Source of the DNA: a bacterium
GTDB lineage: Bacteria; Bacillota; Clostridia; Lachnospirales; Lachnospiraceae
Direction of reading: 5' to 3'
DNA length: 58,023 nt
NCBI GenBank assembly: GCA_023666335.1
Contig: JAMPCE010000015.1
Location: 1 to 58,023 of the forward strand
In this document: positions 1-58,023 of the stretch, piece after piece
Position numbering within the stretch: position 1 is the stretch's first letter
Layout of the letters: each line of letters starts with the position of its first letter
Made by a program: the position numbers and the translations under genes
The notes under the pieces: model-generated
The model's database searches: none
What the model was told of the DNA's origin: nothing
The model's input: only the letters and a program-made list of their open reading frames with translations

Positions 1-135
1 TTCATAATTCCTTTCCTGCAAATATTTGATTGCGTACTGCTTTGAAATGCCTTCTGCAACAATGTCGGCAATCTGGATAATTCCCTGATTTTGTAAAATT
101 TTTGTTTCAATGATTTCTTTTTTATTGACTTTCAT
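1..135 (-). CDS. AbiEi-type antitoxin, N-terminal part (cut by window edge)
   Basis: The 45 visible codons read leftward from an ATG at 135 and begin MKVNKKEIIETKILQN. They continue with a stretch around GIIQIADIVAEGISKQYAIK that matches the N-terminal winged-helix of AbiEi antitoxins, the transcriptional antitoxins of type IV abortive-infection systems. In that family the N-terminal domain binds inverted repeats in its own promoter and the C-terminal domain neutralises an AbiEii nucleotidyltransferase. The rest of the gene and any AbiEii partner lie outside the window, so the family call rests on the N-terminus alone. A good promoter overlapped by an inverted repeat lies just upstream, as expected for an autoregulated antitoxin. 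Confidence 0.6.
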   Translation of the reverse strand, partial: MKVNKKEIIETKILQNQGIIQIADIVAEGISKQYAIKYLQERNYE

Positions 136-142
136 ACTACAT

Positions 143-171
143 ATTATAATTTTGTGTGGTGTGAAAGTCAA
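143..171 (-). promoter_or_regulatory. Promoter of the AbiEi-type gene
   Basis: Reading leftward, a -35 TTGACT (166-171) and a -10 TATAAT (143-148) are 17 bp apart, a near-consensus sigma-A promoter. The start codon is 8 bp beyond the -10, so the transcript is leaderless or nearly so. Confidence 0.65.
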
Positions 172-184
172 CTTAAATTTCACA
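160..184. promoter_or_regulatory. Candidate AbiEi operator
   Basis: Perfect 7-bp arms TGTGAAA and TTTCACA are separated by 11 bp and straddle the -35 of the AbiEi-type promoter. AbiEi proteins are known to repress their operons through inverted repeats. Assignment to this gene is inference from position. Confidence 0.45.
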
Positions 185-206
185 TAATAGGTCTTCTCCG
201 CTTTCA

Positions 207-235
207 TTGACTTTTCCCCCAAAAAAGACTAAGAT
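207..235 (+). promoter_or_regulatory. Promoter of the cyclic-nucleotide-binding-domain gene
   Basis: TTGACT (207-212), 17 bp spacer, TAAGAT (230-235). The gene starts at 287 behind an AAGGGGG ribosome binding site. Confidence 0.55.
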
Positions 236-286
236 AGATACAGAGTTTTTAATCCATCTGCAACCATGTAATAAGGGGGTATTTCT

Positions 287-2545
287 ATGGCCTTAAAAGA
301 ATTTCCTGCGGGCACGCAGCTGATTCAGGACGAACAGAATCTGACAGCCCTGCATGTTATCGCAAAAGGAAGCGTATGCGCCTCCTATCCGGGAGGTACT
401 TTTTATCTGAAAAAGGGGGACGTCATCGGCGTCTGCGAGCTTTTTTACGGCTCTCACTTTATCTCTTACGAAACAGAGGACGCCACATCGATCGCCTCCT
501 ATCCGTGTACCGCCGCACAGCTTTCTCTGCTGTTTGAGAAGAGCGTAGATCTGGCAAACATGATCGTCTCCTCCCTTTTCCGGCAGTTTCGGGAAATCCA
601 TGATCTGTATGAACTGACCCGCTTTGACTGTGATAATCTCTATCATTTTCTGCTGGATCACTATGAAGAATACAAGTCTGTCTGCGTCAAGCACAAGATC
701 ACGCCGCGGGCGCTGCCCGACATGGACGATCTGACGCCGATCGTGATAGAAGACGATCTGGAGGGGTGGCTTGGCGGCTACTATGAGCAGTTGACTACTA
801 TGGTCACTGAAAAATCTGCCAAATTTCACAAGGCGGATTTCCTTGCGGGCGTCGTCTTAAAAGCGGATCAGGACATCTACCGCATCATTTCGCTATGCCG
901 CCTTTTCTTTGATTATAAGTCAGAGGTCGCAAAACTCCTTATGAATGAGAACCGCCTCGATCTGTTCGATCTCTACACGGGCGTCTTATATAAGATCGAT
1001 TCCAACGATCCGGACTCCGTGAGTCTGACCGCAACGCTCTCCACCATGATGATCCAGTTGGAGGATCTGCCCGGGATCGACAAGGATATGTATCAGCAGC
1101 GCGTAACGGAATACCGCGAAAAACTGGTGAAACTCGGAGAACACACCGAGGAGGAAACTGCCACGGTGGACGATGTGCCCGATGTGGAACACTCTATGGA
1201 TACGATCCTCTCCTACTCGGAAGTGAGCAGCGAAACCGCTGCCGCTTTCAGGGACGCGGTGAATAAGTTTGCAAAGATGACGGATAAGAACGCTTCCGAC
1301 GACGCCGCGAGAAAGCTGCGTCTCTCCATCTCGAAGCTCTTTTATCAGATTTACGAGCAGGCTTTCTTAAAGAGTCTGCAAGACCCTGCTTCCGTTCCCA
1401 AAGTCGTGAAGATGTTCTTCAACTTCGGTTATGTCGATGAAAATCTGGCAGGTCTGGAGAATGCCGCCTATCTGTATAAGATCGTTGACAAACTCCCCAC
1501 CGACCCGAAGCGGAAAGTCTACACCGCCTACGAGTGGTTTACGGCGATTTATCAGGGCAAAAAATCACCGAGCCGCAACGAGTTCGACTCCGACTTTGCC
1601 ACATTTCTGCGCGAGCAGAAAATGTCGGGCAATATCACCGCTGCGGATGAGGCACGGATGGTAAACGATCCGAAAGAGCAGGTGCTCTTTGAGATCCGCA
1701 ATATGTTCCCTTCCGTCAACAAAATTACGTTTGGTCGTGTATTGAGTTTCTGTCCGGTCTTTTCGGAACACAATGTCTTAAAGGATCTGGACGCTTCGCT
1801 GGTTTCCGTCGATAAGGTGGAGACAGCTTTCAAACAGGTGCGGGAGATCGATTTCAGCGCCTACTACCGCGATGTGATCTACACCAATCCGGAGATCGGA
1901 ATCGGAAAGGAATCCGTCGGCGTGGAAGTCCTTCCCGATATCATCCTGATGCCCAATATGGGAACCCGCGGCATCGCCTGGCAGGAGATCGAGGGGCGCA
2001 AGCGTACGACGCCTGCCCGCATGATGGTCTCCATCTTCCAGATGGAGGATCTGACCAACATCTTAGTCCGTCTGACCGGAGACTTCCGCTGGGAGATGTG
2101 CAAGCGCGTACAGGGCGCCCGCTGGAACGACATTTCGGAGCCTTCGCTCACCAGCGAATACTTCGATTATATCCAGTTCTACCGCAAAAACCGCGACCTT
2201 TCTGCGGATGCCAAGGATAAGATCAAGCTCAGTATGCAGAAAGCGAAAAACAGCTATAAGGAAATGTTCATCAGAGACTACGAGGCTTGGATCCTTTACG
2301 AGGGCGCCGGTTCTCCCAGACTGAACAAGGTATCGCGGGGCATCATCTTTACCTACTGCCCGTTCTCGAAAGAGATCCGCACCAGGCTGACGGCAAACCC
2401 GCTCTACAAGGATACTATGGCGCGCTATGACGTGAAGCTGGCGCAGAAGCTCCACCACTTTGACAACATCTTCCAGAAGTTGAAAAACACGGGCACACCG
2501 ATCCCGAAAGAGTTGCAGGATCAGTACGATTATCTGCGGATGTGA
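287..2545 (+). CDS. Large protein with N-terminal cyclic-nucleotide-binding domain
   Basis: 752 residues. Residues about 5-110 look like the beta-roll of the CRP/FNR cyclic-nucleotide-binding superfamily: PAGTQLIQDEQ, then GSVCASYPGGTFYLKKGDVIGVCELF, then a C-terminal helix. No DNA-binding helix-turn-helix follows. About 640 mostly helical residues come next that I cannot assign to a characterised family; they contain no obvious membrane segment or enzymatic motif. CRP-family regulators are about 220 residues, so this is not an ordinary regulator. The ligand may be a nucleotide or nothing, because I cannot confirm the phosphate-binding cassette. The gene appears monocistronic, with its own promoter and a strong terminator, and is convergent with the transporter gene. 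Function unknown; the N-terminal fold is fairly secure. Confidence 0.7.
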   Translation: MALKEFPAGTQLIQDEQNLTALHVIAKGSVCASYPGGTFYLKKGDVIGVCELFYGSHFISYETEDATSIASYPCTAAQLSLLFEKSVDLANMIVSSLFRQFREIHDLYELTRFDCDNLYHFLLDHYEEYKSVCVKHKITPRALPDMDDLTPIVIEDDLEGWLGGYYEQLTTMVTEKSAKFHKADFLAGVVLKADQDIYRIISLCRLFFDYKSEVAKLLMNENRLDLFDLYTGVLYKIDSNDPDSVSLTATLSTMMIQLEDLPGIDKDMYQQRVTEYREKLVKLGEHTEEETATVDDVPDVEHSMDTILSYSEVSSETAAAFRDAVNKFAKMTDKNASDDAARKLRLSISKLFYQIYEQAFLKSLQDPASVPKVVKMFFNFGYVDENLAGLENAAYLYKIVDKLPTDPKRKVYTAYEWFTAIYQGKKSPSRNEFDSDFATFLREQKMSGNITAADEARMVNDPKEQVLFEIRNMFPSVNKITFGRVLSFCPVFSEHNVLKDLDASLVSVDKVETAFKQVREIDFSAYYRDVIYTNPEIGIGKESVGVEVLPDIILMPNMGTRGIAWQEIEGRKRTTPARMMVSIFQMEDLTNILVRLTGDFRWEMCKRVQGARWNDISEPSLTSEYFDYIQFYRKNRDLSADAKDKIKLSMQKAKNSYKEMFIRDYEAWILYEGAGSPRLNKVSRGIIFTYCPFSKEIRTRLTANPLYKDTMARYDVKLAQKLHHFDNIFQKLKNTGTPIPKELQDQYDYLRM

Positions 2546-2605
2546 TTACATATCGTAGTCCGCATTTGGAAAATCGCCGCGAGACAGCGGTATATACAAA
2601 TAAAG

Positions 2606-2645
2606 CAGGCTGCACATCGGATATCCGTGTGCAGCCTGTTATATT
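2606..2645. terminator. Bidirectional rho-independent terminator
   Basis: CAGGCTGCACA pairs with TGTGCAGCCTG around an inner CGGATATCCG palindrome, an almost uninterrupted stem of about 16 bp. A T-rich tract follows on the + strand (TTATATT) and on the - strand (CTTTATTT). It sits between two convergent genes and should stop both transcripts. Confidence 0.8.
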
Positions 2646-2682
2646 CCTGATCTGCTTTTTCTGCGATTTTCCGCTTTCCGCC

Positions 2683-3996
2683 TTACTTCTTATCTGTCGT
2701 GGACGGCTTCACCAGGAAGAGGCTCAACAGAAGCGCAATGACGTAAAGCACGATCGTAAAGTAGAGCACATTCTGATAGCCTACAGGATTGACGCTGACC
2801 GTCCCGCCATGTCCGTCACTGATGTCCATAAAGCTTCCGGTCCTGTCAACGATGAGGGTCGCGATCTGGTTTCCGGTCAGTCCCGCAAACGCCCACGCGG
2901 AAAGCGTGATACCGTGGATCGCGCTGATGCTGCCCATGCCGTAGTGATCGGAAAGCAGGGTCGGCACATTGGAGAAGCCGCCGCCGTAGCCTGCATTCAC
3001 CATAAAGATCAGGCACAATACGAGTACCACCAGAAGCGTGCTGCCAGCTCCGTTCTTGATACCTCCGGTCAACATCACGATGCCGGTAAAGACGATGGAG
3101 AGCACAAAGATCAGCTTATAGATGGTATTTCTGTCCTTCAAGTGATCCGCCCACGCGGAGAAGCCCAGACGACCGCCCGCATTAAAGATAGCGGAAACGG
3201 TGGAGATCACGCCCGCAGAAGCCGCCAGACCGATACATTTCACGATCGACTTTTCCTGCGAGATCAGCGCCAGACCGCAGGTGATGTTGATATAGAACAT
3301 CAGCCAGATGCCGATATAGTTGGTGATCGGGCGGGTCTTGATGGTGTCCAAAATACCCTGCCCTTTTTCCTTTTTCTGCGGCTCATGCCATCCCTCAGGC
3401 TTCGCCAGAAGGAGATGCCCCACAAACATCATCACAAAATACACCGCCGCCAGAATGTAGAACATCTTATAGATGCCGCCCTCGCCGAGATGATCCAGCA
3501 TCCATGTCATGATGGGGCTTGCGATCGCCTTTGCGCCGCCGAAACCCGCCACCGCAAGACCGGTCGCCAGACCTTTCTTATCCTCAAACCAGAGCATCAA
3601 AGTCTTTACCGGAGAAAGATAGCCCGTCCCCAGACCGACGCCCATGATAAAGCCGTAGCACACATAGATGCCAACCAGAGAAAGCACGCTGCCCGGATGA
3701 TTGCCGCCGTAGTAGATGAAAAAGCCCGTGCCCGCCATACCGAGGGCAAAGGTGATCGTGGCAATCAGGGAAGACTTATGAATATCCTTTTCCACCACAT
3801 TGCCAAGGAATGCCGCCGACATACCCAGAAAGAAGATGGCGAAAGAAAACGCCCACTCGGTCGCCGCCTTGGAGAATCCTATGTACTCCGAGATCTCCTG
3901 ACTGAAAATGGACCAGCAGTACACCGTACCGATACTAAAGTGCAGGAGCAGCGCCGGAATTGCGGCACGCACCCATTTGTTTTGACAGTTTTTCAT
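2683..3996 (-). CDS. OFA-family MFS transporter (oxalate/formate antiporter-like)
   Basis: 437 residues with about twelve hydrophobic segments. The N-terminus (KWVRAAIPALLLHFSIGTVY, then WSIFSQEI) is the signature of the OFA branch of the major facilitator superfamily. Known members exchange oxalate, formate or other small carboxylates across the cytoplasmic membrane. Substrate cannot be read from sequence, and no oxalyl-CoA decarboxylase or formyl-CoA transferase gene is nearby, so oxalate use is not supported. A charged cytoplasmic loop near residue 210 (EPQKKEKGQG) separates the two six-helix halves. It appears monocistronic and ends against the bidirectional terminator at 2606-2645. Confidence 0.85.
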   Translation of the reverse strand: MKNCQNKWVRAAIPALLLHFSIGTVYCWSIFSQEISEYIGFSKAATEWAFSFAIFFLGMSAAFLGNVVEKDIHKSSLIATITFALGMAGTGFFIYYGGNHPGSVLSLVGIYVCYGFIMGVGLGTGYLSPVKTLMLWFEDKKGLATGLAVAGFGGAKAIASPIMTWMLDHLGEGGIYKMFYILAAVYFVMMFVGHLLLAKPEGWHEPQKKEKGQGILDTIKTRPITNYIGIWLMFYINITCGLALISQEKSIVKCIGLAASAGVISTVSAIFNAGGRLGFSAWADHLKDRNTIYKLIFVLSIVFTGIVMLTGGIKNGAGSTLLVVLVLCLIFMVNAGYGGGFSNVPTLLSDHYGMGSISAIHGITLSAWAFAGLTGNQIATLIVDRTGSFMDISDGHGGTVSVNPVGYQNVLYFTIVLYVIALLLSLFLVKPSTTDKK

Positions 3997-4128
3997 GTTG
4001 AGTACCCGTTATCCTTTCGTTATGATAGAATAAAACTGCATCTTACGATACAACTCTAATCATTTTATACCAGATTCCGTAAAATTTCAAGACTCATTCA
4101 GGATGTGTCCTCTGACCGAACTGCCCGC

Positions 4129-5913
4129 TTATTTCAGCACCAGCGCGGAATATCCCGGCATGACCGCTTTCCCTTCCTCAAAGCGGACCGCGTCCTCCCC
4201 CGTGGCAAGCGCGCCCCGCACCTGCGTCTGCGCTCCGATCTCTGCGCCGTTTAGTGTGATTCCCGTCAGATCCAGCTCCTGCGCTTCCGCTCCCGTCACG
4301 AAGAGCAGCAGAATTTCCGAGCCGTCATAGGTCTTTTTGATAGCGCAGACGCTCTCCTTTACTTCTTCCGCAGCAAGATCCCCCGCAAGGACATACTCCG
4401 CCGTTCCGCGGGCAATCTCCGGATTCTGGTTGCGGATCTTGATGACCTTTTTATAAAACGCGTAGACTGATGAAGCATCCTGTTCCTGCTCTTCCAGACT
4501 CTCGAATTTCATCTTGACCGTTTCCATATCCGCAGGGCCGTCGCACATCCCCGCCGCATCGGGATCCATGCTCCAGTACATGGGCGCGCGCTTATTCTCG
4601 TCCTTGCCGGAGCCTTTCATGCCGAGTTCCTCCCCGTAATAGAGGAAAGCCGAACCGCTCATAAACAGGTTCATCGCGCCCGCCAGTTTCGTCTGCGCAG
4701 CGGACTCCTCCCCGGCATAATACCCCGCGCTCCTCCCCATATCGTGATTTGTGTAGAAAGGCGCGTCAATATAGTTCTCGTTATAAGCGCCGTACGTCTC
4801 TTCCAGAGAAGCGATCGTTTCGCCGTATTTTGCTGCCGAACCGCCGTTCAACGCTTTCGAGATGATGCCGTCCTTATCCGCGAAAGCAAAGTCGAAAATG
4901 CTGTCGATCCCGCTCTCGTAATACTTTGCATAATCCGCCTGATCGAGCCACGCCTCGCCCACCAGATAAGCGTCCGCTTTCTGGGATTTGACCGTTTCGG
5001 TCAACCACGAGAGAAAGTCAATGTTTGCCTGGGGCGCGCCGGAGTAATACTCTTTCACCGCATCCAGACGAAAGCCGCCCACACCCATATCGAGCCAGTA
5101 TTTCGTGATCCCGGCGATCTCCATGCGCAGCGCCTCGCAATCCAGATTCAGATCCGGCATCTCCGACCAGAACTGCGCTTCGTAATACCAGTCCGTGCCT
5201 TCCACCGGATACCAGCCGCCGCCCTGCTCCTTTGAGAAATGATAATAGTTATAATAAGGGCAGTCCGCCGCGTTCGGTTCCGCGCCGCTTAAGTCCCGCA
5301 GATAGGCGCAGGCATCCTGAAACCACGGATTCTGTGATGAACTGTGGTTCAACACCAGATCCATGATGACCTTGATGCCCCGCTCATCGCACGCCGCAAG
5401 AAAGCCCTGAAAATCTTCCAGCGTCCCGTATTCCTCATCAATGGCATAGTAATCCGCCACATCGTACTTGTGATAGGTAGGCGAAGGATTCACCGGCATC
5501 AGCCAAATCCCATTGCAGCCTAGATCCGTGTCCGTCGCGTCGTCCCCGTCGTTGATGTAATCCAGTTTCGAGATCAGCCCCTGCAGATCTCCCACGCCGT
5601 CGCCGTCGCTGTCGCAGAAAGAGTAGACGAACACCTCATAGTAGGTCCGATAGTTGTCGTCGATCATCTGCAAGGGAAGATCCTCCCACGGTTCCCTGCC
5701 CGCCGCAGCCGCCTCCTCCGAGACGCTTTTGGCCGCACTGTCGTTGTCGTTTTCACTCGGCTCTCCTGCCTCCGCCGCCTGCTCTCCTGCCGGTTCGGGA
5801 CTTTCCTCCCCTAACGTGTTTTGCAGGGGGATATTCTCCCCCTGCATACCACAACCGCAAAGCAGCGCCGCCGACAGAATACCTGCCATAGCTCTTTTTT
5901 GCGCATTATTCAT
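4129..5913 (-). CDS. Alpha-amylase family (GH13) lipoprotein
   Basis: 594 residues. A lipoprotein signal ends at Cys21 (LLCGC), followed by a Glu/Ala/Ser-rich linker to about residue 70, so the enzyme is probably tethered outside the membrane. The GH13 barrel shows nucleophile Asp284 (GFRLDAV), acid/base Glu320 (VGEAW) and transition-state Asp391 (TNHD). A DSDGDGVGD loop at 101-109 resembles the calcium-binding loop of bacterial amylases. It should hydrolyse alpha-glucans such as starch or maltodextrin; exact specificity is unknown. Its ATG overlaps the malG stop by 4 nt (ATGA), so it is the last gene of the ABC-transporter operon and probably feeds that importer. Confidence 0.9.
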   Translation of the reverse strand: MNNAQKRAMAGILSAALLCGCGMQGENIPLQNTLGEESPEPAGEQAAEAGEPSENDNDSAAKSVSEEAAAAGREPWEDLPLQMIDDNYRTYYEVFVYSFCDSDGDGVGDLQGLISKLDYINDGDDATDTDLGCNGIWLMPVNPSPTYHKYDVADYYAIDEEYGTLEDFQGFLAACDERGIKVIMDLVLNHSSSQNPWFQDACAYLRDLSGAEPNAADCPYYNYYHFSKEQGGGWYPVEGTDWYYEAQFWSEMPDLNLDCEALRMEIAGITKYWLDMGVGGFRLDAVKEYYSGAPQANIDFLSWLTETVKSQKADAYLVGEAWLDQADYAKYYESGIDSIFDFAFADKDGIISKALNGGSAAKYGETIASLEETYGAYNENYIDAPFYTNHDMGRSAGYYAGEESAAQTKLAGAMNLFMSGSAFLYYGEELGMKGSGKDENKRAPMYWSMDPDAAGMCDGPADMETVKMKFESLEEQEQDASSVYAFYKKVIKIRNQNPEIARGTAEYVLAGDLAAEEVKESVCAIKKTYDGSEILLLFVTGAEAQELDLTGITLNGAEIGAQTQVRGALATGEDAVRFEEGKAVMPGYSALVLK

Positions 5914-6752
5914 CCTTTGACAGAACCTCCCGTAATACCCTCTACATAGAACTTCTGCATGATCACGAACAGGATCGAGATCGGAATCGCGATGATCACG
6001 CCGCCCGCGCAGAAGACTGAGAAGTATTTGTTGATCATGGATTTTCCTAACATATTAAACAGCCCGATCGCCACCGTCCAGTCTGTCGCCACACCGGAAT
6101 TGAGCATCAGCTTTGCGAACACGAAGTCGCCCCACGGCGCCAGGAACGCATTGATGACCGTGTACACGATGATCGGCTTGGACAGCGGAATGATCACCGA
6201 CCAGAAGATCTTCGCCTCGGAAGCGCCCTCCAGCCGCGCCGCCTCGCTTAAGGAGATGGAAATCGTATCCATAAATCCCTTACAGATCAGATAACCGAGT
6301 CCCGCGCCCGCGGAGTACACGATGATCATGCCGAGGTGGCTGTTGGTCAGTCCGATCGTCTTTAAGATAAAGTAGATCGCGATCATGGACAGCACGCCCG
6401 GGAACATATTGAGGATGATGCTGAAACTCATCAGCCCTTTTCTGCCTGCAAAGCGAAGTTTACTCATGGTGTAGGACACCATCAATACCAGGATGGTAGA
6501 GATCAGGCAGGAAAAGATCGCGATGATCAGCGTATTCATAAACCACCTGTTGTACTGCACGATGGAATCCGAACGGAAAAACAACTGCGCGTAATTATCT
6601 AACGTCCACGTCTCCGGGAAGAAGTGGGAGGTGTTGATTCCCTTATACCCGCTAAACGACGTAACAAACAGCCAAAGGATCGGGATCAGCCATACCACCG
6701 ACAGGAAAAGTAAGATCAAATGTCTTATCACTGATTTTATTTTTTTCATCAT
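5910..6752 (-). CDS. malG: Sugar ABC transporter permease, MalG type
   Basis: 280 residues, six predicted membrane helices. The EAA loop that docks the ATPase is present (EAARLEGASE, then IPLSKPII). It closely resembles MalG/MdxG/GanQ, the second permease of oligosaccharide importers. Its ATG overlaps the malF stop by 4 nt and its own stop overlaps the GH13 start by 4 nt, so the three are translationally coupled. No ATPase gene is in the operon; Firmicute importers of this class usually share an MsmX-like ATPase encoded elsewhere. Whether the substrate is maltodextrin or galacto-oligosaccharide is unresolved. Confidence 0.88.
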   Translation of the reverse strand: MMKKIKSVIRHLILLFLSVVWLIPILWLFVTSFSGYKGINTSHFFPETWTLDNYAQLFFRSDSIVQYNRWFMNTLIIAIFSCLISTILVLMVSYTMSKLRFAGRKGLMSFSIILNMFPGVLSMIAIYFILKTIGLTNSHLGMIIVYSAGAGLGYLICKGFMDTISISLSEAARLEGASEAKIFWSVIIPLSKPIIVYTVINAFLAPWGDFVFAKLMLNSGVATDWTVAIGLFNMLGKSMINKYFSVFCAGGVIIAIPISILFVIMQKFYVEGITGGSVKG

Positions 6753-8176
6753 TGAAACTCCTCCTCCTTATCTCCTTTGATGGTTCTGGTAAAGGTCACC
6801 AGAGTGAATGCCGCACAGATAATGAAGACGATGATACCGATGACGGAAGCCATCTTGTAGTTGTAATACTCATTCGTCAGTCTGAACAGCCAGGTAACAA
6901 GCAGATCGACTTCTTTCGCATTGGAGTTTGCGAGGAGCTGGTCGCTTGTGACGAACACATCCTGCGTCAGCAGATAGATGACGTTGAAGTTGTTGATATT
7001 CTTGACGAAATCCGTGATCAGGCTCGGCCCGGTCACAAACAACACATACGGCATCGTGATCTTGATGAAGATCTGCAAAGGGTTCGCGCCGTCGATGCGC
7101 GCGCTCTCGATCTGATCTTCCGGAATGTTCATCAGGACGCCCGTTGCCACCAGCATCTGATACGGTACGCCGATCCAGATATTGATGATGACGATCATCA
7201 CCTTCGCCCAGCCGGGATTCGTCAAAAACGGGATGTAACTCAAATTAGAAGGCACAAGCCCGATATTTTTCAAAAAGCCCGTAAAGCCGATGCTGTTGCA
7301 GAACGTATTGACGATACCGTTGTCTGCAAAGAAGTTACGGACCAAAAGCAGGGTCACGAACTGCGGCACCGCGATCGCTATGATGAAGAGCGTTCTCCAC
7401 AGCTTAGGGAGCTTCGTCTTCTTGTCGTTGATGAATTTCGCCATCAGGATACCGCCGATATAGGTGGTAAAGGTCGCGAGCACTGCCCACTCCAGCGTCC
7501 AGACCAGTACCTTGCGGAACGAATAACCGAACGTTACGGTCACGGAACTGGTGAACAGGTTCTTGAAGTTCTTCCACCCCACCCAGGTAAACAGGGCGTT
7601 CGGAGGCATATGCTGCTGATCGTAATTCGTAAAGGCAACCGCAATCAGGACTAAGATCGGCAGAATGTTCATGATAATGATACCGATCGCCGGCAGGGTC
7701 AGCAGCGTAATATGGAATTTTTCATTAAACATCATCCGCACGTCTTCGGCAAAGGTGTTGATCTCTTCACCGTTTTCCTTTTGAAGCTGCAGACGATATA
7801 CCGCTTTCATGTTGGAAATATAAAACAGAATAAATACTAAAATCAAAAACAACGAAATAATGGAATTCAACAGGATCAGGAACGAGTTATCGTAGTCATT
7901 GACCGTACTGGTCATAGTCAGCGGATCAAAGACCTGCTCAAACTGCACCGTGCCCAACGTCCCAAACTTAGCAAGGTTCGGCGCCGCATAACCGACACAC
8001 AGCACCACGAACAGCGCCTCGACCAGACACATGATGATACCGTTGATCACCTGTTTTCTCGCAAAATAGCCCACGCCCATCAGGACAGCCGACAGCTTCA
8101 CCCAGATATCCCCCTTGGCAAAAGCCGTCCCCAGATCTCTAAAATATTTTCCTACTGCATTCAATGCGTTCTTCAT
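6749..8176 (-). CDS. malF: Sugar ABC transporter permease, MalF type
   Basis: 475 residues, longer than the roughly 300 of a minimal permease because of an N-terminal region with extra membrane segments, as in MdxF and GanP. The EAA loop reads ESARIDGANPLQIF with a following ITMPYV. It pairs with the MalG-type protein to form the transmembrane channel. The gene follows malE after about 110 bp that contain an imperfect stem-loop, which may lower downstream expression relative to the abundant binding protein. A copy of the TTGAC-N7-GTCAA palindrome lies inside it at 7899-7915 (one arm base differs). Confidence 0.88.
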   Translation of the reverse strand: MKNALNAVGKYFRDLGTAFAKGDIWVKLSAVLMGVGYFARKQVINGIIMCLVEALFVVLCVGYAAPNLAKFGTLGTVQFEQVFDPLTMTSTVNDYDNSFLILLNSIISLFLILVFILFYISNMKAVYRLQLQKENGEEINTFAEDVRMMFNEKFHITLLTLPAIGIIIMNILPILVLIAVAFTNYDQQHMPPNALFTWVGWKNFKNLFTSSVTVTFGYSFRKVLVWTLEWAVLATFTTYIGGILMAKFINDKKTKLPKLWRTLFIIAIAVPQFVTLLLVRNFFADNGIVNTFCNSIGFTGFLKNIGLVPSNLSYIPFLTNPGWAKVMIVIINIWIGVPYQMLVATGVLMNIPEDQIESARIDGANPLQIFIKITMPYVLFVTGPSLITDFVKNINNFNVIYLLTQDVFVTSDQLLANSNAKEVDLLVTWLFRLTNEYYNYKMASVIGIIVFIICAAFTLVTFTRTIKGDKEEEFQ

Positions 8177-8240
8177 ATACAGCGAACCTCCATGTCAGAA
8201 TGTCAGAAAAATACCTTCTCAAGTCATCATCAGTTTAGAA

Positions 8241-8270
8241 AGAGGGCAGGTGAATCGACACCCACCCTCT
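8241..8270 (-). promoter_or_regulatory. Intercistronic stem-loop between malE and malF
   Basis: AGAGGGCAGGTG and CACCCACCCTCT form a 12-bp stem with a two-base internal mismatch and a 6-nt loop. Reading leftward it is followed only by a short TTTC, so it is more likely a partial terminator or 3' stabiliser of the malE message than a full stop. Confidence 0.45.
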
Positions 8271-8286
8271 GTAAAATTTACTCTAA

Positions 8287-9654
8287 TCATTCGATCGGAG
8301 CAGTGATACCCTCAACCGTGGTATCCAGCAGTTCCTGCAGATCCGTTCCGTCCGGATTGCCGGAGGCAAGGATCTGACCGAGTGTCTCTGCGGGAGACCA
8401 GAAGTTGCCGCCTACACGCTGAGGCGTTGCATAAGCTGCCTGTTCAGCCAGCGCTGCGATCGCCGGATTTGCCTGTACCGCATCGGAAGCTGCTGCCGCG
8501 CTGTTTGCGGGGCCAAGACCTCTCGCGTCAAATCTTGCTTTCTGAGAATCCTCGTTTGTCAAAAACTCTGCCAGGAGCATTGCCCAGCCAAGGTTCGCGG
8601 AGTGCGGATTCACGCCGATCAGCTTGTAGCCGGAGTAAGAAGACATCTGATAGTCCTTGCCGCCCGCATTGAAAGTGGGAAGCTTGGTAGCTGCGTAGTT
8701 GTCGCCCCATGCCGTCTGTGCCGTCTCTGCTCTCCAGGTACCGTTTACGCAGGCAACCACATTGCCCTCTGCGATCTGGGTAGCCATATCCTCATCACCC
8801 ATATCTACGAATACGTTCGAAGCCGTCAGATCGATGATCGCCTGCGCCACGTCCGTACCGCCTGCTGCGTTCCAGGTACAGGTATTGCTGCCGTCGTCAT
8901 TCAGGGTAAGTTCTAAGCCTGCGCCCTGGAAGAATGCATAGATATACCAGCCGTTGGAGATATCCATTGCGATCTTCTTGCCTGCCGCATCCGCAACCTC
9001 GATCATCTTCTCTAAGGATGTAACATCGCTCTCAGAGAAAACGGAGGAGTCATAGAACATAAAGTAACCGTTATCAGCCGTCATCGGGTAAGCGTAAAGC
9101 TTGCCGTCAACGCCTGCCGCCTCAACTGCGCCGCTCACGTTGGAAGCCGCTACATCATAGGTGTAGTTTGCTACAACTTCCTGCAATGCGCCCGCCTGTA
9201 CCAGGTCGTTGATCTGGTCGTCAGCAAAAGCAAATACGTCAGCCGCAGCCTCTACGTCCGTGAGGATCGTATCCTTTGCGGTAGACTCGGACTCAGCGCC
9301 CAGCGTGATCTCGAAGGTCACATCGGGATACTGTGCCTTAAAACCATCCAGTAACGTGTTGGTCAGGTCCTGATCTTCCTCGGACGCCCATACAGTCAAC
9401 GCAACCGGACCGGTAGTCGCTGCAATCAGATTTGCGATCGCATCGTTTGCTGCGGGAGCCGCCTCAGCGGATGTGTCCTCTGCGGGAGCTTCCTCAGCCG
9501 CAGGAGCCTCGTCAGCCGCAGATGTGTCCTCTGCGGGAGCCTCTGCCGCAGGAGTGTCCTGCGCGGGCGTTTCCGCAGAATTGCCGCCACAGCCTGCCAG
9601 AGCGCCGGCTGTCATTGCAGCAGCAAGTAATGTTGCCAGTACTTTCTTCTTCAT
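8287..9654 (-). CDS. malE: Extracellular sugar-binding lipoprotein, MalE type
   Basis: 455 residues. The lipobox LAGC puts the lipidated cysteine at 22. Residues 23 to about 72 are an Ala/Glu/Pro-rich linker with repeated APAEDTSA-like units, then a type 1 solute-binding domain begins (GPVALTVWASEEDQDL). The central WYIYAFFQGAGLEL and C-terminal RVGGNFWSPAETLGQIL regions match maltose/maltodextrin-binding homologues. It captures oligosaccharide outside the cell for the MalFG permeases. The gene has its own promoter and a leader of about 190 nt with consecutive stem-loops. Confidence 0.9.
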   Translation of the reverse strand: MKKKVLATLLAAAMTAGALAGCGGNSAETPAQDTPAAEAPAEDTSAADEAPAAEEAPAEDTSAEAAPAANDAIANLIAATTGPVALTVWASEEDQDLTNTLLDGFKAQYPDVTFEITLGAESESTAKDTILTDVEAAADVFAFADDQINDLVQAGALQEVVANYTYDVAASNVSGAVEAAGVDGKLYAYPMTADNGYFMFYDSSVFSESDVTSLEKMIEVADAAGKKIAMDISNGWYIYAFFQGAGLELTLNDDGSNTCTWNAAGGTDVAQAIIDLTASNVFVDMGDEDMATQIAEGNVVACVNGTWRAETAQTAWGDNYAATKLPTFNAGGKDYQMSSYSGYKLIGVNPHSANLGWAMLLAEFLTNEDSQKARFDARGLGPANSAAAASDAVQANPAIAALAEQAAYATPQRVGGNFWSPAETLGQILASGNPDGTDLQELLDTTVEGITAPIE

Positions 9655-9672
9655 AATTTTCCCTCTCTTTCC

Positions 9673-9835
9673 GACCTCTATGCACTCCGCATGAGGTCTG
9701 CTGCTTTTTGTTTCTATTTATATAAAATGCAGTCGTGCATTTTATATTTCCTGTGGTCAGATGTTTTTTATATCCTATTAAGATAGGATATAAAGAAATG
9801 CCTAGGCATTTCCCGGCGTTTTTTTTGGGAGCGCC
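9673..9835 (-). promoter_or_regulatory. malE leader with consecutive inverted repeats
   Basis: Four adjacent inverted repeats fill the leader. They are 9673-9698 (GACCTC outer arms, ATGC inner arms), 9720-9747 (12-bp perfect stem, loop GTCG), 9767-9794 (12-bp perfect stem, loop TAAG) and 9795-9812 (perfect 18-bp palindrome GAAATGCCTAGGCATTTC). A weaker CGGCG/CGCCG stem lies at about 9814-9836. No canonical U-tract terminator follows any of them on the malE strand. They could be a regulatory RNA, operators, or 5' stabilisers. I recognise no known riboswitch. Confidence 0.6.
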
Positions 9836-9849
9836 GCCCCTGTATGTTT

Positions 9850-9879
9850 ACCATACCACCTTCCGGTCCCATTTGTCAA
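9850..9879 (-). promoter_or_regulatory. Promoter of malE
   Basis: TTGACA (9874-9879), 18-bp spacer, TATGGT (9850-9855) reading leftward. Transcription would begin near 9843, giving a leader of about 190 nt. Confidence 0.5.
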
Positions 9880-9915
9880 TAAGGAAATCGTTTTCTTTCG
9901 CCGTGGGTGCGACTT

Positions 9916-11034
9916 TCAGGGGTTGTAGTCCCGGATGGTCATAAGCGCGGGCAACGCGTTGCCCTCATAATCAAAGAGCGCCTGATTCGCCCACTCGTTG
10001 CCGCCCGGCCCTTTCTCTTCGATGTAGCGGAGTGCCTCCTCATTCGCCCAGCCGGAGCCGGGAACGGGGATCCATGCAGGCTCCCACCAGAAAAAGCCTT
10101 TGTTCTTTCCGTCCGGTATCTGATCCAGCACGGAAAAGAGCGCTTTCAGGAAATCGACCTGCCCCTCCTTCGTCATGGGGAAAGGCACTTTCGCCGCCAG
10201 TTCCGGTCTCGTGGCATAGCCCTTACGATTCTCGGGCGCGAGCTTTTCATATTTCCCGTAATCCTCCATTGTATGACCCATAGAAACTTCCGCCACCACC
10301 AGATCCTTGCCGTAGCGGACCGCCAGATCATTCAAATTGTTTTGCAGCGCTTCCAGCGTCCCGTGCCAGAACGGATAGTAAGAAAGCCCGATGATCTCAA
10401 AATCCTCTCCGCCGCACGCCAGATAGTGGTCGAACCAGTCGCGGTAAAGTGCGTTGTTCCCGCCGTTGTCCAGATGGATCATGACAGACGCCTCAGGAGC
10501 CGCCTCACGCACCGCCCGAATCCCTGCGCTGATAAAGCGTGCCAGATTTTCATAATTTCCGTACTCCGGCAGTTTCCCCAGAGGCCAGAGCGTTCCGTTG
10601 GAAAGTTCGTTGCCCACCTGCACCAGTTCCGGCAGGACGCCCGCATCCTTCATCGCCAGAAGGGAATCCCGCGTAAACGCATAGACCGCTTCGGTCAATT
10701 CATCCGCATCCATTCCCCGCCAGGCTTTCGGCACCCGCTGCTTTCCCGGATCCGCCCAGAAGTCGCTGTACTGAAAGTCCAACAGCACTTCCATGCCGTG
10801 CGCTTTCGCCCGCTTCGCGATCTCGATCGTCGTCGGCAGGTCGTTCGTACCCGCCCCGTAAGGAACCCCCTCCTCCGAGTACGGATCGTTCCACAGCCGC
10901 AGCCGCACCGCGTTCGTGCCATAATCTTTCAAAATCTCGAACACATCCCGCTCCACGCCGTGGTCGTAAAACTTCCCACCCAGACTCTCTACTTCTTTTA
11001 TAGAAGAAATGTCCATTCCCTTATAATATTTCAT
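9916..11034 (-). CDS. Arabinogalactan endo-beta-1,4-galactanase (GH53), intracellular
   Basis: 372 residues spanning a complete GH53 domain from residue 3 (YYKGMDISS). The acid/base is Glu143 in GNELSNG and the nucleophile is Glu249 in VVAEVSMG, the expected clan GH-A pair. The start is the ATG 6 bp after GGGGAG. There is no signal peptide or lipobox, whereas most characterised GH53 enzymes are secreted. It therefore probably cleaves imported galacto-oligosaccharides. It lies 261 bp upstream of malE on the same strand, like the ganB partner of the Bacillus ganSPQAB system, although that operon also carries a GH42 gene that is absent here. Confidence 0.88.
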   Translation of the reverse strand: MKYYKGMDISSIKEVESLGGKFYDHGVERDVFEILKDYGTNAVRLRLWNDPYSEEGVPYGAGTNDLPTTIEIAKRAKAHGMEVLLDFQYSDFWADPGKQRVPKAWRGMDADELTEAVYAFTRDSLLAMKDAGVLPELVQVGNELSNGTLWPLGKLPEYGNYENLARFISAGIRAVREAAPEASVMIHLDNGGNNALYRDWFDHYLACGGEDFEIIGLSYYPFWHGTLEALQNNLNDLAVRYGKDLVVAEVSMGHTMEDYGKYEKLAPENRKGYATRPELAAKVPFPMTKEGQVDFLKALFSVLDQIPDGKNKGFFWWEPAWIPVPGSGWANEEALRYIEEKGPGGNEWANQALFDYEGNALPALMTIRDYNP

Positions 11035-11127
11035 TTCATACTCCCCTGATTTCCGCTTTTTCCTACAAAACTATTTTCATCTGCCACCTGCACATGTAAA
11101 ATATCACCTTGCGGTCTACTCAGACAG

Positions 11128-11271
11128 AGCGGGCGATGGGATTCTCAAGGAGCCCCTTGAAAAACATCAGCACTTAGCGAGGTATGGAGTTGCACGGCAA
11201 CTCCCGAGCTTAGTGTCTGCTATGTTTTTCACGGAGCGGGAGCGCGGCGACGGAGAATTCCATCGCCCGCT
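11128..11271. repeat. 144-bp near-palindromic hairpin element (copy 1)
   Basis: The 19-bp ends AGCGGGCGATGGGATTCTC and GAGAATTCCATCGCCCGCT match at 18 positions as inverted repeats. Both arms also carry TGAAAAACAT further in, and the centre is GGAGTTGC-ACG-GCAACTCC. The whole intergenic element can therefore fold into one long imperfect hairpin. Its core (11168-11224) recurs at 20661-20713. No open reading frame is inside. It resembles a MITE or REP-like sequence. Confidence 0.7.
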
Positions 11272-11292
11272 CGTCCGGTCATCGCTCGTCAT

Positions 11293-11511
11293 TTAATCAA
11301 AATCGAATTTCGTAAATCGTTTCTGCGCCGCCTTATACCGGAACCGCACCAGCTCGTTCTTTTCCAGCACATCCTCCTCCGATCCCACATACTGGCAGCG
11401 GATACAGTGGTATTCCTTTTTCTCTTTGTCATAAAACATATCGATATCCAGATCCCTCATAAAGCAGGAGGGACATCTGTAATTTAATTTGCCTTTGCCA
11501 GATTGAGCCAT
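11293..11511 (-). CDS. Small zinc-ribbon protein
   Basis: 72 residues with two CxxC pairs (Cys13, Cys16, Cys36, Cys39) spaced as in a rubredoxin-like zinc ribbon, and a basic C-terminus (RFRYKAAQKRFTKF). The start overlaps the end of the 612-residue gene by 28 bp and has an AAGGAGG site 10 bp upstream. It is therefore the second gene of that transcription unit. Function unknown; zinc ribbons of this size often bind nucleic acid or another protein. Confidence 0.7.
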   Translation of the reverse strand: MAQSGKGKLNYRCPSCFMRDLDIDMFYDKEKKEYHCIRCQYVGSEEDVLEKNELVRFRYKAAQKRFTKFDFD

Positions 11512-13322
11512 GTCGCAAATACCTCCTTATCCTTTAATTTGGTCGTATACCCCAACGTGAACATCGGAGAGAACGCGTACCCCTCTCTGATGTAGCCCGT
11601 CGCTTCTTTCTTTTCACAGCTTAAGGAAACTTTCGTCTCGATCTGCGGTACAACCGCCACAGCCTCCGCTGCGCCGGAAAGCTTGGCTTCGCGGCATTTA
11701 TACGCATAGTCGATCTTCTCGGTGTGCGCGCCGTCCGTCACGGAAAGGGTGATCCCCGTCATATCCTCGGAATACTCGGTCGTGCCGTAGCAGGCTACCA
11801 TGTATTCGTTGAGCTCCACCTCGGCGTTCGGGTCGCTCATGGAAAGGACATTCCGCTCGATCTTGATCCGGGAGCTTCCCTCCTCAAAATACATCTTTGT
11901 CTGCAATTTCACCGTCAGATCATAAAATTCAATGTCCACGGGATCGAGCGTGAGGATCCGCGTATTGCCCTCCTGCGAAAAATGCGCTTTCGTCCGGCAC
12001 AGGCACAGATCGACTTCCTCGCCGTTATGCACAAGCTTTGCGCTCCTGACCGTGCCCTCGCCCGCATAGTGGGTAAAGTAGCCCGCCCGGTACTTCTCCT
12101 GGATCAGGAAAGGGTAGGATGCGTCCGTCACATGTTTCGTGCCGATGCCCACCGGCCAGTAAAGTTTCGCCGCATAGGGACGCAGATCCACGATCGCACC
12201 GCCCTGATCCATATTGGCGCAGACTCTCATGTAGGGGTCGCAGTACCAGAAAAGCTGCTTATCCGATCCGTAGAGGATATCGCGCCACAGCGCGCACTCC
12301 GGCTCCGTCAGACGGCGGTTTGCCCGGAAATAATCCGCGAACTCCGCCATCGTCATATCCTCAAGTTTGCCTTCTTTTTTCAGTTTCCCGTAATATGCCA
12401 TGCCGTCCTCGTAGGACTTTAAGAGCAGTTCATAAGGCGCTTCCCAGCGGCCCATCTTGTTCATCCAGCCGGGACCGACGAACATCATATTGTAGGCATA
12501 GCCGTTGTTGTACTTTGCGAGCGCCCGGAACTGGTCGATCAGATTGTACATATAAGGGTATTCCCATGTTTTGGAATCATAACACATACTGCGCAGCACA
12601 TTCTGCGGATGCGTGCCGAAATTGGAGCCGTTTCCGTCATAGCACGCGATCAGGTCGCGGGAAAGGTGCGGGATCGCCACGATGCCGGAATCTTCCGCCT
12701 CGTTTGCCGCGGGAGCGTGCACGTTCTGCTTGCTGGGGATCCAGGGCGCCCACGGACCGCCGTCCATGAATGTGTACCAGGAATTGTTGCAGGTATGGTA
12801 AGCTTTGGGGCCTTCCTCCCAGCAGGTCGCAACGGCACACTTCACCATCGGATATTTTTCCTTGATATAATTGACCAGATCCGCGTCTAAATAGTAGGAA
12901 CCCGTGGACTCCGGATAGAAGCCGAAGCGGTCCTTGAACTTGCCGAACACATCGTCCACGATGGACTTCTTATCTTCCATAGAGAACATCCAGATGCAGA
13001 AATCCTTCGTCTTATATTTTTCACGAAACTCCTCGCAGGGAAGCCCCAGAAGCGATAAAGCGATCTCGTCGCCGTACTGCTCGTGATCCTGTTTCGCAAG
13101 CGCAACCGCCTCGTCATTGAACAGGGATGCGTACGTCATCTGGATCGTCGTCTTTAAGCCGTTCTTGTGCGCGATCGACTGCTGGGTCTTAAAGATATCC
13201 AGAGACTCCGTCAGAAGTTCCTTTCTCCCGATATCCTCTTCCTTGCCGTGCCCGGTCACCTTTTCCGCATACTCAGGGACCATCTCAGGCCGGTGGATGA
13301 TGTTGACAATAAACTTATCCAT
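11484..13322 (-). CDS. Conserved 612-residue protein, glycosidase-like, function unknown
   Basis: 612 residues, cytoplasmic (no signal peptide or membrane segment). The N-terminal 350 residues suggest an alpha/beta barrel of the kind in GH57 or NodB-like enzymes: an early His (NIIHRPEMVP), FGFYPESTGSYYLDADLVNYI, ATCWEEG, NSWYTFMDGGPWAPW. The C-terminal 230 residues look like beta-sandwich. It resembles proteins annotated DUF3863/DUF3864, but I hold that family name loosely. Its neighbours (GH53, sugar importer, LacI regulator) favour a carbohydrate role. RBS GGAGGG is 9 bp from the ATG. It has a strong promoter and a purine-rich leader of about 125 nt. Confidence 0.65.
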   Translation of the reverse strand: MDKFIVNIIHRPEMVPEYAEKVTGHGKEEDIGRKELLTESLDIFKTQQSIAHKNGLKTTIQMTYASLFNDEAVALAKQDHEQYGDEIALSLLGLPCEEFREKYKTKDFCIWMFSMEDKKSIVDDVFGKFKDRFGFYPESTGSYYLDADLVNYIKEKYPMVKCAVATCWEEGPKAYHTCNNSWYTFMDGGPWAPWIPSKQNVHAPAANEAEDSGIVAIPHLSRDLIACYDGNGSNFGTHPQNVLRSMCYDSKTWEYPYMYNLIDQFRALAKYNNGYAYNMMFVGPGWMNKMGRWEAPYELLLKSYEDGMAYYGKLKKEGKLEDMTMAEFADYFRANRRLTEPECALWRDILYGSDKQLFWYCDPYMRVCANMDQGGAIVDLRPYAAKLYWPVGIGTKHVTDASYPFLIQEKYRAGYFTHYAGEGTVRSAKLVHNGEEVDLCLCRTKAHFSQEGNTRILTLDPVDIEFYDLTVKLQTKMYFEEGSSRIKIERNVLSMSDPNAEVELNEYMVACYGTTEYSEDMTGITLSVTDGAHTEKIDYAYKCREAKLSGAAEAVAVVPQIETKVSLSCEKKEATGYIREGYAFSPMFTLGYTTKLKDKEVFATWLNLAKAN

Positions 13323-13454
13323 GCTGTCCTGCCCTCCGTTTCCTTTCTTTTTGTTCTTTTTTTGTCTCTTTTACCTGCTTTTTCGATCTTTTCCGATTTT
13401 TATCCGCGCGTTTTTGGTTATTTTTACTTTGCGCAATCGGTTGTTCATATAAAC

Positions 13455-13483
13455 AGAATAGCAGACTGCACAGATACTGTCAA
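13455..13483 (-). promoter_or_regulatory. Promoter of the 612-residue protein gene
   Basis: TTGACA (13478-13483), 17-bp spacer, TATTCT (13455-13460). The spacer contains GCAGTCTGC, a small inverted repeat that could be part of an operator. The leader to the ATG at 13322 is purine-rich on the transcribed strand. Confidence 0.6.
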
Positions 13484-13512
13484 TGTGTTTTTGGAAAAAA
13501 AGGGAAAACTTT

Positions 13513-14100
13513 TCAGACTGTGATCGATATGCAATGCTGCCGGATCGCGAACGCGTCGAAGTAGCGGTTTTCCAGGGGGATCCACTCGTTTACAAAGCGC
13601 TGATAGCGCTCCTCGCCGTTCCTTGCAAGAATCCGTTTTTTCCGGATCTCGGGAGAGACTTCCACAAAGAACCGCGCCTGATAGACGTCCCCGAAATAAG
13701 GATGGCAGCTGTAGGAACCCTCGATGATATTCAATCTGCGCCAGGGCAGCCGCACGGTCTCCCCAAACGACATAGTGGCGCAGCAAAAACGCCGATAGGA
13801 AAGCCCGCCCCTGTCCGCAATATGAGCAAGCACTTCCTCCTGAAACCGCTCGTAATCCACATTCCCGCCGGGCTGTGCGTAACGCGCAGACGTCCGCTGC
13901 TCCGGCTGTAAAAAGAAGTCATCCATAGGAATCAGGCGGCACTCGTACTTTGCCGCAAGCGCCTCACCGAGCGTCGATTTTCCGCCGCCGCAGCAGCCGT
14001 CGATCGCAATAATGACCGTATCAGTCAATGGCGTTTCCCGCAGCGCCCGCTCAATGACCGTAGTAACGACATCCGGGATTTCGATTGTCAGCACACTCAT
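13513..14100 (-). CDS. P-loop kinase, uridine-kinase-like
   Basis: 195 residues from the ATG at 14100, chosen over an in-frame ATG 54 bp upstream because GGAGG lies 5 bp before it. The Walker A motif GCCGGGKST is at residues 35-43. MDDFF and the later RYAQPGGNVDYERF match the uridine kinase / phosphoribulokinase-like fold, in which this region binds the phosphate acceptor. A terminal WIPLENRYFDAF follows. It probably phosphorylates a nucleoside or vitamin-like small molecule. It lies 22 bp downstream of an ECF-transporter S component, suggesting transport followed by phosphorylation trapping. Substrate unknown. Confidence 0.75.
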   Translation of the reverse strand: MSVLTIEIPDVVTTVIERALRETPLTDTVIIAIDGCCGGGKSTLGEALAAKYECRLIPMDDFFLQPEQRTSARYAQPGGNVDYERFQEEVLAHIADRGGLSYRRFCCATMSFGETVRLPWRRLNIIEGSYSCHPYFGDVYQARFFVEVSPEIRKKRILARNGEERYQRFVNEWIPLENRYFDAFAIRQHCISITV

Positions 14101-14122
14101 TTTTCCTCCATTCCGAAACGTT

Positions 14123-14677
14123 TTACGCAGAGGGCTTTTCTCCGTCATCCGCAAGATCCCGCAGCGCGCCCGCCCGCACGAGCGCCATCATGATGACGGG
14201 AATCAGCACGATCTGCAAGATGATCCCCGGGATCGCATTGAAGAACGCTCCGGCTAAAAAGATCTGCGCGGAAAAAGCATTGCCCGCCATGCCGTAGAGC
14301 GGGATGCAGACGATTCCCCAGACGATCCTGCCCGCGATCATCGCGCAAAGCAGGCTCACATAGAGATAGGGCGTTTTCTTCGGCAGTTTTTTGTACAAAA
14401 GCCCCGTCACCAGACCGTAGACTGCAAGCTCCGCCGCCATCGCCGCCGCAGTCGGCATGAGGGCAGGCATGCCGAACAGGATACTTCGCAAAATCGGCGT
14501 GATCAGCCCCACCGCCAGCCCGTACTGCCAGCCGCAGATAAAACCGCACAATAAAATCGGAATGTGCATCGGCAGCAGCATATTGCCGATCTGTTGGATC
14601 TGCCCCGTCAAAAACGGCAGAACGATGCCGAGCGCCATGAAAAATGCCGCCAATACCAGTTTTTTCGTCTGTTTCAT
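14123..14677 (-). CDS. ECF transporter S component
   Basis: 184 residues from the ATG at 14677 (GGAGG 6 bp upstream). Almost entirely hydrophobic, with about five or six helices. The hallmark of this subfamily is MLLPMHIPILLCGFICGWQ followed by GLITPILRSILFG. Such S components bind a vitamin or similar nutrient and use a shared EcfA/A'/T module encoded elsewhere. The substrate is not evident. The gene is 25 bp after a LacI-type regulator and 22 bp before a kinase gene; the three form one leftward operon. Confidence 0.85.
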   Translation of the reverse strand: MKQTKKLVLAAFFMALGIVLPFLTGQIQQIGNMLLPMHIPILLCGFICGWQYGLAVGLITPILRSILFGMPALMPTAAAMAAELAVYGLVTGLLYKKLPKKTPYLYVSLLCAMIAGRIVWGIVCIPLYGMAGNAFSAQIFLAGAFFNAIPGIILQIVLIPVIMMALVRAGALRDLADDGEKPSA

Positions 14678-14702
14678 CTTTTCCTCCACCCCGAAGCATT
14701 CC

Positions 14703-15701
14703 CTATTTCGTCGAGTTCCGCATCCGCACTTCGTAGCCGAGCAGCGTCCGCCGTTCCACTTCTTCACCGTCCAGCATGGCAAGGAGCGTCTCACATGCCC
14801 TCTGCCCCAGTTCCTCGACATTGAACCGAACGGACGTGACTGCGGGGCTGCGGTTTGCCAGCAGCGTGCTGTCATAAAAAGATACCACCTGCATCTGCTC
14901 CGGCACCGCGATCCGCCGCGTCTGCAAGGCGTTCAGCACACAGCCGCAGAGAAAGTCGTCCATGCTCACGATGCACTCCGTCCCGTCCGCCAGAAGTTCT
15001 TCCACGATCTTCTGCACCTGCGCATCCTCCCCGACATTCCGAAAGATGCGCCCGCTGCCGTTTTGCCCTGCTTTCCCCAAAAAGGCATCCTCAAACCCCT
15101 GCCGCCTGTTCCTTGTGACAATAAAACCCTCATCGCCGCCGATCAGCGCAAGTTTCCGGATTCCGCTAAGAAGCAGCCTTTCCGTCAATTCCCGGCAGGC
15201 GCCCCGATGGTCGTTGTCGATCTGCACGACCTGCTCGCTGTCCGTACTTCCGATCGCGACAAAAGGTACGCCCTGCTGCTGTAAATACTTCATGGGCTTG
15301 TCGTCAGCAAGCGTCCTCGTGAGGATCGCCCCGTCGATCTTGCGGTTTGCGACCGCCCGTTTCAACTGATTCGTATTCTCCGCCGTTACCATAGAGAGCA
15401 GCACGTCATAGCCGCGCGCGGAAGCCACCCTGCTGATGCCGATCAGACATTTCTGGAAAAAGGGAAGTTCCACCACGTTGTAATCTCCCGGCAGCACCAC
15501 GCCCAGATTGAATGTCTTGTTCTGCGCAAGCCCCCTTGCGACCACATTCGGCCTGTAGTGGCGCTCCTCGATGTAGGTAAGCACCCGCTCCCGCGTCTTT
15601 TCACCGATCCTGCCCTTGCCGGAGATTGCCCGCGACACCGTCGTCTTGGAAACGCCCAGTTCCTCGGCAATATCCCCGATCGTCAGATTTTTTTCATCCA
15701 T
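14703..15701 (-). CDS. LacI-family transcriptional regulator
   Basis: 332 residues. The N-terminal helix-turn-helix is TIGDIAEELGVSKTTVSRAI, with hinge RPNVVARGLAQ at about 50-60. A periplasmic-binding-protein-like effector domain runs from FNLGVVLPGDYN to about residue 325. It should repress or activate nearby genes in response to a small ligand, usually a sugar or nucleoside. It is the first gene of the LacI/ECF/kinase operon. A perfect palindrome at 15751-15764 lies 50 bp upstream and may be its own operator. It could also control the neighbouring carbohydrate genes. Confidence 0.88.
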   Translation of the reverse strand: MDEKNLTIGDIAEELGVSKTTVSRAISGKGRIGEKTRERVLTYIEERHYRPNVVARGLAQNKTFNLGVVLPGDYNVVELPFFQKCLIGISRVASARGYDVLLSMVTAENTNQLKRAVANRKIDGAILTRTLADDKPMKYLQQQGVPFVAIGSTDSEQVVQIDNDHRGACRELTERLLLSGIRKLALIGGDEGFIVTRNRRQGFEDAFLGKAGQNGSGRIFRNVGEDAQVQKIVEELLADGTECIVSMDDFLCGCVLNALQTRRIAVPEQMQVVSFYDSTLLANRSPAVTSVRFNVEELGQRACETLLAMLDGEEVERRTLLGYEVRMRNSTK

Positions 15702-15750
15702 CCTCTTACCCTTTGCGGCGCAGTTCTCTGCCGCCTGCCGCTTTATATAC

Positions 15751-15764
15751 TGACACGCGTGTCA
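15751..15764. promoter_or_regulatory. Candidate LacI-type operator
   Basis: TGACACGCGTGTCA is a perfect 14-bp palindrome in the 69-bp gap between the chemoreceptor stop and the lacI-type start. Its centre is GC rather than the usual CG, so the assignment is tentative. Confidence 0.4.
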
Positions 15765-15770
15765 TATGCC

Positions 15771-17474
15771 TTACACATGATATCCGCTCAATTCGTCGTT
15801 CATTCGGGAGATCGCGGAAAACGTATCGCCCGCCGCCTCTTCGATGCTCTTCATCTCCTCGTCTATGGAAACAAGGATATGCGACAGATTGACGATCTCT
15901 TTGCTGCTGTCCTCGGAAGCCATCCCCAGCGCATCCATCGCATCTTTGCTCTCCTCCAGCGCTTTCGCGGACTTCTGCATATTCTGCTGCAGCCCCTCCA
16001 TCGAGGTGCGGATCGTCTCAGAGCGTTCCGTAAAGCTCTCCGAAGTCTCCCCGAATTTCTGATAATCCGCGGTCACTTCCTCCTGCAAAAAGTGAAGCAT
16101 TCTGTCCGCCACGCGGTTTAAGCCCTGAATCGCTTCCACCACATCTTTGCTCATGTTCTGGATCTCGTTTGCCGCCGTGTTGGTGTTGCCCGCAAGCGCG
16201 CCGATCTCTTCCGCGACCACCGCGAAGCCTTTCCCCGCTTCTCCTGCCCGCGCCGCCTCGATAGAGGCGTTTAACGCCAGCAGATTGGTCTGCCCCGATA
16301 TGCCGAGGATCGTCTCGGAAAGCTCGCTGATCTTAAGCACCGCCTCCGCTTTTTTCCGCTCCTCCACAAGCGCTTTCGACATTTCCGTGACATTATTTTC
16401 CACGCGTTTCGACGACGCCTGCGCCGCATCGCTAAGTTCCACCGAAGAAGTATTGATTGTCCGCAGGCTGTCGGTATTTTCATCCATGACATTTACGATA
16501 TCCTGCACATTCCTGTAGACAAAATCTACCTGCTCGCCGACCGTACCCACGGAAGCCGCGATCTCCTCCGAAGCCGCGACCATAGACTGGATCGAATCGT
16601 TGATCCCCGAGACCTGCGAGACCGTTCCCGAAACGTGCTCGTTGATGTTTTCCATCTTTGCCCCGACGTCCCCCGTACCGCCTTTGATCTCGCGGACCGT
16701 ATTTCCCGTTTTCTGCAACAGGGTATTCAAGCTGTTGCCGATCACTTCCAGCTCATCCCCCGAACGGATATCGAGCACCTTTGTCAGGTCGCCGTCATCG
16801 GAAGCGACCTCCAGGATCTTATCGTTGACCTTTTGAAAGTTCCGCTTCATCCTGACGGAGACGACAAGCGCCGCCGCCACCGAAAAGACTATGGCTGCCG
16901 CCACGGCAATCAGAATATTGCGGATCAGGCTGTTCAGCGAAGCCTGGATTGAAGACGCTTCATAGTCAACCGCCACGATGCCCGCGACCGCGCCGTTCAC
17001 TTTGATCGGTGCGTAACCGCTGTAAAAAGTGCCCCATTCGTCGGTAAAAGGCTCCGCCGTCACGGAAGGGCTGCCCTGCATCGCCTCGAACATGGCGTCC
17101 TGCGCCTCGTAATCCTCGGCATACTCGCCCGGATCGTCCGGATCCGTGTCCACCACAAACTGGAACAGTTCCGCATTCTTCGGCATCAGGGTATATACAT
17201 AAGTCACGGAGTCGCCCACCAGGAAGAAACTCAGGCTGTCCTTGACGGCAAGGAGCGCTTCCTCATCGCCCGTAAGCGCTCGGGAAAAAGTCTCGCCGTC
17301 CACGTTTTCCGCCGCGATGACCGCAATCTCCATCACATCGCCCTTTGTCTTCTTTTCCAGAAAGCTGCTCATATTGCTGTAGGCAACGCCGCCCACGATC
17401 AGCGCCACGATGATGGCCGCTCCCAGGATAAACAGAAACAATTGCGAGGCGATGCTGAGTTTTTTTGTCTTCAT
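15771..17474 (-). CDS. Methyl-accepting chemotaxis protein
   Basis: About 567 residues from the ATG at 17474, which follows AAAGGAGG at 11 bp; a longer start at 17525 is possible but has a weak site. A membrane helix lies at about 8-30 ([18 protein letters not shown]). An extracytoplasmic sensor of about 150 residues follows, then a second helix, a HAMP-like region, and the signalling domain with its hairpin tip ([20 protein letters not shown]). It signals to the flagellar motor through CheA. The sensor ligand cannot be read. It is the last visible gene before the LacI operon. Confidence 0.88.
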
Positions 17475-17705
17475 ACCCTCTGTATCCTCCTTTGTAGAAT
17501 GATCTGCAAATTCTTCCGTAGTCATAATTCCCTATTTATATCATAGCATAAAAATATCAGGAAAAGGCGAAAATGGTACAATTTGCAAGTTTTGGGGTGC
17601 AAATTGCAGTTTTCATCAATTTCCCATGATCGAAGCGTATCTATCCATATTATTGTTATTGTATCAAATCATGATCTTTTCTACAACTTGTGGCGTACAA
17701 AAATT

Positions 17706-19508
17706 TTATTCCGGCAGGCTTGCGCTGATGCACAGCGCCCCATACCCCGCCCGCGCATCCGGATAGTCCGCCACCCCGCGGATCGGCTTCGCGCCCTTCC
17801 GCAGATACGCCTTTACTTTCTCTCCGTACAGATAGGGGTCGTTTCCCAAGACGATCCCCCACTGCATGAGCAGAGCCGCCGCTCCCGTCACGAAAGGCGC
17901 GGCAAAGGAAGTCCCCGTAACCGCCGAAAGACCGCCGTTCCGGTCGGGCGCGATGACGCCCACGCCCGGCGCCACGAGATCGGGCTTTACATAGGCGTCC
18001 GAAGTGCGGCTGTTCACCTGTTCCTGATAGAGATAACCCCTGCCCGAAAAATCCGCATAGGACTCGTACACCGGGTCATAGGCGCCCACCGTGATCACGC
18101 CGGACGCCGTGGAGGGGATCGTGAGCGTCACATCCGGCGTCGGGCGGACAAAACGGGTATCGGCGCTCAACACGGCAGCGGAGGGCAGATAGAACGTATA
18201 ATTTCCCGTGACGATCCGCTGCGGGTGCAGGCGGAACGTCCACACGCCCTGCTCCAGATACCGATTCCCCGCCGCCGGCAGAAAATCAAAATAAAGTTCC
18301 TGGCTTGTCATATAAGGCGCAGGCTCCCCGTTATAAAAGAGAATCTGCGTCTGTCCCAGCCGTACACTCTGTTTACCGGGTCGGTCAGTATCCGCCGTAA
18401 AAAGGCTGCCGGACGGTGACAGCACTGTCACAAGGTAACGGTCAGCATACTCTTTCCAAAGCTGTACATTCAAGCCCGTCTCATAAGCGCCTACCGCCAT
18501 TTCCACGACCGCGTCCTGCCCGCTGACAGCTGTGTCGGTTCCATCCGCCGCATAATTGACTGAATCAGTCACCGTCCTGCGACTTTCGTTTTCCCGCAGA
18601 CTGCCGCCCACATGCCCGCCCGAAGCGCCCTCGTTGCCGCTGCCGGCGCAGATGACCGTCCTGCCGATCTCCGCGATATTATCCAGAAAGCGTTCCAATA
18701 AAGAAGAACCGTTGTGCGCCCCGTAGGTATTGCCGAAACTTAAGTTGACGGCAAGCGGCATCGCCAATTCCCGCGCTTTATTGACTGCATAGGTCAATGC
18801 CCGCATCAATTCCGTCGTCCGCGGAAACGAATCCGCCCGGGGCGTTCCCAGCCGCACGATCAACAGATCGCTCTCTCTGGCGATCCCCGTATAGGCTGCG
18901 CCGCGCGCACCGCCGTTTCCCGCGGCGATCCCCGCCACCGCCGTACCGTGTCCGCTGGTGTCGATGCTGGGGACGATCTGTAACGCCGCCTGCCTGCTGC
19001 CCGCCGCGAGCGCGGCATTGATCTCCTGCTCGCCAAATTCCCGCCCAAGCACCTGATCCCAGAGGAAGCGGATCCTTGTACTGCCGTCCTGCTTTCTAAA
19101 ATCTTCATTCCAATAACTGATGCCGGAATCGATGACCGCCACCAGCACGCCTCTCCCCGTAAGTTCACGATGTAGCGCGCTTCCCGGCGCAAAGCAGGAT
19201 GCCGTGCTTCCTTGCAGATCCGAGAAAAAGAGACGTTTCGGCTTCTCCACATATTCGATCTGTTCGATCTGCGCAAGCCTTTCCATCTGCGTCTCGGGGA
19301 CTGTCAGGATCGCATAGCCCGCGATCAGCTCCTCCACGCGGATGCCGAAAGCCGCCAGTCCCTCTAACGACCCGTGATACTTGACGATCACCTCCCAGGT
19401 CTTTTCGTCATCGTCATAGCCCACGTTCAATTCCAGCGACCGCTCCCGTTCAACGGGTGCGGTATCCAGCGCCAGATTGAGCAGATTCTCATTCTTCTGC
19501 GAGTCCAT
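17706..19508 (-). CDS. S8 family serine peptidase, Csp-like subtilase
   Basis: 600 residues. The catalytic triad is intact: Asp127 (AVIDSGI), His187 (SGHGTAVAG) and Ser534 (GTSFAAP). An N-terminal region of about 100 residues looks like a prodomain (LIAGYAILTVPETQMERL) and there is no signal peptide. Between the catalytic His and Ser lies a jelly-roll-like insert, as in clostridial CspB/CspC, which act in spore germination. This organisation and the lack of export signal support a Csp-like protein. A role in germination is inferred from homologues only. It is monocistronic with a strong AGGAGG site. Confidence 0.82.
   Translation of the reverse strand: MDSQKNENLLNLALDTAPVERERSLELNVGYDDDEKTWEVIVKYHGSLEGLAAFGIRVEELIAGYAILTVPETQMERLAQIEQIEYVEKPKRLFFSDLQGSTASCFAPGSALHRELTGRGVLVAVIDSGISYWNEDFRKQDGSTRIRFLWDQVLGREFGEQEINAALAAGSRQAALQIVPSIDTSGHGTAVAGIAAGNGGARGAAYTGIARESDLLIVRLGTPRADSFPRTTELMRALTYAVNKARELAMPLAVNLSFGNTYGAHNGSSLLERFLDNIAEIGRTVICAGSGNEGASGGHVGGSLRENESRRTVTDSVNYAADGTDTAVSGQDAVVEMAVGAYETGLNVQLWKEYADRYLVTVLSPSGSLFTADTDRPGKQSVRLGQTQILFYNGEPAPYMTSQELYFDFLPAAGNRYLEQGVWTFRLHPQRIVTGNYTFYLPSAAVLSADTRFVRPTPDVTLTIPSTASGVITVGAYDPVYESYADFSGRGYLYQEQVNSRTSDAYVKPDLVAPGVGVIAPDRNGGLSAVTGTSFAAPFVTGAAALLMQWGIVLGNDPYLYGEKVKAYLRKGAKPIRGVADYPDARAGYGALCISASLPE
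18415..18429. other. TGAC-N6-GTCA palindrome inside the subtilase gene
   Basis: TGACAGCACTGTCA is a 14-bp inverted repeat with a 6-bp spacer. It differs in spacing from the TTGAC-N7-GTCAA family also present in this gene, and serves as an internal comparison for that motif. Confidence 0.4.
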
Positions 19509-19828
19509 CGTCGCTCCTCCTCAACCGTTTTCACCTATATCAACCTTATCATATGCTTCCGCAAAATGATTGCCCGTTATTTCAACGCCCGATCGTCCGC
19601 ATACGTTGTAATCATCTGATCCCGTGAATTGTAATGCTGTTGTAAAATCAATCTTTCAAATGCAAGATTTTTTATCGCTTTGTCAAATTTATTATTTTTG
19701 TGTAAAATATACTTGACATCCATTTTCCGATATGCTACCCTGTAATCACCGCAGGACGACAGCGGCAAAGTCGCGCCGATCCCATACGCGGTGTGAAAAC
19801 CATTCGAGGAAGGAGGATATCCGCCTAT
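19509..19828. other. 320-bp divergent intergenic region
   Basis: AT-rich gap between the subtilase and XRE-regulator starts. It holds a plausible rightward promoter (TTGTCA 19680-19685, 17 bp, TAAAAT 19703-19708) and the AAGGAGG site of the regulator gene at about 19810. A 63-codon leftward frame at 19577-19768 has no convincing ribosome binding site and is not called. Confidence 0.5.
19680..19708 (+). promoter_or_regulatory. Promoter of the XRE / membrane protein / CPBP operon
   Basis: TTGTCA and TAAAAT separated by 17 bp. Start of transcription would be near 19715, giving a leader of about 115 nt before the regulator ATG at 19829. Confidence 0.5.
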
Positions 19829-20029
19829 ATGAAAAATCTGAAATTAAAGCTTGCCCGCATGGAAAAGGACCTTTCCCAGACCGAGCTGGCAAAGCGGGTC
19901 GGCGTCACCAGACAAACCATCGGCATGGTCGAATCGGGAGATTACAACCCGACTCTGAACCTGTGTATTCAGATCTGTAAGGAACTTGGCAAGACGCTAA
20001 ACGATCTGTTCTGGGAAGAGGACGTCTGA
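19829..20029 (+). CDS. XRE-family helix-turn-helix regulator
   Basis: 66 residues, essentially only the DNA-binding domain. The ATG at 19829 is preferred to one 36 bp upstream because AGGAGG ends 12 bp before it and the family starts here. The helix-turn-helix is SQTELAKRVGVTRQTIGMVE, followed by NPTLNLCIQICKELGKTLNDLFW, typical of short clostridial regulators that sit next to membrane proteins. It leads a rightward three-gene cluster and probably represses it. Confidence 0.85.
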   Translation: MKNLKLKLARMEKDLSQTELAKRVGVTRQTIGMVESGDYNPTLNLCIQICKELGKTLNDLFWEEDV

Positions 20030-20063
20030 TAAACGTAAACAAATAACATAACCGACGCTGACG

Positions 20064-20100
20064 CGCTTTCGCTTTGTTCCGAGCGCGGCAGACGCTAAAA
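20064..20100. repeat. Partial hairpin element between regulator and membrane-protein genes
   Basis: The CGCGCT and AGCGCG arms form a short stem. The stretch resembles the left part of the element at 20616-20747 (a CGCTT..CGCTT..TTCC block followed by GCAGACGCTAA versus GCAGCACTAAA). It may be a decayed relative of that family. Confidence 0.35.
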
Positions 20101-20122
20101 ATTTTAAGATGGAGGAAACCAC

Positions 20123-20602
20123 ATGAAACAATCATTCTGGAATAAAAAGAGTAATCTGGACGAAATGCAGGAATTAAATCTGTTAAAATTGGAGAGCAGA
20201 GGCTTCTGGCTCGGGTTCTTTGGCCTGTTTGCAGCGATCCTGATACAGGGATTTCTTTACGGTCGGGAAACAGGCGGACCTATGATGACCGGCGAGTTTA
20301 TCGTATTCCTCTGTATGGGAATCTATCTGGCAGGCGGCTGTCTGAAAAACGGGATCTGGGACAGGCATCTGCAGCCGACTTTCGCAGTCAATATCGGGAT
20401 CAGTCTCCTCGCCGCAGCGATAACGGCTCTGTTCAACGCCGTCATCGCTTACCGCGAATATCAAAGTCTGTCTGGCGCTGCCGCTGTTTTTGTGATATAC
20501 TTCTTTCTGGTCGGTATCATAGTGTGCGTCACGCTCGGCCTCTGTACCGTGGCTTATCGAAAGAAGAGGAAGCGGCTGGGGGAGGAAGAACGTGATGAAT
20601 GA
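20123..20602 (+). CDS. Four-helix membrane protein (DUF6773-like)
   Basis: 159 residues with four predicted membrane segments. The cytoplasmic N-terminus begins KKSNLDEMQELNLLKLESRG, and the C-terminus is basic (RKKRKRLGEEERDE). The N-terminal LDEMQ.LKLLKIE pattern is shared with small proteins annotated DUF6773; I hold that name loosely. RBS GGAGG lies 7 bp before the ATG. It sits between an XRE regulator and a CPBP protease, a common clostridial arrangement whose biochemical role is not established. Confidence 0.7.
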   Translation: MKQSFWNKKSNLDEMQELNLLKLESRGFWLGFFGLFAAILIQGFLYGRETGGPMMTGEFIVFLCMGIYLAGGCLKNGIWDRHLQPTFAVNIGISLLAAAITALFNAVIAYREYQSLSGAAAVFVIYFFLVGIIVCVTLGLCTVAYRKKRKRLGEEERDE

Positions 20603-20615
20603 GATAAATCCGCAA

Positions 20616-20747
20616 ATTGATACATCTAACGCAGACCCGCTTGCGCTTCATTCCAGCCGTAGCAGCACTAAACTCGGGAGTTGCTATGCAACTCCATACC
20701 TCATTAAGTGCTGACGGCTTACAAGAGTCTGCTTATAGATGTATCAA
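20616..20747. repeat. Near-palindromic hairpin element (copy 2)
   Basis: The outer arms share ATTGATACATCTA and GCAGAC as inverted repeats. The inner arms pair GCCGT..AGCAC with GTGCT..ACGGC, and the centre is GGAGTTGC-TAT-GCAACTCC. The core 20661-20713 is the same as the core of the 11128-11271 element (opposite orientation), while the outer stems differ. It lies in the gap before the CPBP gene. Confidence 0.65.
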
Positions 20748-20813
20748 TCTGCTCACATAAATATCATCGCCACACAATATATCATCATAACTAAATAACT
20801 AAGGAGAAAAACA

Positions 20814-21746
20814 ATGGAAATGAACATGAAAAGTTATAAGAAAGAATTTTCGGGCATCGGCATCCGTATGCTGCTCAGTACGATCATCATCACGGCGGTG
20901 CAGGTCGGCGTGCAGACAGTCGCACTCCTGATCGTTCCGGCGTGGAAAGACAATATCACGATGCTTTTGGTCGTGACGATGGTGCCCCTCTATGTCCTGG
21001 GCTTTCCGATCGCCTTTCTTCTGATGCGGAACAAAGAGACGCCCGCCATCGAGAAGCATTCCATGACCGCCGGGCAGCTCGTAATCGCTTTCCTGATGCT
21101 CTACGGCATCATGATCGTCGGCAATCTGATCGGACTGGCGCTCACCGCAGGCATCGGCCTCCTCAAAGGCGCGCCGGTACAAAACGCGCTCCTCAACATC
21201 GTCAGCGGCGGTTCGCTCTGGGTCACAGCCATCTTTACGGTGCTGTGCGCGCCCGTCTATGAAGAATACCTGTTCCGCAAGCTGATCTGCGACAAAGTGA
21301 TAAAATACGGGGAAGGCTGCGCCGTCGTGGTATCCGGCCTGATCTTCGGCCTGTTCCACATGAACTTTAACCAGTTTTTCTACGCCTTCTTCCTGGGGTG
21401 CTTCTTAGCTTTCCTCTATGTGAAGACCGGCAATCTCAAGTATACGATCCTGCTGCACATGGCGCTGAATTTCTTCGGCAGCGTCCTCGGCGGCATCATT
21501 TTACAGCTTGATCAGACCAATCCCATCTCTCTGGTCATCTCCGCCGTCTATTCGCTATGCATCTATGGAATCGCGATCGCAGGCATCGTCCTGCTCATTA
21601 TGAAACGCCATGAGCTGTCCCTGGATCCCGGCGAGATCACCATTGAAAAAGGACAGCGCTTCAAGACCGTGATCCTGAACGTCGGCATGCTCCTGTTCTG
21701 CCTCGTTCTGCTGGCGATCATGATCGCACAGGCATTCCTGCTGTAA
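20814..21746 (+). CDS. CPBP family intramembrane glutamic endopeptidase
   Basis: 310 residues with about eight membrane segments. The Abi/CPBP motifs are in order: EEYLFRK (EExxxR), FGLFHMNFNQF (FxxxH) and HMALNF (HxxxN). These membrane-embedded proteases are related to CAAX prenyl peptidases; in bacteria some process peptides or confer bacteriocin self-immunity. GGAG lies 7 bp before the ATG at 20814. It is the third gene of the XRE-led cluster, although the hairpin element separates it from the second. Its end overlaps the convergent unknown gene by 29 bp. Confidence 0.85.
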   Translation: MEMNMKSYKKEFSGIGIRMLLSTIIITAVQVGVQTVALLIVPAWKDNITMLLVVTMVPLYVLGFPIAFLLMRNKETPAIEKHSMTAGQLVIAFLMLYGIMIVGNLIGLALTAGIGLLKGAPVQNALLNIVSGGSLWVTAIFTVLCAPVYEEYLFRKLICDKVIKYGEGCAVVVSGLIFGLFHMNFNQFFYAFFLGCFLAFLYVKTGNLKYTILLHMALNFFGSVLGGIILQLDQTNPISLVISAVYSLCIYGIAIAGIVLLIMKRHELSLDPGEITIEKGQRFKTVILNVGMLLFCLVLLAIMIAQAFLL

Positions 21747-22494
21747 GCCTGTGGATCGTGATCTTCTCCCGGCTTTCCGCAAAGAAAGCGGCGCCGCCGT
21801 ACACGCCCGCCTCATACAGTTTTCCGACGATCTCAAGCATCCGCTGATTCAGCCTGTGATACAGAACAGGCTGATCCCAGCGGATGCCTTGCAGATACTC
21901 CCGCTGTCTGCCGTTTAAGCATCGGAGCGATTCTTCCGAGGCGCCGCTCACTTCGCCCGCCGCACTCTTCCCGTTTTGACTATTCCGGTCAATTATGAGT
22001 TTTCCGAAAGGACAAACGATATAAGAATAAGTTTCCCCGTTCTCTTCACACTTTTTATGCAACAGTTCTGTCAGTTTTCCGTCACGACTCGGATCATAGA
22101 CGATTTCTTTCCACAAGAAACCCTGTGTCTGCGCGGCTTTTTCTTTTTGTGACACCAGATTCAATTCTGATGCGTATGTCACATTTTCTTGACCATTTCG
22201 GTCAACTATGATTTTCCGCATCGTCCGCCTGCCGTACGCATCCTGCTCCTGCACAAACTGCTCCTTTGCCGCAAACAGCGCTTCCGACGGCTCTTCCCTC
22301 AAAAGTACGCGGCTCTCATACAGATAATCCATCATAAGCTGCTGCACTTTCGCGCGGGGCGCGGGATAATCCAGCCGCTCCACGATCTGATCCAGCGTAT
22401 AGCCGATATCCGTCAAATGTCTGACTGCGCCGCCACATGCCGCATCCGTCACGAAACTTGATAACGCGCTCTGAAAATACGTCGGTTTTTCCAT
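21718..22494 (-). CDS. Uncharacterised 258-residue protein
   Basis: 258 residues from the ATG at 22494, chosen because AGGAG lies 8 bp upstream; a longer frame reaches 22542. No family recognised. It is mainly charged and soluble, with no membrane segment. A segment is repeated within it: KIIVDRNGQ and KLIIDRNSQ, about 70 residues apart. The C-terminal third contains YLQGIRWDQPVLYHRLNQRMLEIVGKLYEAG split over two helices. It overlaps the end of nth by a short distance in its 5' region and probably is cotranscribed with it. It contains two copies of the TTGAC-N7-GTCAA palindrome, both in the repeated segment. Confidence 0.65.
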   Translation of the reverse strand: MEKPTYFQSALSSFVTDAACGGAVRHLTDIGYTLDQIVERLDYPAPRAKVQQLMMDYLYESRVLLREEPSEALFAAKEQFVQEQDAYGRRTMRKIIVDRNGQENVTYASELNLVSQKEKAAQTQGFLWKEIVYDPSRDGKLTELLHKKCEENGETYSYIVCPFGKLIIDRNSQNGKSAAGEVSGASEESLRCLNGRQREYLQGIRWDQPVLYHRLNQRMLEIVGKLYEAGVYGGAAFFAESREKITIHRLTAGMPVRS

Positions 22495-22505
22495 ATCGGA
22501 ATCTC

Positions 22506-23138
22506 CTACAAATTTTTCCGGCAGACATCCGCCAGACAGCATCTGTCACAGTACGGTTTCGTCCGCGCCGTGCACACCTCCCTGCCGTGCAGGACAAAAC
22601 GGTGGCAGAGGTCGTTTCCCTCCTCGGGCGGCACGATTTTCCACAGGACCATCTCCACTTTCTTCGGCTCCTTGATCCCGTCTACCAGACCGATGCGGTT
22701 GCACAGCCTGATACAGTGCGTGTCCGTGACGATCGCAGGCTTGCCGAACACATCCCCCATGATCAGGTTGGCGCTCTTTCTGCCTACGCCGGGCAGCGCA
22801 AGCAGCGCGTCAAAGTCATCCGGCACCTGCCCGTTATATTTCTCTTTCAACTGCTTCATACAGGCGCTGATATCCCGCGCCTTGCTGTTTCCCAAACCGC
22901 AGGGGTGGACGATCGCCTCGATCTCCTCCACCGGAGCCGCCGCCAAGGCGTCCACATCCGGAAACTTTTCATACAGCTTCTCCACCACCACGTTGACTCT
23001 CGCATCGGTACACTGTGCCGCCAGCCGCACGCTGACCAACAGTTTCCATGCCTCGTTGTATTCCAGAGAGCAGCCTGCGTCGGGGTATTCCGCTTTCAAT
23101 CTCTCGATGACCGCAAGCGCCAGTTCCTTTTTTCTCAT
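22506..23138 (-). CDS. nth: Endonuclease III
   Basis: 210 residues, the usual length. It excises oxidised pyrimidines and cuts abasic sites. The helix-hairpin-helix is LPGVGRKSANLIMG, containing the catalytic lysine, and the catalytic aspartate follows in VTDTHCIRLCNR. The C-terminal [4Fe-4S] cysteines are present (CTARTKPYCDRCCLADVC), with seven rather than the E. coli six residues between the first two. It reads leftward, followed directly by the unknown 258-residue gene. Confidence 0.93.
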   Translation of the reverse strand: MRKKELALAVIERLKAEYPDAGCSLEYNEAWKLLVSVRLAAQCTDARVNVVVEKLYEKFPDVDALAAAPVEEIEAIVHPCGLGNSKARDISACMKQLKEKYNGQVPDDFDALLALPGVGRKSANLIMGDVFGKPAIVTDTHCIRLCNRIGLVDGIKEPKKVEMVLWKIVPPEEGNDLCHRFVLHGREVCTARTKPYCDRCCLADVCRKNL

Positions 23139-23197
23139 ATGCTGCTACGCTCCTCTTTTGTCCTTTTCATCTTTTTCAATAATTGGGAAACGCAATG

Positions 23198-24553
23198 TCA
23201 TTGTCCCAAAGAGGCGGCGGAAAATTCCCTGAGATAACGCTTTAACAAAAATGTGCAGAAATAGGGGAAAGTGTAAATCTGTCCGTCATATCCGATATTT
23301 CCGCCGGTCAGTTTGATCCCATAATGAATATCTTCATATTTATCACTCTCTATCAGCGTCCGCAAAGATTTTGCCCTGCCGTTTGTGGCTTTCACTTCAA
23401 CAGGGATCAGATCCTTTGCCGTTCTGACAAAGAAATCTTCTTCCAGCGTAGAATCTTCCCGCTTATAATAATACAATCCGTATCCGCTCTTTCTAAGCGC
23501 CTCTCCCACCACATTCTCATAGAGCGCTCCTTTATAAACGCCCAGATTACGATTGGCCCGCAGATCCTCCTGTGCTTCCTCGTCAAACATTGCCACGAGC
23601 AGGCCGCTGTCCGCAAGATACAACTTATACTTTGTCTCGTCAAAATTACCCTTTAACGGCAGCTCCGGATATTTCATGCAATAGCAGACATTGACGATCC
23701 CCGCATCCGATAACCACTCAATGCAGCCGCGGTAATCCTTAAATCTGGCGCCGGACGCTACTTTGGAAATCTGAAACTTCTTGTTGTCCTTTGCAAGCTG
23801 AATGGGAATCTGCCGAAACACATTGAGGATCCGTGCCTGATCCAGCCTTTCCGCATATTTGCAGATATCCCGCTCATAATAAGCCGGAAGCTGTCTTTGT
23901 ACTGTCAAAGAACCCTCAAAACTGTCCCTTTCAATATATTCCCTGACCACCGCAGGCATCCCGCCCAGAATGCAGAAATCCAGAAACAGTGCCTGATACA
24001 ACGATAATTCCGTCTCAGAAAAAGGCCGCTGCTCCGTCATATGCGCGAGCATCTCTTCGATCACCGGCGCATCGTATCCTTTCGCCCACAGAAACTCCTC
24101 AAAATCCAGCGTGTGCATCTCATAATCCGTCTTATAACCGACACTGTTGCTCTCGATCCTGCCGTAATAGATCCCCAGCAGGGAGCCGCTGCATATCACG
24201 TCAAATCTGCCGTCCTGCTCAAAAAATTTAAGCGCCGTAGCAATCTCCGGAAATTCCTGCAATTCATCAAAAAAGAGCAGCGTCTTTCCTTCCGCAAACT
24301 TTTTTGCGGGATCCATACGGGAAATATTCCGAAGCAGATCCGCAGTCCTGTAACCGTCCGCAATGATCTGCTTGTACTTCGGTTCCTCCACAAAATTGAT
24401 CTCGATCACATTTTCATAATGCTTTGCACCGAAATTTCTGATGGACTCCGTCTTGCCGATCTGTCTGGGGCCTTTCACGATCAACGGTTTTCTGTGCTGG
24501 TCCGCCTTCCATTCTTCCAGAAAAATATCTATCTTACGTTTCAGATACGCCAT
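23198..24553 (-). CDS. AAA ATPase with C-terminal DUF4143 domain
   Basis: About 451 residues from the ATG at 24553 (GAGG 8 bp upstream); the longer frame to 24619 runs into the promoter. Walker A is KGPRQIGKTES and Walker B is LLFFDELQEF. The C-terminal DUF4143 domain has a nuclease-like end, DFFVRTAKDLIPVEVKATNG. This ATPase family is widespread and often horizontally mobile in anaerobes, and its function is not established. It is monocistronic, with a good promoter preceded by 33-bp tandem repeats. Confidence 0.88.
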   Translation of the reverse strand: MAYLKRKIDIFLEEWKADQHRKPLIVKGPRQIGKTESIRNFGAKHYENVIEINFVEEPKYKQIIADGYRTADLLRNISRMDPAKKFAEGKTLLFFDELQEFPEIATALKFFEQDGRFDVICSGSLLGIYYGRIESNSVGYKTDYEMHTLDFEEFLWAKGYDAPVIEEMLAHMTEQRPFSETELSLYQALFLDFCILGGMPAVVREYIERDSFEGSLTVQRQLPAYYERDICKYAERLDQARILNVFRQIPIQLAKDNKKFQISKVASGARFKDYRGCIEWLSDAGIVNVCYCMKYPELPLKGNFDETKYKLYLADSGLLVAMFDEEAQEDLRANRNLGVYKGALYENVVGEALRKSGYGLYYYKREDSTLEEDFFVRTAKDLIPVEVKATNGRAKSLRTLIESDKYEDIHYGIKLTGGNIGYDGQIYTFPYFCTFLLKRYLREFSAASLGQ

Positions 24554-24590
24554 AACATCCCTCATTTCCGCTGCACATTCAGACACCCTT

Positions 24591-24619
24591 AGTATATGCC
24601 GTTTTTCATAAAAATACAA
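24591..24619 (-). promoter_or_regulatory. Promoter of the DUF4143 ATPase gene
   Basis: TTGTAT (24614-24619), 17-bp spacer, TATACT (24591-24596). The tandem repeats start 6 bp upstream of the -35. Confidence 0.55.
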
Positions 24620-24624
24620 TGGAT

Positions 24625-24710
24625 TTACAAAAAAATGAGGGAATTATTGCTGTCCGATTACAAAAAAATGAGGGAATTATTGCTGTCTGATTACAAAAAA
24701 ATGAGCGAAT
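24625..24710. repeat. 33-bp tandem repeat, 2.6 copies
   Basis: The unit runs 24625-24657, 24658-24690 and partly 24691-24710. Each has TTACAAAAAAATGAGGG followed by AATTATTGCTGTC. Copies 1 and 2 differ at one position, and copy 3 has one change and stops after 20 bp, inside the end of the HAD gene. Direct repeats immediately upstream of a -35 suggest regulator binding sites. Confidence 0.8.
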
Positions 24711-25543
24711 CACGTTTTTTGCATCATCCGTACTGACCGCGCCAGCCACTTTGCCACCCCGTCCTCGTCATTGGACGCGATCACATCCGTGGCGAGAGCC
24801 TTAAGCTCCGGCGCCGCATTCGCCACGGCGTAACATTCATCGGAGATCTCAAACATGGGAATATCGTTTACGGCGTCCCCAAAGGACACCACCTTTTCAC
24901 AATGCCACAACGCTTTCAGTTTCTTGACCGCCTCCGCCTTGGACGCCTTCTTCGGCATGATCTCCAAAAAGTATTCCGGGCGGTAGAGCTCCTGCTGCAA
25001 AGTGCAGCGAAACCGACTGTCTTTTGCAAATATCTCATAGAAAGGGACCAGCTCCTCCCTGTCCGCAATGCAGGTAAAATAAAAGATATCGCCCTCATAC
25101 AGACAAGCCGCATCCGAAAGCGGTCTAAATCTCCTGTCTCCTTTTCTCGCATCCAGATAGCGGCGGATGCCCTCATTCTCCCTGCCCGCCACATAGGATA
25201 CCCGCTCTGCACCGTCCACATAGGCGTAAACCAGAGGATTCGCGCCGCGCTCTTGCAAAATGCCGCTCACAAAGGATGCCTCTTCTTCCGAAAAGGAGAG
25301 CGAAGCGATCACTTCCTCCGTTCCGGGATCAATGATCAGCGCGCCGTTGTAGGCAATGACCGGAATGGTCGTCGCCAGTCCTTTCGCCACCACAGATGCG
25401 GAGACAAGAGAACGAGCCGTGGCATAGGTAAACTGCATCCCTCCTGCCACAAGCCCGTTGATCGTTCTGACACTGTATTGACTGATTCGGTCATTGCTGT
25501 TCAGCAGCGTGCCGTCCAGATCCGTAACATAAAGCGTCTTCAC
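24710..25543 (-). CDS. HAD-superfamily phosphatase, Cof type
   Basis: 277 residues from a GTG at 25543. GGAGG lies 8 bp before this GTG and the protein then begins MKTLYVTDLDGTLL, as in the family; upstream ATGs have poor sites. HAD motif I is DLDGTLL, and motif IV is FGDAVNDIPMFE. The large IIB-type cap lies between. Cof-type enzymes dephosphorylate sugar phosphates, nucleotides or pyridoxal phosphate; the substrate is not evident. It follows the S1-domain gene by 57 bp and ends within the tandem repeat. Confidence 0.88.
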   Translation of the reverse strand: MKTLYVTDLDGTLLNSNDRISQYSVRTINGLVAGGMQFTYATARSLVSASVVAKGLATTIPVIAYNGALIIDPGTEEVIASLSFSEEEASFVSGILQERGANPLVYAYVDGAERVSYVAGRENEGIRRYLDARKGDRRFRPLSDAACLYEGDIFYFTCIADREELVPFYEIFAKDSRFRCTLQQELYRPEYFLEIMPKKASKAEAVKKLKALWHCEKVVSFGDAVNDIPMFEISDECYAVANAAPELKALATDVIASNDEDGVAKWLARSVRMMQKT

Positions 25544-25599
25544 ACCCGAAACCTCCATGTCAGAGCCGTTTCCTGCAATCTCCATAACCGTCTCTGCCG

Positions 25600-26499
25600 T
25601 TACAGATCCAGCTTCGAGAGCAGATCCCCCAGACTGGTGGAAACCGACTCCCCGGAAGTATACTCCTGCGGCTCCCTGTCCTCCGCCTCGTCCGCCATGA
25701 CCTCCTCCAGCGCTTTCATGCTGAGACTGACTTTATTGTCGTTGGTATTGAGGATCTTGACTTTCACTTTCTGCCCTTCTTTCAAGACCTCGCTCGGCTT
25801 CTTGATCCTCCGCTGGCTGATCTGGGAAATATGCACCAGACCGCTGATACCGTTGCCGAGATTTACAAACGCGCCGTATGGCATCAAACTCTCGACCACA
25901 CCCTCCAGCACCGTGCCGGGCGCCATCATGGAAATGCGGTGTCTGCGCTCCTCCGCTTCCTTTTCCCGCGCCACCGCTTTACCGGAGAGCACCAGTTTCT
26001 TCTTTTCCCGGTCCACCGTGATCACTTTGGCCTCAATCTCCTTACCGACCCATGAGTCCAAATCTTCCACATAATCCGTCGAAAGCTGTGACGCCGGAAT
26101 AAAAGCCCGCATTCCCTCCAGATAAGCCGTGACGCCGCTCTTTACGCTCTCTTTGATGCGGACTTTCACGACAGTCTCCTGCTCCAGCATCGCTTGCAGT
26201 TTATCCCAGGCAAGGACATCGTTCGCCTCCTTCCCCGAAAGCTCGATATTGCCCTCCCCGTCGTCCATTTTGATCACCGTCGCCTCGATCTCATCTCCCA
26301 CGGAAAGCTGACCCGACGTCAGATAATCCGGATCGCTGCTTAAGTTTTCCGCCTTGATGACGCCCTGCGCATAATATTTCAGGTCAAGGATGACCGCTTC
26401 CTCGCTGATATCAATGACGGTTCCTTTGATGATATCGCCCTCTTCGATCTTGCGAAAGGAAGCCTCCAGCTCCTTTTCATAATCTTTCATCGTCTCCAT
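25600..26499 (-). CDS. S1 RNA-binding domain protein (short ribosomal S1-like)
   Basis: 299 residues with three S1 domains, at about 18-88, 100-170 and 190-262. The last is the best conserved (GAFVNLGNGISGLVHISQIS). E. coli S1 has six domains; short versions are usual in Firmicutes and may act in translation or RNA decay rather than as a stable ribosomal protein. The acidic tail ends SLGDLLSKLDL. AGGAGG lies 8 bp before the ATG at 26499. Confidence 0.88.
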   Translation of the reverse strand: METMKDYEKELEASFRKIEEGDIIKGTVIDISEEAVILDLKYYAQGVIKAENLSSDPDYLTSGQLSVGDEIEATVIKMDDGEGNIELSGKEANDVLAWDKLQAMLEQETVVKVRIKESVKSGVTAYLEGMRAFIPASQLSTDYVEDLDSWVGKEIEAKVITVDREKKKLVLSGKAVAREKEAEERRHRISMMAPGTVLEGVVESLMPYGAFVNLGNGISGLVHISQISQRRIKKPSEVLKEGQKVKVKILNTNDNKVSLSMKALEEVMADEAEDREPQEYTSGESVSTSLGDLLSKLDL

Positions 26500-26546
26500 T
26501 TTTGTTTCCTCCTCGTCGAAGCAATTTTTAGAATCAAAAAATAAGG

Positions 26547-27935
26547 TCAGGAAATCACCGTATACACTCTGACCACAACGCCGTCTTTCACCACCAGATT
26601 GATGCTGAACGGACTGTTTACTTCCGCCGCATCTTCCCCGTATTCGGCAGCCGTTTTCTCATAAAAGTTCTTTTCCTCGTCAAGCCATTTCCTGATTTCC
26701 TCATAAGTCGTGTCTTTCAGATACTCGGTATATCCCACCTGCGGATACTTGTTTTCCCATCCCACGCTGCGGTTCTCCCAGATACAGTCCTGCGCCACCG
26801 GATAGGAAACCGTAGACGTGTCGCCATTGCCGCTTCCCCAGCCGTACCGCGCGCCATCGTCGGTCGTAAACGTGAGCACATCGCCTGTTAAGTCAAATGT
26901 CACGACCTGCGGCCAATATGCGCCATACGTTCTGAGGCTGATATTCTGATAAGCCTCCTGCATATCGAAGTAGACGTCGCTGCCATAGGTATCCACATGG
27001 ATAAATTCCGCATCCCCCGCCGTTTGGTTTACATAACTTTCTATCTTTTCATAGTACTCCATTTCGCTGCAATCCACGCCGTTCCAGGCATATCTCTGCT
27101 CCGGATAATCCCCCGCTTCGTTCCATACGATATTGCCCGCGTCGTCATACAGATCTCCGTACTCTCCCAATGCGAGCGTTTTCTGTTCCCCATTTTCCAG
27201 ACAGCAAAACTCGTCGTAATAAAAGCCCATATGGCCGTTGGCATTGCGGTAAAAATTTTTCTTCTCCACATAACTCAAACCGCCGAGCCTGCTGATATAA
27301 TTTTCTTTTAATTCGCCGTCATTATACGTTACGATCACCTGTCCTGCCGCCTCACAGTTTCCTATGACGATCAGTTCCGGGATCGCATCCTCATCCAGAT
27401 ACGCCAGGACACAGCCGTCCGGAGCAGCATCTCCAAGTCCGTCTACATACGCCTGATAAGCGGACAATACATTAAGAAGTTCTTCCTCGGAAAGCGCATC
27501 CGCTTCCGCTGCGGCGTTTTCTTCATCCGCCTGTTCCGCCTCCCGCGCGGCATCCGCCTCGTCCGTCCGCTCCGCAGCCTGCGCTGCCTCATCTTCTTTT
27601 GTCTTTTCGCCAGCGTTGTCTGCGGATTTCTCTTTCTTCTTTTCGGAAGATCTCTCCGCCCGGCGTTCTTCCTCCCGCTCTGCCTCCGCCCGCCTTGAAG
27701 CGGACAGCCTCACGCCTGCGATCACTGCCGTCGTCGCCACGATCACCACCGCGACAAACGCCGCAGCGATGATCAGCCGTCTCTTACGCAGATTTTCTGC
27801 CGGCTTTTGCCCGCCCACCGCCGTCTCTCCGCCTCCGGATGCAGCCGCAGCCGCCGCTGCGCTCACTTTCTGTCCGCAGAAAGGGCAAAACTTTGCATTG
27901 TCGCCGATCTGCTTCCCGCACTTTACACAAAACAT
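26547..27935 (-). CDS. Zinc-ribbon membrane protein with charged coiled region
   Basis: 462 residues from the ATG at 27935 (GGAG 5 bp upstream). The N-terminus is a double-CxxC zinc ribbon (FCVKCGKQIGDNAKFCPFCG). It is followed by an Ala/Gly-rich linker, one membrane helix at about 53-75, a highly charged Glu/Lys/Ala stretch to about 150 that may be a coiled coil, and a C-terminal extracytoplasmic domain of about 300 residues. Clostridia encode many proteins of this architecture without known function. Its 5' region contains a stem-loop (27951-27978). Confidence 0.75.
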   Translation of the reverse strand: MFCVKCGKQIGDNAKFCPFCGQKVSAAAAAAASGGGETAVGGQKPAENLRKRRLIIAAAFVAVVIVATTAVIAGVRLSASRRAEAEREEERRAERSSEKKKEKSADNAGEKTKEDEAAQAAERTDEADAAREAEQADEENAAAEADALSEEELLNVLSAYQAYVDGLGDAAPDGCVLAYLDEDAIPELIVIGNCEAAGQVIVTYNDGELKENYISRLGGLSYVEKKNFYRNANGHMGFYYDEFCCLENGEQKTLALGEYGDLYDDAGNIVWNEAGDYPEQRYAWNGVDCSEMEYYEKIESYVNQTAGDAEFIHVDTYGSDVYFDMQEAYQNISLRTYGAYWPQVVTFDLTGDVLTFTTDDGARYGWGSGNGDTSTVSYPVAQDCIWENRSVGWENKYPQVGYTEYLKDTTYEEIRKWLDEEKNFYEKTAAEYGEDAAEVNSPFSINLVVKDGVVVRVYTVIS

Positions 27936-27950
27936 ACGCTCTCCCGTCAA

Positions 27951-27987
27951 CAGGGCACATCATCGCTGATATGCCCTGCATTTTTTT
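27951..27987 (+). terminator. Terminator-like hairpin on the strand opposite the genes
   Basis: CAGGGCA-c-ATCA pairs with TGAT-a-TGCCCTG around a TCGC loop and is followed on the + strand by GCATTTTTTT, a good rho-independent terminator. Both flanking genes run on the - strand, so it would stop antisense transcription, or serve as a leader hairpin for the zinc-ribbon gene. Confidence 0.45.
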
Positions 27988-28010
27988 CCAACTGTTCTTT
28001 TTTCTTTGCT

Positions 28011-29339
28011 TTACAACTTCACCATCAACCCGTCGATATATTTCTTGATATCCGCTTCCGGCATGGATTTTAGCAGATACCCCCTCGGTTTTAGTGCCAT
28101 CACCTTTTTCACGCTGTCCGCGTCGCCCCTGCCCGTCAAAAACACCACCGGAATATCCGCGGTCTCCTTGTCGGAACGGATCATCTCCAGCGCCTGCCTG
28201 CCGTCGCAGACGGGCATCTCGTAATCGAGCAGGATCAGATCCGGACGGCTCAACGTCAATGTCTTGATCGCCGACATACTGGAATCGCTCTCCACCATCT
28301 CATAGTCATGCCCCAGCAGATTGATGATGCTCTGCCGCATAAAATCGGAATCGTCCACGACGAGGATCTTTTTTTTGCGATTTTCGCCCGCCAGATAATT
28401 TTTGATCTGGCTCATGGCGTTTAAGGCATTGAGCGGCGACGAAATCTTTCCCCGCAGGGTGTCTTTCGTCGTCACGCAGAATGCGAAATATCCTACTCCC
28501 GTGTCAAACAACAGACTGCATGCAGGGTGTTCCCGCTCGAACGCCTTCTCCACCTGCTCCTGCGTGAGTAACGACTCGCTCTCCAGCTTAAAATCTCCCA
28601 GCGTGGGGAAGCACTCCTTGATGCCCTCCAAAAACTGCCTGGCGATATAACGTGCAATATTGACTACCAGGTCGTCTACTTTCAAATACTGCGTCCCCAT
28701 CAGATCGCTGGTCGTTTTTAGGAGCAGTTTATCCTCCAGACTGAGCAGGATCTCCCACTTTTCTTTTTTCTCGCCCACATACACGAATCGGCAGCAGAGC
28801 ACCTTACCGAACTCTTCCCCGCCGTACTGTCTGCTGATGGGTTTCGCCTTGATCTGGAACATCTCGTCCACGATCTGCACGATCGTCTGCTCCAGCGCGC
28901 CCAGCTCTTCTTTCTGCGGAATGTCCGACCATTTGCTCAGTTTCTTGCCGGCGATCGCCACATCCTCCGTCTGCGTGTGGGCAACCAGCCAGCCGATGAT
29001 CACGCCCAGGAAATGTCTGACCGATTCTTCCGCAAAATCCGTCCGTTCCAGTTCATCCTCCAGCGACGGCAGCGTATTAAACTGAAAATCGTCGTGCAGG
29101 CGCTTATGTATGTCATATTCGGGATAATCAATGGACTTCATATAGCTTTCTTCGTGCTCAAAATGCTCGATGGTATGATTCCGCAGATACTTGATGCTTT
29201 CGCGGCACGCCCATTCCTTTTTATCATCTTCCTGACTGAGGGTCAGAAGTTTATTGATCGTCGCAAAAAGCTGCTTGTGTTCCCTGTCAATAAAATCCAC
29301 GCCGAGTTCGTATCTCTTATTCCAGACAATCGTATTCAC
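28011..29339 (-). CDS. Hemerythrin / CheX-like / receiver fusion protein
   Basis: 442 residues from a GTG at 29339 (AGGAGG 6 bp upstream). Residues about 1-130 are bacteriohemerythrin, with the di-iron ligands in DREHKQLF, HTIEHFEHEE and HKRLHDDF; such domains bind oxygen or nitric oxide. The middle part, about 170-310, resembles CheX/CheC-type domains by its LVVNIARYIARQFLEGI pattern, a moderate call. The C-terminal 120 residues are a CheY-like receiver with VVDDSD, phospho-acceptor in LLDYEMP and the lysine in LLKSM. It probably couples oxygen sensing to signal transduction or chemotaxis. Confidence 0.82.
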   Translation of the reverse strand: MNTIVWNKRYELGVDFIDREHKQLFATINKLLTLSQEDDKKEWACRESIKYLRNHTIEHFEHEESYMKSIDYPEYDIHKRLHDDFQFNTLPSLEDELERTDFAEESVRHFLGVIIGWLVAHTQTEDVAIAGKKLSKWSDIPQKEELGALEQTIVQIVDEMFQIKAKPISRQYGGEEFGKVLCCRFVYVGEKKEKWEILLSLEDKLLLKTTSDLMGTQYLKVDDLVVNIARYIARQFLEGIKECFPTLGDFKLESESLLTQEQVEKAFEREHPACSLLFDTGVGYFAFCVTTKDTLRGKISSPLNALNAMSQIKNYLAGENRKKKILVVDDSDFMRQSIINLLGHDYEMVESDSSMSAIKTLTLSRPDLILLDYEMPVCDGRQALEMIRSDKETADIPVVFLTGRGDADSVKKVMALKPRGYLLKSMPEADIKKYIDGLMVKL

Positions 29340-29376
29340 GAGTTTCCTCCTCTTTTCTGCGTTTTTTGCAGTGCTC

Positions 29377-29470
29377 ACTCGGAAAATCAGAGATTTTCCT
29401 CGTTCACGGGCTTCGCCCCGCACCGAGTTCGCGAAGCGATACTCGCGCAGTTAATGCCAACGGCATTTAC
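29377..29470. repeat. Structured intergenic element with several short hairpins
   Basis: ACTCGG (29377-29382) pairs with CCGAGT (29423-29428) and encloses two hairpins, GGAAAATC-AGA-GATTTTCC and GGGC-TTC-GCCC. A third, AATGCC-AAC-GGCATT, is at 29454-29468. The ACTCGG plus 8-bp stem with a 3-nt loop recalls the core of the elements at 11128 and 20616. It lies upstream of the hemerythrin fusion gene. Confidence 0.5.
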
Positions 29471-29572
29471 TACAGTGCTGCATTGCCATCGCGTATATTA
29501 TATCATTTTTCATTGGCAAAATTAAGTCTTTTCTTTCACATAATAATTATATTTTCCTATAGAGCAAACTTA

Positions 29573-29902
29573 TCATTCCCTTGCCGCACTACACAACACG
29601 AAAATCCTGCCGTCTTCATTCACCACCCGCAAGTTACGAACATTACTTTCCCAATCGGGAATTTCTATATTCAGCATATGGTTTACTGTATCTATCTGAT
29701 AAATAAGTCCTTCAAACATTGTGGCGCTCAATATAAAATTAAACGTAGCGTTTATCTCATTATTTGCAATAATATGCATATCTGGATATAAAATGCCGCC
29801 AATATCCAAATTGACCTTGTATAAATTACCATATGTTGATCCGCCAAATCCCGATAACGGCACATCCATTTTATTATCCAATCTTAACGTATATTGCCTC
29901 AT
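29573..29902 (-). CDS. Small protein resembling half of a retropepsin fold
   Basis: 109 residues. The succession GSTYGNLYKVNLDIGG, MHIIANNEINATFNFILSA and MFEGLIYQIDTVNH resembles the second half of pepsin-like or retropepsin-like domains. The catalytic Asp-Thr-Gly is absent, and no DTG is encoded in frame upstream before a stop. Its ATG overlaps the stop of the preceding 80-residue-class gene by 4 nt (ATGA), so the two are coupled. The base composition is clearly more AT-rich than its neighbours. Function unknown. Confidence 0.65.
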   Translation of the reverse strand: MRQYTLRLDNKMDVPLSGFGGSTYGNLYKVNLDIGGILYPDMHIIANNEINATFNFILSATMFEGLIYQIDTVNHMLNIEIPDWESNVRNLRVVNEDGRIFVLCSAARE

Positions 29903-30120
29903 AACACACCTACCATACCAAGTTGAATATGTCCCTCCGGATTCGTATGACGGGCAATGATCTCTCCTTTCAAAACTAATCTGGTCAATTCCGATTTTGT
30001 TTTATCCACATACTTTACAACAGCAGACTCTACAGATGCACCATCATTATTCTGATATTCGACTTCCATCAGTCCAACCCACTGATCAGGATATTTCTCT
30101 TGTATCTGCTCCCATGTCAT
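29899..30120 (-). CDS. Small protein of unknown function, first gene of a coupled pair
   Basis: 73 residues from the ATG at 30120, where the conserved-looking sequence MTWEQIQEKYPDQWVGL begins; a GTG 21 bp upstream would add seven residues and has an AAAGGG nearby. The middle reads ESAVVKYVDKTKSELT, and the end is HIQLGMVGVL. No family with a known function recognised. It overlaps the downstream retropepsin-like gene by 4 nt. The pair stands alone between intergenic gaps and is AT-rich, suggesting acquisition as a unit. Confidence 0.65.
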   Translation of the reverse strand: MTWEQIQEKYPDQWVGLMEVEYQNNDGASVESAVVKYVDKTKSELTRLVLKGEIIARHTNPEGHIQLGMVGVL

Positions 30121-30251
30121 TCGCTCTTTCACAAACAGCACACCCTTTCACCATCTAAATATTCGCCGAATTCAACTGTCGTCCTGATATTATTATATCA
30201 TTCAACGATCTGCATCACAATAAAATAATTCCCACCAAGATAAGAGCGCGG

Positions 30252-31328
30252 TCAGTTTTCTCCCATCTTCAGCAGTTTCGCCGCCTGATCCGCGGCGATG
30301 CACGCGTCCAGAATCTCCTGAATGTCCCCGTTCATCACCTTATCCAGTTTGTAGATGGTCAGGTTGATGCGGTGGTCGGTGACGCGCCCCTGCGGAAAAT
30401 TGTAAGTCCTGATCTTCTCGGAGCGGTCGCCCGTGCCGATCTGGCTCCTGCGCAGTTCCGCTTCCGCATCGTGCCGCTGCTGCTGCTCGATGTCGTAGAG
30501 TTTCGCCTTGAGCAGGGCAAATGCTTTCGCCTTATTCTGGATCTGGGATTTCTCGGTCTGGCTGTAGACCACGATGCCCGTGGGATAATGCGTCAGGCGC
30601 ACCGCCGAATCTGTGGTATTCACGCACTGACCGCCGTTGCCCGACGCCCTCATAACGTCTATTCGTATATCTTTATCTTCAATCACGATATCAATGTCAT
30701 CGTCCACCTCGGGCATCACCGCCACGCTGATGGTCGAAGTGTGGATCCGCCCGCCGGATTCCGTCTCCGGCACGCGCTGCACCCGGTGCACGCCGCTCTC
30801 ATATTTTAAGACCGAGTAAGCGCCCTGTCCCGTCACCATAAAGGTCACGCTCTTCATGCCGCCGATGCCGATTTCCTCCGCCTCGACAGTCTCCACTTTC
30901 CAGCGGCGCCCCTCCGCGTAATGCACATACATCCGATAGATCTCCGCCGCAAAAAGAGCCGCCTCGTCACCGCCCGCCCCCGCGCGGATCTCCACGATCA
31001 CGTTCTTGTCATCGTTCGGATCTTTGGGCAGCAAAAGGATCTTCAACGTATGCGCAAGTTCCTCCGCGCGCTTTCTGGCGTCTGCCAGCTCCTCTTTCAA
31101 CATCTCCCGCATATCCTCGTCGGACTCCTCGTCCAGCATCGCCAGACTATCCTCGATGTCCTGATTGCATTTTTTATATTCTTTATAAGAATTGACTATA
31201 GGAGTCAATTCGCTCTGCTCTTTCATCAATGCACGAAACCGCGCCTGGTCGTCCGCCACCGACGGCTCGCTCAGTTCATTCATGATCTCCTCAAATTTCC
31301 GCAGTAAATCCTCTAATTTGTCAAACAT
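30252..31328 (-). CDS. prfA: Peptide chain release factor 1
   Basis: 358 residues from the ATG at 31328 (AGGAG 8 bp upstream). It recognises UAA and UAG stop codons. The codon-recognition PxT tripeptide is PET in [14 protein letters not shown], and the GGQ that triggers peptide release is in [15 protein letters not shown]. The start overlaps the prmC stop by 8 nt, so the factor and the methyltransferase that modifies its GGQ glutamine are made together. Confidence 0.97.
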
Positions 31329-32247
31329 TCTCCAGTCTCCTATATTGCCCATAAACCACTCGATCCAGCCCCGCAAAGTCCTTCACCACCCGAACCTCAC
31401 AAAACCCCGCTTCTTCCATCAGCCCGCAGACGACCTCCGCCTGCCCGCAGCCAATCTCCAAAAACAGCATTCCGCCGCCGTTCAGATAATTTCCTGCCTG
31501 CGCTGTGATCTTTCTGTAAAAGGAAAGACCGTCCGCGCCGCCGTCAAGCGCCATCCGCGGCTCATGGTCCCGCACTTCCGGCTGTAACGTATCAATAACA
31601 GGTGTTTCGATATATGGCGGATTCGAGACGATGATATCAAACCGACCATCCGCCACGATGCCTGCCGATGCCGCCGCACCGTTCTCCTCCAACCGTTCCT
31701 GCCGCAGCGCATCAAACAGATCCCCTGCCAGAAACCGCGCCTGCATATCCCGCCGTGTTTCACGCAGCCTCCCGTAATTTTCAACCGCCACAGCAAGCGC
31801 CTCCGGCGACAGGTCCGTCCCCACACCCTCGCAGTCGTTGGAATACTGCAAAAGACTCAGGAGAATACACCCTGAACCCGTACAGAGATCCAGGATCCGC
31901 ATCCCGTCGTGGAGATGCCGCATCACTTCCTCCACCAGCACTTCCGTGTCCTGCCTCGGCACCAGCGCCTTGTCATTGACTCGGAAAGTCAATCCCATAA
32001 AATCCTGCTCACCCGTCAAATGCTGCAACGGGACATGCGCCGCCCGCCTCTCGATCAGTCCGCGGTATTTTTCGCATTCCTCCTGCGAAACCTCCCTGTC
32101 TCCATGCGCCAGAAGCGTGTTCCGGTCCGTCCCGCACACATACTCTAAGAGAATCCTTGCATCCAGCTCCGCTTCCTCGATCCCCGCCTCTTTCAAACGC
32201 GTTGCGCCCTCCATATATACTTCCCGATATCTGTGGTTATCCGTCAT
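31321..32247 (-). CDS. prmC: Release factor glutamine methyltransferase
   Basis: 308 residues from the ATG at 32247, which overlaps the stop of the DUF1385 gene by 11 nt. It methylates the GGQ glutamine of release factors using S-adenosylmethionine. The SAM-binding loop is [15 protein letters not shown] and the substrate motif is NPPYIE. The N-terminal helical domain ([13 protein letters not shown]-like) binds the release factor. It contains one TTGAC-N7-GTCAA and one AATAAC-type palindrome. Confidence 0.95.
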
Positions 32248-33214
32248 CTTCCATCCAGCTCTCATCCACCTCATACCCAAACGTCTCTTTGATATACCCT
32301 TTCCAGTCAAAAACCGCCTCGACCGCCGCGATCGCCACCTCTACCATGCTCTCGTCCGGCTCCCTGGTCGTCAGTCTCTGCAGCCACAGTCCCGGCGCGG
32401 AAATGATGCGTACCAGTATATTGTTGCTCTTTCCCGCAAGGCGGATGATCTCGTAGGATATCCCTGCAATCACCGGAATCAGCGCGATCCGGACCAGGAT
32501 CCGCAGCGCCGGATTCTCCACCCGAATAAAAAAGAACAGGACGATACTGACAAACATGACAAACAGCAGGAAGCTGGTACCGCAGCGCCTGTGCTGCTTC
32601 GAACAGCGCATGACCTCCTTCACCGTAAGGGGCGCGCCTTTCTCGATACAGTTGATACACTTATGCTCCGCGCCGTGATAACAGTAGACCCGCCTGATAT
32701 CTTTCATCAGCGAAATCGCCAGCACATACCCCACAAAGATCAGGATCCGCAGCGCGCCCTCGATGATCGCCATAAAGGAAGCGCTCCTGATATATTCCTC
32801 AAACAGGGAAGTCACATAATAAGGCAGCACCATGAAAATACCGATAGCCAGCGCCAGCGAAAACAGCATCACGACCGCGCTGAACACCTTTTCCGCCTTG
32901 TCCTTGAAGATCTTGTTAAGGGCTTTATCCGCCACCGTCTCCTTTGCCTCCTCATCCTCATAAAAGGACGCGGAATAATTTAAGGAGCGCATCCCCAAAA
33001 CCAGCGAGTCGATAAACTGAAATACGCCGCGGATAAAGGGAATCTCCATCAGTTTGCTGCCGTGAAGGATCCCGTTATAGTGCTCCACCTCCACCTCGAT
33101 CTCGCCGTCCGGCTTTCGGACCGCCACCGCGTACTGTTCCTTATTCTTCATCATAATGCCCTCCAGGACAGCCTGCCCGCCGATCCCGGAGTATTTCTGT
33201 ATCTTTTTCGCCAT
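32237..33214 (-). CDS. DUF1385 membrane protein (YqhQ-like)
   Basis: 325 residues from the ATG at 33214 (GGAG 6 bp upstream). The N-terminus GGQAVLEGIMMKNKEQYAVAVRKPDG is the family signature. It is followed by four or five membrane helices and a cysteine/histidine-rich segment (YHGAEHKCINCIEKG). The family is conserved in Firmicutes between rpmE and prmC as here; a precise function is not established. The N-terminal part is predicted cytoplasmic. Confidence 0.9.
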   Translation of the reverse strand: MAKKIQKYSGIGGQAVLEGIMMKNKEQYAVAVRKPDGEIEVEVEHYNGILHGSKLMEIPFIRGVFQFIDSLVLGMRSLNYSASFYEDEEAKETVADKALNKIFKDKAEKVFSAVVMLFSLALAIGIFMVLPYYVTSLFEEYIRSASFMAIIEGALRILIFVGYVLAISLMKDIRRVYCYHGAEHKCINCIEKGAPLTVKEVMRCSKQHRRCGTSFLLFVMFVSIVLFFFIRVENPALRILVRIALIPVIAGISYEIIRLAGKSNNILVRIISAPGLWLQRLTTREPDESMVEVAIAAVEAVFDWKGYIKETFGYEVDESWMEDDG

Positions 33215-33251
33215 ATCAATCTCCGTTCCGGAGCATTTTATGCGACGGGGC

Positions 33252-33352
33252 GACGCAAATCTCAAATTTGCGTCTGCCATCAAGGCATATTTGTGATGCT
33301 CCTACACAAATTGCCGTGTGAAAAATCAGCACATCAGTGTGATTTTTCACAC
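33252..33352. repeat. Pair of strong hairpins between rpmE and the DUF1385 gene
   Basis: GACGCAAAT pairs with ATTTGCGTC (33252-33274). GTGTGAAAAATCA pairs with TGATTTTTCACAC (33316-33352), extended by CAC/GTG around a bulged G to a four-base loop. They lie between the rpmE terminator and the DUF1385 start, in a possible leader. No U-tract follows on the gene strand. Confidence 0.55.
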
Positions 33353-33380
33353 AATCCTCATTTCCGCATAAATAAGCAAG

Positions 33381-33408
33381 AAAAGGTTGAGATAACCTCA
33401 ACCTTTTT
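33381..33408 (-). terminator. Terminator after rpmE
   Basis: AAAAGGTTGAG and CTCAACCTTTT form a perfect 11-bp stem with a 5-nt loop; reading leftward it ends CCTTTTCTTG. The + strand also ends in TTTTT, so it can act in both directions. It implies that the DUF1385/prmC/prfA genes are at least partly transcribed separately from rpmE. Confidence 0.75.
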
Positions 33409-33432
33409 GCAAAATCAACCTGTTCGATTTGT

Positions 33433-33639
33433 CTATTTGCTTTCCACACCGTACTTCCGATTGAACTTATCAATACGGCCGCGAGCCTGTGCCGTCTTCT
33501 GCTGTCCCGTATAGAACGAATGGCACTTGGAGCAAACCTCCACATGGATCTCGGGTTTGGTGGAACCGGTCACAAAGGTGTTGCCGCAATTGCACGTTAC
33601 CGTCGCCTGATAATACTCAGGATGGATTCCTTCTCTCAT
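33433..33639 (-). CDS. rpmE: 50S ribosomal protein L31
   Basis: 68 residues from the ATG at 33639 (AAAGGAG 11 bp upstream). It begins [20 protein letters not shown] and has the CxC and CxxC cysteines (CNC, CSKC) of the zinc-binding form of L31, followed by HSFYTGQQK. Part of the large ribosomal subunit. It has its own promoter and terminator within the rho-to-prfA cluster. Confidence 0.97.
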
Positions 33640-33728
33640 CGCTATCTTAACTCCTTTCTCAGCCTGTGGATCTACGCCCTGCGCGTAAATCTGCCGTTGA
33701 AAGCTTCTTACAATCACACAGCTTTTAC

Positions 33729-33757
33729 ATTTTAGCACAGGATATGAGGGGATGCAA
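33729..33757 (-). promoter_or_regulatory. Promoter of rpmE
   Basis: TTGCAT (33752-33757), 17-bp spacer, TAAAAT (33729-33734), in the 127-bp gap after rho. Confidence 0.6.
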
Positions 33758-33766
33758 GCCTTTTTT

Positions 33767-35128
33767 TCAGATGAATTTCATCTTTTTGACCATGTTGACA
33801 AATTCCTGATTGTTCCTGGTCTTGGCAAACATATCCACGACCCGCTCCGCCGCCTCGTCCGCTTTCATTCCGTTCAATGCCTTGCGGATGATATTGATGG
33901 CTTCCAGCTCATCGGTATTTAAGAGCAGATCCTCTCTTCTGGTGCTGGATTTCGGGATGTCGATTGCCGGGAACACCCGCTTTTCGGAGAGTTTGCGGTT
34001 TAGTACCATCTCCATATTACCGGTGCCCTTAAACTCCTCATACACCACGTCGTCCATCTTACTGCCCGTCTCCACGAGCGCCGTCGCCAGAATGGTCAGG
34101 CTGCCGCCCTCGCGCATATTGCGGGCAGCGCCGAAGAAGCGCTTGGGCATATGCAGCGCCGCCGGATCGAGACCGCCCGAAAGGGTACGCCCGCTGGGCG
34201 GAACGACCAGATTGTACGCGCGGGTCAGGCGGGTGATGCTGTCTAAGAGGATCACAACGTCCTTTCTATGTTCCACTAAGCGCTTCGCGCGCTCGATCAC
34301 CATCTCCGACACACGCTTGTGGTGCTCGGGAAGCTCGTCAAATGTGGAATAGATCACTTCCACGTTCGGACCTGCGATCGCCTCCTTGATATCCGTTACT
34401 TCCTCGGGCCGCTCGTCGATCAGCAGGATGATCAGGTGGGAATCCGGCGCACTCTTCGTGATGGATTTCGCCACTTCCTTTAACAGGGTGGTCTTACCGG
34501 CTTTCGGCGGCGACACGATCATACCTCTCTGTCCCTTGCCGACCGGGCTCATCAGATCCATGATCCGCATAGCCACAGTGCATCCCGGCGTCTCAAGCCT
34601 CAGCCTTTCATCCGGAAAGATGGGCGTCATATCTTCAAAATTTTGTCGGCGCATCGCCACATCCGGCGCGTAGCCGTTGATGGTCTTTACATAGAGAAGC
34701 GCGCTGAACTTTTCATTCTGGGTCTTGATCCTAGTATTGCCCTCCAGAATATCGCCCGTCTTTAAGCCGAACCGCCGGATCTGACTCGGCGCCACATAGA
34801 CGTCGTTCTCGCCCGGCAGATAGTTTTCGCAGCGGATAAAGCCGAAACCGTCCGCCATCACTTCCAAAATGCCGCTGGCAGTAATGCCGCTGTCGAGCTC
34901 CGAGGGGAACTTCTCCTCCTCTCCCGACTGCTCTCTTCTTGCGGGTGCGTTTGCGGGAACGACAGACTTCACGGCTACTTCTTTCCCTGCCGCCTTGTCC
35001 TTCTCGTCTTCCGCCAGCATCGCTTCCACGATCTGCGCTTTTTTCATGGTCGAGGTGCCCTTGATGCCCCTCGCCTTAGCGATCTCCTTTAAGTCTATAA
35101 GCGCAAGCGATTCATACTTTTCTCTCAT
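33767..35128 (-). CDS. rho: Transcription termination factor Rho
   Basis: 453 residues. A SAP-like N-terminal domain ([18 protein letters not shown]) is followed by a charged linker and the cold-shock-like RNA-binding domain ([22 protein letters not shown]). The RecA-type ATPase shows Walker [14 protein letters not shown] and Walker [11 protein letters not shown]. The hexamer translocates along RNA and releases transcripts. AGGAGG lies 5 bp before the ATG. The rho-rpmE-DUF1385-prmC-prfA order is a conserved clostridial cluster. Confidence 0.97.
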
Positions 35129-35220
35129 AAATTCCTCCTGTGATAAGCACCGTACTCTTTCGTCTGGGGATTTCTTGCCTGATCCGACTTAGAAATAGGA
35201 TTCTTCCATTCGTATTTGTC

Positions 35221-35226
35221 ATTATA
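35221..35226 (-). promoter_or_regulatory. -10 box probably belonging to rho
   Basis: TATAAT on the - strand in the 253-bp divergent gap. The hexamer 17 bp upstream (TTTCTA) is a poor -35, so only the -10 is supported. Confidence 0.35.
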
Positions 35227-35297
35227 CACCATTCTTTTCAAAATAGAAAGCCCTTTTTTCTGAAAATCAGAACAAAATTGGAACAAAGAACTGCAAG

Positions 35298-35327
35298 TTG
35301 ACAGTTTGGCGGATAGGAGCGTAATAT
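35298..35327 (+). promoter_or_regulatory. Promoter of the malic enzyme gene
   Basis: TTGACA (35298-35303), 18-bp spacer, TAATAT (35322-35327). The ATG follows at 35382. Confidence 0.5.
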
Positions 35328-35381
35328 GGAAACAGACAAGAAATCGCGGTTTACACTGTCGCAACGAAAAGAGGTACTCTT

Positions 35382-36536
35382 ATGACAACAAACGAAAAAG
35401 CGCTCATGCTCCATGAACAGTGGCGCGGAAAACTGGAAACTGTCTCCAAAACACCCGTCCGGACACGCGAGGATCTTTCCCTCGCCTACACCCCCGGCGT
35501 CGCCGAACCGTGCAAAGTGATCGCAGACGACCGGGAAGCGGCATACACCTACACCTGGAAATCTAACACGGTAGCCGTGGTATCGGACGGCAGCGCGGTC
35601 CTGGGGCTCGGCAACATCGGTCCGCACGCCGCTATGCCCGTAATGGAGGGAAAGGCTGTCCTGTTCAAGGAATTCGGCGGCGTAAATGCCGTGCCGATCT
35701 GTCTGGATACGCAGGACACCGAGGAGATCATCAAGGCTGTGACCTGGCTTGCGCCCGGCTTTGGCGGCATCAATCTGGAGGACATCAGCGCGCCCCGCTG
35801 CTTCGAGATCGAGGAACGGCTCAAGGAGATCCTTGACATCCCCGTCTTTCACGACGACCAGCACGGCACCGCCATCGTGGTGCTCGCAGGCATCATCAAC
35901 GGCTTAAAAGTTGTCCATAAGAAAAAGGAGGACTGCAAGGTGGTCGTAAACGGCGCGGGCAGCGCAGGCATCGCGATCACCAAACTTCTTCTGACCTACG
36001 GCTTTCCCAACGTGGTGCTGTGCGACAAGGTCGGCATCGTCGGCAAAGACACGGAGGGGCTCAACTGGATGCAGAAAAAAATGACGGAAGTGACGAATCT
36101 AAAGAACGAGACCGGAACGCTCGCGGATGCGCTGCGGGGCGCGGATATCTTCGTGGGCGTCTCTGCGCCGAATATCGTAACACCCGATATGGTATCCTCC
36201 ATGAACCGCGATTCCATCCTTTTCGCTATGGCAAATCCCGTTCCCGAGATCATGCCGGATGCGGCAAAGGCGGCAGGCGCGCGGGTGGTCGGCACGGGAC
36301 GTTCCGACTTTCCCAATCAGGTCAACAATGTGGTGGCTTTCCCCGGCATCTTTAAAGGCGCCCTCGAAGGGCGCGCCGTGCAGATCACCGAGGAGATGAA
36401 ACTCGCCGCCGCGCACGCCATCGCAGGGCTTGTGCCGGACAACGAACTTTCCGAGGACAACATCATGCCCGAAGCTTTTGATCCCAAGGTAGCGGAAGTG
36501 GTCGCGGAAGCGGTGAAATCCCACATCAAACGCTAA
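35382..36536 (+). CDS. Malic enzyme
   Basis: 384 residues, the short bacterial form. It oxidatively decarboxylates malate to pyruvate with NAD or NADP. Motifs: SLAYTPGVAEPCK, SDGSAVLGLGNIGPHAAMPVMEGK, metal-binding region VFHDDQHGTAIV and the Rossmann loop NGAGSAGIA. After the Rossmann strand comes LCDKVG; I do not assign the cofactor from this. It is followed 25 bp later by the DUF4364 gene on the same strand. Confidence 0.93.
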   Translation: MTTNEKALMLHEQWRGKLETVSKTPVRTREDLSLAYTPGVAEPCKVIADDREAAYTYTWKSNTVAVVSDGSAVLGLGNIGPHAAMPVMEGKAVLFKEFGGVNAVPICLDTQDTEEIIKAVTWLAPGFGGINLEDISAPRCFEIEERLKEILDIPVFHDDQHGTAIVVLAGIINGLKVVHKKKEDCKVVVNGAGSAGIAITKLLLTYGFPNVVLCDKVGIVGKDTEGLNWMQKKMTEVTNLKNETGTLADALRGADIFVGVSAPNIVTPDMVSSMNRDSILFAMANPVPEIMPDAAKAAGARVVGTGRSDFPNQVNNVVAFPGIFKGALEGRAVQITEEMKLAAAHAIAGLVPDNELSEDNIMPEAFDPKVAEVVAEAVKSHIKR

Positions 36537-36561
36537 GAAAACGAAACCCAAAGGAGCGACC

Positions 36562-37077
36562 ATGAAGCAGGATCCTCTGACACTCTACAAACTGATCACG
36601 CTCTATATGCTCGACCGCGTCACTTTCCCGCTGACAAAGGCGCAGATCGGCGACTTTCTCTTAGGGCATGATTACACAAACTTTCTGACGCTGCAACAGG
36701 TGATCGCGGAGCTGATCGACGCGGAACTGATTCGCGCCGCTTCCCGTAGAAACCGCACTTATCTGGAAATCACGAGCGAGGGAAAAAGCACGCTCTCCTA
36801 CTTCGAGAACCGCATCGGCGACCCTGTCAAGGAGGATATCGCCGCCTTTTTTGCAGAGCACGAGATGGAGATGCGCAGCGAATCCTCGATCATGGCGGAT
36901 TACGATAAATCGACCTCAGGGGAATACGAGGCGCGTCTTCTGATCAAAGAAAAGGACGTGACAATGGTGAACCTCACCCTGTCCGTCCCCGATGAAGATA
37001 CTGCCGCCGCGATCTGCGCCAACTGGCAGCAAAAATGTCAGAACATCTATCAATATCTGGTCTCGCAATTATTCTGA
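36562..37077 (+). CDS. DUF4364 protein
   Basis: 171 residues. The N-terminal half resembles a winged helix (LTKAQIGDFLLGHDYTNFLTLQQVIAELIDAELI, with SRRNRTYLEITSEGKSTLSYF following). The C-terminal half is alpha/beta and ends NIYQYLVSQLF. DUF4364 is a clostridial family of presumed regulators. It is probably cotranscribed with malic enzyme (25-bp gap). Its stop lies within a perfect palindrome at the convergent junction with the DUF5722 gene. Confidence 0.88.
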   Translation: MKQDPLTLYKLITLYMLDRVTFPLTKAQIGDFLLGHDYTNFLTLQQVIAELIDAELIRAASRRNRTYLEITSEGKSTLSYFENRIGDPVKEDIAAFFAEHEMEMRSESSIMADYDKSTSGEYEARLLIKEKDVTMVNLTLSVPDEDTAAAICANWQQKCQNIYQYLVSQLF

Positions 37078-37089
37078 CACATGTGTCAG
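37074..37089. other. Perfect palindrome at a convergent gene junction
   Basis: CTGACACATGTGTCAG is a 16-bp perfect inverted repeat covering the DUF4364 stop and the last codon of the DUF5722 gene. It has no T tract, so it is not a typical terminator. It resembles the TGACACGCGTGTCA palindrome upstream of the lacI-type gene. Confidence 0.5.
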
Positions 37090-38990
37090 TGTCTGGATAT
37101 GATCTGATCCCAGCTGGAAACGCCGATGACCCGCAGGGCAAAATCCGTATACTCCGCCGCCTGCGGGGTGTCCACATACTTAAACGCCTCGTAGATGGAC
37201 TTGCGGCCGCCGCCCACCGTACAGATCCCCAGCGCCAATCCCTGCGCCACCTCTTCCGGCGCGTCCGTCTCTCTGGAAAAGAGCATACTGTCCACATACT
37301 GATTGGCTTCGATGACCTTGTAGGCATAGACAAAGGAAGCCGACTGCAATTCCTGCCCCTGCGAGGAGGTGTAGCCCATCTCGCTCAAGATCAGGTGACG
37401 CACTTGTCCGTCGTCCGTCAGCATCTCCGGCTTTTGCAGATAATCCGTGAGCACATGCAGATTCTTGATGGTGATCACGGGGGTCGTCTCCGTCTCCAAT
37501 ACATAGGACGCCGCCCTGCCGCCGCTGCTCCACGCCTTTGCGCTGGTCAGCGGGTAATTGTAAGGGTGCTGCGCCAGCCCCCAGTCAATATTCCCCTCCG
37601 CTTTCAGATTGCGGTTGAACTCGTCCAAAATGTCCTTGGAAGCGTAGCCGCTTTTGGAGTAAAGGCTCTTTCCCCATTGCTGGTCCAGCGATATGTATAA
37701 TCTGGCGTTGCCGTTCACGCTCAAGATCGCATTGTAAAAGATGCGGAACGCCCTGGCATACTCGTCCACATAGCTTGCCGTATCCATGTACTCGATGTAG
37801 TTCCACTCGCTTCTGGCATTGATCTCGTTGGCAATGACCCAGTTCATGACCTTTCCATGCCCCGTACCGGAATAGCGGTTTGCCAGAAAAGAGGCGATGG
37901 CTGCTATGGCTTCCGTGCCGCTCGCATCCGTGGCATTGAACGCATAATAGGGCGCGTGGCCGCCTGAACGGGCTTTTGGGTGAATCAGCTCCGAAAGGGA
38001 AGATCGGTCGTTTAAGACAATGGCTGTCGTGATGATCCCCCTGTTTGTGAGGGAGGTAAAGATATAGTCGTACTCCGCGATGATCTGCCCGTTAAAGGCG
38101 TAAGTCTTTCCATTATAAGTATAGTAGACCGTCGGATAGTAATCGTTGCTTGTAGGACCGAGGATCCTGCTCAGAGGAATGTTATAAGCCGCATGCCTTA
38201 CCCCCAGATCGTCCAATTCCGTAGTCGCGAGTTTCTCCGGATCCACGAGCAGCCCTTTTTTTGATTTTGTATCGCCGAAAGACGGCATATATTTGGCGAT
38301 CGCCTCGGGATTCGTGATATAGTGCGGTCTGGTGATGGGCAGATAGGCGCCGTCCTTTTTGACCGCCACGACAAATTTGGAAAACAGGCGGGAACTTGCC
38401 GTATTGTAGTTTAGATTGACCGAGAAAGTCAATTCCACATCCTTCTGGTCTTCGATGATGTATTCGCTGGCTGCAAGATCCGTCTGGTAGGTCTTTTCCT
38501 CGAAAAGGTAATAGTAGCCGTCGTCACTGACCGCAAGGTCCTTTGCTTTCATGGCAATGTCGATCTTTCCGGTCTCCGTGTTGATCAGGCAGCTCTCGAT
38601 CGTAGCAAAATCCGCCGCATTTTCCGCCGTGACCTCCACTTCTTTCGGTCTCTTGCGGATGCCCTCTATCATATAGCGCGCCGCATCCACCAGCGCCTGC
38701 GTGGTGTCTTTTCCGGCGTTTTTCCGAACGCTCTCTTTTCGGTGCTGCGTCCTTGCGTACTCGGCAAGCTCCACAGCCTCCATATGTACCATAGCCTCTA
38801 CCACCGCCGCCTCGGCTTTGATCTGCTCCGCGTGCATGGTCGCCGTGTAACCCGCAAATCCGCCGGCTCCGGACAGTACAAGAGCGCAGAAAAACAGAAA
38901 GAGCCATTTCCTCCCTCTCCCCGTTCTGCGCTTTTTCACAGTCTTATCTGCCGTTGTCTTTGCTTCGTCCGCTCTATCGGCTGTTCCCAT
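37086..38990 (-). CDS. DUF5722 membrane-anchored protein, probable glycosidase-like barrel
   Basis: 634 residues. One membrane helix at about 27-47 (WLFLFFCALVLSGAGGFAGY) anchors an extracytoplasmic protein. A beta-rich N-terminal part of about 200 residues is followed by a region typical of DUF5722 (ILGPTSNDYYPTVYYTYNG onward). In that region WVIANEINAR and HLILSEMGYT are placed like the acid/base Asn-Glu and the nucleophile Glu of clan GH-A hydrolases; this catalytic role is inference. It follows the polysaccharide deacetylase gene by 88 bp but has its own promoter. Confidence 0.78.
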   Translation of the reverse strand: MGTADRADEAKTTADKTVKKRRTGRGRKWLFLFFCALVLSGAGGFAGYTATMHAEQIKAEAAVVEAMVHMEAVELAEYARTQHRKESVRKNAGKDTTQALVDAARYMIEGIRKRPKEVEVTAENAADFATIESCLINTETGKIDIAMKAKDLAVSDDGYYYLFEEKTYQTDLAASEYIIEDQKDVELTFSVNLNYNTASSRLFSKFVVAVKKDGAYLPITRPHYITNPEAIAKYMPSFGDTKSKKGLLVDPEKLATTELDDLGVRHAAYNIPLSRILGPTSNDYYPTVYYTYNGKTYAFNGQIIAEYDYIFTSLTNRGIITTAIVLNDRSSLSELIHPKARSGGHAPYYAFNATDASGTEAIAAIASFLANRYSGTGHGKVMNWVIANEINARSEWNYIEYMDTASYVDEYARAFRIFYNAILSVNGNARLYISLDQQWGKSLYSKSGYASKDILDEFNRNLKAEGNIDWGLAQHPYNYPLTSAKAWSSGGRAASYVLETETTPVITIKNLHVLTDYLQKPEMLTDDGQVRHLILSEMGYTSSQGQELQSASFVYAYKVIEANQYVDSMLFSRETDAPEEVAQGLALGICTVGGGRKSIYEAFKYVDTPQAAEYTDFALRVIGVSSWDQIISRH

Positions 38991-39037
38991 AGGGGTTTCC
39001 TTTTCTCATACAGATCTGCCTGTCCGCATATGCGGCA

Positions 39038-39075
39038 GTACAACCATTGTACTATATTACCGGCGAAAAGTCCAA
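39038..39075 (-). promoter_or_regulatory. Promoter and operator-like repeat of the DUF5722 gene
   Basis: TTGGAC (39070-39075), 18-bp spacer, TACAAT (39046-39051). The inverted repeat GTACAA-CCA-TTGTAC (39038-39052) covers the -10, and the perfect palindrome CCGCATATGCGG lies just downstream at about 39024-39035. Confidence 0.5.
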
Positions 39076-39078
39076 TCC

Positions 39079-39861
39079 CTAGTTCAAAATGATCTCATCC
39101 ACCGTCACAAACTCGTAACCCTGCTTTTCCAGAAGATCCACGATCTCAAGGGCTGCCGTCACACTGGAGGGATACGCGTCGTGCATCAGGATGATCGCAT
39201 TTTCTTCCGCCCGGTCCGTGACCTTTTTCACGATCCCCTGCACATTGTCGCTGCACCAGTCCAGCGGGTCGATCGTCCAGAGCACGGGAAGCATCGTAAG
39301 CTCCGTCTCCAATTCTTTATCCCAGCTCCCGTAGGGCGGACGCACAAACGCCGTCTCCTCCCCCGTGATCTCTAAGAGCAGCTCATTGGTCTTTACAAGT
39401 TCCGCCTTAAAAGCCTCCCGATTGTTCTTGTTAAGCTGGAGGTGGCTGTAAGTATGATTGCCGATCAGATGCCCCTCCTCCCGAATCCGTTTCACCAGCT
39501 CCGGATAGCTTTCAGCCTGCTTTCCCATCAGAAAAAAAGTCGCTTTCGCCTCCCGTTCTTTCAAGCCGTCCAAAAGCTGCGGCGTATAGACGGGATCCGG
39601 TCCGTCATCGAACGTGAGCGCGATCTTTGTGTGCTCCGGCTCTTCCTCTTCATTCATAACACCCGTTATTTGTTCATTGATCCCGCCCGCTTCCTCCCGA
39701 TGCACCATCATGCCGAATCCGCTAAGGAGCGCCGCGCACAAAAGAAGCGCCGCACCCGCAAACACCCTGTCTTTCCCATTTCCCACAGGACAACACCCGT
39801 TATTCTTTCTTATTCTCATATATATGCCGATGTATGCCCGCAGATTCCGACAGCCGCTCAC
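39079..39861 (-). CDS. Polysaccharide deacetylase (NodB domain)
   Basis: 260 residues from a GTG at 39861 that overlaps the histidine kinase stop as GTGA, a classic coupling arrangement; an ATG at 39819 is the alternative. One membrane helix lies at about 33-52. The NodB motifs are complete: TFDDGPD (metal Asp pair), HTYSHLQL (metal His pair), RPPYGSWD, WTIDPLDW and LMHDAYPSS. It should deacetylate peptidoglycan or another surface glycan. Its operon with a two-component system suggests envelope-stress control. Confidence 0.9.
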   Translation of the reverse strand: MSGCRNLRAYIGIYMRIRKNNGCCPVGNGKDRVFAGAALLLCAALLSGFGMMVHREEAGGINEQITGVMNEEEEPEHTKIALTFDDGPDPVYTPQLLDGLKEREAKATFFLMGKQAESYPELVKRIREEGHLIGNHTYSHLQLNKNNREAFKAELVKTNELLLEITGEETAFVRPPYGSWDKELETELTMLPVLWTIDPLDWCSDNVQGIVKKVTDRAEENAIILMHDAYPSSVTAALEIVDLLEKQGYEFVTVDEIILN

Positions 39862-40997
39862 AGCGGGAGCCGGATCTGAAACGCTTTCGTATAGCCCCCG
39901 CCAAAGTTCTGATTCAGCACAAGCTTTCCCCCGTGCATCTCCACGATCTTTTTGGCGATCCCGAGACCGAGTCCGCTGCCGCCCGTGGAAGTCCGCGCCC
40001 GATCCGCTCTGGTAAACGGGTCAAAGATGTGTTCGGCAAAAGCAGGATCGATCGGTTCCCCGTCGTCCGCCACCGTGATCTCGCCGTCTGACAGACGTAC
40101 CAGCGCCCGTCCGCCCTCTTTCCCGTAGCGGAGCGCGTTTGTGAGCAGATTCGTGATTGCCCGCCCGAGCTGCAATCTGTCCATCACAAACGCCGCGTCC
40201 TCTTCTTCTATTTCAGTAACGACTGTTATTTTTTTCTCTTCAAAGTCCGCATAGAGGAGGGCTGTCATCTCCCGCAAAAGTTCCGCCAGATCTCCCTGCT
40301 CTTTGTGCAGGGTAAACCCTTCGCTGTCCAGCTTCACATACTCAAACAGAAGCGTGAGCAGTTCGTCCATCCGCAGAGACTTCTGATAGATCACGTCCAG
40401 ATATGCCTGCCGCTTTTCCGCCTCCACCACGCCCTCCGACAAGGCTCTGCTGTAGCCGCAGATTGTGGTGATCGGCGTCTTGATGTCATGGGCGATATCC
40501 GACAGGAGGAGACTTCGTCGCCGCTCAAATGCCTGCTGCTGTTCCTTTTCCTCCTCCAGAAGCTCGTTCATCTTCTTTGCCACCATGCGGCAGTAAAAGA
40601 AAGCGCCTGCCAGATAGGGCGCCATCCGCAATTCCAACAGGATCAGGACGATCCAGAACAGGGCAAAGCGCAGGATGCGGCTCATGATCGAACCGTCATA
40701 AGCGGCGTTCACACCGATCTGAAAGCCCCATCCGCTGCCGTCGATCACGCTTTTTACCCATTCCGAGATCCCGCTTGGCAGAAGATCGACAAAAAAATAA
40801 AATAACAGGTGTAATAAATCCGCGACCACGCTGCCGTCGCTCACAAACCGGATATCCAGATACGAGAGGAGACGATACAACAGGGGAAAACCGATAATAT
40901 TATAGAAAATGTTGAGCAGCTCCCCGCACACATACATGACCGCCATCAGGACGAGAAAGCGCCCGATCAAAAACCACCTCAGATTCTGTTTGCTCAT
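39858..40997 (-). CDS. Sensor histidine kinase
   Basis: 379 residues from the ATG at 40997. Two membrane helices (about 5-30 and 100-120) flank a short extracytoplasmic loop. The H box is LLLSDIAHDIKTPITTICGY, the N box AITNLLTNALRYG, and the G box GSGLGLGIAKKIVEMHGGKL. VanS/BceS-like kinases that sense cell-wall damage have similar organisation, but the signal is unknown. It is 10 bp downstream of its response regulator and translationally linked to the deacetylase gene. Confidence 0.92.
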   Translation of the reverse strand: MSKQNLRWFLIGRFLVLMAVMYVCGELLNIFYNIIGFPLLYRLLSYLDIRFVSDGSVVADLLHLLFYFFVDLLPSGISEWVKSVIDGSGWGFQIGVNAAYDGSIMSRILRFALFWIVLILLELRMAPYLAGAFFYCRMVAKKMNELLEEEKEQQQAFERRRSLLLSDIAHDIKTPITTICGYSRALSEGVVEAEKRQAYLDVIYQKSLRMDELLTLLFEYVKLDSEGFTLHKEQGDLAELLREMTALLYADFEEKKITVVTEIEEEDAAFVMDRLQLGRAITNLLTNALRYGKEGGRALVRLSDGEITVADDGEPIDPAFAEHIFDPFTRADRARTSTGGSGLGLGIAKKIVEMHGGKLVLNQNFGGGYTKAFQIRLPL

Positions 40998-41007
40998 AGG
41001 CGTTTTC

Positions 41008-41703
41008 TCACTCCTTCTCCATGCGGTAGCCAAGCCCCCGGATGGTGGTGATGTATTCTTTGCCGTCGTGGGCGAGCTTCGCGCGCAGCTTCGAGATGCA
41101 CACCATCACGTTATTGTCGGAAAGCATATAGTTTTCTTCCCAGCCCGCCTCGAAAAGCAGCTGCTTGGTAAACACTTTGCCGGGATGTTCCATAAAGAGT
41201 TTCAGGATGCGGAATTCCACGGAGGTCAGTTCGATCCGTTCTCCCTTTCGGTACAGGAGACAGGCATCCTGCTCCAGACGCAGATCTCCCAGCGTCAGCA
41301 CGCCGTCCCCGGCTCCCGCCTTTTCTCCCGCACCGAGCGCGTAAAACCTGCGCAGATTCGATTTCACGCGCGCCACAGCCTCCAGCGGGACGAAAGGCTT
41401 CGTAATATAATCGTCCGCGCCCAGATCCAATCCCAGGATCTTGTCCGAATCCCCGCTCTTTGCCGAGAGCATGAGCACCGGAAGATTGTTGCTCTCCCTG
41501 ATATTGCGCAGGATCCGATAGCCGTCTAAGCCCGGCATCATGATGTCAAGGATCGCCAGATCGATCTTTTCCGTTTTTAACAGGCGGTCGGCGGTAAGCC
41601 CGTCCGCCGCCTCCACGATCTCGTATCCCTCTTTTTCCAGATACAGGCGGAGCACGTCGCGGATCTCCGCCTCGTCGTCTGCCACTAAGATTCTATATGC
41701 CAT
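41008..41703 (-). CDS. Response regulator, OmpR/PhoB family
   Basis: 231 residues from the ATG at 41703 (AAAGGAAA upstream); the longer frame overlaps the DUF975 gene and is not used. Receiver: acidic pair ADDEAEI, phospho-acceptor Asp in LAILDIMMPG, and the lysine in YITKPF. The winged-helix DNA-binding domain ends KLRAKLAHDGKEYITTIRGLGYRMEKE. It is the partner of the adjacent kinase and probably binds the CTTAAR half-sites upstream of the operon. Confidence 0.94.
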   Translation of the reverse strand: MAYRILVADDEAEIRDVLRLYLEKEGYEIVEAADGLTADRLLKTEKIDLAILDIMMPGLDGYRILRNIRESNNLPVLMLSAKSGDSDKILGLDLGADDYITKPFVPLEAVARVKSNLRRFYALGAGEKAGAGDGVLTLGDLRLEQDACLLYRKGERIELTSVEFRILKLFMEHPGKVFTKQLLFEAGWEENYMLSDNNVMVCISKLRAKLAHDGKEYITTIRGLGYRMEKE

Positions 41704-41726
41704 ATGAAATTTCCTTTCGCGAGCAG

Positions 41727-42575
41727 TTACTCTGTGACAGTTTGCGGCAGCGCATCGGTAACATGCGTTATTTTTAGTTCGTCGTAGAGCGCCGCGAACG
41801 TCAGATTGCGGTACGGATTCACATAGAAGACTTCCACGATGCCGAGCGTGAGCGCGCCCAGAAGGTCCCAGAGGATAAACGACAGCCCCAGCACGAAAGC
41901 TTTCCATTTGTTGCCGTCCATCATATCACGGCTTTTGTCAAGCGCCTCACGGCAGTCCATATCGGGCGTTTCCGAGAGAATATACGGCACCATGAGGTAC
42001 TGGTACATCTTTACGATGCCCGGGATGATGAACAGAAGTGTCCACAGCACGGTATAGAGGTCGCGGCAGAACATGACTTTCACCACATTTTTGTAGGAGT
42101 GATCGTAAGCGTAAGCGACCTCCTTTACCTGCGCCGCGTCCTCGATACTCTTCCGCATAAAACGCTTCCCGCCCACATCAAAGGGGTTGATGAGGAAAAT
42201 GTCCGCCGCCACAACGACCGCCAGCAGAACGATGACCGCGATTAGAATGACGCATGCCACAACAACGCCCGCAACGATTTCATCCGCGCCGACCTTAAGA
42301 CCGGTCTTCCCCAGTTCGATCTCATCTCGTCCGATTATTATCGATGCGACCACATCCGCTTCGGGCAGCCCCGGTTCGCCGTCCACGACAACGACCTCGT
42401 CCGCCACGCTCTCCGCCATTCCGTCGTCCGAGTTCTTCCAGACTTTCGTGGAAAAATTGTAGCCGCCTGCCTCACAGCCAAGCAGCATGAGGAGCGCCGA
42501 CACCAGCACCAGCTTCCAATAGTTTCTCTGTAGGGCTTCCTTTGCCCGTTCTTTTAATTTTCTTCTCGTCCACAT
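41727..42575 (-). CDS. DUF975 membrane protein
   Basis: 282 residues. The N-terminal WTRRKLKERAKEALQRNYWK followed by a membrane segment is the DUF975 signature. Several more helices follow, with a loop (AYAYDHSYKNVVKVMFCRDLYT). Function is not known; the family is common in clostridial envelopes. It is the first gene of the operon with the response regulator, kinase and deacetylase, 23 bp before the regulator. Confidence 0.85.
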   Translation of the reverse strand: MWTRRKLKERAKEALQRNYWKLVLVSALLMLLGCEAGGYNFSTKVWKNSDDGMAESVADEVVVVDGEPGLPEADVVASIIIGRDEIELGKTGLKVGADEIVAGVVVACVILIAVIVLLAVVVAADIFLINPFDVGGKRFMRKSIEDAAQVKEVAYAYDHSYKNVVKVMFCRDLYTVLWTLLFIIPGIVKMYQYLMVPYILSETPDMDCREALDKSRDMMDGNKWKAFVLGLSFILWDLLGALTLGIVEVFYVNPYRNLTFAALYDELKITHVTDALPQTVTE

Positions 42576-42617
42576 GATTTTTTCCCTCCTTTTATGCTGT
42601 CAGGATAGCACGCCATC

Positions 42618-42656
42618 CTTAAAGGAAAAGAGGTTCTGTCTTAAGCTAACCTTAAA
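42618..42656 (-). promoter_or_regulatory. Phased CTTAAR half-sites upstream of the DUF975 operon
   Basis: CTTAAA at 42618, CTTAAG at 42640 and CTTAAA at 42651 start 22 and 11 bp apart, so all three lie on one face of the helix. OmpR/PhoB-family regulators typically bind direct repeats with 11-bp phasing. The adjacent response regulator is the obvious candidate. Confidence 0.5.
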
Positions 42657-42676
42657 ATGCCAATGATGAAAATCTC

Positions 42677-44419
42677 TCAATTTTCCTCCAGATTCATATA
42701 GTTCAGATAAAGCCCCGCAAAGTTCTCCCGCTTCGCCAGATTGATGCTTTCCGTCACAGCTTTTGCAGAAAGCACATCCTCAAGGGCTTCTCTTTCGAGC
42801 CTGCCCGCAAGGAGCGCACGTCCCATCAGAAACGCGCCCGCAAGCGACGTATTCCCCACAGCCTGCACCCTGCCGCGCAGCTTTGCGGGCAGAAGCCCGA
42901 TGGCAAAAGCCGCCTCCACATCCAATTCATAGCCGAAACCGCCCGCCAGATACAGCCGCTCGACCCGCGGACGTCCCATCTCCTCCCACAGGATCTCGAT
43001 TCCTGCGCGTATGGCGGCTTTCGCCATCTGCAAGGCGCGGATATCTTCCTTTTTCATACGACAGGACTGCCCCGGCTTTACAAACAGGGGAATCCGCCCC
43101 GTCTCCACAGGCACTCCCTCCGAAAAATAGGGCTCCGCCAAAAGTCCCGTCTCATCCAGAATACCCCGCCGCAAAAACGACGCGGCAAGGGCAATCCGAT
43201 CCGTACCGAAAAGCGCGCTTTCCGCGCCGCCCTCAAAGGCAGGACCCGCAGCCGTGGCTGTGACAAGCATGCGTCTTTCGTCCGTAAGCGCAATTTCCCC
43301 GTTCGTCCCCAGATCGACCAAGAACCGAACCCTGCCTGCCGATGCCGCAGCGTCAGCCCTTTCGTCCTGTGTCCGTCCGGTTTCGCCGACCTGCATCCGT
43401 TCGCCTCCGGCATCCGCGAAAGCGGGCAGCATCCGCAGCGCATAAAGCCCCGCCACGATATCGCCGCCCACAAAGGCGCTGATACCGGGGGTGAGATAGA
43501 CGGGCAGCGTTCCAAGCGCAGTCACGGAATCGGCGGACAGACCTGACAAAAGACCCGTATCGTCCGCAAGACACGCAAACAGCGCGGAAAGCGTCGTCTC
43601 CTGCACCCCGATCTCCACAGGCGTAAAAGGGCTCCTCCCTAAACTCTGTACATCATATCCCATCAGCAGATGCTCCATCGCGGTATTTCCCGCGACACAC
43701 ATCCCGCAAAGCCGCGCCTTGCCGGACGTGAGGAACCGCTTTACGCCCCGCAAGAGCGTTTCGCAGACCAGCCGCTGCAATTCTTCCCTGTGTCCCGTGC
43801 AGGAAGCCTGAATGCGGGAAAGCACATCCGCACCGTAACGCCGCTGCGGGTTATGCTCGCAGTAAGTATCCAGTACCTCTCCCGCCGCCAGAGACATCAA
43901 CTGCATCGCTATGGTGGTGGTGCCCAGATCCACCGCGATCATACAATCCATATCGCCTGATTGGTTTGTTAAAATAACATTCGATATTTTTAACCCGTCT
44001 TTCGTGGATTTCGTAACATCCGATATTCGATTTTCAGATTGGGATTTTTCTTGACTGATTGAGTCAATATTTTCTGACAGGGGTATCGTTTTTGTCAGGA
44101 CAGGCACATTTGCCCCCTCATGACGCGGCAGTCTGACCACGCAGTCCGTCCGGGGCTTCGCCGTGCAGGCAAGTCGGTATCCCTGCCGCAGCTCTTCCGG
44201 TGAGAAACGCTTTCGCTCCATAGCGGTCGGCATTGTCGCGCCGTCCAGAAACTGCACTGTGCAGCCGCCGCACTCTCCCCTGCCGCCGCACAGACTGTCC
44301 GTAAGCAATTGATTTTCCAGCAAAACTGGCAGTAATGTCACAAAAGGATCCTGTGTCACCAGAATCCTTGTCTGTTTTTCGTCATCCATAACGACTGTAA
44401 TTTTTATTTTTTCAGACAA
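42677..44419 (-). CDS. Ferredoxin-ASKHA protein (RACo-like, DUF4445)
   Basis: About 580 residues from a TTG at 44419, which has GAGGAG about 10 bp upstream and overlaps the DUF4250 stop by 8 nt; ATGs at 44437 and 44389 have no site. An N-terminal [2Fe-2S] domain carries CGGRGECGGC and a later RLACTAKP. The ATP-binding ASKHA domain begins AVDLGTTTIAMQL and includes FLVDLGTNGEIAL. The family reductively reactivates corrinoid proteins with ATP. No corrinoid protein or methyltransferase gene is in the window, so its partner is unknown. Confidence 0.87.
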   Translation of the reverse strand: MSEKIKITVVMDDEKQTRILVTQDPFVTLLPVLLENQLLTDSLCGGRGECGGCTVQFLDGATMPTAMERKRFSPEELRQGYRLACTAKPRTDCVVRLPRHEGANVPVLTKTIPLSENIDSISQEKSQSENRISDVTKSTKDGLKISNVILTNQSGDMDCMIAVDLGTTTIAMQLMSLAAGEVLDTYCEHNPQRRYGADVLSRIQASCTGHREELQRLVCETLLRGVKRFLTSGKARLCGMCVAGNTAMEHLLMGYDVQSLGRSPFTPVEIGVQETTLSALFACLADDTGLLSGLSADSVTALGTLPVYLTPGISAFVGGDIVAGLYALRMLPAFADAGGERMQVGETGRTQDERADAAASAGRVRFLVDLGTNGEIALTDERRMLVTATAAGPAFEGGAESALFGTDRIALAASFLRRGILDETGLLAEPYFSEGVPVETGRIPLFVKPGQSCRMKKEDIRALQMAKAAIRAGIEILWEEMGRPRVERLYLAGGFGYELDVEAAFAIGLLPAKLRGRVQAVGNTSLAGAFLMGRALLAGRLEREALEDVLSAKAVTESINLAKRENFAGLYLNYMNLEEN

Positions 44420-44582
44420 ACTGATTTTTCTCCTCATCGTAATGATAGTCAATATTTGCCAGTTTTTCGATCAACTCGCTGCGATCTGCATCCAGATCCT
44501 CACAGAGCGAATCCAGACTGTCATAAAAATCGCGTAGTTTTAAGTTTACATAACTCAACAACATCACTGGATCTTTCGGCAT
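44412..44582 (-). CDS. DUF4250 protein
   Basis: 56 residues from the ATG at 44582. MPKDPVMLLSYVNLKLRDFY and the ending IDYHYDEEKNQFV match the small clostridial family DUF4250. No function is established. Its stop overlaps the proposed start of the ferredoxin-ASKHA gene. Confidence 0.85.
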   Translation of the reverse strand: MPKDPVMLLSYVNLKLRDFYDSLDSLCEDLDADRSELIEKLANIDYHYDEEKNQFV

Positions 44583-44669
44583 ATATACACCCGCCTCTCT
44601 TACAAATAACACCTGATATATTCAACCGTTACCTGTCAAAATACATCTCTGACACGCCGCCTGTCTCAC

Positions 44670-45761
44670 TCACCGTAGCTCCATCTCCACCCGGTAGGTT
44701 TTCCCGTCGCTTGTCACCCGCGCCATGCTGCCGCAGATCAGAGGCATGGACGGCGGAAGATGCCCGATATCCACATCCATGAGAACGGGCACATGATATT
44801 TCCGAAGCATCTCCGTTGCGGCTTGATATTCGTCGATCCCAAATTCTTCCGCATCCATGCCGATCCTGGGTCTGCCGATCAGAAAGCCGCTGCAATGTTT
44901 GAACCACCCCGCATGCTCCATCTGCCACATGGCGCGGCGGATGCCCATGAGGTTTAAGTCGCAGGCTTCTAAGAACCAGAGAATGCCGTTGTTCCGGTAA
45001 CGCTCCACAAAATCCGTCACTTTATCATACCCGGTGCCCAGAAAATTGACCAGACAATCCATGCAGCCGCCGAGGAGCCTGCCCGAAAAGTCGATCTGCG
45101 GCGCGCCGTCCTCGCCGATGTATGATCCGTCAGTCATCGCAAGGCTTGCCACGTTCGTCCTGCCATCCGGCAGAAGATATTTCAGAACCGAGGTTTCTGT
45201 CAGATTGTAAGGCGCGCAGGGATTCTCTTCCCCTTTCAGGGATTCCTTTTCCCAGCGGTCGTATCCCGTCATAGTCAGTTTTTCTCCCCGCAGAAGCGCC
45301 ATCGCATCCGTCAGCGATTCGTGCCACGGCTCCATGCCGAACGTTCCCGCGCAGGGACCGTAAACGGAAGCCGTATCACAAAGTGTCGTAAGCAGAAAGG
45401 TAAAATTGGTATTGTCAGAGTAACCCAGATACCACTTCGGTTCCGCTTTTGCAATGCGTTCGAAGTCAACATAGTCCAGAATCTCGCACATCAGCTCGCC
45501 GCCGCCGCAGGAAATGAGACAGTCGTTCTTTGGATCGCACCAGCCGTCCGTCAACTCCCGTCCGCACGCAGACGGCGTGCTGCTGATGCCGACGCCGTCC
45601 CCGGCATAGCAGTTCGGACCGAGCCACAGCCGATACCCCATTTCCCGCCACTTTTTCTGCGCACTGTCAAATCCGCTCCTGTAAGGCTCCGTGGCGCACC
45701 CGCAGGAGGGCGCCACGAAACCAATCGTACCGTTTTCCTCTAAGAATTTGGGATATCTCAT
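44670..45761 (-). CDS. S66 family peptidase (LD-carboxypeptidase / MccF-like)
   Basis: 363 residues, cytoplasmic. The family serine peptidase motif is GYSDNTNF (nucleophile Ser), with the upstream ISCGGGELMCEIL and a C-terminal region GVLMDVDIGHLPP-like (VPVLMDVDIGHLPPSMPL) carrying the histidine. Members either cleave the L,D bond of muropeptides in wall recycling or inactivate microcin C-like peptide antibiotics. The sequence cannot distinguish these. Confidence 0.87.
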   Translation of the reverse strand: MRYPKFLEENGTIGFVAPSCGCATEPYRSGFDSAQKKWREMGYRLWLGPNCYAGDGVGISSTPSACGRELTDGWCDPKNDCLISCGGGELMCEILDYVDFERIAKAEPKWYLGYSDNTNFTFLLTTLCDTASVYGPCAGTFGMEPWHESLTDAMALLRGEKLTMTGYDRWEKESLKGEENPCAPYNLTETSVLKYLLPDGRTNVASLAMTDGSYIGEDGAPQIDFSGRLLGGCMDCLVNFLGTGYDKVTDFVERYRNNGILWFLEACDLNLMGIRRAMWQMEHAGWFKHCSGFLIGRPRIGMDAEEFGIDEYQAATEMLRKYHVPVLMDVDIGHLPPSMPLICGSMARVTSDGKTYRVEMELR

Positions 45762-45808
45762 CGTCTTTTCCTTCCGATCGCCTTTTTTCTTCTATCCCTT
45801 AGAATACT

Positions 45809-48391
45809 TTATTTCTTCCGCGCCGTCAACGCCCCGTTCTCCGCCGCGATGAGGATCGTATCTTTCGCTTCCACCTGATCGGAAAGGATGAGCCTTGCGG
45901 ACAGCGTCTCCACATGCTTCTGGATATAACGCTTCAAAGGTCTTGCCCCGTAGACGGGATCGTAGGCATTGTCCACGATGAACTGCGCCGCCTCGGGCGC
46001 AAGCTCGATCGACAGCTCCCTGTCCGCCAGCCGCCTGTTCAAGTCCGCCACGATGAGTCCGATGATGCCGCTGATATTTCCCTTTGTCAAAGGCTTAAAG
46101 AGGATTGTCTCGTCCAGACGGTTCAAAAATTCCGGTCGGAAATGGCTGCGCAGTTCGCCCATCACCAGTTCTTCCGCCTGCGGCGTGATCGCTCCCTCCA
46201 CATCGATCCCGTCCAGCAGATAGTCCGCGCCGATATTGGAAGTCATGATGAGGATCGTATTTTTGAAATCGACCGTCCTGCCCTGCGAATCCGTGATGCG
46301 CCCGTCGTCCAGCACTTGCAGGAGCACATTGAACACATCGGGATGCGCCTTTTCGATCTCATCGAAGAGCACCACCGAGTACGGTTTCCTCCTGACCGCT
46401 TCGGTCAATTGTCCGCCCTCCTCATATCCCACATATCCGGGAGGCGCTCCCACCAGCCTGGATACCGAATGTTTCTCCATATATTCGCTCATGTCGATGC
46501 GCACCATGTTCGTCTCGTCATCAAACAGGGACGCCGCCAGCGCCTTTGCCAGTTCCGTCTTGCCGACACCCGTAGGACCGAGGAACAGGAAAGAACCGAT
46601 GGGCTTCGTCGGATCCTTGATCCCCGCTTTGGAACGAATAATAGCATCTGTTACCTTTGAGACGCCCTCGTCCTGCCCGATCACCCGCTTGTGCAGCTCC
46701 TCGTCCAGATGCAGGGTCTTGTTGCGCTCGCTCTCCGTCAGCTTTGCCACCGGAATGCCCGTCCAGCGGGAAATGATCTTTGCGATCTCCTCGTCCGATA
46801 CGCTCTGGTGCACCAGAGAAAGTTCCTCCTCGCCGACCTTTTCCTCCTCGATCTCCAACTGCTGTCTGAGCGCCGGAAGCCTCCCGTAACTCAATTCCGC
46901 CGCTTTCTCATAATCCCCGTCCTGCTGGGCGATCTGGATCTGGCTGTTCACATCGTCTATCTCCTCGCGGATTTTCGATAATTTTTCCACGGATGCCTTT
47001 TCGTTCTCCCACTGTGCCATGCGGTTTTGCAGCTCCTCTTTCAACTCCGCAAGCTCCTTTTGCAGATTGGCAAGGCGCTCCCTGCTTAAGTTGTCATCTT
47101 CCTTTTTCAGGGCGGTCTCCTCGATCTCCAACTGCATGACCCTGCGGCGCAGCTCGTCTAACTCCGTCGGCATAGAGTCAAGTTCCGTCTTGATCAGGGC
47201 GCACGCCTCGTCCACCAGGTCGATCGCCTTATCCGGCAGGAAACGGTCGGAAATGTAGCGGTTTGAGAGCACCGCCGCGCTGACCAGCGCATTGTCCATG
47301 ATCTTGACGCCGTGGTAGACCTCGTAACGCTCTTTTAAGCCGCGCAGGATTGAGATCGTATCCTCGACCGTCGGCTCCTCGACCATAACGGGCTGGAAAC
47401 GCCGCTCCAGCGCCGCATCCTTTTCAATATACTGGCGGTACTCATCCAAGGTCGTCGCGCCGATACAGTGCAGCTCACCTCTGGCTAACATCGGCTTTAA
47501 CATATTGCCCGCATCCATCGCGCCGTCCGTCTTGCCCGCGCCCACAATGGTGTGCAGCTCGTCAATAAAGAGGATGATCTGCCCGTCGCTGTTCTTCACG
47601 TCGTCCAGCACCGCTTTTAAGCGCTCCTCAAACTCGCCGCGGTACTTCGCGCCCGCCACAAGCGCGCCCATATCCAGAGAAAAGATCTTCTTATCCTTAA
47701 GACCCTCCGGCACGTCGCCCCGAACGATACGCTGCGCCAGTCCCTCCGCAACGGCGGTCTTGCCGACGCCCGGCTCGCCGATCAGCACGGGGTTATTCTT
47801 CGTCTTGCGGGAAAGGATACGGATCACATTGCGAATCTCCGTATCCCTGCCGATGACCGGATCGAGTTTCTGGCTCCTCGCCCGCTCCACCAGATCCTGT
47901 CCGTACTTCTCCAGCGTATCATAGGTGGCTTCCGGATTGTCCGAGGTCACGCGCTGGTTGCCGCGCACCGTGGACAGCGCCTGCAAAAACCGCTCTTTTG
48001 TGATGCCAAACTCCCGAAAGATCTCCCTGATCTCCTTATTGGGATGCTTTAACATGGCAAGGAAGAGATGTTCCACGGACACATACTCGTCGCCGAGCGC
48101 TTTCGCCTCATCCTCCGCGCCAATCAGGACTTTATTCAGATCCTGTCCGATAAAGACCTGACCGCCCTGCACTTTCGTGCGTTTGGAAAGCCCCTGCTCC
48201 ACCCGGTTTGTAAAGTATTCTTTCTGTATCTCCATCTTCTCGATCAGCTTCAAAATCAGGCTGTCATCGATGGTGAGCAGGCTGAATAACAGGTGTTCTT
48301 CTTCAATCTCCTGATTGCCGTACTCATAGGCGAGTTTTTCGCAGCCCTCCACCGCCTGTATGGATTTCTGTGTAAATTTCGTTAAGTTCAT
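45809..48391 (-). CDS. clpB: ATP-dependent disaggregase ClpB
   Basis: 860 residues, full length. A double Clp N-domain (1-145) is followed by NBD1 with Walker [16 protein letters not shown], a coiled-coil middle domain at about 400-520, and NBD2 with [15 protein letters not shown] and a C-terminal ALSLRLI-type end. The hexamer works with DnaK to rescue aggregated proteins. Upstream is a sigma-A promoter whose -35 is overlapped by a CIRCE element, so it should be heat-inducible through HrcA. Confidence 0.97.
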
Positions 48392-48439
48392 AGCATCCTC
48401 CCCTTTCGTCGAGTAGACAGTCTCGACATTTCTATCATC

Positions 48440-48468
48440 ATATTACAACTGATTATCAGCACTGTAAA
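48440..48468 (-). promoter_or_regulatory. Promoter of clpB
   Basis: TTTACA (48463-48468), 17-bp spacer, TAATAT (48440-48445) on the - strand. Confidence 0.7.
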
Positions 48469-48482
48469 GAGGTGAGTGCTAA
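48456..48482. promoter_or_regulatory. CIRCE element (HrcA operator)
   Basis: TCAGCACTG-N9-GAGTGCTAA. The right arm is consensus and the left arm matches TTAGCACTC at 7 of 9 positions, with the canonical 9-bp spacer. It covers the clpB -35. The divergent chemoreceptor promoter begins 25 bp away. Confidence 0.8.
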
Positions 48483-48506
48483 TAATTTTATAAAATTTTT
48501 GTAACA

Positions 48507-48534
48507 TTGAAAAATGCACGCAAAGGAGTATAAT
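48507..48534 (+). promoter_or_regulatory. Promoter of the Cache chemoreceptor
   Basis: TTGAAA (48507-48512), 16-bp spacer, TATAAT (48529-48534). The ATG is at 48572 after an AGGGGGCGG site. Confidence 0.55.
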
Positions 48535-48571
48535 AGAAGTATCCAAAAAACTATACATAGGGGGCGGCAAT

Positions 48572-50377
48572 ATGAACGATAAAAACACAGCGCAGCGTTC
48601 AACCAGCATTGCCACAGTCCTGGTGCTGATCATGTTCGGCATGATCGCGGCGACCGTAGCGCTTTTGGGCGGACTGGGCATCTCTTTCTTAAGACAATCC
48701 ATGAATCAGAATCTGGCGACCTACGAGGATACCGTCGGGCAGGGTTATCAGCTGGAGATCAAATCGGAGATCCAGGCGGCTGTCACCATCGTGCAGGGCT
48801 ATTACGACCGCAGCCAGACCGGCGAACTGACCGAAGAGGAAGCAAAGGAACTTGCCAAAGAAGCGATCCGCGTGATGCGCTACCGCGACGACGACTCCGG
48901 CTATATGTGGATCGACGATACGGATTACAATCTGGTCATGCACCCGATCCTGCCCGAGCAGGAGGGCAATAACCGCTACGACCTGACCGACCAGAACGGC
49001 GTCAAGATCATTCAGAACATCATGAAATCCGCGGAAGCGGGCGGCGGCTATAACCAGTTCTATTTTACCAAGGCGGACGGCGTGACGGTAGCGCCGAAAC
49101 TTGCCTATTCCGAAAAGTTTGCGCCCTGGAACTGGGTGATTACGACCGGAAACTACATAGACGATATGCAGGCGGAGATCCAGGCGCAGGAAACGGAGAT
49201 CAAAACGCAATTTCGTCAGCGGTTGATCGCCTACGCAGCAATCATCGTGAGCATTTTAGTGATCGTACTGGCGATTGCCATTTTCGCCGGAAGACGGCTG
49301 GCGCGCGGGATCCGAAAAGTGGAAGCAAACCTGCGGAAGATCGCGGAGGGCAATCTCTCCTTTGAGATCGAGCCGAAACTGGTCAACCGCACCGACGAGA
49401 TCGGAAAGATCGCGCAGTCCTTAAATCAGGTAAAGCTTTCCCTTGCCGGAATGATCGGCGAAGTAAGCAGCGCCAGCGTACAATTGAAACGGAGCAGTGA
49501 AGATTTCAGCAGTAAATTCAGCGATATCACCACCAGCATCCACAACACGAACCAGGCGGTGGAGGAGATGGCGAAAGGCACTATGAGCCTTGCCGAAGAG
49601 ACGGAGGTCGTCAATGATAAGGTCCAGAAACTGGGCGACGTCGTCGATGTGGAAAAGACGGAAATGGACAAACTCGGCACTTCCGTAGATACCATGATGA
49701 AGTTCTCGGACAATGCCTCCGAGAGCATCCGCAAGCTTTATGTGATCACGGAAAATACCACCAACGTGATCCGCGAGGTCGCAGAGCAGACGGAACAGAC
49801 CAACGAATCCGCTTCTCACATCAATACGATGGTGGAAGTGATCAAGGAAATGACCGCGCAGACCAACCTGCTTTCCCTGAATGCGAGTATCGAATCCGCC
49901 CGCGCCGGAGAGGCTGGCAGAGGCTTTGCGGTTGTGGCGGAGGAGATCCGGACACTCGCGGAGAAATCGGCGGAGAGCGCTGCCGGAATCGAAACGGTCG
50001 TCAAAGAACTCACCACGAATGTGGAAATGTCCACACGCAGGATGCAGGAAGTTATGACAAGTGTGTCAGAACAACAGCAGCAGCTGCAAGATACAAAAGA
50101 TGCCTTTGACAATCTGTACAAAGAGATCAACGCGGTGGACAACGTGGCGATGGAGATCGGCAGACAGACGGACATCTTGAACGAATTAAAAGATGTAGTA
50201 GCGGATTCCGTGTCGAACTTAAGCAGCGTTGTGGAGGAAAACTCCGCTTCCGCCGAAGAGACCAGCGCAGGAATGCAGCTCGTGGCGGATTCCATCAGGG
50301 ACTGCTACGAAGATACGCAGATCCTGGTGGACTTAAGCGATGCGCAGAACGAGAAGACGCAGCGGTTTACGGTGTAG
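48572..50377 (+). CDS. Methyl-accepting chemotaxis protein with Cache sensor
   Basis: 601 residues. Membrane helix at about 12-36, then an extracytoplasmic single-Cache (sCache_2-like) sensor with [19 protein letters not shown] and [15 protein letters not shown] second helix lies at about 210-232, followed by HAMP and the signalling domain with tip [20 protein letters not shown]. sCache_2 sensors often bind small carboxylates; the ligand here is unknown. Its end overlaps the convergent nifU gene by 11 bp. Confidence 0.93.
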
Positions 50378-50810
50378 TTCTTTCTTCAATATCCCTCACC
50401 GGCGCTTTCAATCCCTCGATGTGCAGACCGTTTTTTTCGGCATAGTCCCACAGCGCCGCATGAACCGCCTCCTCCGCCAGGAGGGAACAGTGCACTTTCA
50501 CTTCGGGAAGCCCGCCTAAGGCTTCCCGAACTGCTTTGTTGGTCAGTTTCAGAGCATCCTCCACCGATTTTCCTTTGATCAGCTCCGTCGCCATGCTGCT
50601 GGTCGCCACCGCCGCGCCGCAGCCGAATGTCTTGAATTTGCAGTCTCTGATAATCTGCTCTTCGTCGATATCCAGATAGATCCGCATGATATCGCCGCAT
50701 TTCGCGTTTCCCACGGTTCCGACGCCGCTCGCGTCTTCGATCTCCCCCATATTCCGCGGATTGTTAAAATGATCCATTACCTTTTCACTGTATTCCAATA
50801 TCTCACTCAT
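50367..50810 (-). CDS. nifU: Fe-S cluster scaffold NifU/IscU
   Basis: 147 residues. The three cluster-ligand cysteines are in [17 protein letters not shown] and [11 protein letters not shown]. It accepts sulfur from NifS and assembles Fe-S clusters for transfer. This short form lacks the C-terminal domains of azotobacter NifU. RBS GAGGAG. It follows nifS by about 50 bp on the same strand, forming the minimal clostridial assembly operon. Confidence 0.95.
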
Positions 50811-50861
50811 TTTTGTCGTCTCCTCTTTTATAAAATAACAATTGTTTTTTTAATTCTTTTT

Positions 50862-52040
50862 TTACTTTTCTCTCAGGAAATCTTCATAGAGCGGCGACAT
50901 ACTGCGCAGCCTCTCCACGATCTTTTTCAGTTCCTCCACCACATAATCCAGTTCCTCTTTCGTCGTCTCCTCGGAGAGCGTCAGCCTAAGCGACCCGTGC
51001 GCGATCTCGTGGGGCAGCCCGATCGCCAGCAGCACATGGGACGGATCGAGCGAGCCGGAAGTACAGGCGGAACCGCTGGACGCCGCGATCCCTTTCTGGT
51101 CAAGCAGGATGAGCAGGGACTCACCCTCAATGAAGCGGAAAGAGAAATTTGCGTTATTGGAAAGCCGTTTTGTGCGGCTGCCGTTCAGCCGCGTGTAGGG
51201 TATCTCCGCAAGTATCCTGTCGATCAGATAATCCCGCAATTCACTTTCTTCGGCGCGCTTTTTCTCAAGTTCTCTCTTTGCGATCTCAGTCGCTTTCCCG
51301 AAACCGACGATAGCGGGCGTATTGTGGGTCCCTGCCCGCCTGCCCCGCTCCTGCGCCCCGCCGTGGATAAAGGGACCAATCTTTACGGGCTTACGGATAT
51401 ACAGGATCCCTACGCCTTTAGGGCCGCCAAATTTATGACCGCTCGCGGAAAGCAGGTCGATGTTTTGCGCCTCCACGTCGATCCGCTCATGACCGTACGC
51501 CTGTACGGCATCGGTGTGAAACAGGATCCCGTGTCTGCGCGCGATCTCCCCAATCTCCCGAATCGGCTGGATCGTTCCGATCTCATTGTTGGCGAACATG
51601 ACCGTGATGAGGATCGTGTCCTCCCGAATCGCCGCCTCCAGTTCATCGAGTTTGACGACGCCGTTTTCATCGACTCCCACATAAGTGACCGCAAAGCCCA
51701 GCTTTTCCAGATATTCGCAGGTGTGCAGGACGGCATGGTGCTCGATGGCGGAGGTAATGATATGCTTTCCCTTTTCGCGGTTTGCAAACGCCGCCGCCTT
51801 GATTGCCCAGTTGTCCGATTCGCTGCCGCCGCCCGTAAAGTAGATCTCTTCCGGTTTCGCGTGTAGAAATTCCGCCACCGTGGCTCTCGCCGCCTCGACC
51901 GCTTTCCTGCTCTCCCCCGCAAAGCGGTAGATGCTCGACGGATTCCCGTACAGTTCGCAAAAATACGGCTGCATCGCTTCGTATACTTCCTCCTTTACCG
52001 CAGTCGTCGCCGCGTTGTCCAGATAAATCAGCCTGTCCAT
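50862..52040 (-). CDS. nifS: Cysteine desulfurase NifS
   Basis: 392 residues from the ATG at 52040 (GGAGGG 4-5 bp upstream). PLP enzyme supplying sulfur from cysteine. The start YLDNAATT, the SASGHKFGGPKG lysine and the active-site loop cysteine in SGSACTSGSLDPSHVL are typical. It is the first gene of the nifS-nifU operon. A second, closely similar copy lies at 55011-56171. Confidence 0.95.
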   Translation of the reverse strand: MDRLIYLDNAATTAVKEEVYEAMQPYFCELYGNPSSIYRFAGESRKAVEAARATVAEFLHAKPEEIYFTGGGSESDNWAIKAAAFANREKGKHIITSAIEHHAVLHTCEYLEKLGFAVTYVGVDENGVVKLDELEAAIREDTILITVMFANNEIGTIQPIREIGEIARRHGILFHTDAVQAYGHERIDVEAQNIDLLSASGHKFGGPKGVGILYIRKPVKIGPFIHGGAQERGRRAGTHNTPAIVGFGKATEIAKRELEKKRAEESELRDYLIDRILAEIPYTRLNGSRTKRLSNNANFSFRFIEGESLLILLDQKGIAASSGSACTSGSLDPSHVLLAIGLPHEIAHGSLRLTLSEETTKEELDYVVEELKKIVERLRSMSPLYEDFLREK

Positions 52041-52161
52041 TTTTCCCTCCATGTCGCTATCTATTATCTATATTATTCCCATCTATTTACTATGATATAA
52101 TAACGGGAAAGGGTGCAAAAGTCAAGCCCCGCCGTCTCATTATGACAGACGTTCAATCATC

Positions 52162-52485
52162 TCACATCTGCGCGAGCATCCGCAGCTGATCCCGCTTGTT
52201 ATAAATAATATTTAGAACATAAACCCGTTTTTCATTTTCCTGTATTCTGTAATAGATATTAAAATTCCTTGCACAGATCCTGCGAATACCGCGCGAATGC
52301 CACGGTTCGTCCGCAATCGGCGCAATACTTGCCGCCATATATTCCAGCTTACCGACTGTTTCCCGGACAGACCGAATATATTGTAACGCGGTTTCTGGCA
52401 CAAGGAGAACATTTGCGATATAATCCCGCAATTCCGTCATATCTTTCACCGCGTCCGGCGTCATGATCACTTCGTAGGAATCCAT
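52162..52485 (-). CDS. Type II toxin, RelE/ParE family
   Basis: 107 residues. The ParE/RelE fold is suggested by SYEVIMTPDAVKDMTELRDYIANVL at the start and by RRICARNFNIYYRIQENEKRVYVLNIIYNKRD near the end. ParE toxins poison gyrase and RelE-like toxins cut mRNA; the motif set does not decide. AGAGG lies 9 bp before the ATG inside the antitoxin gene, with which it overlaps by 19 bp. Confidence 0.87.
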   Translation of the reverse strand: MDSYEVIMTPDAVKDMTELRDYIANVLLVPETALQYIRSVRETVGKLEYMAASIAPIADEPWHSRGIRRICARNFNIYYRIQENEKRVYVLNIIYNKRDQLRMLAQM

Positions 52486-52781
52486 GATCCAAGTCCTCTT
52501 TCCAGTTCCGCAAACGCCTGCGTATAAGGAGTCCCCTCTCCGGCAAGCGACTGCTCATAACTATGCTGCAATTTTTCATTCAATTCGGCATCAGACATAT
52601 TATCAAGCGTTTGCGGCTCACTCGGAACGGTCAGAGAAAACGGAATCCCATGCCGATATATGATCTGCCGATAAAGCGAATTGATGACAACCGAAACCGG
52701 AATCCCCAACTTTTGAAGAATCGCCTCGGCTTCCGCCTTTACACCATTTTCTACTCTTGCGCTTACGGTCGAGTCTTTCAT
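52467..52781 (-). CDS. Type II antitoxin, RelB/DinJ family
   Basis: 104 residues from the ATG at 52781 (AAGGAG 11 bp upstream). The ribbon-helix-helix DNA-binding domain is STVSARVENGVKAEAEAILQKLGI, with VSVVINSLYRQIIYRHGIPFSL following. The C-terminal half, QTLDNMSDAELNEKLQHSY and after, should wrap the toxin. It probably represses its own promoter through repeats at 52810-52834. Confidence 0.87.
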   Translation of the reverse strand: MKDSTVSARVENGVKAEAEAILQKLGIPVSVVINSLYRQIIYRHGIPFSLTVPSEPQTLDNMSDAELNEKLQHSYEQSLAGEGTPYTQAFAELERGLGSWIPTK

Positions 52782-52805
52782 AAAAGGCACCTCTCCTTCA
52801 AAAGA

Positions 52806-52834
52806 ATTGTACTACATAGTATTGCAATTTGCAA
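52806..52834 (-). promoter_or_regulatory. Promoter and operator of the toxin-antitoxin pair
   Basis: TTGCAA (52829-52834), 17-bp spacer, TACAAT (52806-52811). The spacer holds the inverted repeat TACTA-CA-TAGTA (52810-52821) and a TTGCAATTTGCAA palindrome, suitable for antitoxin binding. Confidence 0.55.
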
Positions 52835-52877
52835 GACATATATTCTTCTGCAAGACTTCCTCAAATTTATCCGCTTC

Positions 52878-53492
52878 TTACTCCCCCAGCATCCCCGCAA
52901 GCCGCTTCCGCAGTACATTCCCGAGGGAAAGCGCAAGCGCCATCTTGACGACATCCGGAATCAGGAACGGGATCACACACCAGCCAAGCACCGCCGCAAG
53001 CGAAACCGGACCGGTCTGATGCAGATAGACTGCCATAAACCACACCGTGCCAACAGACAGATAAGCAATCATGCCAAGCGTCATCCCGACCGCCTGCGCC
53101 CAGAGCTTTCTGCCAAACAACCGCTCCATCAGCCACATGATGAGCCCTGCAAAGAGAAAGCCGATGATGTAGCCGCCCGTCGTATTCAAAAGGACGCCGA
53201 TGCCCCCGCGAAAGCCGGAAAAAACCGGAAGTCCGATCGCACCCAGCAAAATATAGATCATGACCGCCAGCGTCCCCCGTCTGCCGCCCAGCACTGTCAC
53301 CGCAAGAAAGACCGCGAAAGTCTGTAAGGTAAAAGGAACCACCGTCGGAATGGAGATCCACGAGCAGATCGCTATAAGTACGGCAAACACGGCTATGTAA
53401 GCCATATCGTACGTTTTTCCCCTGCCCGCCGCACGATCGTGCGCTGTCTGTGTCCGCAATGATTCCGTCTGATTTTCCATCTTTGTCTTCAT
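52878..53492 (-). CDS. bioY: Biotin transporter BioY
   Basis: 204 residues, six membrane helices. The S-component pattern is VPFTLQTFAVFLAVTVLGGRRGTLAV, then GGIGVLLNTTGGYIIGF, then the terminal PFLIPDVVKMALALSLG. It binds biotin for uptake with the shared ECF energising module. No bio biosynthesis genes are nearby, and I found no BirA operator in the short upstream gap. The start is the first ATG (53492); a second is 12 bp later. Confidence 0.93.
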   Translation of the reverse strand: MKTKMENQTESLRTQTAHDRAAGRGKTYDMAYIAVFAVLIAICSWISIPTVVPFTLQTFAVFLAVTVLGGRRGTLAVMIYILLGAIGLPVFSGFRGGIGVLLNTTGGYIIGFLFAGLIMWLMERLFGRKLWAQAVGMTLGMIAYLSVGTVWFMAVYLHQTGPVSLAAVLGWCVIPFLIPDVVKMALALSLGNVLRKRLAGMLGE

Positions 53493-53547
53493 CTTTGTTT
53501 TCCCGTCTTTCTTTCTTGTTTTATATAGAATAACATTTATTATTAAA

Positions 53548-54924
53548 TCATCTTTTAACTTGCCATTTCTGCCGCCCGTATCCTGTGATTACCGCCACCG
53601 CAAGGATGACCAGCATACACAGTGAATAGAAATTTACAAACGGCACCGATCCGGGCGCAACGGCTGTCCCCTCACCAAACTGCGCGGAAAGCTGCGCCGG
53701 AATCACACAGTGCACCGTCCACGGCGCGAGAAAGCAGAATACGCAGCCGGTACAGTCCATCAGATTCGCGCGGCGGTATCTGTCCACGCCCGCCTTTTCC
53801 CCGATCTCACAGATCAGATCGCCAAGCGCCACGATCGCCACTGAAATAACACCCGTTACCATGCTTAAGATACCCACGGAAAACACGATCGTCGCCTCCG
53901 TGCTGCGCTCTGTTTTCGCAAGGCGCACGAGAAGCGCGCCCACATCCTCAAAGAAGCCGCTGCGTTCCAGCACGCCCAGCAGGGCAAACACGCCGATCAG
54001 CATCGCCACCGTCCCGACCGTCCCCGTAACGGCTTCGATCACGATGCCAGATACGGAAAAGTCGCCGGGAAAGGCGATCAGATCCGACACCTTGTAGATG
54101 CCGGAAAGAAGCCCTGCGGCGATCCCGGAAAGAATCCCCCAGGAAAGGGCGGTGATCAGATGTTTTTTCATCATGCAGAGCGCGATGATCACCACAGGCA
54201 CCACCAGCATGACCAGACTGAGCGGCTTTGCGACAACCTCCGACGCCGCGCTTTCGGCGGAAGCTTCCGTCGTCTTTGCAAACAGCAAAAACAGGAGCAA
54301 TGCCCCTGCCGCCGCAGGCAGACTGTAACGCATCCTGGTCTTTACCACCGTTCCCAGATCCGCGTGCTGAGTCGCAGAGGAAGCGATCGTGGTATCCGAG
54401 ATCGGTCCGAGATTATCGCCGAACGCCGCGCCCGACACGATCGCGCCGATCATAAATTCCGGCGACACACCCGCCATCACGCCCACAGGAAACAGAATCG
54501 GAACCACCACAAAATAAGTGCCGACCGAAGTGCCCGTGGCAAACGCCAGCAGACAGGTGATGAGAAAGCCCGCCGCTGCAAACAGTCTTCCCGTAAAGCC
54601 TGCCGCCACCACATAGGAAGCGATCGTCTGCACCATACCGCTCGCCGAGATCAATTTGCCGGAGACCGCCGCCAGGATCACCGCCAGCACGATCACGCCA
54701 AACATCGGCTTGCTCAGACCGTATACCAGCGCTTCCCCGTACGCCTTTTCATCCTTTGTAAAAATAACACCCGTTATAAGCACTGCAAAAAACGCCAGCA
54801 CATACCCGTTTACATTGGATCGGCTCACCGCCGCCCACAGAATCATCGCCGCCGCCACGGCAAGCGGCGCGAAACTCCCTATTTTCCCGAGGCGGTACTC
54901 GATCCTCTCTCTGTTCCTATCCAT
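53548..54924 (-). CDS. NhaC-family Na+/H+ antiporter
   Basis: 458 residues with about eleven helices. Family signatures: FATGTSVGTYFVVVPILFPVGV and GAAFGDNLGPISDTTIASSATQHADLGTVVKTR. NhaC-type proteins exchange sodium for protons, while some relatives exchange organic acids, so substrate is uncertain. AGAGGA lies 7 bp before the ATG. The gap to bioY is 55 bp, so they may be cotranscribed. Contains two AATAAC-type palindromes. Confidence 0.88.
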   Translation of the reverse strand: MDRNRERIEYRLGKIGSFAPLAVAAAMILWAAVSRSNVNGYVLAFFAVLITGVIFTKDEKAYGEALVYGLSKPMFGVIVLAVILAAVSGKLISASGMVQTIASYVVAAGFTGRLFAAAGFLITCLLAFATGTSVGTYFVVVPILFPVGVMAGVSPEFMIGAIVSGAAFGDNLGPISDTTIASSATQHADLGTVVKTRMRYSLPAAAGALLLFLLFAKTTEASAESAASEVVAKPLSLVMLVVPVVIIALCMMKKHLITALSWGILSGIAAGLLSGIYKVSDLIAFPGDFSVSGIVIEAVTGTVGTVAMLIGVFALLGVLERSGFFEDVGALLVRLAKTERSTEATIVFSVGILSMVTGVISVAIVALGDLICEIGEKAGVDRYRRANLMDCTGCVFCFLAPWTVHCVIPAQLSAQFGEGTAVAPGSVPFVNFYSLCMLVILAVAVITGYGRQKWQVKR

Positions 54925-55010
54925 TTGCTTATCCTCTTTTCTTCTAATTCATGCAAGCGCGTCTGCGTTGGTTATGCTATTTGTACAATCTTAATCATTT
55001 TGGGCGTGTT

Positions 55011-56171
55011 TCACAATCCTTTGATCCTGTACTCCCGCAGCCGCCCAACACACTCTTTCAGCGCCTCCGCCGTCTCGTCGATCTCCTCCTCCGTATTCTC
55101 CGCCGACAGCGTAAGCCGCAGCGCACCGCGCGCCACATCCCCCGATATGCCGATAGCCGAAAGCACATGAGAAGGCTCCTGCGAACCCGAGGCGCAAGCG
55201 GAACCGCCCGAAGCGCAGATGCCCCGCTGATCCAGTAAGATCAACAGAGATTCCGCTTCCACGCCCAAAAAGCAGAAATGCGCATTGCCCGGAAGCCTGT
55301 CCCTTTCAGGTCCGCACAAGCGGCTGTCCGGAATCTCCCGAAGCACCCGTCCGATCAGACGATCCCGCAGAGCACGCTCCCGCTCCATCCTCTCGTGCAG
55401 GGTCTCTCCCGCAAGCGCAGCCGCCTTTCCGAAGCCCACGATACCCGGCACGTTAAGCGTCCCCGCCCTGCGTCCCCGCTCCTGCGCACCGCCGTGCAGA
55501 AGAGGACGAAGCCGCACATTCTCGCGGCAGTAAAGGATACCCGCGCCTTTCGGACCTCCAAATTTATGACCGCTTGCCGAAAGCAGATCCGCCTGCATGG
55601 CTTCCACGTCCAGCGGGATATGCCCGTATGCCTGCACCGCGTCCGTGTGAAAAAGGACGCCTCTCCTGCGGGCGATCTCTCCAATCTGCGCGATCGGCTC
55701 CAATGTGCCGATCTCGTTATTTGCCGCCATCACGGAGATCAGTATGGTATCCCGGCGGATCGCCGCATCAATCGCCTCCGGCGCGACCTTTCCCCCGCCG
55801 TCCACATCCAGATACGTCACTTCATACCCCTGCCGCTCAAGATACCGACAGGTGTGCAGCACAGCGTGGTGCTCAATCTTCGTGGTGACAATGTGCCTGC
55901 CCTTATCCTTAAGCCCCTCCGCTGCCGCGCGGATCGCCCAGTTATCGGACTCAGTGCCGCCCGCCGTAAAGTAGATTCCGGTCGGCTGCGCGCCGATCAG
56001 AGCCGCCGCCTGCTCCCTTGCCGTCCGCACCGCTTTCTTCGCCTCTCCGGCAAACCCGTAAATAGCGGAGGGATTCGCGTAACTTTCCCTGAAATACGGC
56101 AGCATCGCCTGCAATACCGCCTCCGGCATCACGGTAGTGGCTGCATTGTCCAAATAAATCCTTTCTTTCAT
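55011..56171 (-). CDS. Cysteine desulfurase, second copy
   Basis: 386 residues, clearly paralogous to the nifS at 50862-52040 (YLDNAATT, SASGHKFGGPKGAG). The active-site loop is SGGSACASGSQEPSHVL, so the catalytic cysteine is present. It is not linked to a NifU gene, has its own promoter (56227-56254) and is followed by NhaC. It may supply sulfur for a specific acceptor such as tRNA thiolation or thiamine synthesis. This is inference. Confidence 0.9.
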   Translation of the reverse strand: MKERIYLDNAATTVMPEAVLQAMLPYFRESYANPSAIYGFAGEAKKAVRTAREQAAALIGAQPTGIYFTAGGTESDNWAIRAAAEGLKDKGRHIVTTKIEHHAVLHTCRYLERQGYEVTYLDVDGGGKVAPEAIDAAIRRDTILISVMAANNEIGTLEPIAQIGEIARRRGVLFHTDAVQAYGHIPLDVEAMQADLLSASGHKFGGPKGAGILYCRENVRLRPLLHGGAQERGRRAGTLNVPGIVGFGKAAALAGETLHERMERERALRDRLIGRVLREIPDSRLCGPERDRLPGNAHFCFLGVEAESLLILLDQRGICASGGSACASGSQEPSHVLSAIGISGDVARGALRLTLSAENTEEEIDETAEALKECVGRLREYRIKGL

Positions 56172-56226
56172 CTCACAACGCGCTCCGTTAGCATAGAATC
56201 CCCATCAATTTAGTATTCTATTGCAT

Positions 56227-56254
56227 ATTATAGCAGACCCTCCAAAAACTGCAA
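56227..56254 (-). promoter_or_regulatory. Promoter of the second cysteine desulfurase
   Basis: TTGCAG (56249-56254), 16-bp spacer, TATAAT (56227-56232), reading leftward. Leader of about 50 nt. Confidence 0.6.
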
Positions 56255-56261
56255 GACTGTT

Positions 56262-56308
56262 TTAAAACAGCGGTACGGACCATCGCTCATCGCAATCGTC
56301 CGCACCGC
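56262..56308 (-). terminator. Terminator upstream of the second cysteine desulfurase
   Basis: GCGGTaCGGAC (56270-56280) pairs with GTCCGcACCGC (56298-56308), a stem with one mismatch, followed leftward by TGTTTTAAAACAG. It would end transcription from the 56411-56439 promoter, and of the C-S lyase gene. Confidence 0.6.
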
Positions 56309-56323
56309 AACCCCTTTTACACT

Positions 56324-56385
56324 CCTGCCAAATCTTACTCTATGTAAAGTAAAACTTTGTCAGGCATATTGATACTCGTTCTCAT
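56324..56385 (-). pseudogene. 16-codon frame like the start of a ribbon-helix-helix protein
   Basis: MRTSINMPDKVLLYIE then stop. It begins like a ribbon-helix-helix antitoxin (SINMPDEVL is the common pattern) but ends after one helix. No Shine-Dalgarno is visible. It lies just after the 56411-56439 promoter and before a terminator. It could be a remnant or a leader peptide. Boundaries are approximate. Confidence 0.35.
56370..56384. promoter_or_regulatory. Possible Fur-like box
   Basis: TGATACTCGTTCTCA matches the 7-1-7 pattern TGATAAT-N-ATTATCA at about 12 of 14 positions counting only defined bases. It lies just downstream of the transcription start. It also overlaps the 16-codon frame, so it may be coincidental. 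Confidence 0.25.
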
Positions 56386-56439
56386 TTGACTACTTTTTGT
56401 AGTCAATTACATTTTAACAACTATTTCCTAAAATGTCAA
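56386..56439 (-). promoter_or_regulatory. Strong promoter with operator-like repeat
   Basis: TTGACA (56434-56439), 17-bp spacer, TAAAAT (56411-56416). The perfect 8-bp inverted repeat TTGACTAC-N5-GTAGTCAA (56386-56406) covers the predicted start, and ACATTTTA/TAAAATGT arms overlap the promoter itself. No gene other than the 16-codon frame follows before the terminator. Confidence 0.6.
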
Positions 56440-56523
56440 CTACACTTCACAATTCGTAGAATATTTTCCCGTAATGGGTGTCAAATTATTGACTTCGTAA
56501 TATAAAAGCGGACCCTGCGGCGT

Positions 56524-57696
56524 TTATATCACCGCTCGGATCCGCTCCAATGCCTCCCGCAGGAGTTTTCTCGGACATGCCGCATTGACGCGCTGGAAAC
56601 CGGCGCCGCCCGCGCCGAACATCCCGCCGCCATCCAGCCACAGCTTCGCCTCATGGGCGATCTTATGCTCCAAGGCTGCCTCGCTCAAGCCCAATTCTCT
56701 AAAATCCAGCCACACCAGATAGGTCCCCTCATGCGGCGCCATCCGCACGCCGGGCAGATTCTCCTCCACATACGTCCGGATAAAGGCGATATTCTCCGCC
56801 ACATAGCGCATCATTGCCTGATACCACTCCTCGCCCTGCGTATAAGCCGCCTTGCATGCCACCTGTCCCATCACATTGAGCTCGCTGACCCCCGCGGCGT
56901 CCACGCACTTCCGAAAACGCCTCCGCAGTTCCCCGTTCGGGATAAAAATATTGGAAAGGGTAAGCCCCGCCAAATTGAACGTCTTGCTGGGAGAGGTGCA
57001 GATGACGGAACATTCCGCATACTCCTTTTTCAGCGCCGCGAAGACGTGGTGCTTCCCCTGAAAGGCAAAATCAGCGTGAATCTCGTCGCTGACCACGATC
57101 ACCCGATGTTTCAGGCAAAGGTCGCCCAGCCGGAGCAGTTCCTCCTTCGTCCACACCCTGCTCACAGGATTGTGCGGGCTGCAAAGAAGAAACAGTTTCA
57201 CCTGATGCTCCACAAGCTTCCGCTCAAAATCCTCGAAGTCGATGTGATAGCCGCCATCCTCGCCCAACTGCAAGGTATTCGTGACCATCTTCCTGCCGTT
57301 GTCGCGGATGACCCCCTCGAACGGGTAATAGACGGGCTGCTGGATAAGAACCGCGTCCCCGGGCTCGGTGTAAGCCTGGATCGCCATCGCCAATGCAAAG
57401 ACCACCCCCGGCGTCTTCACGAGCCACGACTTTTCCACCGTGAAATCATGGTGGCGCTGCATCCAGTCCCGCACGCTCTCAAAGTATCCCGCTATCTCCT
57501 CAGTGTAGCCGAAGATCCCGTGATCTAAGCGCTCCCGCATGGCGTCCAGCACATAGGAGGACGTCTCGAAGTCCATATCCGCCACCCACAGCGGCAGCAC
57601 GTCCTCGGGCATCCCGCGCTCCGCCGCGCAGTCATACTTGATACAGCCTGTTCCCCGTCTTGCGATCTCCCTGTCAAAGTCCAGATTCCGCTCCAT
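56524..57696 (-). CDS. PatB/MalY-type pyridoxal-phosphate C-S lyase
   Basis: 390 residues from the ATG at 57696 (GGAGG 8 bp upstream). Fold-type I aminotransferase family. The beginning RGTGCIKYD, LPLWVADMDFETS, and the PLP lysine in ICTSPSKTFNLAGL are typical of cystathionine beta-lyase PatB/MalY. It cleaves cystathionine or cysteine to give thiols and pyruvate. It is adjacent to a cysteine desulfurase, but separated by a terminator and promoter. Confidence 0.9.
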   Translation of the reverse strand: MERNLDFDREIARRGTGCIKYDCAAERGMPEDVLPLWVADMDFETSSYVLDAMRERLDHGIFGYTEEIAGYFESVRDWMQRHHDFTVEKSWLVKTPGVVFALAMAIQAYTEPGDAVLIQQPVYYPFEGVIRDNGRKMVTNTLQLGEDGGYHIDFEDFERKLVEHQVKLFLLCSPHNPVSRVWTKEELLRLGDLCLKHRVIVVSDEIHADFAFQGKHHVFAALKKEYAECSVICTSPSKTFNLAGLTLSNIFIPNGELRRRFRKCVDAAGVSELNVMGQVACKAAYTQGEEWYQAMMRYVAENIAFIRTYVEENLPGVRMAPHEGTYLVWLDFRELGLSEAALEHKIAHEAKLWLDGGGMFGAGGAGFQRVNAACPRKLLREALERIRAVI

Positions 57697-57744
57697 CCTG
57701 TTGTCCTCCACGCACAATTCCTACTAATTCACTATGTTATCTTC

Positions 57745-57774
57745 ATTATACCATAAACACAGAAGCCATAGCAA
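57745..57774 (-). promoter_or_regulatory. Promoter of the C-S lyase gene
   Basis: TTGCTA (57769-57774), 18-bp spacer, TATAAT (57745-57750). It starts right after the HepT terminator. Confidence 0.55.
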
Positions 57775-57783
57775 TAAATCATT

Positions 57784-57834
57784 TAAAAAAGAATTGCGCA
57801 GCAATTCTTTGGTCGCAGGATGCTGATTCTGCGA
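57784..57834 (-). terminator. Terminator of the HepT-like gene
   Basis: AAAGAATTGC and GCAATTCTTT (57788-57810) form a perfect 10-bp stem with a 3-nt loop, followed leftward by TTTTTTAAAT. A second hairpin, TCGCAGGAT/ATTCTGCGA (57813-57834), precedes it. Confidence 0.75.
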
Positions 57835-57889
57835 CGATTATATCAGAACGGACAAAATCTGCAACCCCTGATCTCGTACTTTCATAATA

Positions 57890-58023
57890 TTAGCGGAAAA
57901 ACTTTTTCAGTTCTTCAATTAGTATAGGGATTTCCTCGAACACTATGTCGGCAATAATATTCCAATTCGTTCCATCATAATCGTGAATCAAACGATGTCT
58001 AAGTCCCGATATCATGCTCCATT
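57890..58023 (-). CDS. HepT-like toxin, C-terminal part (cut by window edge)
   Basis: The last 44 codons of a leftward gene are visible. They contain SGLRHRLIHDYDGTNWNII and end LIEELKKFFR. The RHRLIHDY stretch is the RX4HXY active-site motif of HepT/DUF86 toxins (HEPN ribonuclease fold). In type VII MntA/HepT systems the partner nucleotidyltransferase AMPylates the tyrosine of this motif. The partner would lie upstream, beyond the window. Confidence 0.7.
   Translation of the reverse strand, partial: WSMISGLRHRLIHDYDGTNWNIIADIVFEEIPILIEELKKFFR

Follow-up and report, generated by a model that had tools for sequence, protein, structure and literature searches.

The window analysed here is a 58,023-nucleotide stretch of DNA from a genome (G000) of the Lachnospiraceae. 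It contains fourteen copies of the palindrome TGAC-N7-GTCA (Table 1), exactly where the sequence-only reading had placed them; shuffled sequences contained a mean of 0.46 and at most 3 (100 shuffles). Eight copies are of the perfect form TTGAC-N7-GTCAA (shuffle mean 0.04), and there is no TGAC-N7-GTCA beyond position 46,407, both as had been claimed. We refer to the motif as M1 (consensus ATTGACYRAWTYRGTCAAT) and to its perfect form as the strict site. By our own gene calls all fourteen copies lie within genes, among which the earlier name clpB was backed by a supporting match. No direct DNA repeat of at least 20 bp was found in the segment 21.7-22.56 kb, and Rfam gave no match in the window.

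Table 1. M1 sites in the window and their fate in G060, a relative that is 81% identical across the aligned window
M1 site	Position	Gene or ORF containing it (strand)	Remarks
TTGACTACTATGGTCAC	791..807	gene 287-2545 (+)	right outer base deviates; not retained in G060
TTGACCGTTTCGGTCAA	4988..5004	gene 4129-5913 (-)	arms retained in G060
TTGACCGTACTGGTCAT	7899..7915	gene 6749-8176 (-)	arms retained in G060
ATGACCGTATCAGTCAA	14012..14028	called ORF 13513-14154 (-)	arms retained in G060
TTGACTGAATCAGTCAC	18556..18572	gene 17706-19508 (-)	not retained in G060
TTGACTGCATAGGTCAA	18781..18797	gene 17706-19508 (-)	arms retained in G060
TTGACTATTCCGGTCAA	21976..21992	gene 21718-22542 (-)	arms retained in G060
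TTGACCATTTCGGTCAA	22189..22205	gene 21718-22542 (-)	arms retained in G060
TTGACTGATTCGGTCAT	25478..25494	gene 24710-25585 (-)	arms retained in G060
TTGACTATAGGAGTCAA	31192..31208	gene 30252-31376 (-)	arms retained in G060
TTGACTCGGAAAGTCAA	31976..31992	gene 31321-32310 (-)	arms retained in G060; 4/7 spacer bases changed
TTGACCGAGAAAGTCAA	38416..38432	gene 37086-38990 (-)	arms retained in G060
TTGACTGATTGAGTCAA	44051..44067	gene 42677-44452 (-)	arms retained in G060; 4/7 spacer bases changed
CTGACCGCTTCGGTCAA	46392..46408	clpB-like gene 45809-48391 (-)	arms retained in G060

The excess of M1 is a property of the whole genome, which contains 122 strict sites, in comparison with 2 occurrences of a reversed control. 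A codon-preserving shuffle of a 594-kb sample predicted 1.2 strict sites (largest value 4 in 60 shuffles), whereas 25 were observed. In the same analysis the strict site with spacers of 2-6 or 8-12 bp occurred at chance level, which bears out the earlier proposal that the 7-bp spacing is selected. The shorter TGAC-N6-GTCA was also in excess (30 versus 8.3 expected in that sample and shuffle), largely because of a second palindrome, TGACA-N4-TGTCA. G060 carries 86 strict sites, and M1 ranks first among all 4-Nk-4 word pairs in its sampled coding DNA. Both arms are retained in G060 at 12 of the 14 window sites (baseline 0.24, P = 2e-6), while the spacers drift. The synonymous conservation that had been predicted was found in the comparison with this one relative: silently changeable arm positions were identical in 31 of 32 cases, against 0.625 overall. 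The codon phases also agree with the description of two reading frames, since ten window sites read [LMV]-T-x-x-V and four read D-x-x-[SG]-Q. Sequence comparison thus upheld the earlier view of a symmetric site for a DNA-binding dimer, selected as DNA and not as peptide, and belonging to a chromosome-wide set.

Two further claims stood only in part. Although the window sites are indeed gene-internal, genes are not specially preferred, because 52 of 58 sites in the 594-kb sample of the same genome lie within called genes and called coding sequence makes up 87% of this DNA. Spacing of one site every 3-4 kb is true of the window, whereas the 281 sites of the 3.1-Mb genome average about one per 11 kb, which identifies the window as a rich region. 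Within genes longer than 600 bp there is no 5' bias (78 sites; counts by decile 5, 8, 11, 14, 9, 12, 7, 4, 5, 3).

Regional packing is pronounced in G060, where nine of the ten sampled contigs carry sites (densest on C8, C5 and the end of C24). The richest contig has 28 sites in 145 kb and the poorest none in 180 kb, and not one of 50,000 random draws was as uneven. Codon nulls computed for each contig fail to account for this (24 observed and 0.9 expected, versus 0 observed and 0.3 expected). Among the control patterns, GATC-N8-GATC was mildly uneven (p = 0.012) and the other four gave 0.46-0.98. The relation of density to origin and terminus that had been raised earlier was not seen in G060, whose contigs are unordered: both the dnaA contig (7.5 per 100 kb; 6 sites in 80 kb) and the putative terminus contig (7.8 per 100 kb; 14 sites in 179 kb), assigned by skew and gene strand only, are close to the sample mean of 7.3. 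The latter contig has only 1 site in the 40 kb around the + to - skew flip. A distinction between core and accessory genes found no support as the cause of density when ten long ORFs from one rich stretch (among them kinases, an EF-G-like GTPase and a MATE pump) were compared with ten from one poor contig (including ligA and feoB).

The fate of individual sites was followed in 64 glnS loci of relatives, a set in which at least two genomes are apparently present twice (L137/L259, L138/L292). Of the 32 closest loci 26 retain site 793, as does 1 of the 32 others; site 1039 is retained by 12 of the 13 closest loci and by none of the 51 others. Over all 64 loci these fractions (0.42 and 0.19) do not exceed the 95th percentile of the same-phase background (0.53); glnS alone is an illustration of site retention and not a test of it.

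A candidate for the protein that binds M1 is encoded outside the window. T2 is a TetR-family protein specified by a single gene (G000:C117:38119-38718). It has a TetR_N domain (PF00440, 51.6 bits; cut-off 24), its AlphaFold model is almost entirely helical (pLDDT 94.7), and those of its PDB matches by sequence and fold that carry a name are TetR-type regulators. T2 itself has M1 at its likely transcription start: a copy with at most one mismatch begins an identical 6 bases past the -10 box (TATAGT or TATATT) in each of the four genomes compared. M1 within 2 mismatches of 12 was found upstream of T2 at all 31 loci examined in the genus and at 10 of 14 in other genera; the latter set, some of whose members are just 35-42% identical to T2, is what was kept of 20 loci after six with no recognised start had been dropped, and L162-L169 were left out. 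Among the named T2 loci (the best 80 of 558, minus two with too little upstream DNA), 52 of 78 have M1, compared with 5.8% of 300-bp background windows. The 26 that do not include 10 titled Acetatifactor, and their recognition helix is nearly unchanged. In a survey of 41 of the 43 TetR genes of four genomes (L090 was omitted and L134 lacked sufficient length), M1 within one mismatch occurred only at the promoters of the four T2 orthologs and at none of the other 37. Moreover, the copy at the T2 start is retained across genera, even where the flanking DNA contains no other strict M1. Another TetR protein considered as the binder, T1 (G000:C64:5714), was rejected, since G000 and G060 share just an M1-like site with two mismatches upstream of it and G536 and G087 have none.

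On these promoter comparisons, M1 is very probably the operator of T2, spread into genes, and we consider it highly likely that T2 dimers bind it. Of the earlier ideas about the binder, the dimer stands, and kinship with MatP, or with the HTH ParB-like CTPases Noc and ParB, gives way to a probable TetR-family repressor, as indicated by M1 at the T2 promoters.

The distribution of the two partners was examined across the genus and the rest of the order. A strict site is present in each of the 60 sampled species of the genus (median 26.5 copies, range between species 1 to 121), and genomes elsewhere in the order mostly have none or a few. T2 was found at an identity of at least 61% in 56 of the 60 genus genomes, including all 28 with at least 90% completeness and at most 5% contamination. 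No T2 ortholog was found in G512, G540 and G545 (assemblies 68, 66 and 84% complete), despite their 8, 26 and 19 strict sites. Outside the genus, among genomes with at least 10 strict sites, G087, G022 and G080 carry T2 relatives of 51, 62 and 42% identity, a comparison that leaves out G334, G346 and G314 (10 sites each). Around the named T2 loci (again from the best 80 of 558), there are 21 strict sites in 379 kb where the T2 relative is at least 64% identical and none in 450 kb around the remainder. The presence of T2 alone does not force the spread of sites, as is evident from G511 (T2 at 73%, yet 1 strict site in 6.1 Mb) and G031 (28 occurrences of the loose motif versus 37 of its control, in spite of T2 at 60%).

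A probable operator that, in a Lachnospiraceae lineage of the gut, has apparently reached at least 100 places in unrelated genes, is held there by selection and is dense in some chromosome regions but absent from others suggests chromosome marking over ordinary gene control. Since the sites examined are mostly in-gene, are not piled at gene starts, show no evident common function and are regional, positional marks are the most likely use. In the mechanism we propose, T2 dimers would bind M1 at their own promoter and repress T2, and this self-repression would match the level of T2 to the number of sites. The in-gene copies would then serve T2 as positional marks, in an architectural or a cell-cycle/division role, as with the TetR proteins SlmA and RefZ. 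If T2 does bind M1, a positional or architectural role is reasonably probable; the reading as a whole, in which M1 is the operator of a self-repressing T2 and its in-gene copies mark chromosomal position, is on balance a little more probable than its rivals taken together.

With self-repressing TetR regulators T2 shares a single gene and an operator adjoining its own promoter, but a typical TetR regulon comprises a handful of promoter sites, whereas here about a hundred in-gene sites appear to be under selection. RutR of E. coli is likewise a TetR protein that binds within genes, and its box (TTGACCA-NN-TGGTCAA) has the TTGAC half-site in common with M1; however, its spacer is 6 instead of 7 and the sites are far more numerous here. 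T2 was not identified as RutR (30.5 bits against a model cut-off of 368). The matS site of MatP, a ribbon-helix-helix protein, resembles M1 in that it is a short palindrome, has a GAC/GTC core and occurs in regional clusters, but it has a spacer of 3 and is confined to Ter, while M1 is dispersed over the G060 contigs, that of dnaA included; the likely owner of M1, in addition, is a TetR protein. The site of SlmA, the E. coli nucleoid occlusion factor, which antagonises FtsZ when bound to DNA, differs in sequence from M1. Like T2 as proposed here, SlmA is a TetR-family dimer with many chromosomal sites in a regional pattern (according to passages of PMC6657595 and PMC4117426). Its sites, however, number dozens and avoid the terminus (in a passage of PMC6657595), as opposed to 122 strict sites in G000 and, in G060, a putative terminus contig that is average in density as a whole but sparse in sites around its skew flip. 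No SlmA model was among the 19 NCBIfam matches of T2 (a library that may hold none), and in Foldseek and VIA-align comparisons many TetR proteins matched T2 at tied Z; the absence of SlmA among the 50 matches listed is no evidence either way. RefZ of Bacillus has five sites (RBMs) per chromosome (same passage of PMC6657595), far fewer than G000 or G060, and T2 scored 25.6 bits against the RefZ cut-off of 180.

We favour a positional role on the chromosome, the main rival being a global regulator. In the latter case, T2 would bind M1 to control transcription, and the in-gene sites would be roadblocks or internal-promoter operators of a large regulon. This is possible, if rather unlikely: T2 belongs to the TetR family and has a standard operator at its own promoter, and widespread conserved intragenic binding is reported for E. 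coli sigma54 (PMC4591121). Against such a regulon, the site-bearing genes (few of them annotated) show no common function, gene 5' ends are not favoured, the proportion of sites in genes (52/58) simply matches coding density, and regional clustering is strong.

It is improbable that another protein binds M1 and that T2 is merely one of its targets. Conservation of an operator is as compatible with a target gene as with a self-regulated one, T2 is a poor predictor of site number (G511, G031), and the three incomplete genus genomes without T2 have 8-26 sites. Nevertheless, the retention of M1 at the T2 start across genera even without other strict copies nearby, and its absence within one mismatch from the 37 other TetR promoters, argue for T2 as the binder. 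A near-perfect dimer palindrome before a TetR gene is also the classic layout of self-repression.

Iterated short motifs are known in DNA uptake, restriction-modification and mobile elements, but a tag of such a kind, including a signal of phages or mobile elements that was spread by transposition, is very improbable here, as copies of M1 are alike in the arms and near-flank bases only (longer flanks differ), are region-specific and correspond to a conserved TetR operator. Least credible of all is that the palindrome acts in RNA (mRNA hairpins) or stems from a recurring peptide or a habit of codon use: inverted repeats are able to fold into stems, [LMV]-T-x-x-V is frequent in the window, and at the retained site 4988 both position 6 and position 12 changed with pairing preserved, but there is no covariation between these positions (the combination C..A, or T..G on the opposite strand, occurs in 45 of 75 distinct sites, where about half indicates independence), only one side changed at the other six retained sites that differ at these positions (14012, 18781, 21976, 31976, 38416 and 44051), and a codon or peptide explanation is rejected by the codon-preserving null, which is off by about 20-fold, together with the use of two frames.

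M1 may have counterparts, as a second TetR protein putatively owns a second scattered palindrome. Several self-repressing TetRs of one Lachnospiraceae lineage might act as chromosome-marking factors (T2 with M1, T3 with M3, ATAACRNNYGTTAT, and an unnamed owner with M2, TGACAcNNgTGTCA), each with its own territories and its own palindrome dispersed within genes, forming a multi-letter position code in synonymous sites; we regard this extension as doubtful.

A limited search of the open-licence PMC literature gave no description of the M1 motif or of such a system in Lachnospiraceae, and M1 is absent from a table of selected novel spaced motifs in PMC5217627. To conclude, the analysis supplies both a candidate protein and a specific DNA site for a chromosome-wide system in the Lachnospiraceae, which are among the major bacterial groups of the gut. 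It also points to coding DNA that is under selection for putative protein binding on the scale of about a hundred sites. Considering that the number of sites ranges from 1 to 121 between sampled species of one genus, most members of which retain the protein, it is possible to trace directly how such a system is gained, lost and used.

The palindrome TTGAC-N7-GTCAA (M1, strict form) was found eight times in the window, against 0.04 copies expected from dinucleotide shuffling, and its short form TGAC-N7-GTCA fourteen times, against 0.46, so that the abundance far above chance claimed in the sequence-only reading holds. In the whole genome of the strain (G000; a 3.1-Mb assembly of 117 contigs, of which the window is contig 24), the short form occurs 281 times and the longer form 122 times, versus 29 and 2 copies, respectively, of the backward-read patterns. 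Of 43 sites in 329 kb, two are truncated by stretch ends; the other 41 give the consensus ATTGACYRAWTYRGTCAAT.

M1 is not a coding artefact. Shuffling of synonymous codons within genes gave 1.2 strict copies in 171,710 codons of G000 (at most 4 in 60 runs) and 0.67 in 102,963 codons of the same-genus relative G060, versus the 25 and 21 observed; at every other spacer length between 2 and 12, strict counts were at chance, which upholds the proposed importance of the 7-bp spacing. An unbiased scan of coding DNA for every pair of 4-letter words with gaps of 0–12 ranked M1 highest in G060. The highest-scoring pair in G000 was TAAC-N4-GTTA (M3), with M1 and GACA-N4-TGTC (M2) among the next palindromes and several ungapped, composition-like words scoring equally. 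The earlier statement that M1 recurs only inside genes is true within the window, but does not extend to an avoidance of intergenic DNA, since 52 of 58 sites in 594 kb of G000 are genic and 87% of this DNA is called coding.

Comparison with the collinear contig 8 of G060 (81.4% identity across 48,404 aligned bases) shows that M1 is under selection as DNA. All eight arm bases are kept at 12 of the 14 window sites (phase-matched baseline 0.24, P 2e-6), and at most of the kept sites the arms are intact while the spacer differs; among other 4-N7-4 palindromes the arms are kept in 49 of 183. At silently changeable positions, identity is 31/32 in the arms, 25/41 in the spacer and 0.625 overall, and synonymous-site conservation is thus confirmed in this one relative.

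A large excess of the short form was seen, among 120 genomes of the family, only in G000, G060 and G087, a member of another genus (154 vs 28). It was raised 3- to 6-fold in several others (e.g. 75/16, 70/14, 58/9); four of five such genomes checked had 0–2 strict copies and the fifth (G080) had 10. In 392 genomes of the order (a draw without G060 and G087), the strict form with Y/R ends was present at least once in 149, with 121 copies in G000 and no more than 13 elsewhere. Within the genus, all 60 sampled species carry strict M1 (1 to 121 copies, median 26.5), which sums to 2,049 copies versus 34 for the control.

Palindromes of this kind are often bound by TetR proteins, and for this reason TetR genes were listed in five genomes and orthologs common to the motif-rich ones were sought. 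The candidate binder, T2 (G000:C117:38119-38718; 200 aa, 97% identity in G060), belongs to the TetR family according to both its Pfam score (51.6 bits) and its structure (AlphaFold model, pLDDT 94.7); it reached no cut-off in NCBIfam. M1 with at most one mismatch lies 6 bases behind the T2 -10 box in G000, G060, G536 and G087, an operator-like placement that may block transcription start. With up to two mismatches, it was found upstream of T2 at all 31 genus loci examined; outside the genus, 10 of 14 loci had it. Among the best 80 of 558 named loci, 78 had enough upstream DNA, and M1 was present in 52 of these, versus 5.8% of background windows. Cultured relatives with T2 in their records include strains 1xD42-87 and 0.1xD8-71. 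Four genomes with 43 TetR genes served as a control; among the 41 genes inspected, M1 (at most one mismatch) occurred only at the four T2 orthologs, and M3 only at the four orthologs of another TetR protein, T3.

T2 is alone in its transcription direction in all four genomes; its neighbourhood contains a Glu/Gln-type tRNA synthetase gene (named glnS here), genes for DUF2225 and DUF6062 proteins, and a divergent gene for a small protein. The latter starts MAKKFGKLLLVTAAL (MASKFSKLLFFTATA in G087, a copy matched by eye and position only), and a Pfam search with the G000 copy gave no match.

The remaining palindromes and repeats are listed in the table. M3, the second scattered palindrome, reads ATAACRNNYGTTAT; sampled G000 genes contain about 20 copies versus 1.5 by codon shuffling, and it lies in the T3 promoter in 4/4 genomes and, at up to one mismatch, in none of the remaining TetR promoters (41 tested). 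The third, M2, reads TGACAcNNgTGTCA. Of its 28 occurrences in 594 kb of G000, 24 fall within called genes. It is uneven across contigs, being dense in locus L022 and in G060 C1:220-260 kb, and no owner was found for it among the 41 TetR promoters of four genomes. An inverted repeat, AGAATTGC-N3-GCAATTCT, lies at window position 57790 and also in L021, L026 and L054. Five of nine copies of AGAAT-N9-ATTCT are flanked by TTGGTCGCAGGA, and seven of nine lie between called genes. An Rfam search of the window gave no match.

Positions of the palindromes, repeats and small protein gene
Feature	Position	Remark
Small T2-divergent protein	L136:9969-10352, L137:10082-10510, L138:8419-8844, L139:9578-10162	beside T2 in two genera
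M3 in window	39657, 40217, 41759, 53847, 54765	
M3 upstream of T3	L117:669, L127:1032, L130:606, L135:680	
M2 in window	15751, 18417, 37075, 50055	
Short dispersed repeats	window about 11141-11270, 16138-16345, 20039-20099, 33221-33349	roughly 30-150 bp matches to many G060 contigs

M1 is distributed regionally in G060 (1.63 Mb of 3.8 Mb sampled). Densities per 100 kb range from 19.3 (contig 8, 145 kb) and 17.6 (contig 5, which carries T2) to 3.7 (contig 1, 380 kb), 3.0 (contig 31) and 0 (contig 30, 180 kb), and contig 24 has 14 sites within its final 39 kb. Such unevenness was matched by none of 50,000 random draws; of five control patterns, one showed mild unevenness (p 0.012) and the remaining four were even. 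The codon-shuffle expectation is 0.1 to 1.9 per contig, and codon habit therefore does not explain the regional density. Density was near the mean on the dnaA contig and on the contig with the skew flip (the expected terminus), although the 40 kb surrounding the flip contain a single site. Ten ORFs read at the rich end of contig 24 include sensor kinases, an EF-G-like GTPase and a MATE pump; ten read on the poor contig 30 include ligA and feoB. Among the best 80 of 558 named loci, DNA near T2 contains 21 strict sites in 379 kb where T2 has at least 64% identity, and 0 in 450 kb at the remaining loci. A 40-kb stretch of 38–39% GC (G060:C5:88501-128500; L253, L254), adjoining M1-rich DNA, has no M1, M2 or M3 and is probably a recent insertion.

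The sites, their excess and conservation, their regional distribution in G060 and an operator-like copy next to T2 are established; beyond these, we infer with high confidence that T2 dimers bind M1 and, at their own promoter, would repress the T2 gene. The main rival for the in-gene copies is that T2 is a global regulator with targets inside genes. With moderate confidence, we favour instead position marks, because the copies lie inside genes, seemingly irrespective of function, and are regional; T2 bound there would provide a positional signal for chromosome organisation or cell-cycle coordination. Several observations speak against any simple view: T2 is accompanied by just 1 strict site in G511 and by no M1 excess in G031. 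Of the 60 genomes of the genus, 56 contain T2 (at least 61% identity); the four without a match are 66–84% complete, and three of these incomplete genomes have 8, 26 and 19 strict sites.

SlmA and RefZ are TetR proteins for which chromosomal motifs serve as positional cues in cell division (PMC6657595, PMC4117426). T2 resembles them at most by analogy: it differs from RefZ in both the sequence and the site-number test, and no clear terminus void of the kind described for SlmA sites was seen for M1 in G060. T2 and M1 would best be called a new form of TetR-based, site-coded chromosome binding.
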